This document shows, one piece after another, positions 1 through 64,000 of a DNA stretch of 64,000 nt; the stretch's first letter is position 1; each line of letters opens with the position of its first letter. Origin of the DNA: Tetradesmus obliquus (lineage: Eukaryota; Chlorophyta; Chlorophyceae; Sphaeropleales; Scenedesmaceae); assembly GCA_030272155.1 (NCBI GenBank), contig CP126196.1, positions 2,046,001-2,110,000 of the forward strand. The letters are read 5' to 3'. A model generated the notes under the pieces. That model saw only the letters and a list, made by a program, of their open reading frames with translations. It made no database searches and was not told the DNA's origin. The translations under genes were made by a program, and so were the position numbers.

Positions 1-252
1 GCTGCAAGTGCAACGAGGCTGACGTAGGTAGCAGCACAAGAAGGACACTGCTGAAGTGACAGTGTCGTCCGTCACAGATAAGCGTACTGCATGTGTTGCA
101 TATGCTGCACAAAGGATGGCATCCCTTCCTGCTAGCAGTATGCCACAGCTCACAGCACACACCACTATGCTGCTCCTTTAATGCCATGGCTGCTTCAGCT
201 GCTGACTCTGAATTAACATGCATCCTGCAATGGTACGCTCTCGCGGGACAGT

Positions 253-381
253 CCTGCAAGCATCTCAATGAACAGGCCTATTGTCCTGCAAGCATTACAA
301 TGAAGGGGCCTAATGCCCTGCAAGATTGACAGTGAAGAGTCCTAATATCCTGCAAGCATTGCAATGAAGAGGCCTACCTCC
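253..381 (-). repeat. 4 x 32-bp tandem repeat spanning a donor site
   Basis: Four consecutive 32-base units start near 253, 285, 317 and 349. On the minus strand each unit begins near the donor-like string GGTAGG (or a variant) and ends in CTTGCAG. Each unit therefore resembles a donor plus an acceptor compressed into 32 bases, repeated after the end of the exon at 378. Confidence 0.75.
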
Positions 382-735
382 TGCTCCATGTCGCCCCTTG
401 AAGCGCCCATCCCAACAGTCACACGTGCACGTGTCCCTGTCTACTGCTTTGCCCTCGCCTGCCTCTACTGATGTAACATATATGCCCAAGCACAGCACTG
501 CCACGGGTACCAGGGGTGCCAGCAGCACGCCTAGTCCCCACAGCATGTGCCATGCTAGCTGCTGCGCTCCTGCTGCACCAGCAGCACTGCCCAAGGGGCT
601 AGCCCTAGCTGTTGTGTCTGCTGCTGATGGCTTGCCCTGGCTGTCTTCGTCTGCTTCTTCTATGTGGGAGTGCACTGGCAGCAGATCCTGCTGGCTGCCG
701 GACCCTCGCAGGAAGGCCGGGAGCGTTTTCCGCAT
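378..735 (-). CDS. 5' exon of an unidentified membrane protein (partial, runs off left edge)
   Basis: An open exon on the minus strand starts with ATG at 735 (protein start MRKTLPAFLRG). It encodes a hydrophilic acidic N-terminus, an Ala/Gly stretch, one strong transmembrane segment at about residues 75-98 (WGLGVLLAPLVPVAVLCLGI), then a Cys-rich motif CTCDCWDGRFKGRHG. A GT donor follows at 377-376, leaving phase 1. The remaining exons must lie at lower coordinates, probably outside the window. I do not recognise the family. The CTCDCWDG motif after a membrane segment looks conserved rather than random, but I cannot name it. A four-copy 32-base tandem repeat sits in the presumed intron directly after the donor. 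Confidence 0.4.
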
Positions 736-1964
736 GAACAAAGCTGTTGACAGCCAGACCTGCTGCTGCTTATGCCCAGCGGGCTGTGCCGGCTGAACAG
801 TTCACTGCTTTCCGATGAAATTAAGTCTTGAACCGTAAAGATGTTGCTATCACTCCTGGATCGGTGTACACTGGTGTCCGGTGGGTGGTGCAAGCAGACG
901 TGTCCGTATGCTGGGCCGATTCAAATCCTGATCGAGCGAAACGACAGCTCAGCTCAAAAACAGAAAACCCAGACGCTGGTGACAATCTTATCGGCATAGT
1001 CCTCTTGCCTGAACGCAGCGCTGTGCTTAACCCCGCTGCCATCAAGGTGACACCATTGAATCAAAGAACCCCAACAGGTTTACATTTTGAACAGTGCGTT
1101 TTGGCACCTGCAGCCCACATGACCAGCATTTGATTGAAATTTGACAATGAAACCAACGCCACACTGCTATGCAGGGTGCTGGGCGCAGGCTGGAAGTGAC
1201 AGTGCCACGCAACCTGGCAGCACCAACACTGGTACTCCTATGTTCTGCAGCCATATGCTAACATAATGATGGATGTTTTGAAACTAGACAAAGCAATGCG
1301 ATGACATGGCCGTATGGAAGCCATACAGGTTGTGGCATGGTGTGCTGTGGCTGCCCAACAGCATACAGTATCTGCTTCAGCGTGGTGATTTGAGAAGTGC
1401 TCATGTTAAGCTGCTGTGCGAAATTCCTAATCTTGATGGTGCTGATACAAACGTTGGGCCAAAAAAAGGGTTCGAGGCCCTGATAGGATTATTGTCATCG
1501 CACCAAGCTCATTGCACTGTCAGCTGATACACTTGGCGGGAAGAGTGAGCGGTGACAACAGTGGTTGTGCAGCCACATTTACGCCAGATTATTTGAATCA
1601 GATTAATTTGATAACGTAAGGCATGCCATTGTATGTGCGGACGAACGCTGAGGCCCTAACGACTGGATCACGCAAGCACCAAGCCGGCATTGAGCGCAGC
1701 TGTGTCCTGCAAACGTCATGTTGCCGTTTGAAACGTTGATAAGCATTTCAGTGTTGACATTTGTCGCCACCCGTACGCTAGCAGAGCCAATCAACTTCCA
1801 GTGAGTGCACCTGCTTTGCAGGCTTGGACAGCAAAGCATTTGCACACAGGCATTGTAGGCATGACTTTTCACACCTGCCGCTGTTCGTGTCACCAGATAC
1901 AACAACTATCATGGAGACGAACATCCAGTGACGGTCACAGGTAGACAAAACAGGATTCTGCAGT

Positions 1965-2000
<36 letters not shown>

Positions 2001-2129
2001 TTACTTGAAGCACGCAAAAGCCAACACGTGTCCAGCGCAGCAGTGGTAATTTGCAAAGCAACCCCCAGACCACGCCTGGCTTGTCATGCATGCGTGTATG
2101 CTAACCTGCTGCTGCTGCTGCTGCCGCAG
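736..2129. other. Intergenic and 5' region between the left minus-strand gene and the S28 peptidase
   Basis: Only short open frames without splice-consistent partners are seen here. A (CAG)n run lies at about 1964-1999. The first exon(s) of the S28 peptidase, with its signal peptide, must lie somewhere here, but I could not identify them. A branch-point-like CTAAC followed by a (TGC)n tract and CGCAG ends at 2129, which marks the 3' splice site of the first recognisable exon. Confidence 0.4.
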
Positions 2130-5100
2130 CTTCAGGTGCAGTGGTAGCAGCCTACCAAGCGCCGCATCAAGGGCAGCAGCCGACACAATTCTTTGCCATC
2201 ACACAGAAGGTCAAGGCACCAAAGCTGGTCAACCCTGCCAGGCTGCCAGTCTGTTACAATGCCACAGAGATGTCACAGCTCATCGGCACTAGCATCAACA
2301 GCAGATTTGGCATCATCAACACAACAATGGAGACAACGTACCTGCAGGTGGGGTGCTTACGGTGCTGGCTGCGCTGCTTGCTGCCAGCAGCACACAGCAG
2401 CACTGCAGAAGGCTATGGCATTGCATGCAAGCAGCAGTAATAACATGGTAACTGCATCGTCATTGAAAGGCGGCCAGCATAATATCTTTTAGACCTGTGC
2501 GGCGCATCCTGCAGCTGTCATGCTTATTCAACCGGCCTGGCAGCAAGCCTTGGTTTTGGATTCATCGCACACCGCAGGTGCGTTATGGCTTGTATTTTGT
2601 ATGCACCAGACGTGCGCCTTGCATGAAATGCAACAAGGGGCTGTGTGATCACTGCCTGCTGCTCGCTGCTGTGGCCTGTGGCTGCTTGCCGCAGGTGGTG
2701 GATGAGTGCACCTACACCTCACTGATTAGCTACAACGGCAGCGCAGAGGCCAAGGAGGCGCTGCTGGCAGCAGCAGACAGCAGCAGCCTCTGCTCAGTGC
2801 TGGACACGTGAGTGCCACACACACTGCGGCCTGTACTGCAGCAGGCACTGCTAGCAGGCAATGACTCCAAGGTGCAGCGCTCATGCATGCACGTGAATTG
2901 GCCTTAGTATCCTGGACGGCTGTGGCACGTGGTGCTAGGCATGGATACAGTAGTCTATTTTGCTGTAAGAGGAAGGCAGCAACTCAAGAGACAGCTCAAA
3001 GCAGCGTGCCATTGCCTGCATGCCGCTCCTGGCCACCGCTTGACAGGTATCGCGATTGCACATGACAGCAGCCCACATTTTGGTGCTGCACTACATGTAC
3101 ATGCAGAGCTGCCCCAAGTCACACTGAGTCATGCTCTCCTTGCCCCGCACCATCTACATATGGCCCCATGTTGGCTGCAGGTACTGCGCAAAGGTGTTTG
3201 GCCCTCCCAGTCAGTACGTGCTGCTCTCCACTGGTGGTGACGCCAGCCCTCCCACACCCATCATCCAGGAGTTCAACTGCGTCCAAAAGTACTTCCAGCA
3301 GCGGCTGGACCACTTCAGCAGCAGTGACAGCCGCAGGTTCAAGCAGATGTACTGGGTGAGCGCCTGATGCATTACATCTGCTTTGAAAAGATTAGACACA
3401 TCTTCCACTTATCAATGTGTGGCAAGGCATCCCTGACCCTGCATGCCCACAGCTGCAACTGATATATGCCGTACGCTATCAGCTGCGACATACGGCTGGG
3501 AAGGTGAACCTGACTAGCAAGCTTGACTGCAACCAGGCATGTGGCTTGCGACGCTGCTGCTGCTGCCGCCGCTGCTGTCTGGCTGCGCAGGTTTGTGACG
3601 GTGCATGGCCCAAGAGCAAGTCAGCGCAGGTGAGCAGGCCCACCGCAGGGCAGGCACGGCGGCCACCTGAATTTTGCAAAGTTTAATCAATGCATAGGCA
3701 GCAGAGCAGCCTTTGTCAACAGCTGCCAGCGCATGTGTGCGGCCTATAGCCATTTGGCCACTGCAAAAATTTCTGCATTGCAGTTGTGCAGGTTTGGCTG
3801 TGTTGCTACGTTGTCTGTGCGCTGCTGCGGCAGTCACCCAACATGCGGCTGACTGTATGTATCTCTTCCGCTGTGACTTTTGCACCTTTCGCCGTGCCTT
3901 TTGCAGGCGCGGCATGGCAATGTGGTTGTGTTCTTGGGTGGCGAGGGCCCGCTCAGCCGGCCCCAGCGCCCCATCATATTTGAGAATGCCAAGCGGCTGC
4001 ACGCACTGGTCATCCAGGTGGAGCACAGGTGAGCCGCGGAGCTGCTCTTTGAGACAGCAAGTGGTGTGTACCTTCTTCAATGGTGCCACACATGTAGCTA
4101 TCCTCTCTCTGAACTGCATTGACAGCTGTTAGCTGTCACCTGAGCTTTATTGGAAGTGGTGATCCAAGAAGAGCACAGGTGGGGTAGGGCTGCCCTTTGA
4201 GACAAAAACCCAACATAATGACAACTATAACCTGTCAGCTGAAAACGCCAAGCGGCTGCATGCACGGGTCATATTCAGGCACAGGTAGGGTGTTGCTGCC
4301 AGCAGTGCCAGCAGCTGCTGGTGCTCTTGGTGGTTGTCTGTCACTCAAGATGGGATTCTGTCAAAGCTGGCTTTCTGCGACAGAGGGGCTTACAAAGTAG
4401 CGTGCAATGCCAGGTGTCTGGCAGTTAGGGTACAGGGCTGCAGCTGCTCCACTAAACATTTATCAGGAGCAGCATCATGGCGAAAATGACTCAAGCGGCA
4501 AAATCCAAACGCTGCTGCAGGTACTATGGCGAGAGCATGCCATTTGAGCTGCCAGGCAACGCCACGCAGCTGCCAACGGAGCAGTACAAATGGCTGACGA
4601 TCGAGCAGGTCATTGAGGACAACTCAGCAGTGGTGGCAGCAGTGCGGCGGCAGATGCGGGTGCCGGAGAAAGTCCCAGCAATGGCAATCGGCGGATCGTA
4701 CGGTGAGCCTTGCTTGACGAAGTTGATTGGATGCTTCATGGTGCATCAGAGACACAAACCTCTGCTGCAGCAGAGCTCGTCAGCAAATCCTGGCATGGTG
4801 GGTGGTCTGATCTGCATGTGACACCGGGCTTGAGCCTCCAGCAGTGTTGCTGTTGTGTGCATCGGTGCATGTGAATCTGACACCATGTTGCGTTGTCCTG
4901 CTATGTATGCTGCTATACTGCTCTGCTGCATTCCGCTTTGCAGCTGGCATGTTGGCCATATCAGCCACAATGCTGTCTTCATTCACCTCTGCTGCTGCGC
5001 TTCTGCACCGCTGCACTGCTGCACCGCTGTGCTGTTGTTGTGTTCACGCACTGCAGCTGGCATGTTGGCCACATACCACAGAGTGCTGAAGCCGCACACC

Positions 5101-6204
5101 TACGCCGCCGCCATCGCTTCCAGCGCCCCAAACAACTTCGTTTTCGGCACCGACGGCTGGGCTGCTGCTGCTGACAACTACCACATCCGCATTGCTGATA
5201 GCCTCACAAAGAACTCAGGCAGCAGTGCTTGTGCAAGCACAGTGAGGCAGGGGCTCGAGGAGCTAATGAGGCTGAGCAAGAGCACTGCAGGGCGGGAGAA
5301 GCTGGGGCAGGTGTTTAGGGTTTGCAATGCAAGCAGTGTGCTGGCGAATGACAAGCAGGGCTACAACTTCTTCAATGACCAGTATGGGCAGTACCATGGA
5401 TATGCACAGGTGGGTTTTGCGCAGAGCTGCCGCCTTTGTTATACCATCGCATTTGTTATACCAACGCTTGCACAGGGATGTCATTGGCCTGCAGCCGCAG
5501 TGGCAACTAGTGCATGGATCACTGCTGTCAGCTTGGCTGCGACGCACACTCTCTAGCTCAGCATATTTGCGGAATGAGGGTGTGTGCCTGAAGACCCTCA
5601 TGAGGGTCTGCTGATGCGGAGCTGATTAGCTGAGGAGCTGATGAGGACCTGATCAGCTCACGCTGCTGCCGGCATGCTGCTGCTGGCCGAGTAAAAATGT
5701 GTTGCAAGCTCGCGTGCTGCTGCCCTGCACCTTGCCAGCTTCCTGCACAGTCTGCAGTTGTTGCCAGCAGGTCATTGGCATCATTCAATACTTTTCACAA
5801 TTCAAACAAACTGTGCTGCTGCATTGTCAATGCACTCCTGTAGGTCAACAACGAACCATCTCTGCTGCACCAAGTTGAGCTGCTATGTGAGCTTGTGGCT
5901 GACAACATACAGCAGGGCAGCACTCCACTGGAAGCTGTGGCGGCAGTCAACACCTACTTTCAAATCGCAAACGCAACAGGCTGCTACAACTTTGACCCCA
6001 GTTACATCCTGATCGGGACGAGCCTGGCGTCGTACAGCTACCAATGCTGCACGCAGGTACATTGTGTATCAAGTGTATGCTATTGTATGTGAAGCAATGC
6101 AGCTTTCTACACAACAATTAGCCAGCAGCTTGCTCTTTGAACATCTGCGGTGTCACCTACTGCACATCACCAAAGCTTTATGCGTCTATTTCTGCTTCTG
6201 CTGC

Positions 6205-6243
<39 letters not shown>

Positions 6244-6888
6244 TGCTCACAGGGCTTTGTGTACAGCAGTGCAATGCCAGCAGCAGGCTCCCCCAACACC
6301 ATCACCCCAGCCTACACAGTAACACCAGATCAGCTGCGCAGCGAATGCGAGCAGCTCTTTGGCAGCAGCCTGCCACCCCTAAGAGTGCCTGCTGTTGCTG
6401 ACCCTACAGTAGTCAAAGGGCTAGTGCGGAAGGTAGGTGGAGTCGTCTTCACTAATGGCAATGCAGATGGCTGGTCGGGAGGATCTTACTACACGTACTT
6501 GGATTTGGTTGGACCGAATGTGGTTGGTGTCCAAGGTCTTGACGGCAGTGCAGAGCGGAGGCCAGCTGCAGCTGCTGCTGCAGGAGAGGGCGGCATTGAC
6601 ATCTTGCAGGAAGTGCAGCAGAAGAGTGCAGCTCCTGGCACTGATGTTGGACCAACAGAGGTGGAGGGCAGCACATCAGCAGCAGCAGCAGCAGCAGCAG
6701 CAGTAGAGCCAGGAGGCAAGCGGCCGAAGCCGTCGGCAACATTTGTGGTGTATGATGGCGGCTCTCACTGCACTGACCTGGCCTCGCGCAACTTTGACAA
6801 CCCCGCGCAGCCTGCTGTGTATGTTGCGCAGCGGGCACAGGCCATGGATGCTGCCGTGCGCTTCATGCAGCAGCAGACAGTCAAGTAG
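2130..6888 (+). CDS. Family S28 serine carboxypeptidase (lysosomal Pro-X / thymus-specific protease-like)
   Basis: This is a secreted or vacuolar serine peptidase of clan SC. Family members cleave C-terminal to proline or act as prolyl amino/carboxypeptidases. Phase-consistent exons: about 2130-2347, 2695-2807, 3181-3355, 3591-3629, 3907-4028, 4521-4702, 5057-5409, 5844-6056, 6253-6888. Family landmarks in order: QQRLDHFSSSDSRRFKQMYW, VVVFLGGEGPLS, EHRYYGES, nucleophile Ser in GGSYAGM (split over the intron after 4702), catalytic Asp in TNGNADGW, catalytic His in YDGGSHCTDL. Several N-glycosylation sequons lie in the N-terminal exons. An insertion of about 60 Ala/Gly-rich residues lies between the Asp and His motifs, which is unusual for the family. 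The signal-peptide exon was not found, so the 5' end is open. The stop at 6886-6888 is secure. Confidence 0.88.
4024..4280 (+). repeat. Donor-side echoes of an S28 exon end
   Basis: The end of the exon closing at 4028, with its first intron bases (GCACAGGTGAG then CTCTTTGAGACA), recurs imperfectly at about 4158-4205. The exon segment AAGCGGCTGCA to GCACAGGT recurs at about 4249-4280. All extra copies lie downstream of the true donor. Confidence 0.6.
4939..4962 (+). repeat. Acceptor-side echo of the S28 active-site exon
   Basis: The string GCAGCTGGCATGTTGGCCA occurs at 4940-4958 and again at the genuine 3' splice site (5053-5071, exon start 5057). The upstream copy would supply a usable AG but loses the reading frame soon after. 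Confidence 0.65.
6204..6252 (+). promoter_or_regulatory. (TGC)n polypyrimidine-like tract before a 3' splice site
   Basis: A run of CTG/TGC triplets ends in TCACAG immediately before the exon starting at 6253. It stands where a polypyrimidine tract is expected. The same arrangement recurs before many acceptors in this window. Confidence 0.6.
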
Positions 6889-7854
6889 CAGCATGCCTCT
6901 TGTACGTTCCAGGTGTCTTTTCAGCTGCTGGATGCTATAGGAATTATTGCATCACATGGATTGGCATTGCCTTTGAGCTGTGTCGTGAAGTTGGAACCGT
7001 GTTTTCAGGTGCATAAGGAAACTGACGGACCAGGAGCCGCGCCGTTTTGTTACATCCATATATGCACCAAAGTAGGGCCACGTGCCCACCGACTAACGAG
7101 CCCAAAAGGCTCATGGTGTCCACAAAACATCTAGATGGCACATCATGGGAGCCATATCCAGAGAGCCGCATAAGCTCGTCCTGATACATTCGAGCCCTCA
7201 ACACGCGCTGAGGAGTTGCAGCAATGCTGGGCCCAGGCGCTAACGGTCAGCCTGGCAGCACTACAGTAGCATCCCGCCACGCCAATATGTGTCTGCAAGT
7301 CTGCCTACTAGAGCTCGGGGCTATGCTGCTCGGCCAATGCACCCTCAGCTTTGTCATGCCAAAGGGCCTACAGGGCCCTAGCTGGCAGCCTGCAGCTCAG
7401 TATAAGGAAATGCATGGAAGCTCAGCTGCACTGGCCAGTGCAGCCAACTGTCATGTCTGCCAGTCCAGGGCTTGAGTGAGAGCCACAATGGCTGATCATT
7501 TGCCCCAATTCAACTTACAAAGAGTTCCAGTAAACAACTCGTACTTCGCAGGCCACTCGGCCACACCACTCCAACACAAGTTGCTCGAGATGGACTGCAG
7601 TGCCACTGCCACCGCTTCGCCTTAAGGATAACCCGGCATGACACATACAGATCACGTGCGCTGATCGTGCAGGCGATGTGGGGACCACTTGCATTCGACT
7701 GAACTCGAAGTCAAGCAGCGGGCAAGCGCGAGATTCGCGTAGGCTGACCCCATGAACTTGCCACGTCCAGGCAACGGCAGCCACGTGCACACGCTGTCGC
7801 ATACAGATCAATCGACGCATCAAATTCATTGAACAGCATGCTGAAACGAGCTGC
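6889..7854. other. Convergent 3' flanks of the S28 peptidase and the PNUTS-like gene
   Basis: No supported coding region is present. The interval holds both 3' untranslated regions. A TGTAA motif on the minus strand at 7519-7515, about 340 bases after the stop of the minus-strand gene, is a plausible green-algal poly(A) signal. Confidence 0.45.
7515..7519 (-). terminator. Candidate poly(A) signal TGTAA for the PNUTS-like gene
   Basis: TGTAA is the usual chlorophycean poly(A) signal. This one lies about 340 bases past the stop codon at 7855 on the minus strand. It is a five-base match, so chance occurrence is possible. Confidence 0.3.
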
Positions 7855-10800
7855 TCATCGTCGCGTCTCACGCACATCCATCGTCTTGCCGTCCACAATG
7901 GCAAAATGCTTGAAGGTACACGCGTCACCCTTCTTGCAGCCAGCCGCGGTGGCAAAAAACTTACACTCGCGCTTGCTTCGCCTCCAATCCTCACGAACAT
8001 GCCCACCCCCATGGCCCCGATACCCTCCACCACCACCTTCATACTGAGGCCGGTCCCACTGCTGCTGCCCATACTCGTGCCTGCCCATATGCTGCATGTG
8101 CCCCTGCTGCTCATAGACGTGCCCTGGCTGCTCGTACTGCCCTGGCTGCGGCTGCACATTCAGCATGGGTGGCTGGGGCTGCAGCTGCTGCTGCGGCTGC
8201 ATAGGTGCAAGCACCATGCCAGGAGGTAGCTGCAGCGGCTGCCCTTGCTGCCCCTGCACCACTGCCATCATCCCATTTGGCAGCATGATCTGCATGCCAG
8301 CTGACATGCCAACTACCTGTGGTGCACTGCCTAGAGGCATCTGTCCAGGGGCAAGCTGCACTGGCTGCTGCTGCATCATCGGCTGCTGCTGCTGCTGCTG
8401 CTGGAGTGGCTGCTGTTGCTGGGGTTGCTGCAGCCCCAGCATTGCTGCTAGGCCGCCCTGAGATTGCAGCGACTGCAATGCTTGCAGCAGCTGCGCCTGG
8501 CTGTTGCTGTTGCCGGCGCTGGGCGGCCCTGATGAGGCAGGTCCGCCAGGCTGCCCGCTGCCATAGACAGGCGCCGGCGGTCCGCCCAGCTGCTGTTGCT
8601 GCTGCTGCTGAGGAATCGGCTGCAGCAGCAGCTGCTGCTGCTGCTGCTGCGGTGGTGCTGGCTGCAGCCCAGGCAGCTGGTGCAGCGGCGGCTGCTGCAG
8701 CACAACCCCTTGGCCAAACTGCAGCACCTGCGGCTGCACCTGCTGCATAGGCACCGGCTGCTGCTGCAGCGGCGCCTGCAGCACGACTGGCTGCTGCTGC
8801 TGCTGCTGCGGTGGCGGCGGCTCCGGCTGCTGCTGCACGACTGTGTTGAGCGGGATGATCTTCACATTGCGGTCGTGATAGGCCACATTGAACAGTGCGT
8901 TTGGCGGCTGCAGCAGCTGGTGTGACTCCTGGGGCTCCCCTGGAAGTGGGGGTGGGGCTGAGGCCAGCTTGGTGAGCAGCTGCGGCAGCGTGCGCGTATG
9001 GCGCTGCGCCTCTGTGCTGTCTTCGCCGGCAGCAACCTGCAGGCCAGATGCAGGGCAGCAACGGCAGGCACACCGCGCAGGCACGCGTATGTGTGAGGGG
9101 AGCATTTAGATGCACGCTGGCAAGAGCGCATGCCGTGCGCAACAACCCTGGAAACGCACCAAGGCAAAGTATGCACACTGCCAAAGCGGTCACGCATCCA
9201 GCAGCCGTCAACACACGAAAACTTGTAAGACAGCAAACAACCCTAAGCCTCAGGCGCCGCGCCGTACCACTCCATGCTGGGCTGCATCGCCACACCCCAA
9301 CTACATGCAGCCAATGGCCAGCGCCCTCTCCAGCACACTGGCAAAAACACAAGGCATGCGTGCAATAACCTTGAAAACGAACAGTCAAAAGCAAAACAAG
9401 GCAAAGCACACAGAACAACAACTAGTGACGCACATATCCAGCCTTCCCACACGTGAAAACGAACATACAGCGAACAATACCAGCCCCCAGCCTGAACCCA
9501 CCTGCCAAGCAGGGTCCAGCGGCACCTCTGGCGGCGCCCCATACCACTCCATGGCGGGCTGCATCGCGTCCACCTGCTGCCGCAGCCGCGCTGCCGCCTC
9601 CTCAGCCTCCCGGTGCTGCTGCTCGATGATCTGGCGCTCCCGCTGGTGCTCCATGCGCGCCGCCTGGTCGAATGCGGCGTGCGGGTGCTGGTGTGCGGCG
9701 GCCAAGGCCCGCAGCTGCTCGTCTGTGAGGTGCGCGTCCTTGCAGGCCTGCAGTGCGGCAGCCGCAACAAGGAACACAAGAGTCTGAATGCAGGAGACGA
9801 TACGCAGCAGAGAGGCGGCCAGGGCCCGCAGCTGCTCGTCTGTGAGGTGCACATCCTTGCAGGCCTGCAGTGCGAACAGCCGCAACAAGGAACACAACAG
9901 TTTTGAATGCAGGAGACAAAATGCAGCAGAGAGGCGGCCAGGGCCGGCAGCCGCTCGTCTGTGAGGTGCGCGTCCTTGCAGGCCTGCGGCAACGAGCAGG
10001 CGGCCAGAGGAATCAGGGGTTACATGTGACAGGACGTTGCAAGTGTTGCACAGCGGGCCATGTAGATGGCTTGCTGTGCTCAGAGCATAGCCTGACCGAT
10101 TTGCAGGAGTACTAGCAACGGCACAAAGCAGAGATGCAAAGGGCCAGGGCAGGGACGGCAAGCGCCCATGAACCTGATACCTGCGCGACTGTCAGGTGCG
10201 CACTGTACCTTAACAACAGCCACCTGAGTGCTGCGTCACGCGCTGCTGCTGTTCAACCAGTCTCACCCCTACAGCCCCGCAAGACGATTGCTGCTGCTAC
10301 AGCACTTGAGTAATATGATTCGCACCACTGTATCCTCACCTGTGCGGGAGGGTCCTCCTTGACAAACCAGCGCACTGCCACCAGCTCATGCTCAGCCTTC
10401 CAAGCCACGCGCTTCACAGGCCCCTTGCGCGCACGCTTGGCAGCAGGCTCGCCACCCTCTGCACCCTCTGCACCCCCTGCTGCTGCTGCTGCTGCTGCTG
10501 CTGCCGCAGTGCCGCTGCCGCCGCCAGGCTGCACCCATGACCCTCCCAGCAGCGCTGAGATGCTGCTGCTGCTGCCGCCGCCTTCGCCAGTGCCCGCTGC
10601 TGCTGCTGCTGCGCCGGGCCGCGCACCTAGCCCTGCTCCAAACTGCCGCCGCACACCAGGCAGGCGGCTAACACTACTGGTGGTGGGGCCGCGAGATCCA
10701 GCACCACCCGCTGCTGCTGCTGCTGCTGCCGCCCGCTTAGCCGCCGCTGCTGCTGCCAGAGGGTGCAGCAGCTTGAGTGTCACCTTGAGTGGGGTGTCAC

Positions 10801-13800
10801 TAGCTGGATCTGGGTTCACTATGATCTGCACCTGCACATACGGCTCTGGCGGCTGGGCCTGCTGCTGCTGCTGTCCTGCATCTGCCTGGCCTGCTGCTGC
10901 TGCCTTGCCGCCAAGCAGCCTGCTGGCCTCTGCAGGGTCTAGGGTTTGAACCAGGCCAGGCTGCAGGCAGGGGAAGGCACATCGAAGACAAGCAGGCAGA
11001 CAGGCGAGAAGGTTGGCTGCGACGGAACGCAGAACGCAAACCAGGAATGAAGTGCACTGTGCTGGGTGCGCTGCCGTGGCTCTGTGGCGCCTCTTGTGAT
11101 GATGCATGCGCAGCTGCGTTTCAAATGCCAGCCAGACTGTGCTCGAGCCACAAGCCACCGCCTCCACCACAAGCCTTACGCACAAGGTACGGCACAGCAG
11201 ACCACACACCACAAGAAAGCGTGTGTGTTGCACGCAGGCCGCTAGCAATGCATGCATGTGCACCATGCAATGTCACGTGCCCTGCAGCCAGAGCTTCCAA
11301 CCTCAACGCCAGCAACAGCCACAACACCACGTGGAGCTCAGAACAGCACAAAAGCGCCTCACCTTCTTCTGCTGCTTTGCAGCCATGCCCAGCCGCTGCG
11401 GCGTCTTGGGCTTGAACAGATCGTTGTCACTGACCACATGGATGCCTGAGACAGCACCAGCGCCAGCAGCAGCAGCAGCGCCACGTGCTGCTGCACCGTT
11501 GGCCCCTAGGCGCTGCTGCTGCAGGCCGCCTGCAGCTGCAGGTGTAGGGAGCTCCTGCAGGACAGCAGCAGCAGCAGCAGCAGCGGCGGTATGAGGGTGT
11601 GGACACAGGTGAATCGACATATACGTGACGGGGCTGCAGTGATGCTGTTGTTGTGGCATGCCTGTGCGATCTGGACTTGTTGGACGCAGTACTAGCAGGC
11701 AGCGGTCAAAGCAGCTCCACGGCAGTGCACAGCAGGCTAGCTGTCTCAGCTACATCTGCAGTACATCATACTCAGCGTTGGACATCAGCAAGTAACACAG
11801 CACAGCATGCTCATAAACCAAACCCCCACACAACCCATAAAACAGGAACAGGGGAGACCACCACAACATGCAACTCTCGTTCAACAACACACGCCATGGA
11901 CATCCAAGCAGCAGTACTGCGGCAGGAAGTCAGCCAGCGATCACTGCTCCTGACTAACTTGTGGTGCCAGCCATGTTCTGTAACCAAGCCAGGACAGCAT
12001 GCCTGGATCAGCATGTAACTGGTACATTGCACAGGCTGCCTCCCCATATTCTTATGCTGGGCTGCATACCAGCCTTCAAGCAGCAGTCATGGCAGCACTA
12101 GTGTAGCCGTCTTGGCTTGGCATGTGGCTCAGCATGCCTGTGAAGGCACATACACCTCATCAAGCATCATCATGATGCAAACAGTAGCATGCAGGCATGT
12201 TGCTGGCAACTTGTGGAGACGTGGAGACTGCTGCTGTTGGCTCGGAGAGCGCTGGACATCTGCCCAGCTATGTGTACAGGCACTGAGTGTGCTCTCATGC
12301 ACTTAGCTTGCGGCGCTACAGCACGCTGATGTTCATCGAGAGGTCTCAGCAGCTGCTATTGCAGAGTACACGGCAGGGGCATAACGCCCGCTGCGCAGCC
12401 GTCGGCTGCTGATCAGCAGCCAAGGAGCATGCTAGAGCCTCAGGCTCGTGCAGTGTACAGTGCAGGTGAATGGCAAAGTTGTTTGCCACGAGACAAGCCA
12501 CACTAGTTCAATGCTCCAACAAGCTGCTACCATTCAAGCAGCTTCAACAGTCAACCTGCTGCCTTTAAAGCAGACTGCAGACACCGCTGCACATTTACAT
12601 GACACGTGCCAATCGCACAGTCACCTGTTGCAAAATCGCATGCACCATCATATGCATAACGCGTCGACAAAAAGAGCGTTCGCTGAAGCTGCAATTGGCG
12701 CTTGAAGACCAAGCAGCGCTTTTCAAGGTAGGTGGCAGCAAGCAAGCCCTGATTGCAAGAAGCTGCACCATGAACATCCCTGCCACGAAACAATCACATG
12801 CAACACGAGTCCAAAACCACAGCAACTAGCACACAACGCTTCACAACAACATGCACCGTTCCTGACGGCAGAAAACGAAGCTTCGCAGCTCCTGCAACAG
12901 CCAGCAGTTAGTACCTGGCCTGAGGTCTTCAGTCTCTTGGCTGCCGGCAATGCTGCTGCTGCTAGTGCTGCCTCTCGCTGCTCGCCAGCTGCTGAGGGCT
13001 TGCTGCTGCAATGAGAGGCAGTGTAATGACAGGCGAAAGAAGCAGCAGACAGGGCAGCAGGCGCAGGCAGGTTGAGCACCAGTTGGTGAAAGTCTGCAAC
13101 AGCTTGTCCTGCAAGTGCTGGGAGCAAACTGGCTCTTGCAGGACAACTTGCTGCACTGCTGCGCCGCTATATGCTGGCCTTGCAGGAGCTCATGGCAAGT
13201 GTGTACCTTTAGTTGACTGGTTGCACGTCAACACAGCTTTATACGATGGTGTCAAACCCCAATCCCTTGCACACCTTGCAGCCAGACCCCGCCCTCCTGC
13301 AAGCATTGTAACAGCAGCAATCCCCATCCGCTCTTCAGAAAGCCTTACCTTGCTGCTGCGCCTGCTGGCTTGGTGCCTGCAGGAATGGCCTTCATCCACA
13401 GCGCCACCACGTCACGCGACAGCCGCCGAACATCGCTGCTGTCATGCTTGCGCAGCGCCCCAATCACTTTAGCGCTCTTGGTGCCCTGTACAAAGCCCTT
13501 GGTCACTGGCAGCTTCTTGAGTGCAGACAGCGCCTCTGCGAGGAACTGGCTGGCCTGCTCGCTGTCTTCCTGCAAGGCTGTCAGCATCCAGCCAGACAGC
13601 ACATCCACGCCGCCCCGTGCCATGAATTCGGCCAGCACAGCAGCGCTGCTGAGGCCCAGCACGGTGCAGGGCAGCATGCGGGCCAGGCTGCTGCTGAAGC
13701 TGCCCATGGCCTTGATGAAGGGCTGCACTGAGGCGACGTCTGAGATGCCGCCTGCGCTGTTGATGAAGGGCAGCAGCAGGTCTGTATACTTGTCCACGTC

Positions 13801-14654
13801 GCCACTGCTGCTGCTGCTGCTGCTGCCAGCCTGGGGCCTGCTGCTGCTGGCTGCTGCTGGTGGTGCTGCTGGGGCTGAGCCTTTCGACTTCTTGCTGCCT
13901 TTGGTGGCCTCTCGCATCATCTGCTCGCGCACGGTGAGGCATGCCTTCTTCAGCTGTGGGTTGGTGCAGGTGTGGCACTTGCCACATCGCTGAGACTTGC
14001 GAATCACTGGAAACAGGTTGCGTCTTTTCCTGCGGTGTGAGCTGCTGCCGCTGCCTGTATCGCTGCTGCTGCGCCTACGCTTGACTGCCTGCTCCGCTGC
14101 TGCGCTGGCTCGCTTCTTGTGGCGTGATGCCAGTGTCTCATTGTCGCTCAGATCATCTTCGCTGCTGGATTCGCTGTCACTGCCGGACTCGTCGTCTTCT
14201 GAGCCGGACGCAGAGTCGGCCCCATCACTGGAGTCTGCAGCAAGATGGCAGCAAGCACAACTGTAGCGTCGTCAACAGCCACTGATCTCGTCAGGCCGCA
14301 ATGTCCCACGCTTCGGACGGTTTTCAGTGCATGCTATGCATATCTGAACCACATGCCTGGCCACAGGCACAGCAGGCCGCTGCTACAGCTACTGCATGGG
14401 CTGCATTTCACCACTGAAGACCATGTGTAGTGGCTAGATCAGCAACCACTGCAGCGTGCCCAGCTATCAGCAACTGCGCTGCAGCGGCAGATGTGCTAAT
14501 CACCTGACGAGCGCCCTGAGGAGGCATCACTGCTTGATCTACGCAGCTGCTGTTCTTGAGGGGCAGACGGCGCAGCTGCTGCAGGGCTACCATCAGCCTC
14601 CATAGGTATTGGTTCCTCAGCAGACAACATATCAACTGCTTGTTGTGGCATCAT
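7855..14654 (-). CDS. PNUTS: PNUTS-like protein phosphatase 1 regulatory subunit (TFIIS-N, RVxW, CCCH finger)
   Basis: Phase-consistent exons on the minus strand: 14654-14504, 14234-13349, 13005-12915, 11554-11363, 10960-10340, 9747-9502, 9036-7855; 1122 residues. Start ATGATG at 14654 (context AACAATGATG). Order: acidic Ser/Asp stretch; basic nuclear-localisation-like region (KRRRRSS, HRRKRRN); Cys knuckle CGKCHTCTNPQLKKAC at about 134-149, resembling half a CXXC finger; helical TFIIS N-terminal/LW-type domain about 180-335; PP1-docking motif KRVAW at 623-627 within a PNUTS-like context (EHELVAVRWF); Gln/Pro-rich tail; terminal C-x8-C-x5-C-x3-H zinc finger at 1087-1106. TFIIS-N plus RVxF/W plus C-terminal CCCH is the architecture of PNUTS (PPP1R10), a nuclear PP1 partner in transcription termination. 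The Cys knuckle is an extra. Identity is inferred from motifs and domain order. Confidence 0.72.
9230..9300 (-). repeat. Donor-side echo of PNUTS exon 6
   Basis: On the minus strand this copies the exon segment encoding AMQPAMEWYGAPPE (real copy 9535-9575), here as AMQPSMEWYGAAPEA followed by a stop. It lies in the intron downstream of the real donor at 9501. Confidence 0.7.
9838..9992 (-). repeat. Two acceptor-side echoes of PNUTS exon 6
   Basis: The exon start encoding ACKDAHLTDEQLRALAA (real exon begins 9747) recurs twice upstream on the minus strand, near 9865 and 9985, at a spacing of about 117-120 bases. Both copies keep the CTGCAG acceptor-like context and about 45 exon bases, then diverge into a shared intron-like sequence. 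Confidence 0.8.
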
Positions 14655-16203
14655 TGTTTGCCTTGCTGCTTGCAGCCCAGAGCATGCAAGGCTAGTGCAA
14701 ACAGCAGCACATGGAGGCTGTGGCACTGTGGGTGTCTCAGACCCGGGCCTGCCACCCAAGGAACAGCACACAAAAACGCAGGCGATGAACCCCGACTAGG
14801 AAATCCTCCTGTGACGCTCGTCACCAAGCGGAACCAGCCAGGACCAAGGAGGTGAACTAGCTATGGTCAGGGCTGCTGTGTGTGATTGCAAGATAGCGCT
14901 GCGCTTAAGAGTGGACTACTAAACTGGGCTTAAAAACTCTACTGATGACCTTGAAGTCTAAGAGCGTCCTGATTTCCACGACGGGCAATGTCTGAGACGC
15001 AGCCAGCACGCATGACCTGCGTTAAAAGCCACAAGAACGCACACCTTTAACGGCCAAACATCGCAGAATTGAGGTGATGAGGAGGTCGAGCCGATGTGCT
15101 GTACAGGTTCCTTGTCATCAGCACTGAACCAGCGAGGCAATGGCCACCTTGGCGTTGCACCAACCTTGGCGTTTCACTTTCAGTGCTTTGCTCAGCCCTA
15201 CTACTCGCCAGGTTCCTGCGTTTAGCCTGCATGTTTGCAACTGCAGTGAACCTGTCGTCCAAGCTCAGCTTGCAGCCAGCACAGCACGGCACATCATCTT
15301 GAAGTAATACACCGTCTTGTAAGCTGTTGCTTTGGCATACCGGTCGCTCCAGCAACGCCTGTGAGGGAGCAGTTGCAGTTTGCTAGCTTCGCCCCACTCC
15401 TCCGAGCTGTACTGAGGGCACGGCACGCCAGGCACTCGGGCTCAGACGTATTTTGGTTAGACTTGGCACCGTTTAAGTAAGCAGGCAGCGCATCAAGGCA
15501 CAGCAGGGGGCGTCGTCCCTCGGAAGGTGTGTGTGTGCTGACAGACCTCAGCAGCACTGCCAGTACAAGGGCTACAAGCAGCGGCTTAAGAGCTGCTGTA
15601 GATCTTTCCACATAGTCATCTGCCATACAAGTGTGCTTACAGACCCTCTGGCTACAAGCAGCGTGCGGGCAGTGCGTTGCACGCGTCAGCTGTGGCTTGC
15701 ATGATTGCTCTTGCCTGATATCTGTTTTGGCTTGTACCATCAGCACAGTTACAACGATCTTCAGCAATTGTGATTTCCTGCTTGAGTTCTTATCTGGGCA
15801 GCCAAGCAGGACAGTTTGGGCTGTCAAGCAGGGCAGCTGGGTTGTTGCACTGAACGCACCCATGGACATCAAGTAGCGTGCTTATGCCATGCCTGCTGCT
15901 ACAACTTGCCAGCAGCAGCATTTGAGGGGTGTAACAACAACTCAAGCAATGATACATTGATATTGCTGCAAAGCTAGCAGCTCTGGCAGTTGCAGCAGCA
16001 GCAGCAGCAGCAGGCAGGTCTTTGGTGCTGGTGCTGCACCGCAGCTCTGGTTCCACCCCTGGATGAATGCTTGCATCCACGTCGTCAATGCCAGCAGCCA
16101 GCACTCCATGCCTGTGGAAGGTGTACTGCTGTTGTCCCTCGGCAACCTTCTTGGCAACCTTCCGCACAACCTCCTTTTGGATGTGTCTGCTGCAGGCGCC
16201 ACC
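14655..16203. promoter_or_regulatory. Divergent upstream region of the PNUTS-like and SnRK2-like genes
   Basis: This holds the 5' flanks of both genes. One open minus-strand frame (15626-15294) is listed separately as a weak candidate. A (CAG)n tract lies at 15991-16012. No clear TATA element was recognised. Confidence 0.35.
15294..15626 (-). CDS. Possible small signal-anchor protein (weak)
   Basis: An ATG-initiated frame of 110 codons encodes a hydrophilic start (MADDYVERSTAALK), a hydrophobic segment LLVALVLAVLLRSV, then a Cys-containing tail. A signal anchor or cleavable signal peptide is possible. No intron, homology or codon evidence supports it. It lies between two divergent gene starts, so it may be a chance frame in promoter or untranslated sequence. 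Confidence 0.2.
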   Translation of the reverse strand: MADDYVERSTAALKPLLVALVLAVLLRSVSTHTPSEGRRPLLCLDALPAYLNGAKSNQNTSEPECLACRALSTARRSGAKLANCNCSLTGVAGATGMPKQQLTRRCITSR

Positions 16204-19200
16204 ATGAGCACAGGCGTGCAGCCGCCCGCCAACCCCGACCCCCTACGTGAGACCAGCCGCTACACCAAGGTCGCCGACCTCAGCCATGGCAGCTTCGGCT
16301 TTGTGCAGCTCGCGCGCAACACAGAAACGCAGGAGCTGGTGGCCATAAAGTTCATTGAGCGAGGCGACAGGGTGAACAGGTGCGGCAGCAGCAGCAACAG
16401 CAGCAACAATGCGGTACAGACCGCAGCCAGAGCATGCAAGACCAGCTGTGGCAGGAGGGACGCGGCTATTGCCCTGCGGCACCGAGATAACAGCAGCAGC
16501 AAAAGTTTGGAACCAGCATCGTTCATCCTGTCCTGGCCACACATAATGGCAATGGCAGGATGCGGCAGCAGCTGGCATGCGCAGAGAAGGCAGGCATGTT
16601 GCTGTCTTAGACATCGGTAGGCAGTGGCCTTATCAGTTAGGACAGACCAAGGTGGCAGCCTCCCCAGCAGCAATGGACGTGTGCGTCCCATGGTACTTGC
16701 AGCAGCCTTGCAGCTTTACCATTAGCATCATCCGCAGCAGCTGCAGCTCCTGGACGCCCCACCACTGAAATTTGTGGGTACTGCTGCTGCTGCTGCTGCT
16801 GCAGGTATGTGGAGGCGGAGATCCTCAACCACCGCATGCTGCGCCACCCGCACGTGATTGAGTTCAAGGAGGTGTTCATCACCAGCGAGTACATCTGCAT
16901 CGCCATGGAATTTGCCTCCGGCGGCAGCCTCTTCACGTGAGTGCAATGGCACAGGAGGTTTTGGTTGCAGGACAGCCCTCCGCTGCCGGGCCGCTGGGCT
17001 GCAGGCAGTGTGTTGGAAGCATTGTGATACCAATGCTATAACAGCAGCTGCCGCAGCTGTTGGCTGTGCATTGGCTGCCTGGGGCATGCAGGTGGTTTGC
17101 ATTTTGGTGCGCTGACGTGTGGCCTGCTCTGCCTTGCGGTGCGTGTGTTTGCGTCTGCCGCTGCGCCTGCAGCTACGTGCAGCGCGCGGTGCGGCTCAAG
17201 GAGGCGGCCAGCCGCTGGTTCTTCCAGCAGCTGATCATCGGCCTGGACTACTGCCACAGGCGCGGCGTGGTCAACAGAGATATCAAGCTGGAGAACACGC
17301 TGCTGCAGGTGGGCCGAGTGGAGGGGATGGCGGCAGTTCAGTCAGTCAGCGTGAACCGTTAGCACAGCTGCCTTTGGCATGCAGGCAGCAGTCAGCAGCA
17401 GTAAAAGGGTTCATCGTGCTGGAGATCAGGCTGCTGCATGTGGAACAAGCAGCAGCAGCCATTGCAGCAGCAGCAGCAGCACTGGTGCTGTGGCTCAAGC
17501 GCCCCGCAGTGCTGTCGCAGCGCAGCTCGGCTACTTCACGTGCGTGTAGCATGCATGGCTGTTGTGAAGCGTTGACTCTGATGGTGACGAGTACAGGCCA
17601 GCTGACAGTGGACAAGCCGGCATGCAGGGTTACAAGCATGTTGCACATGGCGGCACCTGTGCGAGGTACGTGCCAGTGCAGGGAGCAGCTGATAGCAGCG
17701 CCTCTCATCATGCTACCATTTTGGCTTCCGTGTGCCGCTATCTATGAGTGGTTTCCTTGTGCTGTAGGCAGCTGCTGACATCATGCTGCTTGCTTTGCGG
17801 TGTGCTGCCTGCAGATGGTGCAGGGCCTGCCGCTTCCGCTGCTGAAGATTTGCGACTTTGGCTACAGCAAAGCACACTTCATGAGCGCGCCCAAGTCCAA
17901 GGTGAGGGCGGCAGCATGGCTTCAGCGGCAGCGTCAGCTGCGGGCGTGACAGGGCAGCACAGCTGCTGTACCGTTGCGTGGCGGCCATGGACTGCAGCAG
18001 TAGCAATGTTGTGTCCGCGTCGCACTCCTGCGTTTGTTGATTAGAGTAGGCGCATGAAGTAAGGAAGTTGCTAGCTGCCAACTGCTGTCTGCTGGGATCC
18101 AGACAGCCATGTTTCTTCGACCCTGTTCCATCCTGTCGCATCCTGTCGCACGCACCACCACCACCACCACCACCTCCGCAGGTGGGCACGCTGGCGTATA
18201 CGGCGCCAAATAATCCGCGCCACGGACAACTACGATGTAACATTCTGTTGACTTGATCAACCCTGTTTGACCCTGTTTGACCCTGTCCTGCAACCGCAGG
18301 TGGGCACGCTGGCGTACATGGCGCCCGAGATCATCCGCGCCACGGGCAACTACGACGGCAAGAAGGCCGACATCTGGAGCTGCGGGGTCATGCTGTACGT
18401 GATGCTGTTCGGGCAGTACCCCTTTGAGACGCAGCAGCCGGGCGGGCCCAAGCTGGAGCCCGACAGGCGCATCCGCACCATGATGGACCGCATCGTGAAC
18501 ATGCAGGTGCGTGGATGATGTATCGCTGTTGTGCGTTGCTGAGGCTGAAAGGTGATTTGTAGGAGCTGCCCGCATCGTTGCCATTTTGCACTTGGTGCGT
18601 TCAGCAGTCTGCCTTGCAGGTGTATTCTTCATCTCTGCTCTCTCCTCCTGGTCTGCTGATGTGTGGTCTCTGCAGCGGTCTATCCCCCAAAGCACCAAGA
18701 TCAGCGCCGATTGCTTGGCTGTGCCTCCTTAGCAATGCTGCTGTCGCCCGTGTGCTCACTCTCCATCTGCTGTTGTCGACTCGTGTGCTGCTGGCGTGTC
18801 CTGCACTGGTCCATCCCCAACGGCATCGAGAACAGCGCTGTTGCACTGCCCAGTCTGCGCATCACACTGACCCCTGCGTGCTCTCCTGCTCCTCCTGTTG
18901 TGTGGTGATGACGTCCTGCTCTGCAGTGGTCCATCCCCAACGGCATCGAGATCAGCGCCGAGTGCCGCGACCTGCTGTCGCGCATGCTGGTGCGCAACCC
19001 CGACGAGCGCATTACCATGGCAGAGATCCACAGGCACCCCTGGTTCATCGCAAACCTGCCCGTGGAGGTGCGCAGGCTGATCGTTGCATCAGTGATTTGC
19101 AGAGGCTGAGTGCCGTGCCATGGTTGGTTGCCTTGATTGCCGTGATTGCTGAGAGTGCCACAGGCACCCCTGGTTCATAGCAAAGCTGCCCGTGGAGGTG

Positions 19201-19393
19201 CGCAGGGTGCGAGGCTGGCAGCAGCGAGTGTTGCGGCTGCTGTGTGCTGCAACAATGATGTGCAGTGGCTGAGTGCCGGGGCATGGCGTGGTTGATGCCC
19301 GTTATTGCCGGGAGGGCCACAGGCACCCCTGGTTCATTGATAACCTGCCAATCTAGCTGGGTGCTGCGGCTGCCGTGAGCGCTGTGAGGGCCA

Positions 19394-19439
<46 letters not shown>

Positions 19440-20316
19440 GCGTCTGCTGGTTTCACCGTGTCACTTCATGTCACATCATGCTCTGTCACATGTCACATGA
19501 TCTCACATCCCATTGCACCGCAGGCTGTGTCCATGAACGACAGCTACCTGTCTGACGAGGACTACAGCAGCGTGCAGAGCGTGGAGGACATCAAGCGCAT
19601 CCTCAGCGAGGCGCAGACGCCCGGGCCCAACAAGTACAACTTCGACAACCAGGTGCGCGCTCCTTGTTGTTTTGCACACCTGCAGCTGTTTTTTTTCCGT
19701 TGGAACACAGACACTACAGGCGGCGTTGAGCATAGCTCTGCAACCAGCAGCTGTTCTGAGGTATGCTGGGACTGTGCGGCGTAGCGCCACGTGGATGGGC
19801 TGCCGGGTGTGGGGGTGCTGACTGCTGCTGCTGCTGCTGCTGGCGTGGCCTGCTTTGTGCAGGGCCACGAGGGCTATGAGGACAACATGATTGACGATGC
19901 CATTGAGGACGAGTTCAATGAGAACGAGCAGAGCTTCAACCCGGTGAGCCTACGCTGCTGCTGCAACGGCGGCCTGCAGGGTGCACGCATGGTGTTGCTG
20001 CAGCCGGTTGAGTTTGTAGAAGCAACAGCGAGCTACAGCTGGACAGTTGCGAAGCAGATGCTGCAGACATCTATCGCTACTTACGTGAGCGCAGCTCATC
20101 CTGCAAGGCCAGCCTTTTGGGTACTTGAGTGGTGGTTTCGGGCGATGCAACCACCTGCTGCACGTGCGTGCAGGCTTGCAGTCTGCAGCAAGGAGCATTG
20201 TGCTGACAGGCTTCTGTTTCTGCTGCTGCTGCTGCTGCTGCTGCCTTGTCCTCCTCTCTTCCTTGCTGCTGCAGCGAGCCTATCAGCAGCGTGGCGTGGC
20301 AGCAGCAATGCAGTAG
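16204..20316 (+). CDS. SnRK2-type serine/threonine protein kinase
   Basis: Exons with matching phases: 16204-16379, 16805-16936, 17173-17308, 17815-17901, 18300-18506, 18927-19067, 19524-19652, 19863-19943, 20275-20316; 376 residues, a usual SnRK2 length. The start at 16204 has context GCCACCATGAGC. Landmarks: glycine loop LSHGSFGFV (first Gly replaced), VAIK Lys49, helix-C Glu64 ([10 protein letters not shown]), catalytic loop [10 protein letters not shown] with Asp139, KICDFGYSK (Asp162), GTLAYMAPE, subdomain XI ending [13 protein letters not shown]. The C-terminal tail contains an acidic stretch ([20 protein letters not shown]), reminiscent of acidic SnRK2 tails. The usual HRD histidine is Asn137. 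SnRK2 kinases act in stress and nutrient (for example sulfur) signalling. The last 13-residue exon is supported only by phase and an in-frame stop. Confidence 0.88.
18181..18240 (+). repeat. Acceptor-side pseudo-exon echo, SnRK2 exon 5
   Basis: About 60 bases copy the start of the exon at 18300 ([12 protein letters not shown] region), including the preceding CGCAG. Deletions and substitutions break the frame after GTLAYTAP. Confidence 0.85.
18673..18842 (+). repeat. Two acceptor-side echoes, SnRK2 exon 6
   Basis: The exon start [13 protein letters not shown] (real exon at 18927) has an upstream copy at about 18673-18705 (CTGCAG then a diverged WSIPNGI sequence) and another at about 18806-18842 (TGGTCCATCCCCAACGGCAT, with CTGCAC in place of CTGCAG). 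Surrounding intron sequence is duplicated with them. Confidence 0.8.
19158..19346 (+). repeat. Two donor-side echoes, SnRK2 exon 6
   Basis: The exon end encoding [13 protein letters not shown] (real 19029-19067) recurs at about 19160-19207 and 19317-19346, with copies of the adjoining intron (GCTGAGTGCCG...GATTGCCG). Both copies are downstream of the true donor. Confidence 0.85.
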
Positions 20317-22762
20317 TAAGCAGCGGCTGGCAGCTTGTCGATAAGTTCATGTCTACTCATGCTGTCCATAGCATGCTGGCTGTAGCTTGTAGATGCAGTC
20401 ACACGGCTGTATCTGCCACGCCCGCTGATGCCAAGATTGGCATGCTGCTGTGGCGTTGGCAGCCAGTTTGAGAGAACTGTGCAGGTATGTGCTGCCCCCC
20501 TTGCTGGGGCAGCACAGCTCTTGCTTAGCTGCAGCTGCCCAAGTCATTGTAGTGGCACTGGAGGTTGTGCAGCTGCTGCATGTGAATGTACATGCTGCTC
20601 TGGTGGAGCCAGTGCAGCTGTACCTTGCGGCAGCTGCGGATGTGACTGTTGCAGTGCAGTGCTTGTTGATCAGGAGGATGTGCAGCTGCTGCATATGAAC
20701 GACGTACATGGGCATGCTTGATTGATTGGAGGTTGGAGGTTTGATCAAAGGCATGTGCAGACGGTGAGAGTGTGGCTGTTGGAGTGAGTGTGTGAGGCAG
20801 GCTGTAGGGGCGTTGCTGCCTGACGCATCGGCTGGTCCTTTGCTGCATCGCTGCCGATGTTGATGATATTGCCTGGCATGTCCTGTGGTAGGTGGTGCTT
20901 GGAAATATGTCTGGTGGGGTCGGGTGTCTGTGCATGCATGCAGGGGTTTGAGACCCGGTACTTATGCGGCATGCACAGACTGTTGTAATTGCTGCACAGC
21001 GCATTGTGAGGTTGTGCTCACAGTAGCAGCACAGTTATGGTCACAGCACAGCTGCCAGGCTAAGTCGCGGCAGCTGAATCAGCGCTAGCCTGCAGGGCCC
21101 TGCAATGCGACAGGATCTTTTGGAGCACTGCCCACAAAATTGAGGTTCTTGCTGCATTGCAGCAGTGGTTTGGTTGATTTGCTTGATGGATGCAGCACAG
21201 GCGGCAGCCTGTGCACCCTGTGTTCACTGGTGTTGCTTTTTTCTGACAGTGACGGCTGTTCCGCAGGCTGCTCATGCCTGCCTAACTGGTGTGCTTTCGA
21301 CGAGCTTGTTGTCTGTTACATCATGTATTTTGCGCCTGCTAGTGAATCTGCAGAGCTAGCAGGTTGTGCTTGCAAGTGGGGACTGACGGGTTGCTGACGG
21401 TTGACGCATGCTGATGAGCATGCGTAACACTTGCTTAGCCGTTTTCGGGTGACGTCACCGTACACTCCTGCTGCTGGATATGCGGTCGCTGTGGTGCTGT
21501 TGCCGATGAGCGAGCTTCAGCTACCCTTGATGGCTGCATGCTGGCGATGCGTGTTGTTGTTTCTTTACATGCTTGCATCATGCATACCGTGCTGGTCTGT
21601 GCCGTGAATGGCACCGACAATGTGTTACACAGACGCTGCGCTGTACGTGGGATAGTGGGCACTGTGCGTCTAGCACCCGGGCCGAATGGTGTGCTGTGCC
21701 CGGTTGTTTAAAGGAGCAAAGGAATGCTGCTGTGGCGGTGTGCAGTGTGCCGCACAACTGGTGTGGCGCACACGTGGATGCGCTGTGGGACGGTCAAAGC
21801 CACCTTATAAGGAGTCGCCGTGGTCTTCATGTGGTGGCATGTGCTGTATATAGTACAGCGGTCATGGGTTATAGTGTAGGTGCCTCAGAAGGCGTTGGCG
21901 GTGCGGTGGCTTTTGAAATGACCTGGTATGTAGAACCGACGATTAGATTATCTGTTCTGCATGGTGTGCCTGCACCTGTGTCCACAATTTGCCGCCGTGC
22001 CCGGCCTGTAAGGGTACTGGTCTTGCGCACAGATTCCTAGCACAGGTTCCTGGTAAAGTTAATCACCTCCAAGTCATTTGCTGATATCTCTGGTGCAAAC
22101 TGAAGCATTGATGGTGACGATGGTGGTGTGAATCACAAGCCGCTTGTACACGCTGGCAGACAGTTGTACACGCTGCCTCGCAATCGCAGTTGTACACGCT
22201 GCCTCGCAATAGTCTGGCACAGTCCACAGTTTTATCAGCACGCCAACGCACCGCTGCTTCCACAGGCATTGCGTGCCTGGCGGGGCTTCAAGCCCCGTGT
22301 GTTCAATGATAGCTCGCCCCTGCTTCATAACCAGAGCCTAGGGGTGCTGAAACACCTGCTGGTAGCCGCCGCGCTCCCTGCCAAAGTCCCCGGCCTCAGG
22401 GTTACTGTGTCAGATGACTCCTGGAGACTGCAGCTCTCTGCTTTTTCGAAGCTGGCCAGTGCTTCAAACGCCAGGCACAGCGCCTAGGGGTGCTCAAAGA
22501 CCTGCTGGTAGCTGCCGCGCTCCCTGCCAAAGCCTCGTGGTTGCTGTAATAAATTACAACTGCCCCCTGCTCTTGATAGCCGCCTGGGCCCGGCACACAG
22601 CTCACAGGCAACATGCAAACTTGCCGCAAGTGACAGGCTGTCAACATCCTAGGGGTGCTCGAAGACCTGCTGGTAGCTGCCGCGCTCCCTGCCAAACGCC
22701 CTGGGGTCACCGTAACCAATTATAGCTGGCCCCTGCTTCATAATCATAGCCAGGCACAGCAC
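20317..22762. other. Convergent 3' region between the SnRK2-like and ankyrin genes
   Basis: No gene is supported. TGTAA occurs at 20984-20988 on the plus strand. A 156-codon plus-strand frame at 21573-22040 has no recognisable features. From about 22338 the sequence consists of echoes of the ankyrin gene's last exon (listed separately). Confidence 0.4.
22338..22722 (-). repeat. Three 3'-flank echoes of the ankyrin gene's last exon, with stop codon
   Basis: The segment encoding FGRERGSYQQVFEHP plus TAG (real end at 22763) recurs near 22339-22395, 22486-22545 and 22650-22715. All copies are downstream of the real stop on the minus strand and most keep the terminal TAG. Confidence 0.85.
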
Positions 22763-23335
22763 CTAGGGGTGCTCGAACACCTGCTGGTAGCTGCCGCGCT
22801 CCCTGCCAAAGTCCTCAGCCTCGGGGTTGTAGCTGTTGCGCGGGCTGCGGCTGCCCAGTGCCGGCGGCCCACTGCCGTACTTGCCCGCGCCGTAGTACAG
22901 CAGCACGTCCTGCAGCACATGCATAAACACACAGCGGCACACAATTGCAATCTTTGTGGACATATCACACAACATCAAATGGCAGCTGAGGCATGCTTGC
23001 CCGCGCCGTAGTACAGCAGCACTTCTTGTCGCGCAGGCATGCTCAGTATGAGGAGCAGCACACCCACCATGCTATGTCAACGTTGATGGCATGGGATAAC
23101 GATGGCAGCTGAGGCATGGTAACGCATCCAGCAGACAGAAGAACTGTCTTCACGTCATTGCGGAGGCAAAAACTTCGTACGTCAGTATGTCATGACTGCT
23201 GCACCATATTCACCATATCAACAGCAGCAGCCCACCTCTGGGTAGATGCCCGCCTCCTCTGTGGGGCCATACTTGCCATTGGTGTGTCTTATGCATTGGC
23301 AACAGCAGCAGCATAATCATCATAATCATCATCCT

Positions 23336-23373
<38 letters not shown>

Positions 23374-25595
23374 GCGGCCCACCTCTGGGTAGATGCCCGC
23401 CTCCTCTGTGGGGCCGTACTTGCCATGCGCCTTGGCGTAGCTGAGGGGCGTCCAGCCCTTGGGCGACACAGCGTCCAGCTCAGCACCATACCTGCGAATG
23501 CACACACAGCGTCCAGCTCAGCACCATACCTGCGAATGCACACACAGCGTCCAGCTCAGCACCATACCTGCGAATGCACACACAGCGTCCAGCTCAGCAC
23601 CAGACCTGCGAATGCACACACAGCGTCCAGCTCAGCACCAGACCTGCGAATGCACACATAGCGACCCCCACTTCGTCCGAATACTTTCATCTGCTGTACA
23701 TCATAAAAAAACTCCTGCAAACTCCATGTTAACAGCAACTGTCAGGCTACTGAACGTATACCTAGGGAGTAATGCTGCCACACATGCTCTGTACAGAGCA
23801 ATTGCAAGGGGCTAACAAGCAGATGTTTGGCAGGTGTTCCACAATACCTGTGACAAGTGGCATGAACTACAAAACATAGGTCGGTCCGACGAGTTCAGCA
23901 AGATGTACATTTGTAACCGCACCTGATGAGCAGCTTGATCATGGCTGCGCCGCCGTCAATGGCCCAAAACAGTGTCAGGTCGCCAGCGCCGTTGACATAG
24001 TTGGGGTCTGCGCCTGCATGCAGCAGCAGCAGCAACATCGCAGGAGGTGCAGAGCGTGCAGACACGCATGGGCAACAGCTGACTGCTGCCATGCAAGCAC
24101 CGGCTCGTGGCAATGCACAGTCATTTGCGAGCTGCCTGCGTATACGCCATCGCTCACCTGCGCGCAGCAGTGGCTTTGCGCAATCCAGCCTACGCCTGTG
24201 GCATGCCACCAGGTGCATGCACCCTGCAGCACCTGGCAAACATCGCAACACCAACACCAATACAATCGTCTGCAGCTTGCGCACCTGCTCGCAGCAGTGC
24301 CTTGGCGCACTCCAGCCTGCCCCTGTGGCAGGCCACCATCAGCGGCGTGTAGCCCTCAGGCGAGGCGTAGGCGGGCCCAAACACAAAGTTGACGTCCGCG
24401 CCGGCCTCGATCTTCTCGTAGACTGCCGCCAGGTCATTCTTGACGATCGCGTTGTACAGCTCCTCAGTGGGGCGGCTGGCCTGCAGGCAAGCGGCAAGAC
24501 CCAAGGCACGCGTGTAAATTGCGTTGTCGCCTGAGAGATACACAAGGAACGCATCGTGACAATCGCGCTGTACAGCTCCCCAGTGGGGCGGCTGCCCTGC
24601 AAACAAGCGTCAGCGACGGCACACTTCTGGGAGGAGAGCATGTGTTGGCAGCGGCAATTGACATGCGCTATGCACAGCTGCAATGTCGTTCTTGACGAGA
24701 GCGTTGTACAGCTCCTCAGTGGGGCGGCTGGCCTGTGAGCAGCAGAAACATCAGGGATAGACATGTACGGTATGGCAAACAAGCAGCATGGTGGCATGGT
24801 GGAATTGTGCACTTCCTCTGTAGGTCGGCCAGCCTGCATGCAGGCGGCAGGAGCAACAGCTCACAAGCTGTGGCATGTAACAGACATTGTGACGATCGCG
24901 TTGTACAGCTCCTCAGTGGGGCGGCTGGCCTGCAGGCGAGCAGCGGCCGGAGCAATTGCACACAAGTTGCAGTTTGTAAGGTGTGTTGTGACAATCGCGT
25001 TGCACAGCTCCCCAGTGGAGTGGCTGGGCGTATGCAAGTGGCAGGCAACGGCCCACAAGCGGTGGTATGTAAGGGACGTTGTGACGATTGCGTTGTACAG
25101 CTCCTCGGTGGGGCGGCTGGCCTGTGAGCGGCAGAGCGAAGTGTGCGGTGAAGTTGTTGCAGCATAAATGAATGAACACCCGTGGAACACTGCACTCTTG
25201 GAAACACGCTACACCACAAGACGCAGAAGCAGAACGTCAGGCTGGTGCATCCAGTTGGACCCGTTCCTTCCCGGCTGTCCTCCTCATTTTGCTGTTGCGC
25301 TACATGCGTTGCGCACCTTGACAACGTCTGGCCCAACAGCTGTGGGGTCATAGTCAGGGTGGTGTGAGCCCATACCGTTGTTCCACTGCGCCTCATATGC
25401 GTCCTGCTTCTCCTTCAGCCTCCTACGCATCTGCAGGGGCAACAAACAAGCAAACAGCAGTGGCCAGCAACATAGCTCAGCTGCTGGTCGGAGGGAGTGT
25501 GAATGAGTTCAGGTCCACTGCAGCATGCAGAGCAATGCTTCACAAGCCAAGATAGTCAAACACAAGCTTACCAGATCTTCCATTGTCGAGCCCAT
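22763..25595 (-). CDS. Small ankyrin-repeat protein
   Basis: Minus-strand exons with matching phases: 25595-25572, 25430-25317, 24480-24285, 24013-23923, 23491-23383, 22909-22763; 226 residues. It starts MGSTMEDLMRRRLKEKQDAY, a charged helical N-terminus. Then come ankyrin-like units: ELYNAIVKNDLAAVYEKIEA, GADVNFVF...GYTPLMVACHRG, RLECAKALLRAGADPNYVNG, DLTLFWAIDGGAAMIKLLIR, YGAELDAVSPKGWTPLSYAK. It ends with a Gly/Pro/Ser tail (LLYYGAGKYGSGPPALGSRS) that does not look like an ankyrin unit. It probably acts as a cytosolic or nuclear protein-interaction scaffold; no partner can be inferred. All five introns carry echoes or lie next to one. Confidence 0.8.
22990..23030 (-). repeat. Acceptor-side echo of the ankyrin last exon
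   Basis: The exon start encoding VLLYYGAG (real 22909-22885) is copied at about 23020-22995 with a CTGCGCGAC-like leader, upstream of the real acceptor on the minus strand. Confidence 0.6.
23234..23284 (-). repeat. Donor-side echo of ankyrin exon 5
   Basis: The exon end encoding KYGPTEEAGIYPEV (real 23425-23383) is copied at about 23280-23234. It includes the donor-like GAGGTGGG and is followed by intron-like sequence. Confidence 0.75.
23471..23660 (-). repeat. 5 x 38-bp tandem array of 3' splice sites
   Basis: Exact-period units start at 23471, 23509, 23547, 23585 and 23623. Each unit, read on the minus strand, is the intron end TGTGTGCATTCGCAG followed by the first ~20 exon bases (YGAELDA). 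Only the unit nearest the exon body (acceptor at 23492, exon start 23491) reads into the ankyrin frame. The outer two units differ by one base (CCAGACC for CCATACC). Confidence 0.92.
24135..24218 (-). repeat. Donor-side echo of ankyrin exon 3
   Basis: It copies the exon end encoding VACHRGRLECAKALLRAG (real 24338-24285) as VACHRRRLDCAKPLLRAG with the following GTGAGC. It lies downstream of the true donor. Confidence 0.8.
24557..25125 (-). repeat. Five acceptor-side echoes of ankyrin exon 3
   Basis: The exon start encoding ASRPTEELYNAIV (real start 24480) recurs near 24598, 24734, 24933, 25029 and 25122, always upstream on the minus strand. Copies read RPTGELYSAIV, RPTEELYNALV, RPTEELYNAIV, HSTGELCNAIV and RPTEELYNAIV, so the peptide is largely preserved. 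Confidence 0.88.
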
Positions 25596-26038
25596 GGTTA
25601 CTGCTGCTGCTGTTCCTGCTGTTGGTGCTGCTCAGGTCCAGTGGACAGAATTAGTGCCTGCTGGTCTGCCTGCAAGCGGGCGTGTTCAGCAGTTGTGACA
25701 AACTTTACATTAATCAACTCGAGACACTGCACTCTTCGCAAAGGCCGCACTGGTGTCTGTGCTCGCACCTTGTTTTGGCGGTTCGACCACCCGATGTCAG
25801 GTCAGCTGAGTCGAAGGCACGCCTCAAAATATTGATTTAAACACGAAGATAGACGAAACTGCGGCTTAAAGGCAAAAACATCACAACGTGGAAATCATAC
25901 GGCATGCACCACGAACATTGGAACTCCCAAGCGTCTCACTTTGCAAGGTGCAGAACACGACAGCATGCAGCATGCTAGCAAGCAAGAATGTTACCGAGTC
26001 GGAAAAAGACTGATAACCTTTGATGCCGAAACACTTGC
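25596..26038. other. Spacer between the AMT1-type and ankyrin genes
   Basis: This is the 3' flank of the upstream methyltransferase and the promoter of the ankyrin gene (both minus strand). A minus-strand TGTAA at 25709-25705 is a candidate poly(A) signal for the methyltransferase. No coding region is seen. Confidence 0.35.
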
Positions 26039-28972
26039 CTACTTGCCTGCTGCAGCAGCAGCTGCTGTGCCGCCAGCTGCTGCACTTGCGCCGCCGCTGC
26101 CCCTGCCATAGACAGCGCCAGGTATGCTGTTGCTGTGCTTGAATGCCCTCAGGTCTTCCTCTGGCAGGCCTGTGCCAGTCACCTCGTTGCCTATGGACAC
26201 CCAGTAGTTGCGCAGGTTGTTCTTGCGCGCAAAGATCTCCAGGTAGCGGCCTGCGCAGCAATGGAAGCAGCGGCAGTGGCAAAGGGCGAAATTGAGATTG
26301 GAACGTGGCAGATACACTTACGCAGCCTGATTTTTGCAGACCCAAGAGGCACAGTAGTCCCTGTACAGTGTTGATTGTGCAGCTCTGCAGCCTTTAGCTC
26401 TCACCTACTGGTTAGGCAGCACCTGCAAAAGTGCACACATCGTAGCACCGTCAATAGGCAAGCACACACTTTCAATTAACCTCACCGCCAGGCACCAGTG
26501 CCTCAATGAGCTCGTGGATCTCCTCAGGCTTCTGGCTCTGGACCCGCCCCCGGACAATGCTTGGCAAGCACTGCAGCTCTGTGGGGCTTGCACCGTTGTA
26601 ACAACCCTCTGTTGAACTGTAAACAACTGCCCCCCGTTCCCCCCCAAACAGGCACAGATTGTGAACCAGCCACAACACAACGCACCTACTAGTTAGGCAG
26701 CACCTGCAAACGTGCACACATCGTAGCACCGTCGATAGACACGGAAAAAATTTTAATTGAACTCACCGCCGGGCACCAGGTGCCTCAATGAGCTCGTGGA
26801 TCTCCTCAGGCTTCTGGCTCTGACCCCGCCCCCCGACAATAGTTGGCAAGCACTGCAGCTCTCTGTGAGCGTTGCACCGTTGCAATGACCCTCTTCTGAA
26901 CTGTAAACAACGGCCCCCCCCCCCAAACAGGCACACCAGCGTGGACCAGCCACAACACAACACCACCACAACTGAAGTAGCACCTGCAAAGAAAAGCACA
27001 CACCGCAGAAGACAGACACGATCAAACGCACCGCCAGGCACCAGGGCCTCAATGAGCTCGTAGATCTCCTCAGGCTTCTGGCTCTGATCCCGCCCCTCAA
27101 CAATAGTTGGCAAGCACTGCAGCTCTCTGTGAGCGTTGCACCGTTGCAATGACCCTCTTCTGAACTGTAAACAACGCCCCCCCCCCCCCCCCCAAACAGG
27201 CACACCAGCGTGGACCAGCCACAACACAACACCACCACAACTGAAGTAGCACCTGCAAAGAAAAGCACACACCGCAGAAGACAGACACGATCAAACGCAC
27301 CGCCAGGCACCAGGGCCTCAATGAGCTCGTAGATCTCCTCAGGCTTCTGGCTCTGCCCACGCCGCTCACTGAAGATGACATCACTGCCCACACCCCTGCC
27401 AGCCAACGCAGCTAGGCTGCTGCTGCTGCGCGGCTGCGTCTGCAGCGCCGCCACAGCTGCTGCTGCTGCGGCAGCAGCTGCAGTGCTGCCGCTGCATCTT
27501 TCTGCTGCTGCTGCTGCTGTTGATTGTGGCATGTCTGCAGGTGTATGGCTGCTTCTGCAGCTGCTGCCGGTGCTGCTGCTGGGGGTGTTTTTGACTGCCA
27601 CCATGCACACCTCCTTGGCGTGCTGCAGGTAGTAGCCGTGACTCTTGGCGAGGCGCCTGTTGACCGTCATCTTGACCCACACGATCTCATCGACCAGCCT
27701 GCGGCCGCAGGAACAGCAGCAGCAGCAGCAGCAGCCAGAGTTGACAGCGGTCAGGAACTAGCATGAACAGCAGCGGCCAATATCTCATCTGCTTGCTTGC
27801 CTGCTTGCTTGCTTGCCGTCTGCCTGCACTATCTGCAAAGTACAACTTCTGCGCAAAACACCAACACAGCAGCTGTCAGCTTGTCTGGTTGGTTGCACCC
27901 CAGTGCTGTCCCTCATGCACCAGCAAGCCTTCTCAACTAGTTGCACACATTGCAACCTCCTCCTCCCCAGCAACTCATTTTAGCCCCACTAGCATCAGCA
28001 AGCCTGTGCCAGCAAATTGACCTTGCTGACACACACAAGCCATGCACACACTGCACATGTGCAACCTCCTCCTCGTCAGCAACTCACGTGTATCCCCACT
28101 TCTCAAAGAGCTGCAGTGTGAAGGCATATTTGGAGTTGATCACCCACACAAACAGGAAGCCTGACTCAGCCTGCAGCTGGGGCACCGGCAGCTGACAGAT
28201 GTCGTGGTCACTGAGCTGGCTGTAGCCGAGTGCTACACCCCGTGTGGGGTTGGCTGTAGCAAGCTGCCAGGGCGGGTCCATCATGATGACGTCGAAGGAT
28301 GTTATGTTATATAACGACGGCCAGTCGAAGGTTGTTACGTTGGCGTGGATGGGGATGCAGTGCGGAGGGACTTGCCACTCGGAAGGGTCCAGATCCTCTG
28401 CAGTGCCAACCTGCGGGCGGGCAAGGGAAATAAATCAAGAGCAGCAGGACAATTGACGTGTACAGGACTCTTTCTGTGCTGCAGAACAGCGGCAGCATAG
28501 GATCGCCGTGCTGCTCGCTAGCCAGCCCGCCAAATTTGTATTCAACATATCAGGGTGCAGGTCTTACCGTGTAATCTACTCCTTCCTCCCCCAACCCCGC
28601 AAGAGGAGCTGCATCGTTACTGCCTGGCTCCGCTGCCGCTGCTGCTGTATCCCCATGAGGCTGCTGCTGCTCTTGCTGCTGTTGCTGTTGCTGGGCGTCT
28701 GTGTTGGTGCCTGGTGTAAAGCCTCCTTCCTGTGTCTCCAGCCGCCTGCTGATGTCTTGTATGCTGGCCCTGTACGCTGCAATCTGCTGCAGCAGCTGCT
28801 CATCATCTGTGCATGGAACCTGGCCTACAGAAAGGCTGGCTAGCAGCAGCGCGTTCGCTGCTGTGAGCGCTTCTGACAGTGCAGCAGACGGCTGGCGCTG
28901 TTGCTGTTGCTGCGGCTCCTCCTGACGTTGCTGTTCATGCTGAATGTTATGCGGCGGTTCTTGGTGTTCCAT
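26039..28972 (-). CDS. AMT1: MT-A70 family adenine methyltransferase, AMT1/MTA1 type (DNA 6mA)
   Basis: Minus-strand exons with matching phases: 28972-28568, 28410-28088, 27698-27301, 26250-26039; 445 residues. The N-terminus is Gln-rich and disordered. The catalytic domain carries DVIMMDPPWQL (DPPW at about 180-183), GYSQLSDHDICQLPVP, GFLFVWVINSKYAF, VDEIVWVKMTVNRR, KSHGYYLQHAKEVC, a low-complexity Ser/Ala insert, then DVIFSERRGQSQKPEE, YELIEALVPGG, RYLEIFARKNNLRNYWV and GNEV. The motifs YYLQHAKE and FSERRGQSQKPEE point to the AMT1/MTA1 clade (catalytic subunit of the ciliate and algal 6mA DNA methyltransferase) rather than METTL3/METTL14 mRNA methylases or METTL4. Substrate is inferred from clade resemblance. 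The product probably works in the nucleus with an MTA9-like partner, which is not in this window. A (TGC)n tract precedes exon 3. Confidence 0.82.
26488..27112 (-). repeat. Three donor-side echoes of AMT1 exon 3 with poly-C tracts
   Basis: The exon end encoding QSQKPEEIYELIEALVPGG (real end 27301) recurs near 27110-27031, 26830-26766 and 26550-26486. Each copy carries about 200 bases of downstream intron, including a poly-G/poly-C stretch (up to 17 C at 27177-27193) and TTTGATCGTGTCTG-like sequence. One copy has an extra base near LIEA that shifts frame. Confidence 0.88.
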
Positions 28973-29375
28973 ATGAACACACAGCTGCACTTGTGCTGTG
29001 CTGGGTTGATCCAGTCAGTGTCTGACAGCAGCAGTTGGGAGTTGGCGGGCTGATTGCAGGTGCGAGAGCGCATTCAACAAGTGAAGCCATCCTTGAGTCA
29101 ACAGCTTGATCTGCGACATTCTGATGAACTGCTCAGCCAGGTGAGCGCCACGTGCGTCGCTTGAAACGCTGCGACACGAAACATGTGACAGAGCCCATGG
29201 CACAGCAGCAAGCTGCGCAGCAGCGTTCTGGTTGAATACAGTAATCAGTTCAAACCATATGCTCTGAGTCACCTAAGCGTGCTGTTGCGTTCCATGACTC
29301 ACCCGAGCACTGCTTTGCGTTTTGCTCCATGATGTGGCTAGGCTAGAGCTAAGCCAACGTTTGGACGGCCAAACG
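28973..29375. promoter_or_regulatory. Shared divergent promoter of the AMT1-type and MgtE-type genes
   Basis: Only about 400 bases separate the two ATG codons, so the 5' regions and any control elements must be shared or interleaved. No TATA element was recognised. Confidence 0.4.
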
Positions 29376-31331
29376 ATGACACAGCTGCCTCTGTCTATAC
29401 AGCATGGGCCTCGCGGCAGGCAGTCAGAAACCAAGCACACTAAGCTGAGCACACACAATGTGCACAGTAGTCACGATTTGGACGAGATAGACGAACCAGA
29501 CTACTCGTGAGTTGCCTGATGTTCTGCTTAGTTTATGTTTAGGAGCACCGCGGTAGCAGGTGGTCAGCAGCTGCTTCAGCTGCAGGATGTGCTTACAGCA
29601 CAGCAACTGACTGCGGCAACGCCCGCCCCCTGGCCCTGCATGCTCTGCTGCCTGTGTCCTGCAGGCGGGAGGGCATACTTGACATAGCACGGGGACGCAC
29701 AGGCTGGCTGGTAATCTTCTGTATAGGCTTGCTGCTGGCAGCAGTTGTGGTGGAGCAGTTTGAAGATGTGCTGGAGCATCATGTGGAGCTCAGTTTCTTT
29801 GTGCCTCTCATTATGGGGCATGGCGGCAACACCGGCTCACAATCAGTCACAACAGTCATTAGGTGAGGACGGCAGGCGCTGTGTGTGTCGCTTAGTCTTC
29901 CCAGCAGCTGCGTAGCTGCATAGTGCGACGGGACAGCTAGGCGACCCTGCCTCGCCCTGGGAGCTGCATGTAGCACTGTAGGCAGCAGCAGAAGCAGTGC
30001 CGGTGCATCAGCACAGCGTGGTGCTGCACCACATTCTACAGCGCATGGCAGCTGGAGCAGCACCCTGCAGGTTCAGGAATACAGCAGAGATACTTTTGGA
30101 GGTTGTCAGCAGCAGGCTGCCTCAGAGCACATGCCATGGCTGGCTGTGCCAGCAGCAGCAGCAGCAGCAGCAGCGTCTTGCTGGATTCTTCAGCAAGCAG
30201 CTGACTGTGCTGCTGCTGTCCTGCAGGGCGCTTGCACTCAAGCAAGTCAGCAACCGTGACGTGCTCAGGGTGTGCCTGAAAGAGGCGGGCGCTGGCTGCA
30301 TGATGGGTGAGCAGCAGCAGGCTGCAGGTCACCTGCATGTTCAGTGGACAGCACAGCAGCAATGGCACAGCAGCAAGGACGAGCTGCTGTCACCCCTTTT
30401 GTAGCATTGCATAATGCTCGCATGTGGCTGCATGATGGGTGAGCAGCAGCAGGCTGCAGGTCACCTGCATGTTGAGGGGACAGCACAGCAGCAATGGCAC
30501 AGCAGCAAGGACGAGCTGCTGTCACCCCTTTTGTAGCATTGCATAATGCTCGCATGTGGCTGCATGATGGGTGAGCAGCAGCAGGCTGCAGCTGAGCCGC
30601 ATGTTCAGTAACAGCACAGCATTAAGGACGGACAGGCACCTGGGGTGGCTCTCGGTTGCAGCTGCTGCAGCAGTCTGCCACATGTCAGCTCTTGCGGGCA
30701 GCACTGGGCGCAAGATACCTTCAAAGCGCTATTTCACTGTACTGCAACATGCGGCGACAGCAGCAGCGTGGGATCCAAGGACTGTGCTCAGCTTGGCAGC
30801 ATGTGCGAGGCAGCAACCAAGCCACCAGCCGCTGCAAGGTTATGGCTGCTGGCGTATGGTGTGTGTGGGTACCCTTGAGCACATGCGTTTGCGGCTGAGC
30901 TGTTGCACCATGTGGTGTCGCAAACTGGCAAGTTCGTTCTAGCTGAATTTTCTGGTCTCAACTTTACCTGCTGCAGGGTCGATACTTGGGCTGTGCATCC
31001 TGGCGTTCTCTTGGGTGTGGTCGGGCATCTCGCTGCAAGTGGGCGCAGCCGTGGCCATAGCACTGCCGGTGAGGGCGCAGCCATTTGCAGCTCGCCGGCA
31101 GCAGCAGCGGCGGCAGCAGCAGCGGCAGCAGCAGCAGCATCGTCTGCAGTAGGTCTTCCATATAGAGCTGCCGGTGAGAGCGCAGTAGAGAGCAGCTCGC
31201 CGACAGCAGCAGCAGCAGCAATCTCTGCAGTCAGCCCTCATCACAGCGCGGCCGGTGGAGGGCGCATTGCCACCAGCAGCAAGCACCGGCAAACTTGCTC
31301 GCTGGCATCAGCAACAGCAGCAGTGTCAGGC

Positions 31332-31362
<31 letters not shown>

Positions 31363-31854
31363 TGTCTGCAGTCGGTCCCCACAGTAGTGACTGCATGCTG
31401 CATGCTGCTTCTGGTGCGCTGCATCACCCCACGTTGCTGCTGCGACGTCCCTGCGCACTTCCTGTCGCTGCCGTTCCGCGCTCTTGCTGCCGTCCACCGC
31501 ATGTTCTGTTTTGCACGCTGCTGACTTGTGCCTCTTGCCATCCGTGTCCATTTTCCTCGCAGCTGGTGTCGCTGTGTGCCAATGGGCTGGGTGCATTGCT
31601 GACGCTGCTGGCTGGTCTTTGCTGCGTCACGCTGCTGCTGCTGCCGTGCAAAATCAAGCATATACTCCGCACTGCTTGGGTGCTTGTGTGCTGCATTGCA
31701 GCTGGTGTCGCTGTGGGCCAACGGGCTGGGTGCGCTGCTGACGCTGCTGGCTGACCGGCTCAAGTTTGACCCGGCCGTGACCAGTGTGCCTTTCATGACC
31801 ACCATCGTGGACAGCACGGGGCTGGTCATCTACTTTTATATTGCCAAGTGGTGA
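29376..31854 (+). CDS. MgtE/SLC41-type divalent cation transporter (membrane domain only)
   Basis: Exons with matching phases: 29376-29506, 29665-29862, 30227-30306, 30977-31068, 31702-31854; 217 residues. After a hydrophilic N-terminus (DLDEIDEPDYS) come the MgtE membrane signatures: a first helix LVIFCIGLLLAAVVV, the FFVPLIMGHGGNTGSQSVTTVIRALAL block, a helix ILGLCILAFSWVW, LVSLWANGLGALLTLLADRL and the final KFDPAVTSVPFMTTIVDSTG helix. The protein corresponds to the MgtE C-terminal membrane domain and lacks the N and CBS domains that gate bacterial MgtE. Mg2+ transport is the family role. The end is ambiguous: AAGTGGTGAG reads as Lys-Trp-stop but is also a good donor, so a further exon is possible. 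Confidence 0.83.
30424..30600 (+). repeat. Two donor-side echoes of transporter exon 3
   Basis: The exon end GCTGCATGATGG with its GTGAGCAGCAGCAGG donor context (real end 30306) recurs 131 and 262 bases downstream, carrying nearly identical intron sequence between copies. Confidence 0.85.
31068..31270 (+). repeat. Donor-side echoes of transporter exon 4
   Basis: The boundary GCCGGTGAGGGCGCAG (real donor at 31069) recurs near 31170 (GCCGGTGAGAGCGCAG) and near 31249 (GCCGGTGGAGGGCGCA), separated by (CAG)n. Confidence 0.6.
31555..31618 (+). repeat. Acceptor-side echo of transporter exon 5
   Basis: CGCAG followed by LVSLCANGLGALLTLLAG copies the real exon start at 31702 (LVSLWANGLGALLTLLAD). 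The copy has its own AG and reads in frame for 18 codons. Confidence 0.85.
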
Positions 31855-33464
31855 GTGGCGCTGCGTGCTGTTGTTATTTGTGTCATGTTTGACCCGGCCG
31901 TGACCAGTGTGCCTTTCATGACCACCATCGTGGACAGCACAGGACTGGTCATCTACTTTCATATTGCCAAGTGGTGAGTGCCGCTGCGCTCTGTTGTTAT
32001 CTGTGGCAAGTTTGACCCGGCCGTGACCAGTGTGCCTTTCATGACCACCATTGTGGACAGCACAGGGCTTGTGATATACTTTTACATCGCAAAGTGGTGA
32101 GCGCGGCTCTTTTTTTGTAAGTTTTACATGTCACATTTGATGTGGCAGTGAGCAGCGTTCCTTTCATGACCACCATCGTGGACAGCACGGGGCTTGTGAT
32201 ATACATCTACATCGCCAAGTGGTGCGCGCGGCTCTTTACTTGAATCTGTTGCGTCATATGTTTGATCGGCAGTGACCAGCGTGCCTCATGACCACCATTG
32301 TGGACAGCACAGGGCTTGTGATATACATTGACATCGCCAAGTGGTAAGCGCGGCTCTTTACTTTTGTTTTGTTGCGTCAAAGTTTGACCCGGCCGTGACC
32401 AGCGTGCCTTTCATGACCACCATCGTGGACAGCACAGGACTGGTCTTCTATTTTTATATTGCCAAGTGGTGAGTGCGGCGCTGTATACTGCTATTGTCTC
32501 ATGCTGGTTGCTGCTTGCTGGGAGGTGTCGCAAAGCAGCAGCAGCAGCAGGAACAATTGCGTACAGTGCTGGTTTTGTTCCACAGTACAGGGTGGCTGCC
32601 GTGCGGCAATGATGCACAGCTTTCAGCTTGTGTTTGTGTTGATGCTTGCCTCTTACAGTAGTAGAAGTAGTAGTAGTAGTGAACACACTCCTGGTCCATT
32701 GAGACCTCTCTAAACACCAGGTCAGGCTGTGGGATCATATTCCTACATGCAGCTGCATCATCTAGCCTGCCTGTCAAGTGCCTGAATTCTGTCCCTCGCT
32801 GATCCCTTGCGGTGCCATGGATTTGCCACTGCTATGCAAATGTAGGATGCTGGGCATCCACTCAGGCGAGCCGGTTCACTAACAGCTGCAGCTGCTGCAG
32901 CCGCGGCTACCCAGTACAGCGGCAGCAGCAGCTGATGGATGCAGGATGTGGCATACTTCTACAAGCTGATGCCTTGCAGCAGCCGGCACACTGTACAGCC
33001 GCGCAAGGGTGACCAGCGTCAGCGAATGCCCGTTGGGTGATTTTCAGCATTGCTTCTTGGTTGGTCAGGGTAGGGTGTAGCGTAGATGGCGAAGGTTCAT
33101 GAGCTTTGTGTGACACAAACACGGCTGGGTTTTTCGTGTGCCACTGGTGCTGAATAGATTGGATTGTTTTGGTGCTGTTACAGGTGTACATTACGCATGC
33201 AGCTTTGTCGTTGCAGCCTAGTGGTGCTCCCTGGTGCCTCAGGCAGGCATGAGGTCTGCCTCAAACACAGTTCATGTTGCATGTGGCGGTAGCACAGTTT
33301 CCTATTGTTCACTTCTGTACTGATGTGTTGTGTTCGCTGCAAAGCGAATCAATGGCTCACGGGGCTGCCCTAATGGGGAGATGCAAGGCCCGCAGACACC
33401 AGATTGTCACTCTACCTTTCAACATGTAACATCATCAATGAAGATAATGCCTTAAAAGAACATG
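31855..33464. other. 3' flank of the transporter gene and intergenic region
   Basis: The first 600 bases are the echo array. Beyond about 32475 there are short triplet runs (CAG near 32540; AGT near 32660) and no supported coding region. A further exon of the transporter could lie here but I cannot place one. A minus-strand TGTAA at 33182-33178 could serve the intronless gene. Confidence 0.4.
31888..32472 (+). repeat. Five donor-side echoes of transporter exon 5 (about 123-bp period)
   Basis: The exon end from FDPAV to IAKW (real copy 31765-31851) recurs with starts at 31888, 32011, 32136, 32261 and 32383, spacing 122-125. Copies 2, 3, 4 and 6 keep the full reading frame; copy 5 has small deletions. 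Differences are mainly synonymous (copy 3 versus copy 1: eight synonymous, no replacement changes). Confidence 0.93.
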
Positions 33465-34523
33465 TCAGCAAGCAGTGCTTGCGGCTTTTATTCCACAGCG
33501 CAGTAAAACCACAAACAACATCACAACAGCGACACCACAGGAAGTAGCAAACGCCCCAAAAACTGCGCCCAGCGCACCTGTGAATATTGCATACACATCG
33601 TCATAACTCTGGGCGCGCATGAGTATAAAAGATACTGTATTGTTAGCCTTTGTGACTGTACGGTATGTGTTCAGCAAGCCAAGTGCACCCACTTCAACGC
33701 CTTCAGCACATACATAGGAGGAGAAATTGCGGGGTACAAGGTATCCTGGACCCCCACCCTGATCATCGCAAACACGCTTGCTCAAACATTCAGCTGTCTC
33801 ATTGGTTTGGCTCACTTTCAACCAAATGGCAAATTCACCAACTGCAAGCCGTAGCGTGCCATTGGCTATTGGCCCAATGAATTTGCCCATGCCATTTTTC
33901 AGGTTATAGGGTGAGCTGACCAGGAAGGTGGCATCTGCCCATGAAATGTTGCCGTTCACATAATACAATGCCGATGTTGCTGTGTCGTTGTATGACACCA
34001 CCGTTGCTCCACCACCTGTAGTGACCAACAAGTTTTGCATGCCCATGGATGTGAAAAGTTCAAAGGACCTGTAGGGCTCCCCTTCTTGGAAAGGCCTGAA
34101 CTGGTTTTCGTAACCTTCCAGAGTACGGGGCGGCTGTTTGTTGGTGATGACATCTGTGACATTGTCGGAGGTGTACCAACCTTTCACTACCCCACATGCA
34201 TCCAGGTCCCGCAGGTGTTTGTCGACAGATGTTACTGGCGTGCAACAATATAACCCACACGACCAGAAGAAGCGATTTGCAACAATGGCATTGTATCCAC
34301 CTGCCTTCCCTTCCAGGCAGATGGCGCCGGGAGACGTAGAAGCCACCAAAGCCAGCGCATCCTTTTTGTAGGTATGATCCATGCTCTGGGCAAGGCCTCC
34401 AGCGTAATGTGCCAGGCCCATCAGAGCGAAAGTTGTGAGCACCCCAGCTATGAAGGCGTACCAACCCAGGCCAGACGCATCAAGCCCAGGCAGCAGGCTG
34501 CACTTGCGTCTTGCCCCTGACAT
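33465..34523 (-). CDS. Intronless two-pass N-glycosylated membrane protein, unknown family
   Basis: A single uninterrupted frame of 352 residues from ATG at 34523. A hydrophobic helix near the N-terminus (GWYAFIAGVLTTFALMGLAH) acts as signal anchor. It is followed by a long, mostly polar domain of about 270 residues with seven N-glycosylation sequons (NVT, NDT, NIS, NGT, NET, NFS, NNT) and many Cys. A C-terminal helix follows (GAVFGAFATSCGVAVVMLFV). The expected topology is a lumenal or extracellular loop between two membrane anchors. It lacks the triplet runs, introns and echoes of its neighbours. A GCATGCAG acceptor-like site lies shortly upstream at 34546-34539, so a 5'-UTR intron is possible. 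I do not recognise the family. Confidence 0.75.
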   Translation of the reverse strand: MSGARRKCSLLPGLDASGLGWYAFIAGVLTTFALMGLAHYAGGLAQSMDHTYKKDALALVASTSPGAICLEGKAGGYNAIVANRFFWSCGLYCCTPVTSVDKHLRDLDACGVVKGWYTSDNVTDVITNKQPPRTLEGYENQFRPFQEGEPYRSFELFTSMGMQNLLVTTGGGATVVSYNDTATSALYYVNGNISWADATFLVSSPYNLKNGMGKFIGPIANGTLRLAVGEFAIWLKVSQTNETAECLSKRVCDDQGGGPGYLVPRNFSSYVCAEGVEVGALGLLNTYRTVTKANNTVSFILMRAQSYDDVYAIFTGALGAVFGAFATSCGVAVVMLFVVLLRCGIKAASTAC

Positions 34524-35885
34524 GGCACACCCAGTATTTGCTGGCCTGCATGCGGACAGGAAAGACAGGAACTTGAGGGTGCAACTACACTGTAAACTAG
34601 ATGAAAATATACAGCTCCTGATTTTTTTGTCTTCAGATACTTTCCTAGAGAACGCTGTGTAGAGGTGGCACCGCTCTGTAGTGTTACAGTACTGCGAGGC
34701 AAGGCTGTCACTGCTGGTCTTGCTGCACGCAGCCTGCACGCTATCACGTGCAGCAACAACTAAGTTTGATCGGATGGGCTGCCACAGCTGCAGAAAGCCC
34801 CGCAAGCACCTTCTGAGCCTGCAGCGCAAAACCAGTGGGTGACCTGCGGGGCAGCAGCTGCTGCAAGCAGATACTGCCCCAAACCCATCCAGCTGCTCAC
34901 CTGAGAAGAGTAGCTGTTACTTGGCAGGATGCAATGTGTGGACGTTCCTACATACCAGGTTCACATGTGAAGAGTAGCTGTTACTTACCTGGTATGGTTC
35001 ACATGTGAACCTGGTATGTAGGAACGTCCACACATTGCATCCTGCCAAGTAACAGCTACTCTTCTGCTGTACAGCAGCAGCAGCAGCAGCGCCAATGCAG
35101 CAGCACCAGTAGTGACAGTAGGCGATTACGCTGAGGCAATATACCTGGTTTGGAACGCAAGGTAAGGGTTGTCTGTCACTGTTGAAGCACCCAGCACGAC
35201 CGAAATAGGAGTGGTCACCAACCTGATTCTTTGCAGTCTGCACATGCGGTCTACACACGTGCTCAGGGTTATTGCAGGCAATGTTCGTTGATGCTGCTTC
35301 AACGCATCAGACGTGAGTGGAACTAAACTCTGGGAAAGATGAGCGTTTGTTGATTATAGACACCTCCGATCCCACCCAAGGCTTGCCAACCTTTGAAGGA
35401 CCACCGCGGCGCGGTTCCGCAGGACGGGCCGCACAGCAAGTACGTTGCACCCCTACAGCGTGCAAAAACAGGAGCAGAGGCCCAGCCAACCGCAAGGGCA
35501 GCCTGGCACTGACTCAACAGCGGGACGACAAACGTGTGTGTGGGGACCAGCCGTACCACACCACACACTGCTACAGCACACACAGCAACCTTCTCCCTGC
35601 GTAAGTGAATTTAGCAAACCCGTGTGACCCCTGCTGGCCATGCAGCCCATGCAAACCCGACACATGCACCACTGTTAGCCTGAGGAGACATGAGGAGACA
35701 AATGACTCTTGTAACAGTGCTGCCAGGATAATGTCAACGATGTAAGCGTTTGCAAGTTAAAAGTCTTCAAAGCATTTTTGGCCCGCCTGACAGGGCGAGG
35801 CGCGGCAATTGCACACTGGGAAGCGCTTCGGTACTAATTTTGTGTCGCGGCCAGCCTGATGAATTGAGGCTACAATAAAGCCAAT
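34524..35885. promoter_or_regulatory. Divergent upstream region with perfect hairpin
   Basis: This lies between the start of the intronless membrane protein (minus) and the GNAT gene (plus). It contains the 67-bp perfect inverted repeat listed separately and a short (CAG)n run at 35077-35090. No coding region is supported. Confidence 0.4.
34905..35064. repeat. Perfect 67-bp inverted repeat (hairpin)
   Basis: The left arm 34905-34971 is exactly the reverse complement of the right arm 34998-35064, with a 26-base spacer (34972-34997). I compared both arms base by base and found no mismatch. The spacer begins with a repeat of part of the left arm (GAGTAGCTGTTACTT), a sign of local duplication. 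It could be a long-hairpin small-RNA precursor, a foldback MITE or a recent inversion-duplication. The transcribed strand is unknown. Confidence 0.95.
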
Positions 35886-37136
35886 ATGGCGCTCATTTCT
35901 GGGATCGGCACTATGAATGGGACTAGCTGTCAGAGGCATGGGATAGCATCAGGCAGGCCTGCTCAGCCAAGTTTGCGCCCAGGCAGCTTGGCAGGCAGCA
36001 GTAGACGATGCTTGAAGGTAGCAGCAACAGAAACGCTCATTAAGAAGCCCAAGCTGTCCTACGTGGGACTGCAGCTGGCCACAAGTAAGCCTCGACCTGT
36101 GTGTGAATGGAACAGCTTAGCCACAACAAGTGACCAGGCCTAGTGTGCATTTCACACCATGCATCGAGCTTACCGCGCAGTCATAGGCCTTACTATGCTC
36201 CAATAGAGCCGGTTATCGTGCTAAGCATGTCAGTGTGCGAGTTCATCTTGCTGCTGCACCTGTCATGCTCATGAGCAGCTGGCCATCACTGCCACTCGAT
36301 GGTGCTGCCTACTTTTGCATCCTCTAGCACCAACCAACATGCTACCCGCAAGCCTGCAAGCCTTTGTCTATCTTCACAAGTTATCCTGCAAGCATCTTAT
36401 GCACCAATGCGCGTACCTAAGGCCCCTTGTTGGTTGCAACCTGCAGAGCTGCACACTGGAGATGGCGTGTGTACAGACAAGGCGCTCCTGAATGATCGCC
36501 TCACAGGCGGCAGCACCTTGGCAGTACCGCCCCCTCCAATCATATCAAAGCCAGATGCAGAGTTTCTAGCGCTGGGTTTAGAGTTTGTTGAGACACGGGA
36601 CGGCATCAAGATAACAGAGCTGAATGAGCTGTTTGAAAAAGTAAGAGAGGCAGCAGTAAGGGATAAGCGGGGTATGCTTGCACATTGCTGCGCCAGCTGC
36701 TGCGAGGGTGCGTAAAGGCACAGCACCAGCAACATGCAGCTGCAGGTGTTACGGGCAAGCAGCTGCAAATCAACTTCGCCTGATTGTCACGGCTGCAAGC
36801 TGAACAGGCCTGCTGCACCTGCAGCAGCACCTGCAGCAGCGTTCGGTGCAACTGCACGGAGGTCAGTCCACAGCAGCAGCTGACCAGCACTATCTACGGC
36901 AACAGCCATCGCTGCATGTCATATGTGCTACGCTTGCATGTGGTGCGCAGCTGCACACTGCAAGCTCCTCTGCCCTTGCTTGTCAACAGAACCATTTGTC
37001 TGCACACCCTCCTGGCACTGCTGCCGCTGCTGCTGCCGCTGCCGCCACCCTTGCTGCTGCTGCTGCCGCCAGGTGAGCTTCCCGCGCCGTGATCCTGGTC
37101 GGCTGCGCGTGGCGTTGAATAACACGCACCGCCTGA

Positions 37137-37183
<47 letters not shown>

Positions 37184-37764
37184 GTCCAGGTGGGCTTCCC
37201 GCGGCGCGACCCTGACCGGCTGCGTGTTGCGCTGGACAACACGCACCGCCTGATCTGGATCCGCAGCCTGAAGCAGAGCCGTGTGGCGCGCCTGGGGCAG
37301 CTGCTGGGCTTTGCAAGGGCCACCAGTGATGGCGTGTTCAGCGCCACCATCTGGTGAGTGGGGCTTCGGAAGCTGTGGTTCTGATGTTGCAGGCAGTCAG
37401 AGCAGTGCTGTGGAGTGCTGGGTGGTGTGTTCTGGAGCTCGGCTGCTTTGCTACACAGCAAGCATCGCCGCGGTGGTCATGGTGTCATGCATAACGCAAG
37501 CCTTTGCTCAGCAGCGCTGATGCAGCTAGGGCAGCGTGGCGCGCCTGGGGCAGCTGCTGGGCTTTGCAAGGGCCACCAGTGACGGCGTGTTCAGCGCCAC
37601 CATCTGGTGAGGCGCCAGGCGTGCTTGCTTTTGTGTTGCCTGCTGTGCCTTGCTGTGGTGTTGTGCTGACGCGGCGCGCCACCAGCGGCGGTGCTCGGCG
37701 TGTTCAGCGCCACCAACTGGCAAACGCCAGCAGTGAGATGTGAGACTCAGCAACTGAGGTTGTG

Positions 37765-37808
<44 letters not shown>

Positions 37809-38804
37809 AGGGATGTTGCCGTGTCGCCGGCGTGGCAGCGCAGCGGGCTGGGCAAGGGCATGATTGAGCGGCTGACACAGCAGCTGGTGCAGGACGGCAT
37901 CAGCACCATCACGCTCTACGCAGAGCCGCAGGTGAGGGGGCGTTACTGCTTGCAGCGCTGCTGGGTGCGGCATTGTTTTGGAGACATCGGTAGTGTTTGA
38001 GGGTCCTGGCAACAGCTGACAGCATCAGCACCGTCGCGCTGTATGCACAGCCGCAGGTGAGGGCCCTGGCTGTTTGTGGGCATAGCTTGTGATATGGTAA
38101 GGGTGTCTGCTGCTGTCGCACCATCTCTGACTGCATGTTGGGTCCCGGCACCAGCTGGTGCAGGATGGCATCAGCACCATCACGCTCTACGCAGAGCCGC
38201 AGGTGAGGGGGCGGTGCTGGTTGCAGCGCTGCTGCTTGCGGCATTGGCTGAAGAGACTTCGGTAGTGTTTGTGGGTCCTGGCGCTAGCTGACAGCATCAG
38301 CACCGTCGCGCTGTATGCACAGCCGCAGGTGAGGGGCGTGACTGTTTGTGGGCATAGCTTGTGATAAGGTGAGGGTGCCTGCTGCTGTCGCACCATCTCT
38401 GACTGCATGTTGGGTCCTGGCACCAGCTGGTGCAGGATGGCATCAGCACCATCACGCTCTACGCAGAGCCGCAGGTGAGGGGGCGGTGCTGCTCAGCGGC
38501 ACGTTGTGTGTGGCGGGAGGGGGTCCCTGCTGCGTTTGGCAATTCTTTCAGCGCAGGGTGGTGTGTGGGTCGGTCCTGGCACCAGTTGGTGCAGGATGAC
38601 ATCAGCATCAGTAGGATAAGTTTGTTCCAACACACACCCTCCTTGCAGAATGCGCGTGATGCCATTGTGTTGCTGCTGCTGCTCTTGCTGCTGCAGGTGG
38701 TGGGCCTGTACAAGAAGCTGGGGTTTGTTGATGACCCTGAGGGCATCCGGGGCATGGCCTTCCAGCGCAAGCGCAAGGACAAGAAGGGCATGGGCCTCTT
38801 CTGA
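35886..38804 (+). CDS. Plastid GNAT N-acetyltransferase (NSI/SNAT type)
   Basis: Exons with matching phases: 35886-36084, 36447-36640, 37190-37353, 37811-37931, 38697-38804; 261 residues. The N-terminus (MALISGIGTMNG...SLAGSSRRCLKVAATET) is Ser/Arg/Ala-rich and suits a chloroplast transit peptide. The catalytic part reads GIKITELNELFEKVGFPRR, LIGMARATSD-like LLGFARATSDGVFSATIW, DVAVSPAWQRSGLGKGMIER (acetyl-CoA binding motif RSGLGKG), TITLYAEPQVVGLYKKLGF and DDPEGIRGMAFQ. This order matches plant plastid GNATs described as serotonin N-acetyltransferase and as NSI/GNAT2 Lys/N-terminal acetyltransferase. The true substrate cannot be told from sequence. Exons 3 and 4 follow (TGC)n tracts. Introns 2-4 and the 3' flank hold echoes. 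Confidence 0.88.
37072..37139 (+). repeat. Acceptor-side echo of GNAT exon 3
   Basis: CCAG followed by VSFPRRDPGRLRVALNNTHR copies the real start at 37190 (VGFPRRDPDRLRVALDNTHR). It reads in frame for 23 codons with several synonymous differences, then runs into (CTG)n. Confidence 0.88.
37528..37727 (+). repeat. Donor-side echoes of GNAT exon 3
   Basis: A near-identical copy of the exon end (VARLGQLLGFARATSDGVFS plus ATIWTGAGG-like donor) lies at about 37533-37610. A shorter degenerate copy (GVFSATNW) lies at about 37675-37725. Confidence 0.88.
38020..38612 (+). repeat. Alternating donor-side echoes of GNAT exon 4
   Basis: The exon end TITLYAEPQ (real end 37931) recurs at about 38155-38203 and 38427-38475. 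A second variant (TVALYAQPQ) occurs at about 38026-38058 and 38292-38328. The order real-B-A-B-A implies that a composite unit of about 270 bases was later duplicated. A truncated copy lies at 38583-38612. Confidence 0.88.
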
Positions 38805-38845
38805 GCCAGTGGCAGCAGCAGCAGCAGCGGAACAGCAAAGCAACA

Positions 38846-39392
38846 GAGGTCATGGGCCTCTTCTGAGCCAGTGGCAGCAGCAGCAGCAGCAGCCGAACAA
38901 CATAGGAATAGGAGGTCATGGGCCTCTTCTGAGCCAGTGGCAGCAGCAGCAGCAGCGGAACAGCAAAGCAACAGAGGGCATGGGCCTCTTCTGAGCCAGT
39001 GGCAGCAGCAGCAGCAGCGGAACAGCAAAGCAACAGAGGTCATGGGCCTCTTCTGAGCCAGTGGCAGCAGCAGCAGCAGCGGAACAGCAAAGCAACAGAG
39101 GGCATGGGCCTCTTCTGAGCCAGTGGCAGCAGCAGCAGCAGCGGAACAGCAAAGCAACAGAGGGCATGGGCCTCTTCTGAGCCAGTGGCAGCAGCAGCAG
39201 CAGCAGCAGCAGCCGAACAACATAGGAAAAGGAGGGCATGGGCCTCTTCTGAGCCGGCAGCAGCAGCAGCAGCAAGGACAAGCAGGGCATGGGGCTCTTC
39301 GGAGCCGGCAGCAGCAGCAGCAGCAGCAAGGACAAGCAGGGCATGGGGCTCTTCGGAGCCGGCAGCAGCAGCAGCAGCAGCAGCAGCAGCCA
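38846..39392 (+). repeat. Nine 3'-flank echoes of the GNAT last exon with (CAG)n spacers
   Basis: The terminal codons GMGLF plus stop (real 38788-38804) recur about every 52-73 bases near 38849, 38916, 38977, 39038, 39100, 39163, 39236, 39287 and 39340. The first seven keep TTCTGA. In the last two TGA is GGA, so KDKQGMGLFGAGSSSSS reads through. Confidence 0.9.
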
Positions 39393-41285
39393 GGAGGTGT
39401 GTCGAGTTGAGGGCTGCGCGGCTGCACTGGTCCGTGCTGTGCAATTGTATGCTTTGCAAACGGTACTGGCATGTGTCGTTGCATTAATTGCCCTGGGAAC
39501 ATGGTTGGCAGTTGTGCAGCTGCGGATGGCTTGGCTTCATCTGTGTTTGTATATAATTCAGGGGAGGACTATGATGGTGTTGCACATCATGCGGTTGTGC
39601 TGGCAGCAGCGTAGTATCTGACGGCCGGCCTGCACAGTTCTTGACAGTCGACATCCGGCACAACAGGCTGTGCAGCAGCAACCCTGTGTGACTGATGTTT
39701 GAGCATGTGCTGCTGCTAATGGCAGTACAAAGTGTGGCTGTTGTTGGCGCCACAGCACCAGCTGAGTGGGCAAGTTTCACACCTGACAAAGGTAGCGTTG
39801 TGGGACGCATTCGTTACGGTGTGTGGTTTTCAGCGTGTTTATCACAAAATGGCTCGTCTTTGGGCTGTGTGCTGATGCAGTAGGTAGCAAGTGCAAGCTA
39901 TGCACTGTGAGCGCGAGAGAGTGTGTGGGTGTGCAGCATTCTTTGCCTGCTTTGCACAGCCTGCCAGGGGGCGGTGCTGTGCTGTGCAGTCATGGTATTG
40001 TAGGACTCGTGGTGTGTATGCAGCGATGCCCTTCAGCCTATTGGCGTTGCAGGAGCGTTGATCAAGCGTTGACCGTCATGACGCTGATTGTCATGACATG
40101 ATTGCTGTTTGAAAATTTGGAAGGGTTTTAAGTGACGCAAGGCCTTGGCCTGACCCGCACCATGTGTAAGTCAAACTAAAACATGTGACTGGCCAAGGGG
40201 GGGCACTCCAGAAAGTCCAGGACAGCATCACCAAAAACTGAAACAGGGCCCAGCCCCCCCCCCCCGCCCTCACCCCAAAAAGTTGCGTGTATAGGCACGT
40301 TACTTGATAATTTGTTATCATGTAGCTAATACTAGACGACATAGGAGCAGAAGCAGGAGCTGCACATGCTAATCTGAGGTGCGGCAGCCACGGTGGCCTT
40401 TCGGGGGACCACTTCTTGCCATGTGAGTGCGCATTATGTTGCATGATGCTTATGCTTGTAATGAATGCAATTCGGCAACTTTCTTTATATGTAGCTGATT
40501 TGATAGGTGTTTACGGCCTGAGCTGTGTTCATGCGTGTTTCAGGGACCATTCTGCCGATCTGATCTGGCTCAAAAAAATTGCTGTTGCTGGGGTTCGACG
40601 TGTGGTCAGTCCATTGCCAGCTGCTCCACATGTCTGTGAATGTCCACTGGTAATATTTACGTGTGGAAATGATAGAACATGATATCAGCTTTCAAATGAG
40701 CTTGCTCTGGCTTCAATCAAGCTCCTGACCAAAGTTAGACAACTTGAGACAAAAAGTGACCGGCCCCCCAGACACCCCCCCCCCCCCAAAAAAAGGCCTC
40801 AGATTCCCCTCAAAAAATGACAGTAGTTATTTGTAATAACATATAACATATCCTGAAGTTTTTAGGAGGAAAGGAATGATGGTGCTGTCAGTGGACGGAG
40901 TGCCCCCCCCTTGGACTGGCGGGCATGTATCCACCTGAGCCAACTGCAATTCTGTACAACTGGCACCAGCTATATGGCTTGATGGGTAACATGATGATGA
41001 TGAACTGGCACCAGCAGCAGCCAGCAGCAGCTGCGGCACGCCTTGATCATGAATCCTTATAGAATACATTCGTTGAGGTGTACGTTCTGCGACGCTTTAC
41101 ACGAACAGAAAGCTTCCCCTTGGAGGGTCAGTAACCCCAGCCGCTCAACAAACTCTGAGAGCTCAACTCTGCAGGACTGTCACCCCATGCAGGCAGGGTG
41201 CAGGATGTCAAGGAGTGCTTGTACATGCTGCCAAGGCTGGCAGCATGCACTTGGACAACCGCGCAGAGCCCAGCATGCAATTGCA

Positions 41286-41304
41286 TTACATTGCATTACA
41301 TTAC
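41286..41304 (-). terminator. Candidate clustered TGTAA poly(A) signals for the DHHC gene
   Basis: Three overlapping or adjacent minus-strand TGTAA motifs lie within 20 bases, about 650 bases beyond the stop at 41948. Clustering makes chance less likely than for a single match, but use is unproven. Confidence 0.35.
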
Positions 41305-41835
41305 ATGCTCCACTCAACGAGGAGTGGGAACCCCAGTCAGGATGCACCCTGTCGAACAATGCCCAACACACAAGCCCAAAGCAATGGACGAATCAATCAA
41401 AGAACCAGGCGCCCTGCCATCAACAGCAGAAGTGCTGTTGGTTGCGTCAAAGCGCGCTAGCCCAGCACATCAACATTTCGTTTCATGCAGCATTTAATAT
41501 AGCATGCAGCATGCCAAGGCACCTCGAGCGCTCGTGTGCTAGCAAAAGCAAGTGCCACAGGACGCCTGCTTTCACTGTGTGTACCAAAGCCCAACACAGC
41601 ATGATGCATGCCATCCCAAAACAAACACATAAACAGCAGCACAGCGCTCTTCCGCACAGCTCTCATGCACAGCTGGCCGCCGCCCTCCTAACCGCCTCAC
41701 TCAGGCAGCATCACTTCAATGCACTTGTCAACAGCACGGATGTGCATGCCTAGCATATCCACACCCCGTGCTGCCGCAGACAACAAACTGCAAGGCCGTA
41801 CACTTGCAGACATGCTGCGTGGCTCACTCCGCATC

Positions 41836-41897
41836 TTCCCTGCCTGACGCCCAGGAGCCCTCACTCTGCCTGCTCTTGGCATCATGCGGCAAGCATC
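41836..41897 (-). repeat. 3'-flank echo of the DHHC last exon
   Basis: About 60 bases copy the coding end (real 41945-42010, encoding [18 protein letters not shown] plus stop). The copy differs at a few bases and lies just after the real stop. Confidence 0.88.
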
Positions 41898-41947
41898 ATC
41901 AATGCAACCATACTGGCCAGAGAACATGCAATAACTCGTTTCCTGGC

Positions 41948-43638
41948 TCAATCCGCATCTTCCCTGCCTGACGCCCAGGAGCCCTCACTCTGCCTGCTCT
42001 TGGCATCATGATACTCCGTCTGCGCCGACACGCCAGCACCAAGCCCAGCTGCAAGCTCAGGCCCCGCCCCACCTGGCTGCTGAGGTTGCGCCACGCCTCT
42101 AGGGCTAGTGAGACCGAAGTCAGCGTGCTGCTGCAGCTTGCTGCTGCTGCTGCCCCAGCTGTTGCCATTTGCGGCGGCAGCAGCAGCAGCAGGAAGCTCT
42201 AGACCCACATGGTCCGGGGACACCGCAGCAGACCCTACTGCTCCACCACCCAATGGCGAGAACGTGCGCGGCAGCTGCTGCGCTTGCTGCTGCCTGGGCG
42301 CCGCTGCCCACTGCTGCCCCGCCACACCTACACCTTGCATCGCCTGCATCCCAGGCGCTGCCAGCTGCTGCTGCTGCTGCTGCCGCACATTGTGTGTGGG
42401 GCTGTGTGATGCTGGGCTCTGCAAGCCAGGGCTTTGCAGCCCTGCCAGCTCTAAACCCTCACTGTTAGGGTTGTAGTAAGGGTTGTGGGACCATGCTGCC
42501 GGCTGCGGGCTTGGCGCATTGCTGCTGTTGTTGTTGGCTGTGTTTGTGACTGCGCGCTGGCTGTTGTTTGGCTCGCCAGTGACCATGTTGTGCCCGCTGC
42601 GCGCGTGCTCGCGGGATATGGGCGCTGCACTGCTCTGCTCTGTGAGGGAGTCGTAGCCCTGCAGCAGCACACAAGACACACATGCATGACATAATGCAAC
42701 AGACGCATGCAGCAGAGACATGCCAATGACAGAAGCATGCAGCAGAGACATGCCGGACAACACGCAGGAGCAGCTGCAGGCAAATGGACAGGAGTGCCAG
42801 CCTCTGAAGCAAACACAAGGAGCGGCTTGTGGCCCCGGCAGCACCACCAGTGCGCGGGCATGTGCGGTGGCAGAGCAGCTGCAATGACAGCCAAATGGCC
42901 GAGTGCACGCAAGTCCCTTTTTAAAAGGGCCTTTTGACTATTCACACCAGTCCTCAGCACCACCTGATGTGGTGCTTCTACAGCACCTTGTGTTGCTTGC
43001 AGATGCTGCAGTGTGACAAGTGCGACAATGCGAGTGTCACAGCTGCAGAGTAACACAGAAACAACCACTGAGAAGCACAAATTGACCTCAGATTTCACAA
43101 AACCCACCTGCATTGGCAGCACAGCCTCCCTGCTGCCCAGCACACACCCAGTCAGCACAAACCACTGCCACAACGCGTCAATAAACTTCTGCCAGTTCGA
43201 ATCAAAAACTGCAAGCAGCGCACCTGCATTGGCAGCACAGCCTCCCTGTTGCCCAGCCCTCCCAGCCGCACACGCTCCTGCGCTGCAGCCACTGTCGCAG
43301 CAGCGGCAGCAGCAGGGTCCACCCCGCCCAGCGCATCTGCAGACGCAGCTGCAGGGCTGCCTGCTGCGTAGCTCTGCTGCTGCTGCTGCTGGTGGTTGAG
43401 CTCCGCCATGTTTGCACGCATGGAGCTGCCCAGTGCTGCGCTGTTCCACTCGGGGTAACCCATCTCCACTGGCAGCCGCTGCACCTCATCCACAAACGCC
43501 CTGCAGCCATACCAAACATGCACACCGCAAGTCAGGCACAGCACAGTCAGCTCATTCTAATGCACATCAGAATAGCATGCTTCTCCACTGGCAGCCGCTG
43601 CACCTCATCCACAAACGCCCTGCAAGCACATGCCAGGC

Positions 43639-43689
<51 letters not shown>

Positions 43690-43793
43690 TCAACTCAATG
43701 AATTGCATGCTGGCTGAGAGTAGCGAACAACATGCAGGTCCACCGGCAGCCGCTGCGCCTCATCCACAAACGCCCTGCAGGCACATGCCAGGC

Positions 43794-43828
<35 letters not shown>

Positions 43829-44212
43829 GTCATCTCATTGAACTGCATCCTGGCTGAGAGTGCCGAACAACATGCAAGTCCACCGGCAGCCGCTGCGCCT
43901 CATCCACAAACGCCCTGCAGGACAGCCGCGCCGCACAGCAAGCCAGGCACAGGCAGCTAATTCACTTGCAAGTTGACAATGGGATTGCATGGTGGCACCA
44001 CTGCCCCGTGACATGCACCTGAACTGGCACACGCGAACACACAAACGATGTCCACCGCTCATCTCTGAGCAACCCCGCGGCTGGCCATTAGCACCGTGCT
44101 CTGCGCCTCACCTGAACTGCACCTTGCTGGGCGGCACGCGCACGCACCACACGGAGGCGCAGTTGCTGAAGAAGCCCTCGTCATAAGGATTGGGCACCTG
44201 GTTGTGGTTGTA

Positions 44213-44244
<32 letters not shown>

Positions 44245-44751
44245 TGATTTCTGTTACCTTTAGGACACCTGCAAACCCAAATGCAGGTGTTTCAACAGCA
44301 GCATTCTTATGTACGGCCTGCCCATCACCCAAAGAGCCTGCCCATCACCCAAAGAGGAAGTTGTCTGATTGGCGGCCACCAGCCAGGTGTGGAAGCCGCT
44401 GAGGCACCGCAACACAGAGTGCGACAACACATGCAGCTGCGCAACTCACACCCCTCCTCCTCCTCCTCCTCCTCGTCACAACGCCCCTCCAGCAGCCAAA
44501 GGTGTGTGTACAGCCACCACAATCCTATACCTGATCAGCATCTGATGTGTCAAGATCACCACATCAACAACCTTTGTCTCAAACCGAAGTCACAACCGCC
44601 AGCCGGAAGCTCACCTGAAGTTCTCGTAGGTCGTCTGGTTGGTGGCCACCAGCCAGGTGTGGAAGCCGCTGAGGCCGCACACAAACCAGAAGAAGATGAA
44701 GGTGAAGATCATCAGCGCAATAGCGGCACCGCTCTGGCCTGAAGCAGCAGC

Positions 44752-44782
<31 letters not shown>

Positions 44783-46004
44783 CGCAGGGATCATGAGCAA
44801 GGCACATGTTAAATTGCGCAGCAACTCAGCGTGTGCGGTGCATGATGTACATGTGGCCGCCAGCTGCCACAATGCTGCTCTGTGAAGCCAGCTGGTTCCA
44901 TCAAGGCACATGCATGGCAACAACCTGCCACAGCAGCAGCCACACCATCGCAACTGGCAGCTGCCTGCTGATCAGCTGTGCTTGCTATTGCTCACACCAA
45001 ACGCACCCAGCGTCTGCAGCCACATCAACACATCTGCGCTGTGAACTTTGTGCTATTTGTTGTGCTGTCAACGCACCCAGCGTCTGCAGCCACAGGTTGT
45101 TGCCGAAGCTCTCCTGCGAGCCGGGCTCCACGGCAGCAGCCAGCTCCCTGTGGCGTATGAACAGGCTGCCCAGCGACACGCCAAACGTCCACGCGATGTA
45201 CACGCTGGTGCTGTAGATGAACATGAGGAAGGTGCGGTAGTTGCGCTGCAGGGTGGCAGGGGCAGTGCAGTGATAAGGAGGGCGTGGATAAGGTGCAGTG
45301 AAAAAGTGCAGTGATGCTGGTGCTGTAGATGAACATGAGGGAACTGCGGTAGTTGCGCTGCAGAAAATATGCAGCAGCAGGGAACGGTAAGCAGGACGGC
45401 AGCCGCAACACAAAGAAACGGATGTGAACTTCACAGTTGGGAACCATATGCAGCTAGTGTTTCACAGCGCGGGGCAATGCACCAGCACAACAGCATGATT
45501 GTGTGCTGCTGTCACCCGGCAGGCAGCAAGCGCAAGGCACTTGAAAAACCCAATTAACGACTGGCGGCTGCTCTGCAGCCACCAGCCCTAAATATTCGCC
45601 GCTGCCAGCACCAACACACTCACCTTGCCGACTGTGGTGCCCACCCAGGGGCAGTGGTGGTCAAAGCGCTCGATGCAGTTGTCGTTGACCGAGCAGTGGT
45701 GGGCGCGCGGCGGCTGGAAGAAGTGGCAGGTGTCGTTATAACGCACCGTCACGCGGTGGCCGTTGACCATAACGTCCCTGGCCCTACGGGGACACATCAT
45801 CAGCATGAGCAAAGCAGCACATGCACAGGTGGTTGAGCACGTGATCAATTCCCACGGTGGGTTGTTGGACCACACCATTTGATGAGTTTGATGCTGCAAG
45901 ACTCCCCTTGCTGCTGCTCAGCAGGCGGTTCTGTAAATGCATGCTAATGCTCACAGCCAGCTACACACATGCCTGCCATACTGCATGAACCACCAGCTCT
46001 AACA

Positions 46005-46045
<41 letters not shown>

Positions 46046-47617
46046 AGCTGCCTGCTTGCTTGCCTCCCATCGCTGACACCCGCACCCATCGCTACTGCAA
46101 GCGCGAGGCAACAGCGCGGCGTGTCTTGCACCAGCTATGCCTGCTGCTGTGGCAGCCGCCACCCCTCCATGCTGCTGCTGCTGCTGCTGCTGCACAATCA
46201 CCTGCTCCTGCTGCTGCACTAACGCCTACTGCTCCTCCTGCTGTTACGCTATCGAGGCCCTGCTGCTGCTGCTGCTGCTCACCTTGGCTTCCTGCCGTGC
46301 AGCCTCTCCTCGTCCGGCTCCTGGCGCTGCTGCACAATCACCTGCTGCTGCTGCTGCTGCTGCTGCTGACATATCACCTCTTGCTGCTGCACTATCCCAC
46401 CCTGCTGCTGCAGCTGCTGCTACTCTATCACAGCCTGCTGCTGCTGCTCACCTTGGCTTCCTGCCCTGCAGCCACTCCTCGTCCGGCTCCTGGCGCGGCA
46501 GGATGCCCGGGTCCCTGCAGGAGGTCATCAGCAGCATGGCCGCGCAGAACACCGGCAGGATGCAGCTGCGGCAGGCGATGTGGTGGCGGTGGCAGTGCAG
46601 CAGTGCAGCAGAGCAGGGTTTGTGTTGACAAGTAGTGGGATAAAGTGGAGCGAGCAGCAGACTACGCTTGTGTGATGTGAAGCGGTTGCCGGCAGAAGCA
46701 TGCCTGCCTGCACATCAACAGCTAGAGTGTGCCTGGCATCTGTTTGTCGATTGGTTTTCGCCTCAACTGACAGTTGCGTCGCAAACATGGAGCAGAGCCC
46801 TTGCAGGACCAGGTCTGCTGCTGCTGCTGCTGCTGCTGCGGATGCTCACCTGACGACCATGATTGCTGGCGTGACCTTGCGCGACATGTAGGGCGCCACA
46901 AAGACCAGGAACACCACTGTCGGTGCGATCAGCAGCAGCAGCGAGCCCATGCCTGACTTCCAGCTAGGCCCGGTCACGCAGTGGCCCCAGCAGAAAAAGC
47001 GCTGCAGGCATCACAGCAGACAACACATGGCAGCGCCGCATCAGACAGCAGGCACAGGGTGGTGCAGTGGCCACAGCAGAAGAAGCGCTGCAGGTGTGAA
47101 AACGTATAAGGCGGCAGCAGCACAGCACCACGTCAGACGCACAGAGATGCAGCAGCAATAATGGTCCTGGACAATGGGGAAGCGCTGCGCGTGTTGGCCC
47201 ACATCAGGCAACGAGATACCGGAGCATGCACGAGGACGTACCACCAGTGCTACAACTGTTACTGCTCGGACACAAAAGCTTTCAACAGCTGTGTTGTGCC
47301 GTTTGTGTGCTTCAACAGCTGTGTTGTGCCTTGCTTGGTACTGCGGCACACGTGCTGCATCTGGCGGTATGTAGAAAGGCAACAGAGGAAGGTGGCACAT
47401 TGCTGCTGGATTACATTAGCACCAATTGTGCACTGCTGAGCTAGCAACCCTCGTTGCCCCAGACGAAGCAGCAGCAGCTTGATCACAGCTGATGAATAAC
47501 GCAGTACAGACAGAGTGCACAAATGACAGATAAGTGCATGCGCAAGCTCACCTCATTGCCTTGCCACTGCTCATACACACGCAGCCTCTTCTGTGCTCCC
47601 CTTGGCTCCTTTGCCAT
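41948..47617 (-). CDS. DHHC-type protein S-acyltransferase (palmitoyltransferase)
   Basis: Minus-strand exons with matching phases: 47617-47552, 47001-46850, 46565-46452, 45783-45624, 45245-45077, 44738-44615, 44213-44112, 43500-43224, 42658-41948; 624 residues. It starts [20 protein letters not shown], as in plant PATs. Two membrane helices ([34 protein letters not shown]), then DPGILPRQ, then the Cys-rich domain [32 protein letters not shown] with catalytic Cys at about 154. Two more helices follow ([38 protein letters not shown]), the TTYENFR motif typical of the family, [10 protein letters not shown], and a long disordered Gln/Pro/Ser tail. The enzyme attaches palmitate to cysteines of substrate proteins at Golgi or plasma membrane. 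The long tail probably governs targeting. Most introns carry echoes. Confidence 0.94.
43104..43142 (-). repeat. Donor-side echo of DHHC exon 8
   Basis: It copies [11 protein letters not shown] plus GTGGG (real end 43224, [11 protein letters not shown]), downstream of the true donor. Confidence 0.75.
43567..43925 (-). repeat. Three acceptor-side echoes of DHHC exon 8 with (CAG)n
   Basis: The exon start [12 protein letters not shown] (real start 43500) recurs near 43620, 43775 and 43920, each after CTGCAG or TTGCAG. The two outer copies read [12 protein letters not shown]. Long (CAG)n runs at 43638-43688 and 43795-43825 lie between copies. Confidence 0.88.
44355..44403 (-). repeat. Donor-side echo of DHHC exon 6
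   Basis: It copies the [11 protein letters not shown] segment (real about 44670-44636) together with downstream sequence, in the following intron. Confidence 0.7.
44998..45026 (-). repeat. Donor-side echo of DHHC exon 5
   Basis: ACGCACCCAGCGTCTGCAGC (plus strand) occurs here and at the real exon end (45071-45090). It includes the CTGGGTGCGT donor. Confidence 0.75.
45313..45369 (-). repeat. Acceptor-side echo of DHHC exon 5
   Basis: It copies CTGCAGCGCAACTACCGC through FIYSTS (real start 45245), with a small change ([13 protein letters not shown]), about 115 bases upstream on the minus strand. Confidence 0.85.
46272..46330 (-). repeat. Donor-side echo of DHHC exon 3
   Basis: It copies the exon end [12 protein letters not shown] plus GTGAGCAGC (real end 46452) in the downstream intron among (CTG)n runs. 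Confidence 0.8.
47056..47100 (-). repeat. Acceptor-side echo of DHHC exon 2
   Basis: It copies CTGCAGCGCTTCTTCTGCTG (RFFCCGHC) upstream of the real start at 47001 (RFFCWGHC). Confidence 0.8.
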
Positions 47618-48499
47618 GCTCCTAGCCAGCTAATCAAATTTCACGTCCACCAAGCAGAAGCAGCTGGAAACTGGGCGCCCGGTACACACTATCTTGGCTG
47701 CCCTGGCTGCGTCTGTGGGGCTCTGCACTTCTTCAAACTGCTGCTCGGCAGGTATTACTGTTTCAACGCCTGCACGCGGAGAGACGCCTGGCGAAAGCCT
47801 GCCCAGCGCTATGTGCGTCGTCGGATGTTCTATTAAGCGATACAGCGGGCCCGTGGCGGGTCCGATAGGAAGCGACTGGGAGACAAGGACCTCAGCTTGT
47901 GAGTTCATGCTGTTGGGGGGCTGTCACCACACAGCAACAGGAAAGGAACAGCATAGCTAGCACCCGTTTGATCCGCAAAGGCCACCCTGGGCAGAGGCTG
48001 TGAGGTGGGCAAGGCGAGTAAAGTCGGGAAGTATGTATAAAGCAGGTGCCACAAGAGAGAATACTCCGACTTCAACCTGCTCCACCAAAACAAATGAATG
48101 CACTTGCTGCGACCTGAGCCCCGTGATGGAGTAACCACCACGAGGGCTTCTCAAGGGTCAAGCCCCAAGCTGACATACAAGAACCACAGCATATGCGATC
48201 CCTGGGTTGTTGGTCTCAGGAAAGAAAGAGAAGTACTAAAGTATGGACAGAGATCATTGAAAAGGCGTTACCACCACGAACAGGGATTACGTGCTGCTGC
48301 TGCTGCCGCTGCTGCTGCTGTTGCTGACAGCATCGCAGCACTCCCAGTCTCCAGTTGCTGCTGCTCTGCACATGCACGCAGCATACAACACTGGATGCTG
48401 GCTGCTGTTAGAAGGCGTGCAGTTCACATCATAGCCAGCGCCACCACAAGACCAGCAAGCAGCGGCAGACCGAAGCCAGCGTTACGCAGCAAGCATAAG
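47618..48499. promoter_or_regulatory. Divergent upstream region of the DHHC and DBR1 genes
   Basis: This 882-base interval separates the two starts. A plus-strand frame is open from an ATG at 48098 into the DBR1 start, so a longer DBR1 N-terminus is conceivable. Short minus-strand frames at 47630-48154 have no recognisable features. Triplet repeats are sparse apart from a run near 48290-48325. Confidence 0.35.
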
Positions 48500-49689
48500 A
48501 TGCAGCAGCCAACTCAAGGCCCAGGAGAACGCAAGAAGTTCACAGTAAGATGCCAACTAGCTGGATTCTTTTTGTCATTGGTGTACTATGCATGACTTGT
48601 GCTGTGTGCTGCTTCTGCTCCCCAGCATGCGCCAACCATCAAAGCCAGCTTTGCCACATGGCCGCTCTCCTGTACTGCTGTGTCGACAGTAACGCAGCAA
48701 CGCAGCAGCCATACGTACAGCAAGCATCATGCAGGATACATGGAGCTTGCTCAAGTATAATAGCAGCAGCTGAACAGCCTGCAGCTGCAGCTCACAGCAG
48801 GTGCTGCAGGAAGCCCTCCGCCACACGTAATCCTGCAAGAGCCGTTACATCTCAGCATGTTTTCCTGCAAGCAGCAACCACTGCACATCGTGCTGCGTGC
48901 GTAATCACCAAACAAGCACCTGCTGCTGCTGCTGCTGCTGCTGCTGCACCTCCCTAGGTGGCCATTGAAGGCTGCTGCCATGGTGAGCTGGACAACATCT
49001 ATGCAACGCTGGCGCATCTTGCGAAGGTGGAGGGGCGCAAGGTGGACCTGCTCATCTGCTGCGGGGACTTCCAGGTGAGAGGTTCACAGGCAGTGTGGGA
49101 ACTTCCGGGTGTGAATATCGCCCTGTAGTGTGCTTGCTTCTCTCGCAGATGTCACGCAGTTGGTGGTCAGCCGCGGAGTGAGCACATGGAAGGGCCCACT
49201 TTCATTCACACAATGCTGAATACAGCGACGTCAAAAATTGCAAGCAAGAAATGCTGCCGTACTGCCGCTGCTGCTGCTGCTGCCGCTGCCAGGCTGTGCG
49301 CAACATGGATGACCTGGAGACGATGAGCTGCCCTGTCAAGTACCGCGACATCATGACCTTCTACAAATACTACAGCGGAGAGAAGCTGGCACCCGTGCCC
49401 ACCCTGTTCAGTGAGCGCTGCGCTGATGTGCCTGTCTATTGGAACCAGCCTTTTGGATTATGCACAAGTCTGATGTGGCGCAGCGGTTGAGCACACACCA
49501 GCAGCAGCGCCTTGTTGTTTGTGTTCTTCCCCTTAGTCAGTGAGTGATGTGCTGTTGTACCTGGCGACAGTGTACGTGGGTGCTTCACAGATGTGTGGAG
49601 CTATTCTCTGCCAAACCTGCAATAATAATAACTTCTCTGTGTTCAGTTCTGCTGTGATGCTGCCCGCCGCTGCGCGGTGTGTACTGCTG

Positions 49690-49734
<45 letters not shown>

Positions 49735-50065
49735 AGTCGGCGGCAACCACGAGGCCACCAACTACTTGTGGGAGCTGCACTATGGCGGCTGGGCAGCACC
49801 CAACATCTACTTCCTGGGCTATGCAGGTGCGCCTGCTGGACACTTTGCTGCTGATGAGGCAGCCTTGGTCACATGGACGAAATGCCTATCGATTGATAGC
49901 AGAGATGGATTAACGTGCGCTGACGCAACAATCCTCAGGATGAAAGTAAATGAGCCGCAACGGACTGCCTGTCTCCAGCCTCACATGCATGTGTGGGCCA
50001 GTGAAAGCAACATATTGGGAGCCCTGCTGTATACCGTAGCTGTGAGCTTTTGGCCGACTGCTCAG

Positions 50066-50098
<33 letters not shown>

Positions 50099-53000
50099 CA
50101 GGTGCTGTGCGCTTTGGGGGCCACCGTATCGCAGGGCTGTCAGGGACGTACGTGGCGCAGGTGCGCTGTGTGGCTCCTGCTGCTGGTGCTGTAGGTATTC
50201 TAAACTTGATATAGTTGTACTGCATTGCTGCTCAGCAACATTCAGACAAGGCGCGCTGCAACAAGCGTGACATGTTGTACCGTGTGCTGTATGTGCCCTT
50301 GTGCAGCACTACCACATGGGTCACCACGAGAAGCTGCCATATGACGAACGTGCAGTCAAGAGCGCCTACCATGTGCGGCAGCTACACGTGCACAGGCTCA
50401 TGCAGGTGCGGGCACATGCAAAGCTCTCTGCTGACACACAGCCACGACAACCACATTGCAGCCATTGGGCTCTCCAATCTGTCAGTAAACGATACCCCCT
50501 TCTTGTGCAGAGGCATGTTTGGGCTGTGAATCTTCAGAGGCAATCACCCAGTTGCAAGGCGCATGCAGGTGCAGCGGTCCAACAGCATCTTAGCTGACCG
50601 AACGGCAGCTGCAACTGTGTCCACTGCTGCTGAACACCGCTGCGTGTGCTGTTGGTTTGATGGCGTGCAGCTGCAGCAGCCCACCAGTATCTTCCTGTCT
50701 CATGACTGGCCCAACCTCATCACGCGCTACGGCAACAGCAGGTGGCTCTTCAGCAAGAAACCCTACTTCCAAAAAGAGGTGCGCTGCACTTGACATCTGC
50801 GCCACATCTGTGCAGCAGTGTTATACCATACAGGCGGTACTAGCGCAGATGTTGTTGCGGTGCTGCTATGCAGCTGCTGTTGCCGTTGATGCTGATATGC
50901 ATGCTGCCGCTGCTCAACCCCTGCTGCTGCTGCTGCTGCAGGCTGAGCGTGGTGACCTGGGCAGCCCGCCTAACCAGCAGCTGCTGGAGGTGCTGCAACC
51001 AGACTATTGGTTCTCAGCACACCTGCATGTGAAGTTCCCAGCAGTAGTGCCTCACCGGCAGCAGCAGCAGCAGCAGCAGCAACAGGGCCAGCAGCAGCAG
51101 CAGCAATCGCCTGGCAACAACCAGAAGGCCACGCGCTTCCTAGCCCTTGACAAGTGCCTGCCTGGCAGAGACTTCCTGCAGGTGAGCGGCTGGTGCGTGT
51201 GGTGGTAGGGGACAGTGTGGTTTGTGCATCATGCACAGGCTGTCGCTGGCTTGTTTTTGATGCTGCAGTATGTCTTTGATGTGCATGGCTGGTGTGTGCT
51301 CTGCAGAAGACATTTACCCGGATGTTTATGATGACTGTTTGGAGGCAGCAGTGGCATCTACAATAAGCGTCTCAACAACCACAACATGGCTGCATGGTTG
51401 CAGGTAGTGGAGCTGTGGATGTGCAGGGGCCTCTGAAGCTGTGCTATGATGCTGAGTGGCTGGCACAATGACACATCCATGTAACAATCCTGAACGGTTG
51501 TCACAACTATTATCCATGCAGGTAGTGGAGCTAGATGTGCAGGGGCCCCTGGAGCTTTGTTATGATGCCGAGTGGCTGGCACAATCCATGTAACAATCCT
51601 GAACGCTTGCAACAACTGTTATCCATGCAGGTGGTGGAGCTGGATGTGCAGGGGCCTCTTGAGCTCTGTTATAAGCAAAACTTCCTGTAAAATCTGCAAG
51701 ATGTATAGCGAACTCATGTGACCCCCTGCACCTCATGCAGGTTTTGGAGCTGGATGTGCAGGGGCCCCTGGAGCTCTGTTATGATGCTGAGTGGCTGGAT
51801 TCACATGCCTCTTGACATTGTATTTTCACCCTCAAAACCTCAAGCATGCCATTTCAAACCTCATGCAGGTAGTGGAGCTGGATGTGCAGGGCCCTCTGGA
51901 GCTCTGTTATGATGCTGAGTGGCTGGCGGTGCTGCGCAGCACACACCAGCTCATGAGCACAAGCAGGACAGCGCCGCCGCTGCCAGACACACGCACAGGT
52001 GCGCAGAGCTGCTGTGCGCAGTTGATGTCACCACGTGATGTGTGCTTGAGACATCTGTGTTGAAGCAACGGGGTCTTTTCGCAATGGATCCACAGTAATC
52101 AACATGGCGCATTGTGCGGTTGAGCTGCCAGACATTGCACAGATGGACAGGAGCAGCTGTCGTGCTTGAAGCCATGTTTGTGCCGAGATTTGTGCAAGCT
52201 GCTCCTGCAATTGTCACGCACAATAGCACTCACAAGGGAGACACACACATAGCAATGTCCTGCTATGTGTCCGGCACACCTCGCATTTTCATCTGCAGCT
52301 CCCCTGCCTTTTCTGACTGCTTGCCCCTGCTTATTCATTCTCTTCACAACCCGCCGCACAGGCCCCAAGCCGGAGGACGTGGCCTTTGTGGAGCAGCTGC
52401 TGCAGCAGCGCGGCAGCAGCAGCATACCCAACAACTTTGCGCCCACAGCACCAGCTTACAACCCAGCTGCAGGCCGCGCCAGGGGCAACATGCCTCGGGC
52501 TGACCTGCGCAACCCGCAGACTGAGGCGCTGCTGGAGATGCTGCAGCTGCCTTATAATTTAGACCACGCAGCAAACAGTAGTGGCGCAGGCAGAGCGTGG
52601 GTGAACAGGCCAGGTGGGGTTTGCGCCGTGGTATGGTTCACTGCGTAGGTGTGCATGCTTGTGTGAGGAGTTGATAGGAGCACCCTTCCTAGTACATGCA
52701 TGTCGTTGACAAATAGATCGCAGTATGCTCGTTGTTACTGTGCACTGCCAGCAGCCACCGAACAGATATCCTGACACGTACTGCTGCTGCCAATGTTTGT
52801 TGATTTTCCTCGCGCTGCTGCTTGCAGCTGCCGCAGCCACTGGTGGTGGCACTGCATACAGGGCTCCGCTGAACCTGCTGTCGCAGCAGCAGGGCAACCC
52901 AGAGGAGATAGACATCGAGTCAGATGACTCAGATGGGCAGCCGGCAGCAGCAGCAGGCGCAGCAGCTGCAGCAGCAGCAGCAGCAGACACGTTTGAGATA

Positions 53001-53252
53001 CCGTTAGACGACGATGAAGACGATGCAGCAGCTGCTGGTGCTGAAGGTGCTGGTGGTGCCTTGGCTGATGGAGCTCCAGACAGCGACAATGAAGCAGCAA
53101 AAGCAGCACCAGAGGCCGGCAGCAGTGAAGCTCCGCAGCAGCAAGGCAGATCAGCAGCCGCAGCAGCTGCGTCAGGGCAGCAGCCGAGTGATCTGGACGA
53201 TCCAATGTTTGGGCGCGTGAACACCTCGGAGTTTCCCTACTACAACAGCTAA
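48500..53252 (+). CDS. DBR1: RNA lariat debranching enzyme
   Basis: Exons with matching phases: 48500-48544, 48958-49074, 49293-49410, 49737-49826, 50102-50160, 50307-50405, 50671-50778, 50942-51181, 51869-51998, 52362-52613, 52828-53252; 560 residues. It hydrolyses the 2'-5' branch of excised intron lariats. It is a metallophosphoesterase with all expected signatures: [26 protein letters not shown] (metal Asp52), [26 protein letters not shown] (Asn97/His98), [33 protein letters not shown] (His187), [12 protein letters not shown] (His239/His241). Between the catalytic core and the end are a Gln-rich insert and an acidic Ala-rich tail ([18 protein letters not shown]), ending [14 protein letters not shown]. 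The start ATG in exon 1 is chosen because [15 protein letters not shown] joins phase 0 to VAIEGCC. An upstream in-frame ATG exists at 48098. Confidence 0.95.
51404..51812 (+). repeat. Four acceptor-side echoes of DBR1 exon 9
   Basis: The exon start [20 protein letters not shown] (real start 51869) has upstream copies starting at 51404, 51522, 51631 and 51741 (spacing 109-128), each after GCAG. Copies retain most codons; the first has a one-base insertion, and the fourth begins VLELDVQ. Confidence 0.92.
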
Positions 53253-54007
53253 TGCAATGCTGCATGCAGGTATAGCTGGTGTGACCGCGCATGTCGCAAC
53301 TTGTTGAAAGCCTTGGGCTGTCGCATGCATGGCATGGCGCGTGCTGCAGATGGCCAGCAGTCAAGATGTCCTGGTAGCACGTGGTTGCTGAGTCACTGTT
53401 GGTTTGTAACAACTGTTACTTCTGACATCGACAGGCATCACGACAGTCCCAATCATATGAGAATCGGATTCTCAGGGTCGTGAGCATGTCAGACATTTTC
53501 ATCGAGTGCCATGCAGGTCTCTTTCAGCAGGGAACTGGCATGCAAGTTGCTCACGCTATGTGCAGCCTCACAGGGCACATGCATGCTACTGTGTAACTCC
53601 TGGCAGGGAATGATGCGATCAGTTCAGGCTTGTTACATGTATGTCCATAAGGAGAGTCTCATAGCCAGGCGGCACACTGAAGGCACTGCTCAGTGAAATC
53701 ACCAGCTGCAATTATGCTTGCCGTAGGCTGTGCACAGCAGTACAGGGCATAGGCAGCCTGTGCACAGCACAACACGGCACACAAACATGCATATGCCTTG
53801 CATTGCAAGCCTTCAAGGCTTGCACACAGCAGGATGCTTGACCAAAAACTTCATATGTCCAGACTGACAGCATGGAGCAACTTGTCCACCCAGCACTACT
53901 AGCACGTTTTGACTGCTCCCACTACCGACCCAGGACTGATGACAACAAAACTATTTGATGTGCACTGCACGCATAAGAACGATTCTGGTTCACAAATGTG
54001 TCAGCTA
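53253..54007. other. Convergent 3' region between DBR1 and the plastid membrane protein
   Basis: No gene is supported. TGTAA occurs at 53405-53409 (plus strand), 153 bases after the DBR1 stop, and again near 53595, both candidate poly(A) signals. Short duplicated phrases (GGCTGTGCACAGCA-like) lie near 53725-53770. Confidence 0.4.
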
Positions 54008-56090
54008 CTACTGGCCAGTAGTGCCACCCATGCGCTTCACCATCCCATTGCTGAACCCAGCCTCAACAGCAGCAGCCGCAAACCCAAACAGCAGCATGCA
54101 TTGCGCGGCATACAGCGCGCTGTTGCCGATCACCACCGCACTGAACACATCGCCCGCATCAGCAGTAGCCTGAATCACATCTGCAGCACCCAGCGCCTTG
54201 ACTAGCCCAAACGCAGCCACCGCCCCGCCCCTCAAATGCATATTTGTTGCATCCTCGCGCACGGCGTAACGGTATGTTACGCCAAACAGCAGGCAGCCGG
54301 CAATGCTTGCGCCAAGAGACAGGATGCTTTGCAGTCCTGGCTCTGAAGCAGACAGCAGGAAAGGCAGGGAGCCTGCGAGGCCGCCTGCTGCTGCCAGTGC
54401 TGCTGCCTTGCCTGACTCAACGCGATCGCCGTCCTGCAAGCATATGATGTAGACGGCAACACACGCATGCAGTGTCAGCAGCGAGGCGGCTCATACACTG
54501 CAAGCAAGCACACGCCCATGGTCTGTTTAGTTTGCGCTACGTCTGCCATATAATGCTGGCCAATGCTAGCCCATGTGGTGTACATCAAACACATAGTTCA
54601 TCATGTTCTCACTGCTGTACATTGCTGCATTGTTAGGCGCTCTCAGCCAGCAGCATCACCTGGCCCACTGCCCTGCTCATGAAAACAGGTCAGTTCTAGC
54701 CTATGTGTTGTAGGACATATGCAGAGCTCATCATGTTCTCACTGCTGTACATGGCTGCATCCTTATACACTCTCAGCCAGCAGCCTCACCATGCCCACTG
54801 CCCTGCTCAGCCGCCGCTGCTCCTGCATCGCTGAGCTGTACTCAATCTCAGCAGCCTGCAGCAGCCGCTCCGCTGCCGCCACCTCTGCCTCTGCCATCAG
54901 CTGGTCGGCGCGGTTGCGCGCTGCTGCTGCTGCCGACGCGTCCTGCTCTGCTGCTGCCTTCATGGCGTCCTGCAAGCACAAAGGAAGCGAGCAGAATGCC
55001 ATTTGCTGCGGCTCTTCTGCTGCCACATCCACACAGCATAACTGCAACCAAATTCCTGCAGATGCATTGTTGCACATCAGTAGCACAAACTGCCTCCGAC
55101 ATGCATGCAAGCACGCCAAAAGTCCAAGAAACGGCTGATGGGGCCGGGTGCTACTGCTCTGACAGCATGCGCAAAGCTGCTGCTTTGCTCAAAATCCTAT
55201 ATTAATCCTGAATCCTGAATTCAGCCCCACCTTCATGATGGCCTCCAGCTCCTTCTCCGCCGCCTTGGCCTTCTCCAGGCGCACCACTGCCGCCTCGTAG
55301 CGCTTGAGCTGCGCTGCTGCCTCGGGGTCGGCTGACAGCGCCTGGCGCGCCAGGTCAGCGAGCCCAGCCTCCAGCGCAATAGCCTCCAGGGCCTACACAA
55401 AATCAATAAATAATAACATTTCAATACGTTCAAATTTATATGGAAATGCTCAAAAAAGACAAGGATGACAACCATAAGACATGGCGAACCAGTGACAGCC
55501 GTGTGCAGTGGCGGTTGCAGGTGTGGTGACCCAGGAGTGTGCTGCTGCCTGCAGCTGCTGACAGTGAGCCGGGCGAACAAGACATATGATAAACACACCT
55601 CCAGTGAACACAGTAAGGCAGGATACGCGTTCAGCAAGTCATGCCAGGCACCATCATGTGTGCGCCATGCAACACTTCAGGCAAGGCTGGAACAGCATGA
55701 GGGTGACGCTGCACTGTTGCATGCTGTCCAAGTGCAGCAGTGGAGCACATGCAGCTTGCTGCGCTAAGTTGATAACAACATGATTGAGAGTATCAACGGA
55801 CACGCATGCAAGTTGATTCCGCCTGCCGCTCCAGCGCCAACAGATGCAGCTGAATGTTCAAACTTCTCCAACTTGGCTGCTGTCAGCACCAGCAGCACTC
55901 AATGATCAGGGCAGCACATGCTGACCAAGTCAGCACCCACCTTGTCTGCTGCAGCTTCGTCTGCTTGCGTGCTTGCAGCTGCTCGGCTAAGCATGCGCAG
56001 GTGTTGCTGCCGGGCTGGCAGCAGCCTGAGGCTTGGTCTGCTGCATGGCCGGAGGCACTGCTGCTGCTGAACGGAGAAAGATGCCTGCAT
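54008..56090 (-). CDS. Plastid-targeted coiled-coil membrane protein, unknown function
   Basis: Minus-strand exons with matching phases: 56090-55941, 55392-55231, 54969-54790, 54433-54008; 305 residues. The N-terminus (MQASFSVQQQQCLRPCSRP...SRAAAS) is a typical algal chloroplast transit peptide. Next comes an Ala/Glu/Lys/Arg-rich helical stretch of about 110 residues suited to a coiled coil (AAQLKRYEAAVVRLEKAKAA; ADQLMAEAEVAAAERLLQAA). The last exon encodes a Gly/Ala-rich hydrophobic domain with about three membrane segments (LAAAGGLAGSLPFLL; ILSLGASIAGCLLFGVTYRY; ALYAAQCMLLFGFAAAAVEA) and the phrase GVTYRYAVREDATNMHLRGG, which looks conserved. Thylakoid or envelope location is inferred. I cannot assign a function. 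Confidence 0.78.
54617..54692 (-). repeat. Donor-side echo of plastid membrane protein exon 3
   Basis: The segment around CTGCTGGCTGAGAG and the following TCATCATGTTCTCACTGCTG (real copy about 54725-54795) is repeated about 130 bases further into the intron. Confidence 0.75.
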
Positions 56091-56561
56091 AGCTCTGAAT
56101 GTGCTGCAATGTATCCGGATAAGCAAAATTGGCAAGCAGAGAAGAGGCAGCAGCACAGAGCAAGAATGAGATTCTGGCCCCGAAGACAAACCACCGTATG
56201 CAGCGAATAGGAAGCCTTCAAGAGCCAATGAAGTCAAAAGCAAGGTTTGTCAGCAACATATACACCAATGAGACTCTTCAACCTGGTGTCACGTTCGCGG
56301 TCCTGATGCCTGATGGGCGTTGTATGCTGGGCGACATATAATGAAAAACTGTCTCTCTTACCAAACCTGTTCCATTTTTCATAGCTGGAGAACACATGCA
56401 CGCACACAAGGCGCTGTCACGCACTCGGCAGCTCAGCTACAAGCAATACGTAGTTTGCGCAACGTTATAGTATATGAATATCAGAGGACGCGGTGCATGC
56501 AGATGGGCACTCGCTGCCTCACAGCTGCAGCACACTGTACTGTAGCAGTACTGGCCTGAAC
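56091..56561. promoter_or_regulatory. Divergent upstream region
   Basis: This lies between the starts of the plastid membrane protein (minus) and the low-complexity protein (plus). No coding region or clear element is recognised. Confidence 0.35.
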
Positions 56562-58966
56562 ATGAGTGAGCCCGAAGAGCCAGCATCGCCTGGCACTGGC
56601 ACGGAAGAGGTGCGTGTTGATTGCCGGCCAGTATTCAACCTTGCTATCAGCACAGCCTGCACAGGCGTCTTGTGCACGCAAGTGGCACACACAGAGCATG
56701 CATGCCCACTCCTGACAAGCACGCAAGCCCACATGTGCTGTACCTGCATGCTTCTGCAACCTGCAGGACACGGCAGCAAACGCTAACCCTGGTCATGTAG
56801 CAGCAGTAGAAGCAGATGGTAACACTGTAGCAAACGAAGCACCAGGTGTCTCATCATCAGGTGAGGCTCTGGGAGCAAGCCTGGCCTAGGGCAGCATGAT
56901 ACCAGTTTTTGCTCGTCCCCTTCAGCAGCAGCACCATGGACACGCTGACTGTCCTGAAAGCATGCAGTGTATGCTGCAGTGTATGCTGCAGTGTACGCGC
57001 AGCTCACCACCTCCACCTCAGCGCCAAGACACTGCGTGTTACTCAGTAATGGTTGTCTGCTTGCTGCCATATGAGCAGATGGTGAGGAAGCGGCGGCTGA
57101 CGCTCAGCAGCTGCAGCAGCAGCAGGAGCCCTTGACGCTTGCAGGACAACAGAGCAACAGCATCGGCAGCGACAGCGAGCAGGTGGCTAGCAGCAAGTCC
57201 CTCAAGGAAGCTGAAAGCAGCATAGCCAGCAAGGCAGCTTCTGCACCAACAGCAGCACAAGCAGCAGCTAAGGAGCCATGCTTAGCAGCAGACGCACCTG
57301 TAGTGAATGGGTCTATTAAAAGCGCTGACCCAGCTGCTGGTGCTGAAGCTGCTGCCTCACCCTCAGCAAAGCCAGGTGAGTTTGCTGCAGACACATGCAG
57401 GTGCTTGCTTGCAGGACTGTCTTTGTCAATTCGGTTGTACTGGCTGGCAGGAAAGCGTCGGATGCGCCTAGAAGCTATGTGACTAGTTAGCTTGCATGAA
57501 TTCTGTCCTTGTACTGAGCAGACAGCACGACTGCGCTTCCTGACCATGCGAAGCACGCACTGTGGCTGGCTGGTCATTGGCTGAAATAGTAGCTGCTGCT
57601 GGTGTGGGTTGACGTGGTGCAGCTGCAGCCAAAAAGGTGGTGAAAAAGGCTGCAGCAGCAAAGCCAGCAGCAGAGGAAGCACCTTCAGCTCCTGCCGCAT
57701 CAGAAGCAGGCGAGCCAGCAGCACCTGCTGCTGCAGCTGCAGCAGAGGGTGCAGCAGTGCCAGAGGTTGCAGCATCAAAGCCACCAGCAGCGGCGAAACC
57801 AAAGGCAAAGCCAGCAGTGCGCAAAGCAGCAGCTGCCAAGGCAGCTGCAGCGCCTGGCACAGACCCTACTGGAGCATCTGCAAATCCACCAGCCGCCGCC
57901 GCAGCAGCAGCAGTAGCAGCGAAACCCGCAGCAAAAAAGAAGAAGGTGCCACAGGTGTCCATTGCCGCTGACAGTGCAGCAGCGTCGCCTGCTGCAAGCT
58001 TGGCATCCAGCCACAACCATGGCAGCAGCACGAGCAGGCGGCTGCAGGCGCTGCTAGCTGAGGGCAGTGCGCTGTCTGTGCTGTCAACAGAAGGCAGTGA
58101 ACTTCCAGGTGAGGACCCCTGCAAGTAAACTAGTTGATATGCTGTCATGAGCTGATGAATGCACCTGCTTAGCACAGGCACTGCGGTTTCACCAAGCTGT
58201 GGGAACTTAGAGCCGGCAACACAAACACGGTTAGAGACTCAGCAGTTGGTGTGACAGCAACAGCAGCAGCAGCAGTGCACACCTGCCTGCATGGTTGCTG
58301 CGATTATTCTACGTCGTCATCCTACCCAGCCAGCTGTGTCACACTGCTGATGTCCTTGCAGGCAGCCGGCCACCGGCGCAGATGCACGGCACGCTGGACG
58401 GCAGCGGCTCCGGCAGCACTAATGCTGAGGAGGAGCAGGAGATCCAAAAGATCATCTCCGAGATACACGGCACAGGTGCGTGTGGTGTGGGGCGCTGTGT
58501 TGTGTGTCGACAGCATGCCAGCGGCGGCGCCGCTTTGTTGTTGTAGTACCTGGACTTGTGTTTGCAGTAGCATCGTGCTGTGTGCTTCTGCTGCATGACT
58601 GTATTCTAGGCATGCTGGCTGTGCAGCTGCGATTTCAGGCGTGTGCAAGCTGAAACGGAATCGATGTGCTGCTGCAGGTGATGACAGCGAGGATGATGGG
58701 CCACCCAGCCGCCGCAGTGGTGGTGGGCGCAGCAGCAGCGGCGCTGCAGCAGATGGCTTTGGGCCTGCTGCTGCGAGCCGCCTCGTGCCGGCCATCCCAG
58801 CTGGCCTCATGACAGCCCAGCCAGGTACGGTTCAGATAGTGCACCCTGCCTGTTATGACCTGGCAGCAGTATTTGCATGCCTTGTGCTGCACTTCTGTGT
58901 ACTAACGCTCAGAATTGCATCGTATGCACTGGGTAGGTGTGCAGCACTGCCATGCTGCTGTTGATG

Positions 58967-59010
<44 letters not shown>

Positions 59011-59958
59011 CATTGCAGTAACTGATGATGATTTGGTGATGTATGAGTCGCATGCATCACACAGGTCATCTCATGCAGCTGCTGAACTGATGCCAGCAGC
59101 AGCAGCAGAGGCTGACGCAGATGCGGCAGAGCAGGAGCAGCAGCTTGACGCGCAAGAGGCTGAGGCGCATGGCGCTAGGTGAGCAACAAATGCATGCCCG
59201 GCATGCTAGGCTAGCATTGCAGCACACTACAATGCACAAATGCGATGGAACTTCAAGCTGGCCTCGATGCCTGAGTTCAGGTTCTGGCGACAAAAATGCA
59301 CCCCACAGCAGTGAATTTGTGCACAAGATGTGCAAACTTTGTGCCTCTTTGCAGGGTGTCTCCATGGCCTGATGTACCTCAGATCAGGCGGGAGCTGCTA
59401 GAGCAGGACTCCAACGCCAGCGATGCCACAGCAGGCAACAGCCCATCTGCTGCAGCAGCTGCAAGTGCCCTGACAGCCCGCACTGCAGCAGCAGCGGCAG
59501 CCGCAGCGATGGCAGCAGCTGCAGCACATGCAGCTCGTGGGGCTGGTGATGATGCGGATGATGGCTACAGCGCTGCAGCGGCAGCAGCAGGATATGCAGC
59601 AGCACCTTATGCAGCAGCAGGGTATGCAGCAGCACCTTATGCAGCAGCAGGGTATGCAGCAGCAGGGGAGGGGCTTGAGGATGAGCAACTGCTGTTGGAC
59701 GGAGTGGCGCAGCAAGATGGGCAGGACGATGAGCGCTCAAGGGCGATCGCAGAGCAGCTGGCGCAACTGCATGTGAGTGGCTAGTGGGATAGGTGCTTCT
59801 GTTGCTACAACTTTATGCGGGTGCAGTGCAGTCCCTGCTGTTGTAGATCTGTCATAGCTTTCACGGGTCGTGCATCTTGGCGCTTTCACCAATGACGTTT
59901 TAGGGCGTCTGGGCACAAGAAATTGCTTGCATCCCACCCTGATGATGCTTACGATGCA

Positions 59959-59990
<32 letters not shown>

Positions 59991-60987
59991 ACTGCTGCAG
60001 GAGGAGTCGCGGCGGCTGCAGCTGCAGAGCCAGGTGCTGCAGCAGCGAGCCATTGAGATGTCCCTGCAGATGGTTGTCGGCAGCGGCAGCAGCAGCAGCA
60101 GCAGCAGCCAGGGCGAGCAGCTCGGCCCTGTGCAGCAGCACGCAGTCAACGTAGTGCCGCTGAGTCACATAACAGATCTGAACCAGGTCGCAGACCACCT
60201 GAATGCAGCAGCAGCAGCAGCAGCCGCAGGACACCAGCACCAGCACACCAGCAGCAGCCAGGACCTGGATCAGCTGCTACTTCATGGCTCAGCACTAACA
60301 AGTGCTGCTGATGGTGAAAGTGATGCATTGCTGGCGCCTGGTATGCTGCCGATGCATCCGCCAGGGGATAGCACCCCCAGCTCTGTGGTGAGCAGCAGGG
60401 CAGGGCTCAACTGGAGTATACCCAGCAGAGGCGGCACGATCTCACCGTGCAAGCCGGGGTCGTACAGCCCAGTGCCGATGTCTCCTTCATACAGTTCTGC
60501 AGGTGCTGGCAGGTGAGGTTCAGCAGTACATAACAGACTGTTGTGACGCAGCTCAGCTGTACTGCCCAGTGACATGAGGTGGCAGGGTGGTTGTTGAACA
60601 CACAATAGCGCTGCTCACGATAGCTGACGCTATGGTGACCTGCGTCAATGCTAGCTGTTGTGCTTTGTTAACCGAGCGTCCTGTTGGCTGACTGCTGCAG
60701 TCAGACATGTGCTTGCTACCTTTGATTCACAACAACATGCCTGGCTTCTGCTGCTGCTGCTGCTACGTTGCAGGTTTGGCAGCCCAGGCAGCCCATCAGG
60801 GGCCATGTCCAAGCAGCATGCAGCAAACAGCCACAGCTATGCAATGCATGCAGACCCCAGCTTGGACTACAACATGTACAGCTACCACAGCGGAAGCAGC
60901 AACAACACAAACAACAGCCACAGCAACATCAGCAGGCAGCCCAGCGGAAGCCCAGCGTCGCCATACATGCAGCAGCAACCCCTCCAG

Positions 60988-61028
<41 letters not shown>

Positions 61029-62595
61029 CAGGGCTGTGCAGCCTGCTGCAGCTGAGCCCCCATCACCCAAAGCAGCAGCAGGTGCTGCTGCCGGCAAGTC
61101 TCAGAGCTTCCGGCGGCTGCGCTCGCAGAAGAGCTCCGCAAATGGCCAGGGCCATGGTTCAGCAGGCGCGCAGAACCCCGTGACAGTGCGCAAGCCGCCG
61201 CTGCCGTTCAAACTGGGAGCTGGTGTGACAACCAGGGTGGCTGCTGCTGGAGCAACAGCTGGCAGGAGATCATCCACAGATGCCTGTGGGTATGGTGGTG
61301 TGGGGCCAGATGCAGTGCCAGTGGTGGGTACATTTGCGGCTGCAAATGCAGTGTCAGGCGCTGCAGGTGCTGCTGTCAAGTCTGGCGGAGGGCGGCTGAG
61401 TCCCAGGCCTAGTGTTGGTGGTGCTGGTGCTGCTGGTGTTGGTGCACAGCAGGGTGGCAAGGGTGCTGACAGTAACGGCAGCAGCAGCAGCAGCAGCAGC
61501 AAGGGTAAAGCTCCAGCAGGTGTAGCGTGTAACAACAGCAGTGGCCCTACTGCAGCGGCACTGGCAGCGGCGGCAGCAGCAGCTACCGCTGCTGGTAGTG
61601 GTGGCAATCGAGACATCAGGAGGGGGGGCGGTGCTGCTGCAGCAGGCACTGCACCCTGGGGTACTGCCCCGCCGCCATATGGTGCAGCAATGTATGGGGG
61701 GTACCCTGGGATGGCTCCTAACCCTGCCATGATCACTGTCATGATGAAGCAGCAGCAGCAACTGCAGCAGCAACTGCAGCAGCAGCAGCATGGTGTGAGC
61801 CACAAGGGCATAGCCAGCAAGATCAGCCCAGCAGCAGCAGCTGGAGCCACTCCTTATCCTGGTGCATGGCTGCCAGGCATGCCAGGGGTTCCAAACATGC
61901 CATATGGCTTTGCCCCTGGCATGCTGGGTCATATGCCAATGCTAGGGGCCATGGCAGCACCCGGGGATGGCAGCAGCAGCAACAATAGGGGTAGCAGCAG
62001 GCAGTATGGCGGCGCTCATGCAGGCCCTGCTGGTATGGGGCCACAGCGTGCAAGCCAGATTCAAATGCAAAGCCAGAGCAGAGGCTTTCTTCAGCCGCCA
62101 GCGGCAGGCAAAGCTGGCAGAGGTGGAAATGCAGTGCCGCTACCGCCGCCAGGCATGCTGCTGCCGTTTGGGATGCCAGGTGTGCCTGGCATGGCTGGCA
62201 TGCTGGTTCCCTTCATGAGCATGGGTGGGCAGGTGCCGGCTGGTATGCCATACCCTACATATGCACTTGGGCCCGCTGCTGCTGGTTGTGGTGGTGGTGT
62301 GGCTGGAAAAGGGGCTGGGGGAGGATTGGCTGGCAGCAATGCAAAGCATGGCAGGAGTGGGGCTGCTGCTGCTGCTCCTGCGGGATCTGCAGTAGGCTTC
62401 ATGCCAGCAGTTGGTGGTTGGCCGGTGTCTGCTGTTGCTGGCGGTGGTCGTTATGGTATGGTGGCTCCGGGGGTGTATGGAGCAGCGGGCATGGCTGCTG
62501 CAGCTGCTGGGCAGCAGCAGCATCAGGGGAGTGTGCACAGGGCTGGGGGTTCATGGGGTGCAGTGGGTGGCAGCAAGCCAGGTTGGAGCAAGTGA
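56562..62595 (+). CDS. Large low-complexity (Ala/Gln/Gly/Ser-rich) protein, unknown function
   Basis: Ten exons with matching phases: 56562-56609, 56767-56860, 57079-57375, 57623-58108, 58362-58475, 58678-58824, 59019-59178, 59355-59772, 60001-60512, 60774-62595; 1365 residues. It starts MSEPEEPASPGTGTEE. Content: acidic Gln/Ala-rich N-terminus; an Ala/Lys/Pro region resembling linker histone tails (AAKPAAKKKKVPQV); short helical acidic segments (EEEQEIQKIISEIHG); an imperfect YAAAPYAAAG tandem near 59590-59660; an amphipathic EESRRLQLQSQVLQQRAIEM helix; a Ser/Asn/Gln stretch; the conserved-looking phrase TVRKPPLPFKLGAG; and a Gly/Met/Pro-rich tail. No enzymatic domain is seen. The composition suggests an intrinsically disordered nuclear or condensate protein, but that is inference only. 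Phase agreement across nine introns makes the gene model credible despite biased composition. Confidence 0.68.
59588..59664 (+). repeat. In-frame coding tandem repeat (YAAAPYAAAG)
   Basis: A 30-base unit (GCAGCACCTTATGCAGCAGC and following) is repeated about 2.5 times inside an exon without disturbing frame. It gives alternating YAAAP and YAAAG pentapeptides. Confidence 0.85.
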
Positions 62596-63177
62596 TGAAG
62601 TTTCAGTTTCATTGCAGGCTGTTCTCAAAGCCTGGCGTTTTCTGTAGCAATCTGCGACCGTGAGAACACTAATCTGGCAGCTCGTCACTTGACGACATCC
62701 GTGTGATGAAGTTTTTCCCAATGTGCCTGCAGCAACCCCGCAAGCCGATGTAGAAGTCACTTATGCTTAAGCGTTGATCGAGAAAGATATACCAGCTCCA
62801 TCACTTGATGGCGCGGGCATTTAGGATGGCGTATTCACCATGTGGGAGGGATGATGTACTGCTCTGCAGCTGAAGAGGCTGTACGATGTACGGTGCACAT
62901 GAGTACACGCTCACGTAAAACTTGCAAATATAATATTACACCTTGATCTGAACTCCATTTTAGAGTTAGTCGGTCGCTAAGTCTACTACGACACCTCGGC
63001 AGCAGCGGCAGTAGGCGGCGTGTTGCTTGCAGTACGCACTCCCGTGCTTCTCCCTCACTTTGTTGGGTGCCAGGCGACGCTACCTGATTAATTTACTACT
63101 TGTAACTTTGGCACACCACAATAAAGTCCATACATTAGCATAAGGAGTCAGCTCAAGAAGTGAAAAGCGCGGGAAAG
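62596..63177. other. 3' flank of the low-complexity gene and promoter of the last gene
   Basis: The base composition is noticeably less repetitive here. TGTAA at 63111-63115 lies 516 bases after the stop at 62595 and about 60 bases before the next ATG, so it is a candidate poly(A) signal. No coding region is seen. Confidence 0.4.
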
Positions 63178-64000
63178 ATGAGGGCCACAATATGCGCCCT
63201 GGCACTGCTGTGCCTGGCAGCTGCTGCGCACGCAGAGATTATCGGCGACATTGAGTTGATGCGCCGTTCTGCGGAGCTGCAGAGCCAAGCCGTGATGGCA
63301 GCCAAGGCCAGCTCGAACACGACCGTGATGAGCAGCAACACGGCAGACAGCGAGACCATCGTGGACATCAGCAGTCTGCCGCTGCCAGCTCCCACCAAGG
63401 CACCTGAAGAGACTCCAGAGCCAAAGGCAGCAGCTGCTGCTGCCGCTCCTGTGTCTGACACCAAGGCATCAAAGCCCGCTGCAGGTATGGCATTCACTTT
63501 TGAGCTGACTGCCTGTCAGGCAGCCCCAAAGCTTTCTTGTCCTTGCCCAGCACACACTTTCATGGTTGCAGCTGCAGCAGAGCAGTTCGATCATCAGTTG
63601 TAACCGTGAACATGCATGAAACACGACTTTCAACCCGCTGCTGCATGGTATGTTTACCTTTGCAGGTGCGAGCAGGCCCAGGTCCACTGGCAGGGGAGCC
63701 CACCACAACAGGCCCATGTGAGTGCTTGCAGGAAATGGTTGCAGGAATCTCATCATGCATTTAGGCTGTGGCAAGGTCTTGCCAGCCCCATCTGTGTCTG
63801 TTGAGTGCACATGTATGCATGCACTGCCTTCCCCAGAAGACGCAGACACACCAGTTACTGAGCCAAACACCATTGTGGCAGCAGCAATAGTTCCTCTGTT
63901 AGCTGAGACTTGCAGTGCCAAATCACACCCTGACCACGCAGCTGCTGCTGCTGCTTCTGCTGCTACTTCTTTTATGTGTAGGGCCTTTGCACCCAAGGCT
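63178..64000 (+). CDS. Secreted protein, unknown (partial, runs off right edge)
   Basis: The ATG at 63178 opens a clear cleavable signal peptide (MRATICALALLCLAAAAHAE). A mature part follows with sequon NTT and a Thr/Pro/Ala-rich stretch ([20 protein letters not shown]). Exon 1 is 63178-63484 (phase 1). An AG at 63835-63836 gives a second exon from 63837 that keeps frame (EDADTPVTEPNTIVAAAIV...) and is still open at the window end, so the protein is incomplete. A short alternative exon around 63667-63720 would end quickly in a stop, so I prefer to skip it. An extracellular or cell-wall role is plausible from composition only. Confidence 0.55.

Follow-up and report, generated by a model that had tools for sequence, protein, structure and literature searches.

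Introns are reportedly gained through tandem genomic duplication, a model in which a new intron is created inside an exon. The known kinds of local copying likewise include short tandem duplications and repair-mediated proximal duplications, so the original prediction that no named system fits the copies described here was too strong. Repair-mediated proximal duplications, as presented in excerpts of Pace et al. 2009 (PMC2671141), were found only inside transposon copies, with pairs closer than 50 bp excluded; like the copies reported below they are closely linked short duplicates with a spacer, and their sources include a few partial exon/intron pieces. End joining at breaks with 3' overhangs gives small tandem duplications that are short and head to tail, as ours are, according to passages of PMC8355091, where a title on patch-mediated repair in rice is also cited. 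Exon sequence is tandemly duplicated both here and in the available portion of the work on intron gain (PMC4974935), and introners add sequence to introns genome-wide, as the present copies do (PMC9860276, seen in excerpt).

We analyzed 264 kb, comprising the window (the whole stretch of 64,000 nucleotides) and 20 stretches of 10 kb each, using home-made gene models. After filtering, 97 close direct-repeat pairs were left in this sample, 72 of them spaced rather than head to tail, although some of the 72 are outer copies within head-to-tail arrays. A BLAST comparison of the window with itself gave 71 repeat pairs, 70 of them direct, and together with alignments it confirmed that copies of exon edges ("echoes") at acceptors, donors and stop codons are real (Table 1). 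Echoes had been predicted in at least nine genes; eight, between 9.7 and 51.9 kb, are upheld by sequence or alignment, while the ninth (about 4160-4290 and 4942) carries more diverged echoes recognized by eye alone. Exon-edge copies were also found genome-wide beyond the window, in the 20 further stretches. There are 60 non-redundant spaced pairs. Orientation by eye, which took the placement rule described below for granted, was assigned to 43 of them, and the other 17 (including those at window positions 9697, 22337, 22450, 23219, 23466, 24552, 30293 and 44360) were excluded from flank and identity tests. Flank alignments used 41 pairs and later 36, the null-controlled flank test 36, and the acceptor composition analysis 20.

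Table 1. Exon-edge echoes and arrays in the window
Feature	Positions	Strand	Gene or remark
Acceptor-side array, 117-119 bp unit, 2.5 copies	9697..9987	-	gene with TFIIS/Med26-type domain
Acceptor-side echo, offset 118	18176..18355	+	presumably kinase-like gene (our naming from the peptide)
Acceptor-side echo, offset 120	18801..18958	+	same presumably kinase-like gene as 18176..18355
Last-exon/stop-codon echoes, offsets 114-165	22304..22828	-	gene we take to be ankyrin-repeat-like; stop by eye
Acceptor-side echo, offset 116	22880..23040	-	
Acceptor-edge array, short unit 38 bp, 5.2 copies	23466..23666	-	edge by eye
Acceptor-side array, several diverged copies, offsets 96-252	24422..25135	-	
Donor-side array, 269-281 bp unit	26402..27368	-	MT-A70 domain gene
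Probable donor-side array, 132 bp unit, 2.5 copies	30293..30621	+	gene we take to be MgtE-like; weak coding support
Acceptor-side echo, offset 139	31559..31753	+	
Last-exon array, real exon tail and 5 post-stop copies	31755..32485	+	MgtE-like stop array
Acceptor-side echo, offset 120	37018..37257	+	GNAT acetyltransferase gene
Donor-side echo, 84 bp, offset 253	37275..37611	+	
Donor-side array, 271 bp unit; inner echoes at offset 126-139	37878..38610	+	
Stop-codon array, 54-62 bp unit, about nine copies	38763..39391	+	
Stop-codon echo, 67 bp, 98.5% identical, offset 124	41820..42010	-	presumably DHHC-type gene
Donor-side echo, offset 116	43105..43257	-	
Acceptor-side array, 3 echoes and real exon head	43463..43921	-	
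Exon copy ending about 15 nt before donor, offset 270	44360..44675	-	
Acceptor-side echo, offset 112	45204..45363	-	
Donor-side echo within CAG repeats, offset 176	46170..46499	-	
Acceptor-side array, 4 echoes and real exon head	51399..51927	+	DBR1-domain gene

Acceptor-side copies were expected upstream of the genuine exon, donor-side copies downstream, and last-exon copies after the stop. In a test that did not assume this rule, with strand taken from the gene models and the most coding-like flank as the real exon, 41 of 44 pairs obeyed it and 3 violated it, the other 16 of the 60 pairs being without a gene model. Coding sequence ran on past one copy only, like an existing edge, in 41 of the 44 pairs examined, which represent a subset of the introns. 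The rule is the necessary geometry of a tandem duplication across a coding edge with the protein preserved. Stop-codon edges carry echoes just as splice sites do, and because the two behave alike, splicing is not the common cause. A suggested role in splice-site choice finds no footing, since stop edges act alike and the offsets divisible by 3 number 20 of 60, which is the chance level; on the same count we rejected the idea that echoes generally serve as in-frame alternative exons. Echoes are most likely functionless, and sequence analyses of the 264 kb gave no sign of function. Among relatives, one transcript-derived protein (P0001) has each exon edge present once, and an ORF (P0101) whose exon peptide is identical extends 72 residues upstream and lacks the echo.

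Differences between copies and exons were scored in 65 of 99 copies (identity of at least 85%, length of at least 30 and one or more changes); of the 34 left out, 22 fell below 85% identity. Copy and exon differed by 152 silent and 103 replacement changes (60% silent), whereas at most 41% silent would be expected of a copy drifting freely beside an exon that changes silently at an equal rate. The excess has p = 9e-10 over all copies, which are non-independent, and 7e-6 when each of the 37 exons contributes a single copy; the unfiltered 99 copies gave 242 silent and 199 replacement changes (55% silent). Silent changes predominate even in copies 3' of the stop codon, and therefore much of the divergence appears to have arisen with both versions coding. 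The same signature would result if silent changes built up faster in exons than in copies, in a comparison that, like ours, used no outgroup. At DBR1, silent changes relative to the exon number 2, 3 and 5 for the echoes at -124, -238 and -347, respectively, with 0 replacements; the fourth echo has 3 silent changes, 1 replacement and 2 indel columns. By eye, the copies of the MgtE-like stop array fall into two types arranged X X Y Y Y X; the types are separated by 5 fixed coding differences, all at the third codon position, and every copy except the first lies 3' of the stop.

We therefore lean, tentatively and from the sequence alone, toward a reading in which short tandem duplications, formed or expanded anew between strongly diverged alleles that are alike only in coding sequence, gave rise to the echoes. 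Unit size, head-to-tail arrays and weak residual homology on the acceptor intron side show short tandem duplications of about 120 bp, and those that disrupt exons would be purged by selection. The silent-site bias suggests that many duplications join diverged versions of one gene, and that these versions may be alleles from a highly variable population, either outcrossing or diploid; between such versions coding sequence would still be similar and introns and UTRs would not. Because the introns and UTRs of the meeting versions differ, only duplications reaching coding sequence would stay visible; arrays may also re-expand through unequal exchange anchored on the exon part, and the two together would thus yield an apparent edge-only rule at splice sites and stop codons alike. 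A presumably related Scenedesmus is called "likely diploid," with 1,606 alternate-haplotype contigs and 103.4 Mb haploid, in excerpts of PMC7955037, and Scenedesmus genome sizes include 208 Mb for DOE0152z versus about 109 Mb for UTEX393 (PMC5552973). Counting against diverged alleles are the 103 replacement changes, spread across many copies, and the DBR1 site, which would require at least four diverged versions. It is possible, though doubtful, that coding edges are hotspots of a distinct duplication with a fixed unit of about 120 bp, dependent on coding homology of highly diverged alleles, with haplotype recombination placing fossil alleles of every gene in that gene's own introns and 3' UTRs genome-wide.

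The proposed bias toward exon boundaries is borne out by TRF, which is blind to exons, with the edge calls themselves made by eye. There were 22 long arrays, of which L005 contributes one satellite and L017 two. With these satellites left out, a coding edge lay inside 18 of the remaining 19 (period 79-345 bp; judged by eye), and the other abuts a donor. The chance of containing an edge is 0.32 over all placements or 0.48 inside gene models, giving P = 8e-9 or 1e-5, respectively; coding support is weak for three of the 18 (L009 241, L009 1572 and window 30293), and the strict count of 15 of 19 gives P = 2e-5 or 0.0045. Placement of long arrays is thus not independent of gene structure. Short arrays (18-66 bp) show no bias, with an edge in 3 of 27 against a chance of 0.08-0.12. 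Eleven of these 27 are exon-internal repeats, 9 with a unit divisible by 3, contradicting the claim that exon interiors are not copied. Selection against exon-internal events, which had been offered as a cause, is a partial answer that leaves unaccounted for the lack of any intron-only array of about 120 bp among the 19 long TRF arrays of the 264-kb sample. The copies at 44360 and 9248 end before reaching the donor. All nine arrays with at least 93% match are at edges (eight contain an edge, weakly supported in one case, and the ninth abuts one), and this argues against our reading, since divergence cannot hide intron-only arrays among the freshest; a secondary, exon-anchored expansion would be required to account for them. 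Such a bias, freshest arrays included, and a unit held tightly around 120 bp are what would be expected if some property of the edge itself (paused transcription, R-loops or chromatin) made the duplications, diverged alleles being unnecessary. We consider boundary-linked mutation of this kind unlikely, however, since stop codons inside a single exon, without splicing machinery, act like splice sites, and the silent excess would go unexplained.

The unit has a median of 119.5 (IQR 113-136, 90% within 98-154) over 52 hand-picked smallest offsets per family, and raw offsets peak at 100-150 and 220-280. Head-to-tail order holds for TRF arrays of up to 100% identity, among them those of unit 137 (2.4 copies) and 132 (2.5 copies), and only in part for most two-copy pairs. 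A unit of 20-100 exon bases plus intron had been predicted; as a rule the exon part alone can still be recognized in the copy and the adjoining intron cannot, identity stopping 3-17 nt inside the intron in 31 of 41 splice-site pairs. Of the one to nine repeats predicted, about nine copies are confined to the stop array at 38763-39391. Intron-side flanks of acceptor pairs retain homology (p<0.05 in 8 of 19, Fisher 8e-9), unlike their exon-side flanks (1 of 19, Fisher 0.10), and donor pairs have almost none on the intron side (2 of 17, Fisher 0.04), which counts against our reading. With same-type and dinucleotide-shuffled nulls in place of a mixed null, the acceptor signal was retained and the donor signal nearly gone. 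In three spaced pairs, 31-54 exon nt match at 100% identity, and for two of these pairs the intron flanks do not align significantly; this is more extreme than typical allelic distance predicts and also weighs against our reading. The pyrimidine fraction 5' of the acceptor is 0.68 in echoes, 0.70 in real sites and 0.47 at random GCAG (20 pairs), the stretch before echo acceptors being mostly nonhomologous to the real one; an acceptor matrix score failed to tell echoes from random sites (0.17 versus -0.53, sd 3).

Repair might capture nearby DNA, inserting an exon-edge piece into the intron some 40-90 bp away through synthesis-dependent strand annealing and end joining and leaving a unique spacer. 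The many spaced pairs would fit, as would the spacers themselves (of 129 nonlocal matches, 104 are CAG/CTG-rich and the other 25 short), and the process is known in vertebrates from excerpts of PMC2671141. Capture is nonetheless quite improbable: leftover acceptor homology favors a head-to-tail origin, and the edge bias would be unexplained, given that 278 of 824 human donors in those excerpts are intronic and 4 are partial exon/intron, whereas nearly all of our arrays lie at coding edges. About equally improbable are plain old tandem duplications with neutral decay, in which the rule is geometric and the exon part is visible longer through its one constrained copy. Persistent homology in part of the acceptor pairs and the many copies with replacement changes agree with decay, but exon parts of 93-100% identity sit next to intron parts that should be equally old but mostly fail to align, the silent excess exceeds the model's maximum, and intron-only arrays of the expected size are absent from the sample.

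Gene conversion from exon to echo, keeping exon parts alike while intron parts drift, would explain why identity ends sharply at the splice-site consensus and why several copies are 100% identical across the exon part. It is improbable all the same, since under conversion copies should lack the silent excess observed relative to their exons, unless alleles had diverged anyway. An assembly artefact, in which the two haplotypes from a heterozygous genome were written one after the other, is very improbable: although the silent-site pattern resembles alleles and a related strain is likely diploid (PMC7955037, in excerpt), DBR1 has five copies comprising more than two mutually diverged versions, another array has about nine, and unit size is tightly fixed. 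An introner or transposon origin was rejected from a search of the 60 spacers and 60 copies against the 264 kb, which gave the nonlocal spacer matches counted above, and two exon-piece probes matched the arrays alone among the best-scoring candidates of the whole genome. GTGAG-like intron bases occur in many donor copies, so inserted spliced cDNA was rejected as the source; a newly gained intron accompanied by a long target-site duplication was rejected because the spacers inspected after acceptor copies lack GT at their start.

Should the echoes be copied from other alleles, a single haploid assembly would record past allelic diversity gene by gene, and the history of haplotype recombination would be readable in the same way. 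They would also offer a steady supply of extra splice sites and of intron growth. For gene predictors echoes are a trap, and our home-made finder took those of the GNAT gene for exons.

Among the titles and abstract openings listed from an open library, none describes the edge-echo pattern. In echoes an existing intron or 3' UTR gains a copy, whereas the intron-gain model places a new intron in an exon. Unlike the repair-mediated duplications in the excerpts of PMC2671141, echoes show a unit near 120 bp and a silent-site excess, and they are marked by an edge preference that the passages of PMC8355091 do not describe for end-joining duplications. Echoes also differ from introners in having no shared element, as spacer matches elsewhere are short and mostly CAG/CTG-rich (60 spacers, 264 kb).

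Our sample comprised the window, bases 2,046,001-2,110,000 of contig C6, and 20 further 10-kb stretches drawn from all 17 contigs of the 104.66-Mb genome, 264 kb in total. GC content of the window is approximately 57%, and values of 52 to 63% are described for Scenedesmus strains (PMC7590803). CAG/CTG runs are very frequent, and the gene finder derived an acceptor consensus consisting of a CTG run that terminates in GCAG. Tool results named four genes (a Med26/TFIIS-type domain gene, an MT-A70 gene, a DBR1 C-terminal domain gene, and a GNAT gene), while those we call kinase, ankyrin, MgtE, DHHC, and peptidase S28 are presumed identities based on peptide motifs.

Comparing the 264 kb with itself yielded 225 direct repeat pairs within 3 kb, with offsets between the two members peaking at 100-150 and 220-280 bp. 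Filtering for identity of at least 85%, length of at least 30 bp, and an offset of 45-450 retained 97 pairs, of which 25 lay head to tail and 72 were spaced (the aligned part being shorter than the offset); some of the spaced pairs represent outer members of arrays arranged head to tail. Of 60 non-redundant spaced pairs, 43 could be oriented by eye to acceptors, donors, or stop codons, with an exon portion of 30-111 nt in 41 of the 43. Copies at splice sites extended 3-17 nt into the intron in 31 of 41 pairs (median of 7 over all 43 listed values). Scored on pair orientations that presupposed the placement rule, strong donors (score >6) occurred at an end of the pair for 20% of all 60, versus 4% of 2,388 shifted controls, and acceptors for 28% versus 22%, a weak contrast. 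Three near-tandem pairs lack a firm edge assignment, and the copy in one of them seems to end ~23 nt before a predicted donor.

The original prediction held that acceptor copies lie upstream of the real exon, and donor and stop copies downstream. In an independent retest, gene models supplied the strand and whichever flank looked most coding was taken as the real exon. Of the 60 pairs, 16 lacked a gene model; the rule was borne out in 41 of the other 44 and broken in 3 (P = 8e-10). An acceptor-spanning tandem duplication keeps the protein only if the downstream copy stays attached to the exon, and the reverse applies at donors and stops, so the rule is geometry plus selection. Because arrays also exist at stop codons, splicing is not required.

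To avoid a search favouring conserved exons, we used Tandem Repeats Finder (period of at least 18, match of at least 85%), which returned 49 arrays. Three of the 22 long arrays (79-345 bp) are satellites, and by our reading a coding edge (acceptor, donor, or stop codon) lies inside 18 of the remaining 19. A coding frame, expected on one side of the edge, was checked for in 7 of these 18, being clear in 4 and weak in 3. With home-made gene models the figures are approximate; chance would place an edge in 0.32 of all placements and 0.48 of those inside gene models, giving P = 8e-9 and 1e-5 for 18/19, and 2e-5 and 0.0045 for a strict 15/19. The remaining long array, of 244 bp, starts at a GC donor, likely that of a GC-AG intron. 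Short arrays (18-66 bp) met an edge in 3 of 27 cases, as chance predicts (0.08-0.12); by gene models, 11 others were exonic (unit a multiple of 3 in 9), 7 intronic, and 6 intergenic. The predicted boundary bias thus stands for the ~120-bp class and is absent for slippage-type repeats. Elsewhere, a long minus-strand ORF has a 162-bp self-complementary stretch (91% palindrome) at its end; a Pfam search of this tabulated ORF gave no match.

Coordinates of features in the window and in sampled 10-kb stretches outside it (L numbers)
Feature	Stretch	Position	Detail
Edge array, weak coding support	L009	241	
Edge array, weak coding support	L009	1572	
Edge array, weak coding support	window	30293	
Long array at GC donor	L014	1549	
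Exon-internal minisatellite (others exist)	L003	1060-1179	
Exon-internal minisatellite	L005	7049-7173	
Exon-internal minisatellite	window	59581-59664	
Satellite arrays	L017; L005	16-6039; 25-1135	279 bp x 14, 345 bp x 5.5, 191 bp x 5.9
Rule-breaking pair	L014	1966	
Rule-breaking pair	L013	7925	
Rule-breaking pair	window	38168	pair of two echoes
Stop-codon array	window	31755-32485	
Stop-codon array	window	38763-39391	
Stop-codon array	window	41820-42010	
Near-tandem pair	window	54558-54809	offset 130
Near-tandem pair	window	23219-23426	offset 147
Near-tandem pair	window	9248-9567	offset 277; copy seems to end short of predicted donor
CAG/CTG runs (many more)	window	1960-1999; 6192-6247; 43640-43688	
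Self-complementary stretch	window	34904-35065	
ORF	window	33465-34916	minus strand
Presumed peptidase S28 gene	window	2.1-6.9 kb	

Differences between copies and exons fell at codon positions 1/2/3 in numbers of 28/25/88 (36 pairs with clear frame), and 65 copies carried 152 silent and 103 replacement differences. Our null was a freely drifting copy beside an exon changing silently at an equal rate, with the mutation spectrum of noncoding satellites; it allows a silent fraction of at most 41%, versus 60% seen (p 9e-10), and the excess holds when each of the 37 exons contributes a single copy (p 7e-6). When weak matches are counted too, giving 99 copies, the fraction is 55%. In the MgtE-like gene, the array that follows the stop holds two types, sorted by eye and arranged X X Y Y Y X, and all five fixed coding differences between them are at third positions. 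Relative to the exon, three of four DBR1 intron echoes carry no replacement changes and 2, 3, and 5 silent ones. Protein constraint is not expected on a copy that follows a stop or sits within an intron, so this divergence most probably dates from an earlier time, when the versions were coding. Two exon probes found no second locus carrying echo sequences among the best-scoring genome candidates; diverged alleles offer the simplest source. Among related Scenedesmus assemblies, one is described as splitting off alternate haplotypes (PMC7955037), and the size of another is roughly double that of a sister strain's (PMC5552973).

Duplication of a whole unit followed by drift would leave intron and exon parts of equal age, yet exon parts that are 90-100% identical adjoin intron parts that are mostly unalignable. 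Residual intron-side homology was significant in 8 of 19 acceptor pairs (Fisher 8e-9) and marginal in donor pairs (2 of 17, Fisher 0.04); exon-side flank homology was not significant in either (1 of 19, 0.10; 1 of 17, 0.41). Echo acceptors follow a pyrimidine-rich tract: across 20 pairs, the value was 0.68 before echo acceptors and 0.70 before real ones, against 0.47 at 13,478 GCAG sites, although the echo tract mostly bears no recognisable homology to that of the real exon. Weight-matrix scores did not separate echo acceptors from random sites.

Homologues include a transcript-derived protein at 92% identity and one labelled Chrzof1 at 83%; taken with genome size and GC content, they suggest a green alga close to Scenedesmus. 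Every GNAT exon edge is present once in the transcript-derived relative P0001. The ORF P0101 has an identical exon peptide, and its reading frame continues for 72 residues upstream with no echo; the echo in the window has stops in the other two frames (by eye). From these sequences, at least one echo seems to be absent from a close relative.

For the observed ~120-bp unit, edge placement, silent excess, and mixed array order, we propose that duplications may form between diverged homologues, in the course of repair or of unequal exchange. Exon-internal ones would be removed by selection, and those wholly in introns or UTRs would share no detectable homology between versions and would not re-expand, leaving those that extend into coding sequence to persist and expand via their exon part. 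This exon-anchored expansion is needed because the nine freshest arrays (match of at least 93%) are also edge-linked, eight at an edge and one abutting. The main rival, in which mutation itself is tied to boundaries, is the less probable reading.

Among known systems, introners do not match the echoes in the 264-kb sample, and intron gain through tandem duplication leads to another outcome. In the human repair-mediated proximal duplications described in PMC2671141, intronic donors far outnumber those at exon edges (278 versus 4 of 824), whereas here coding edges dominate.
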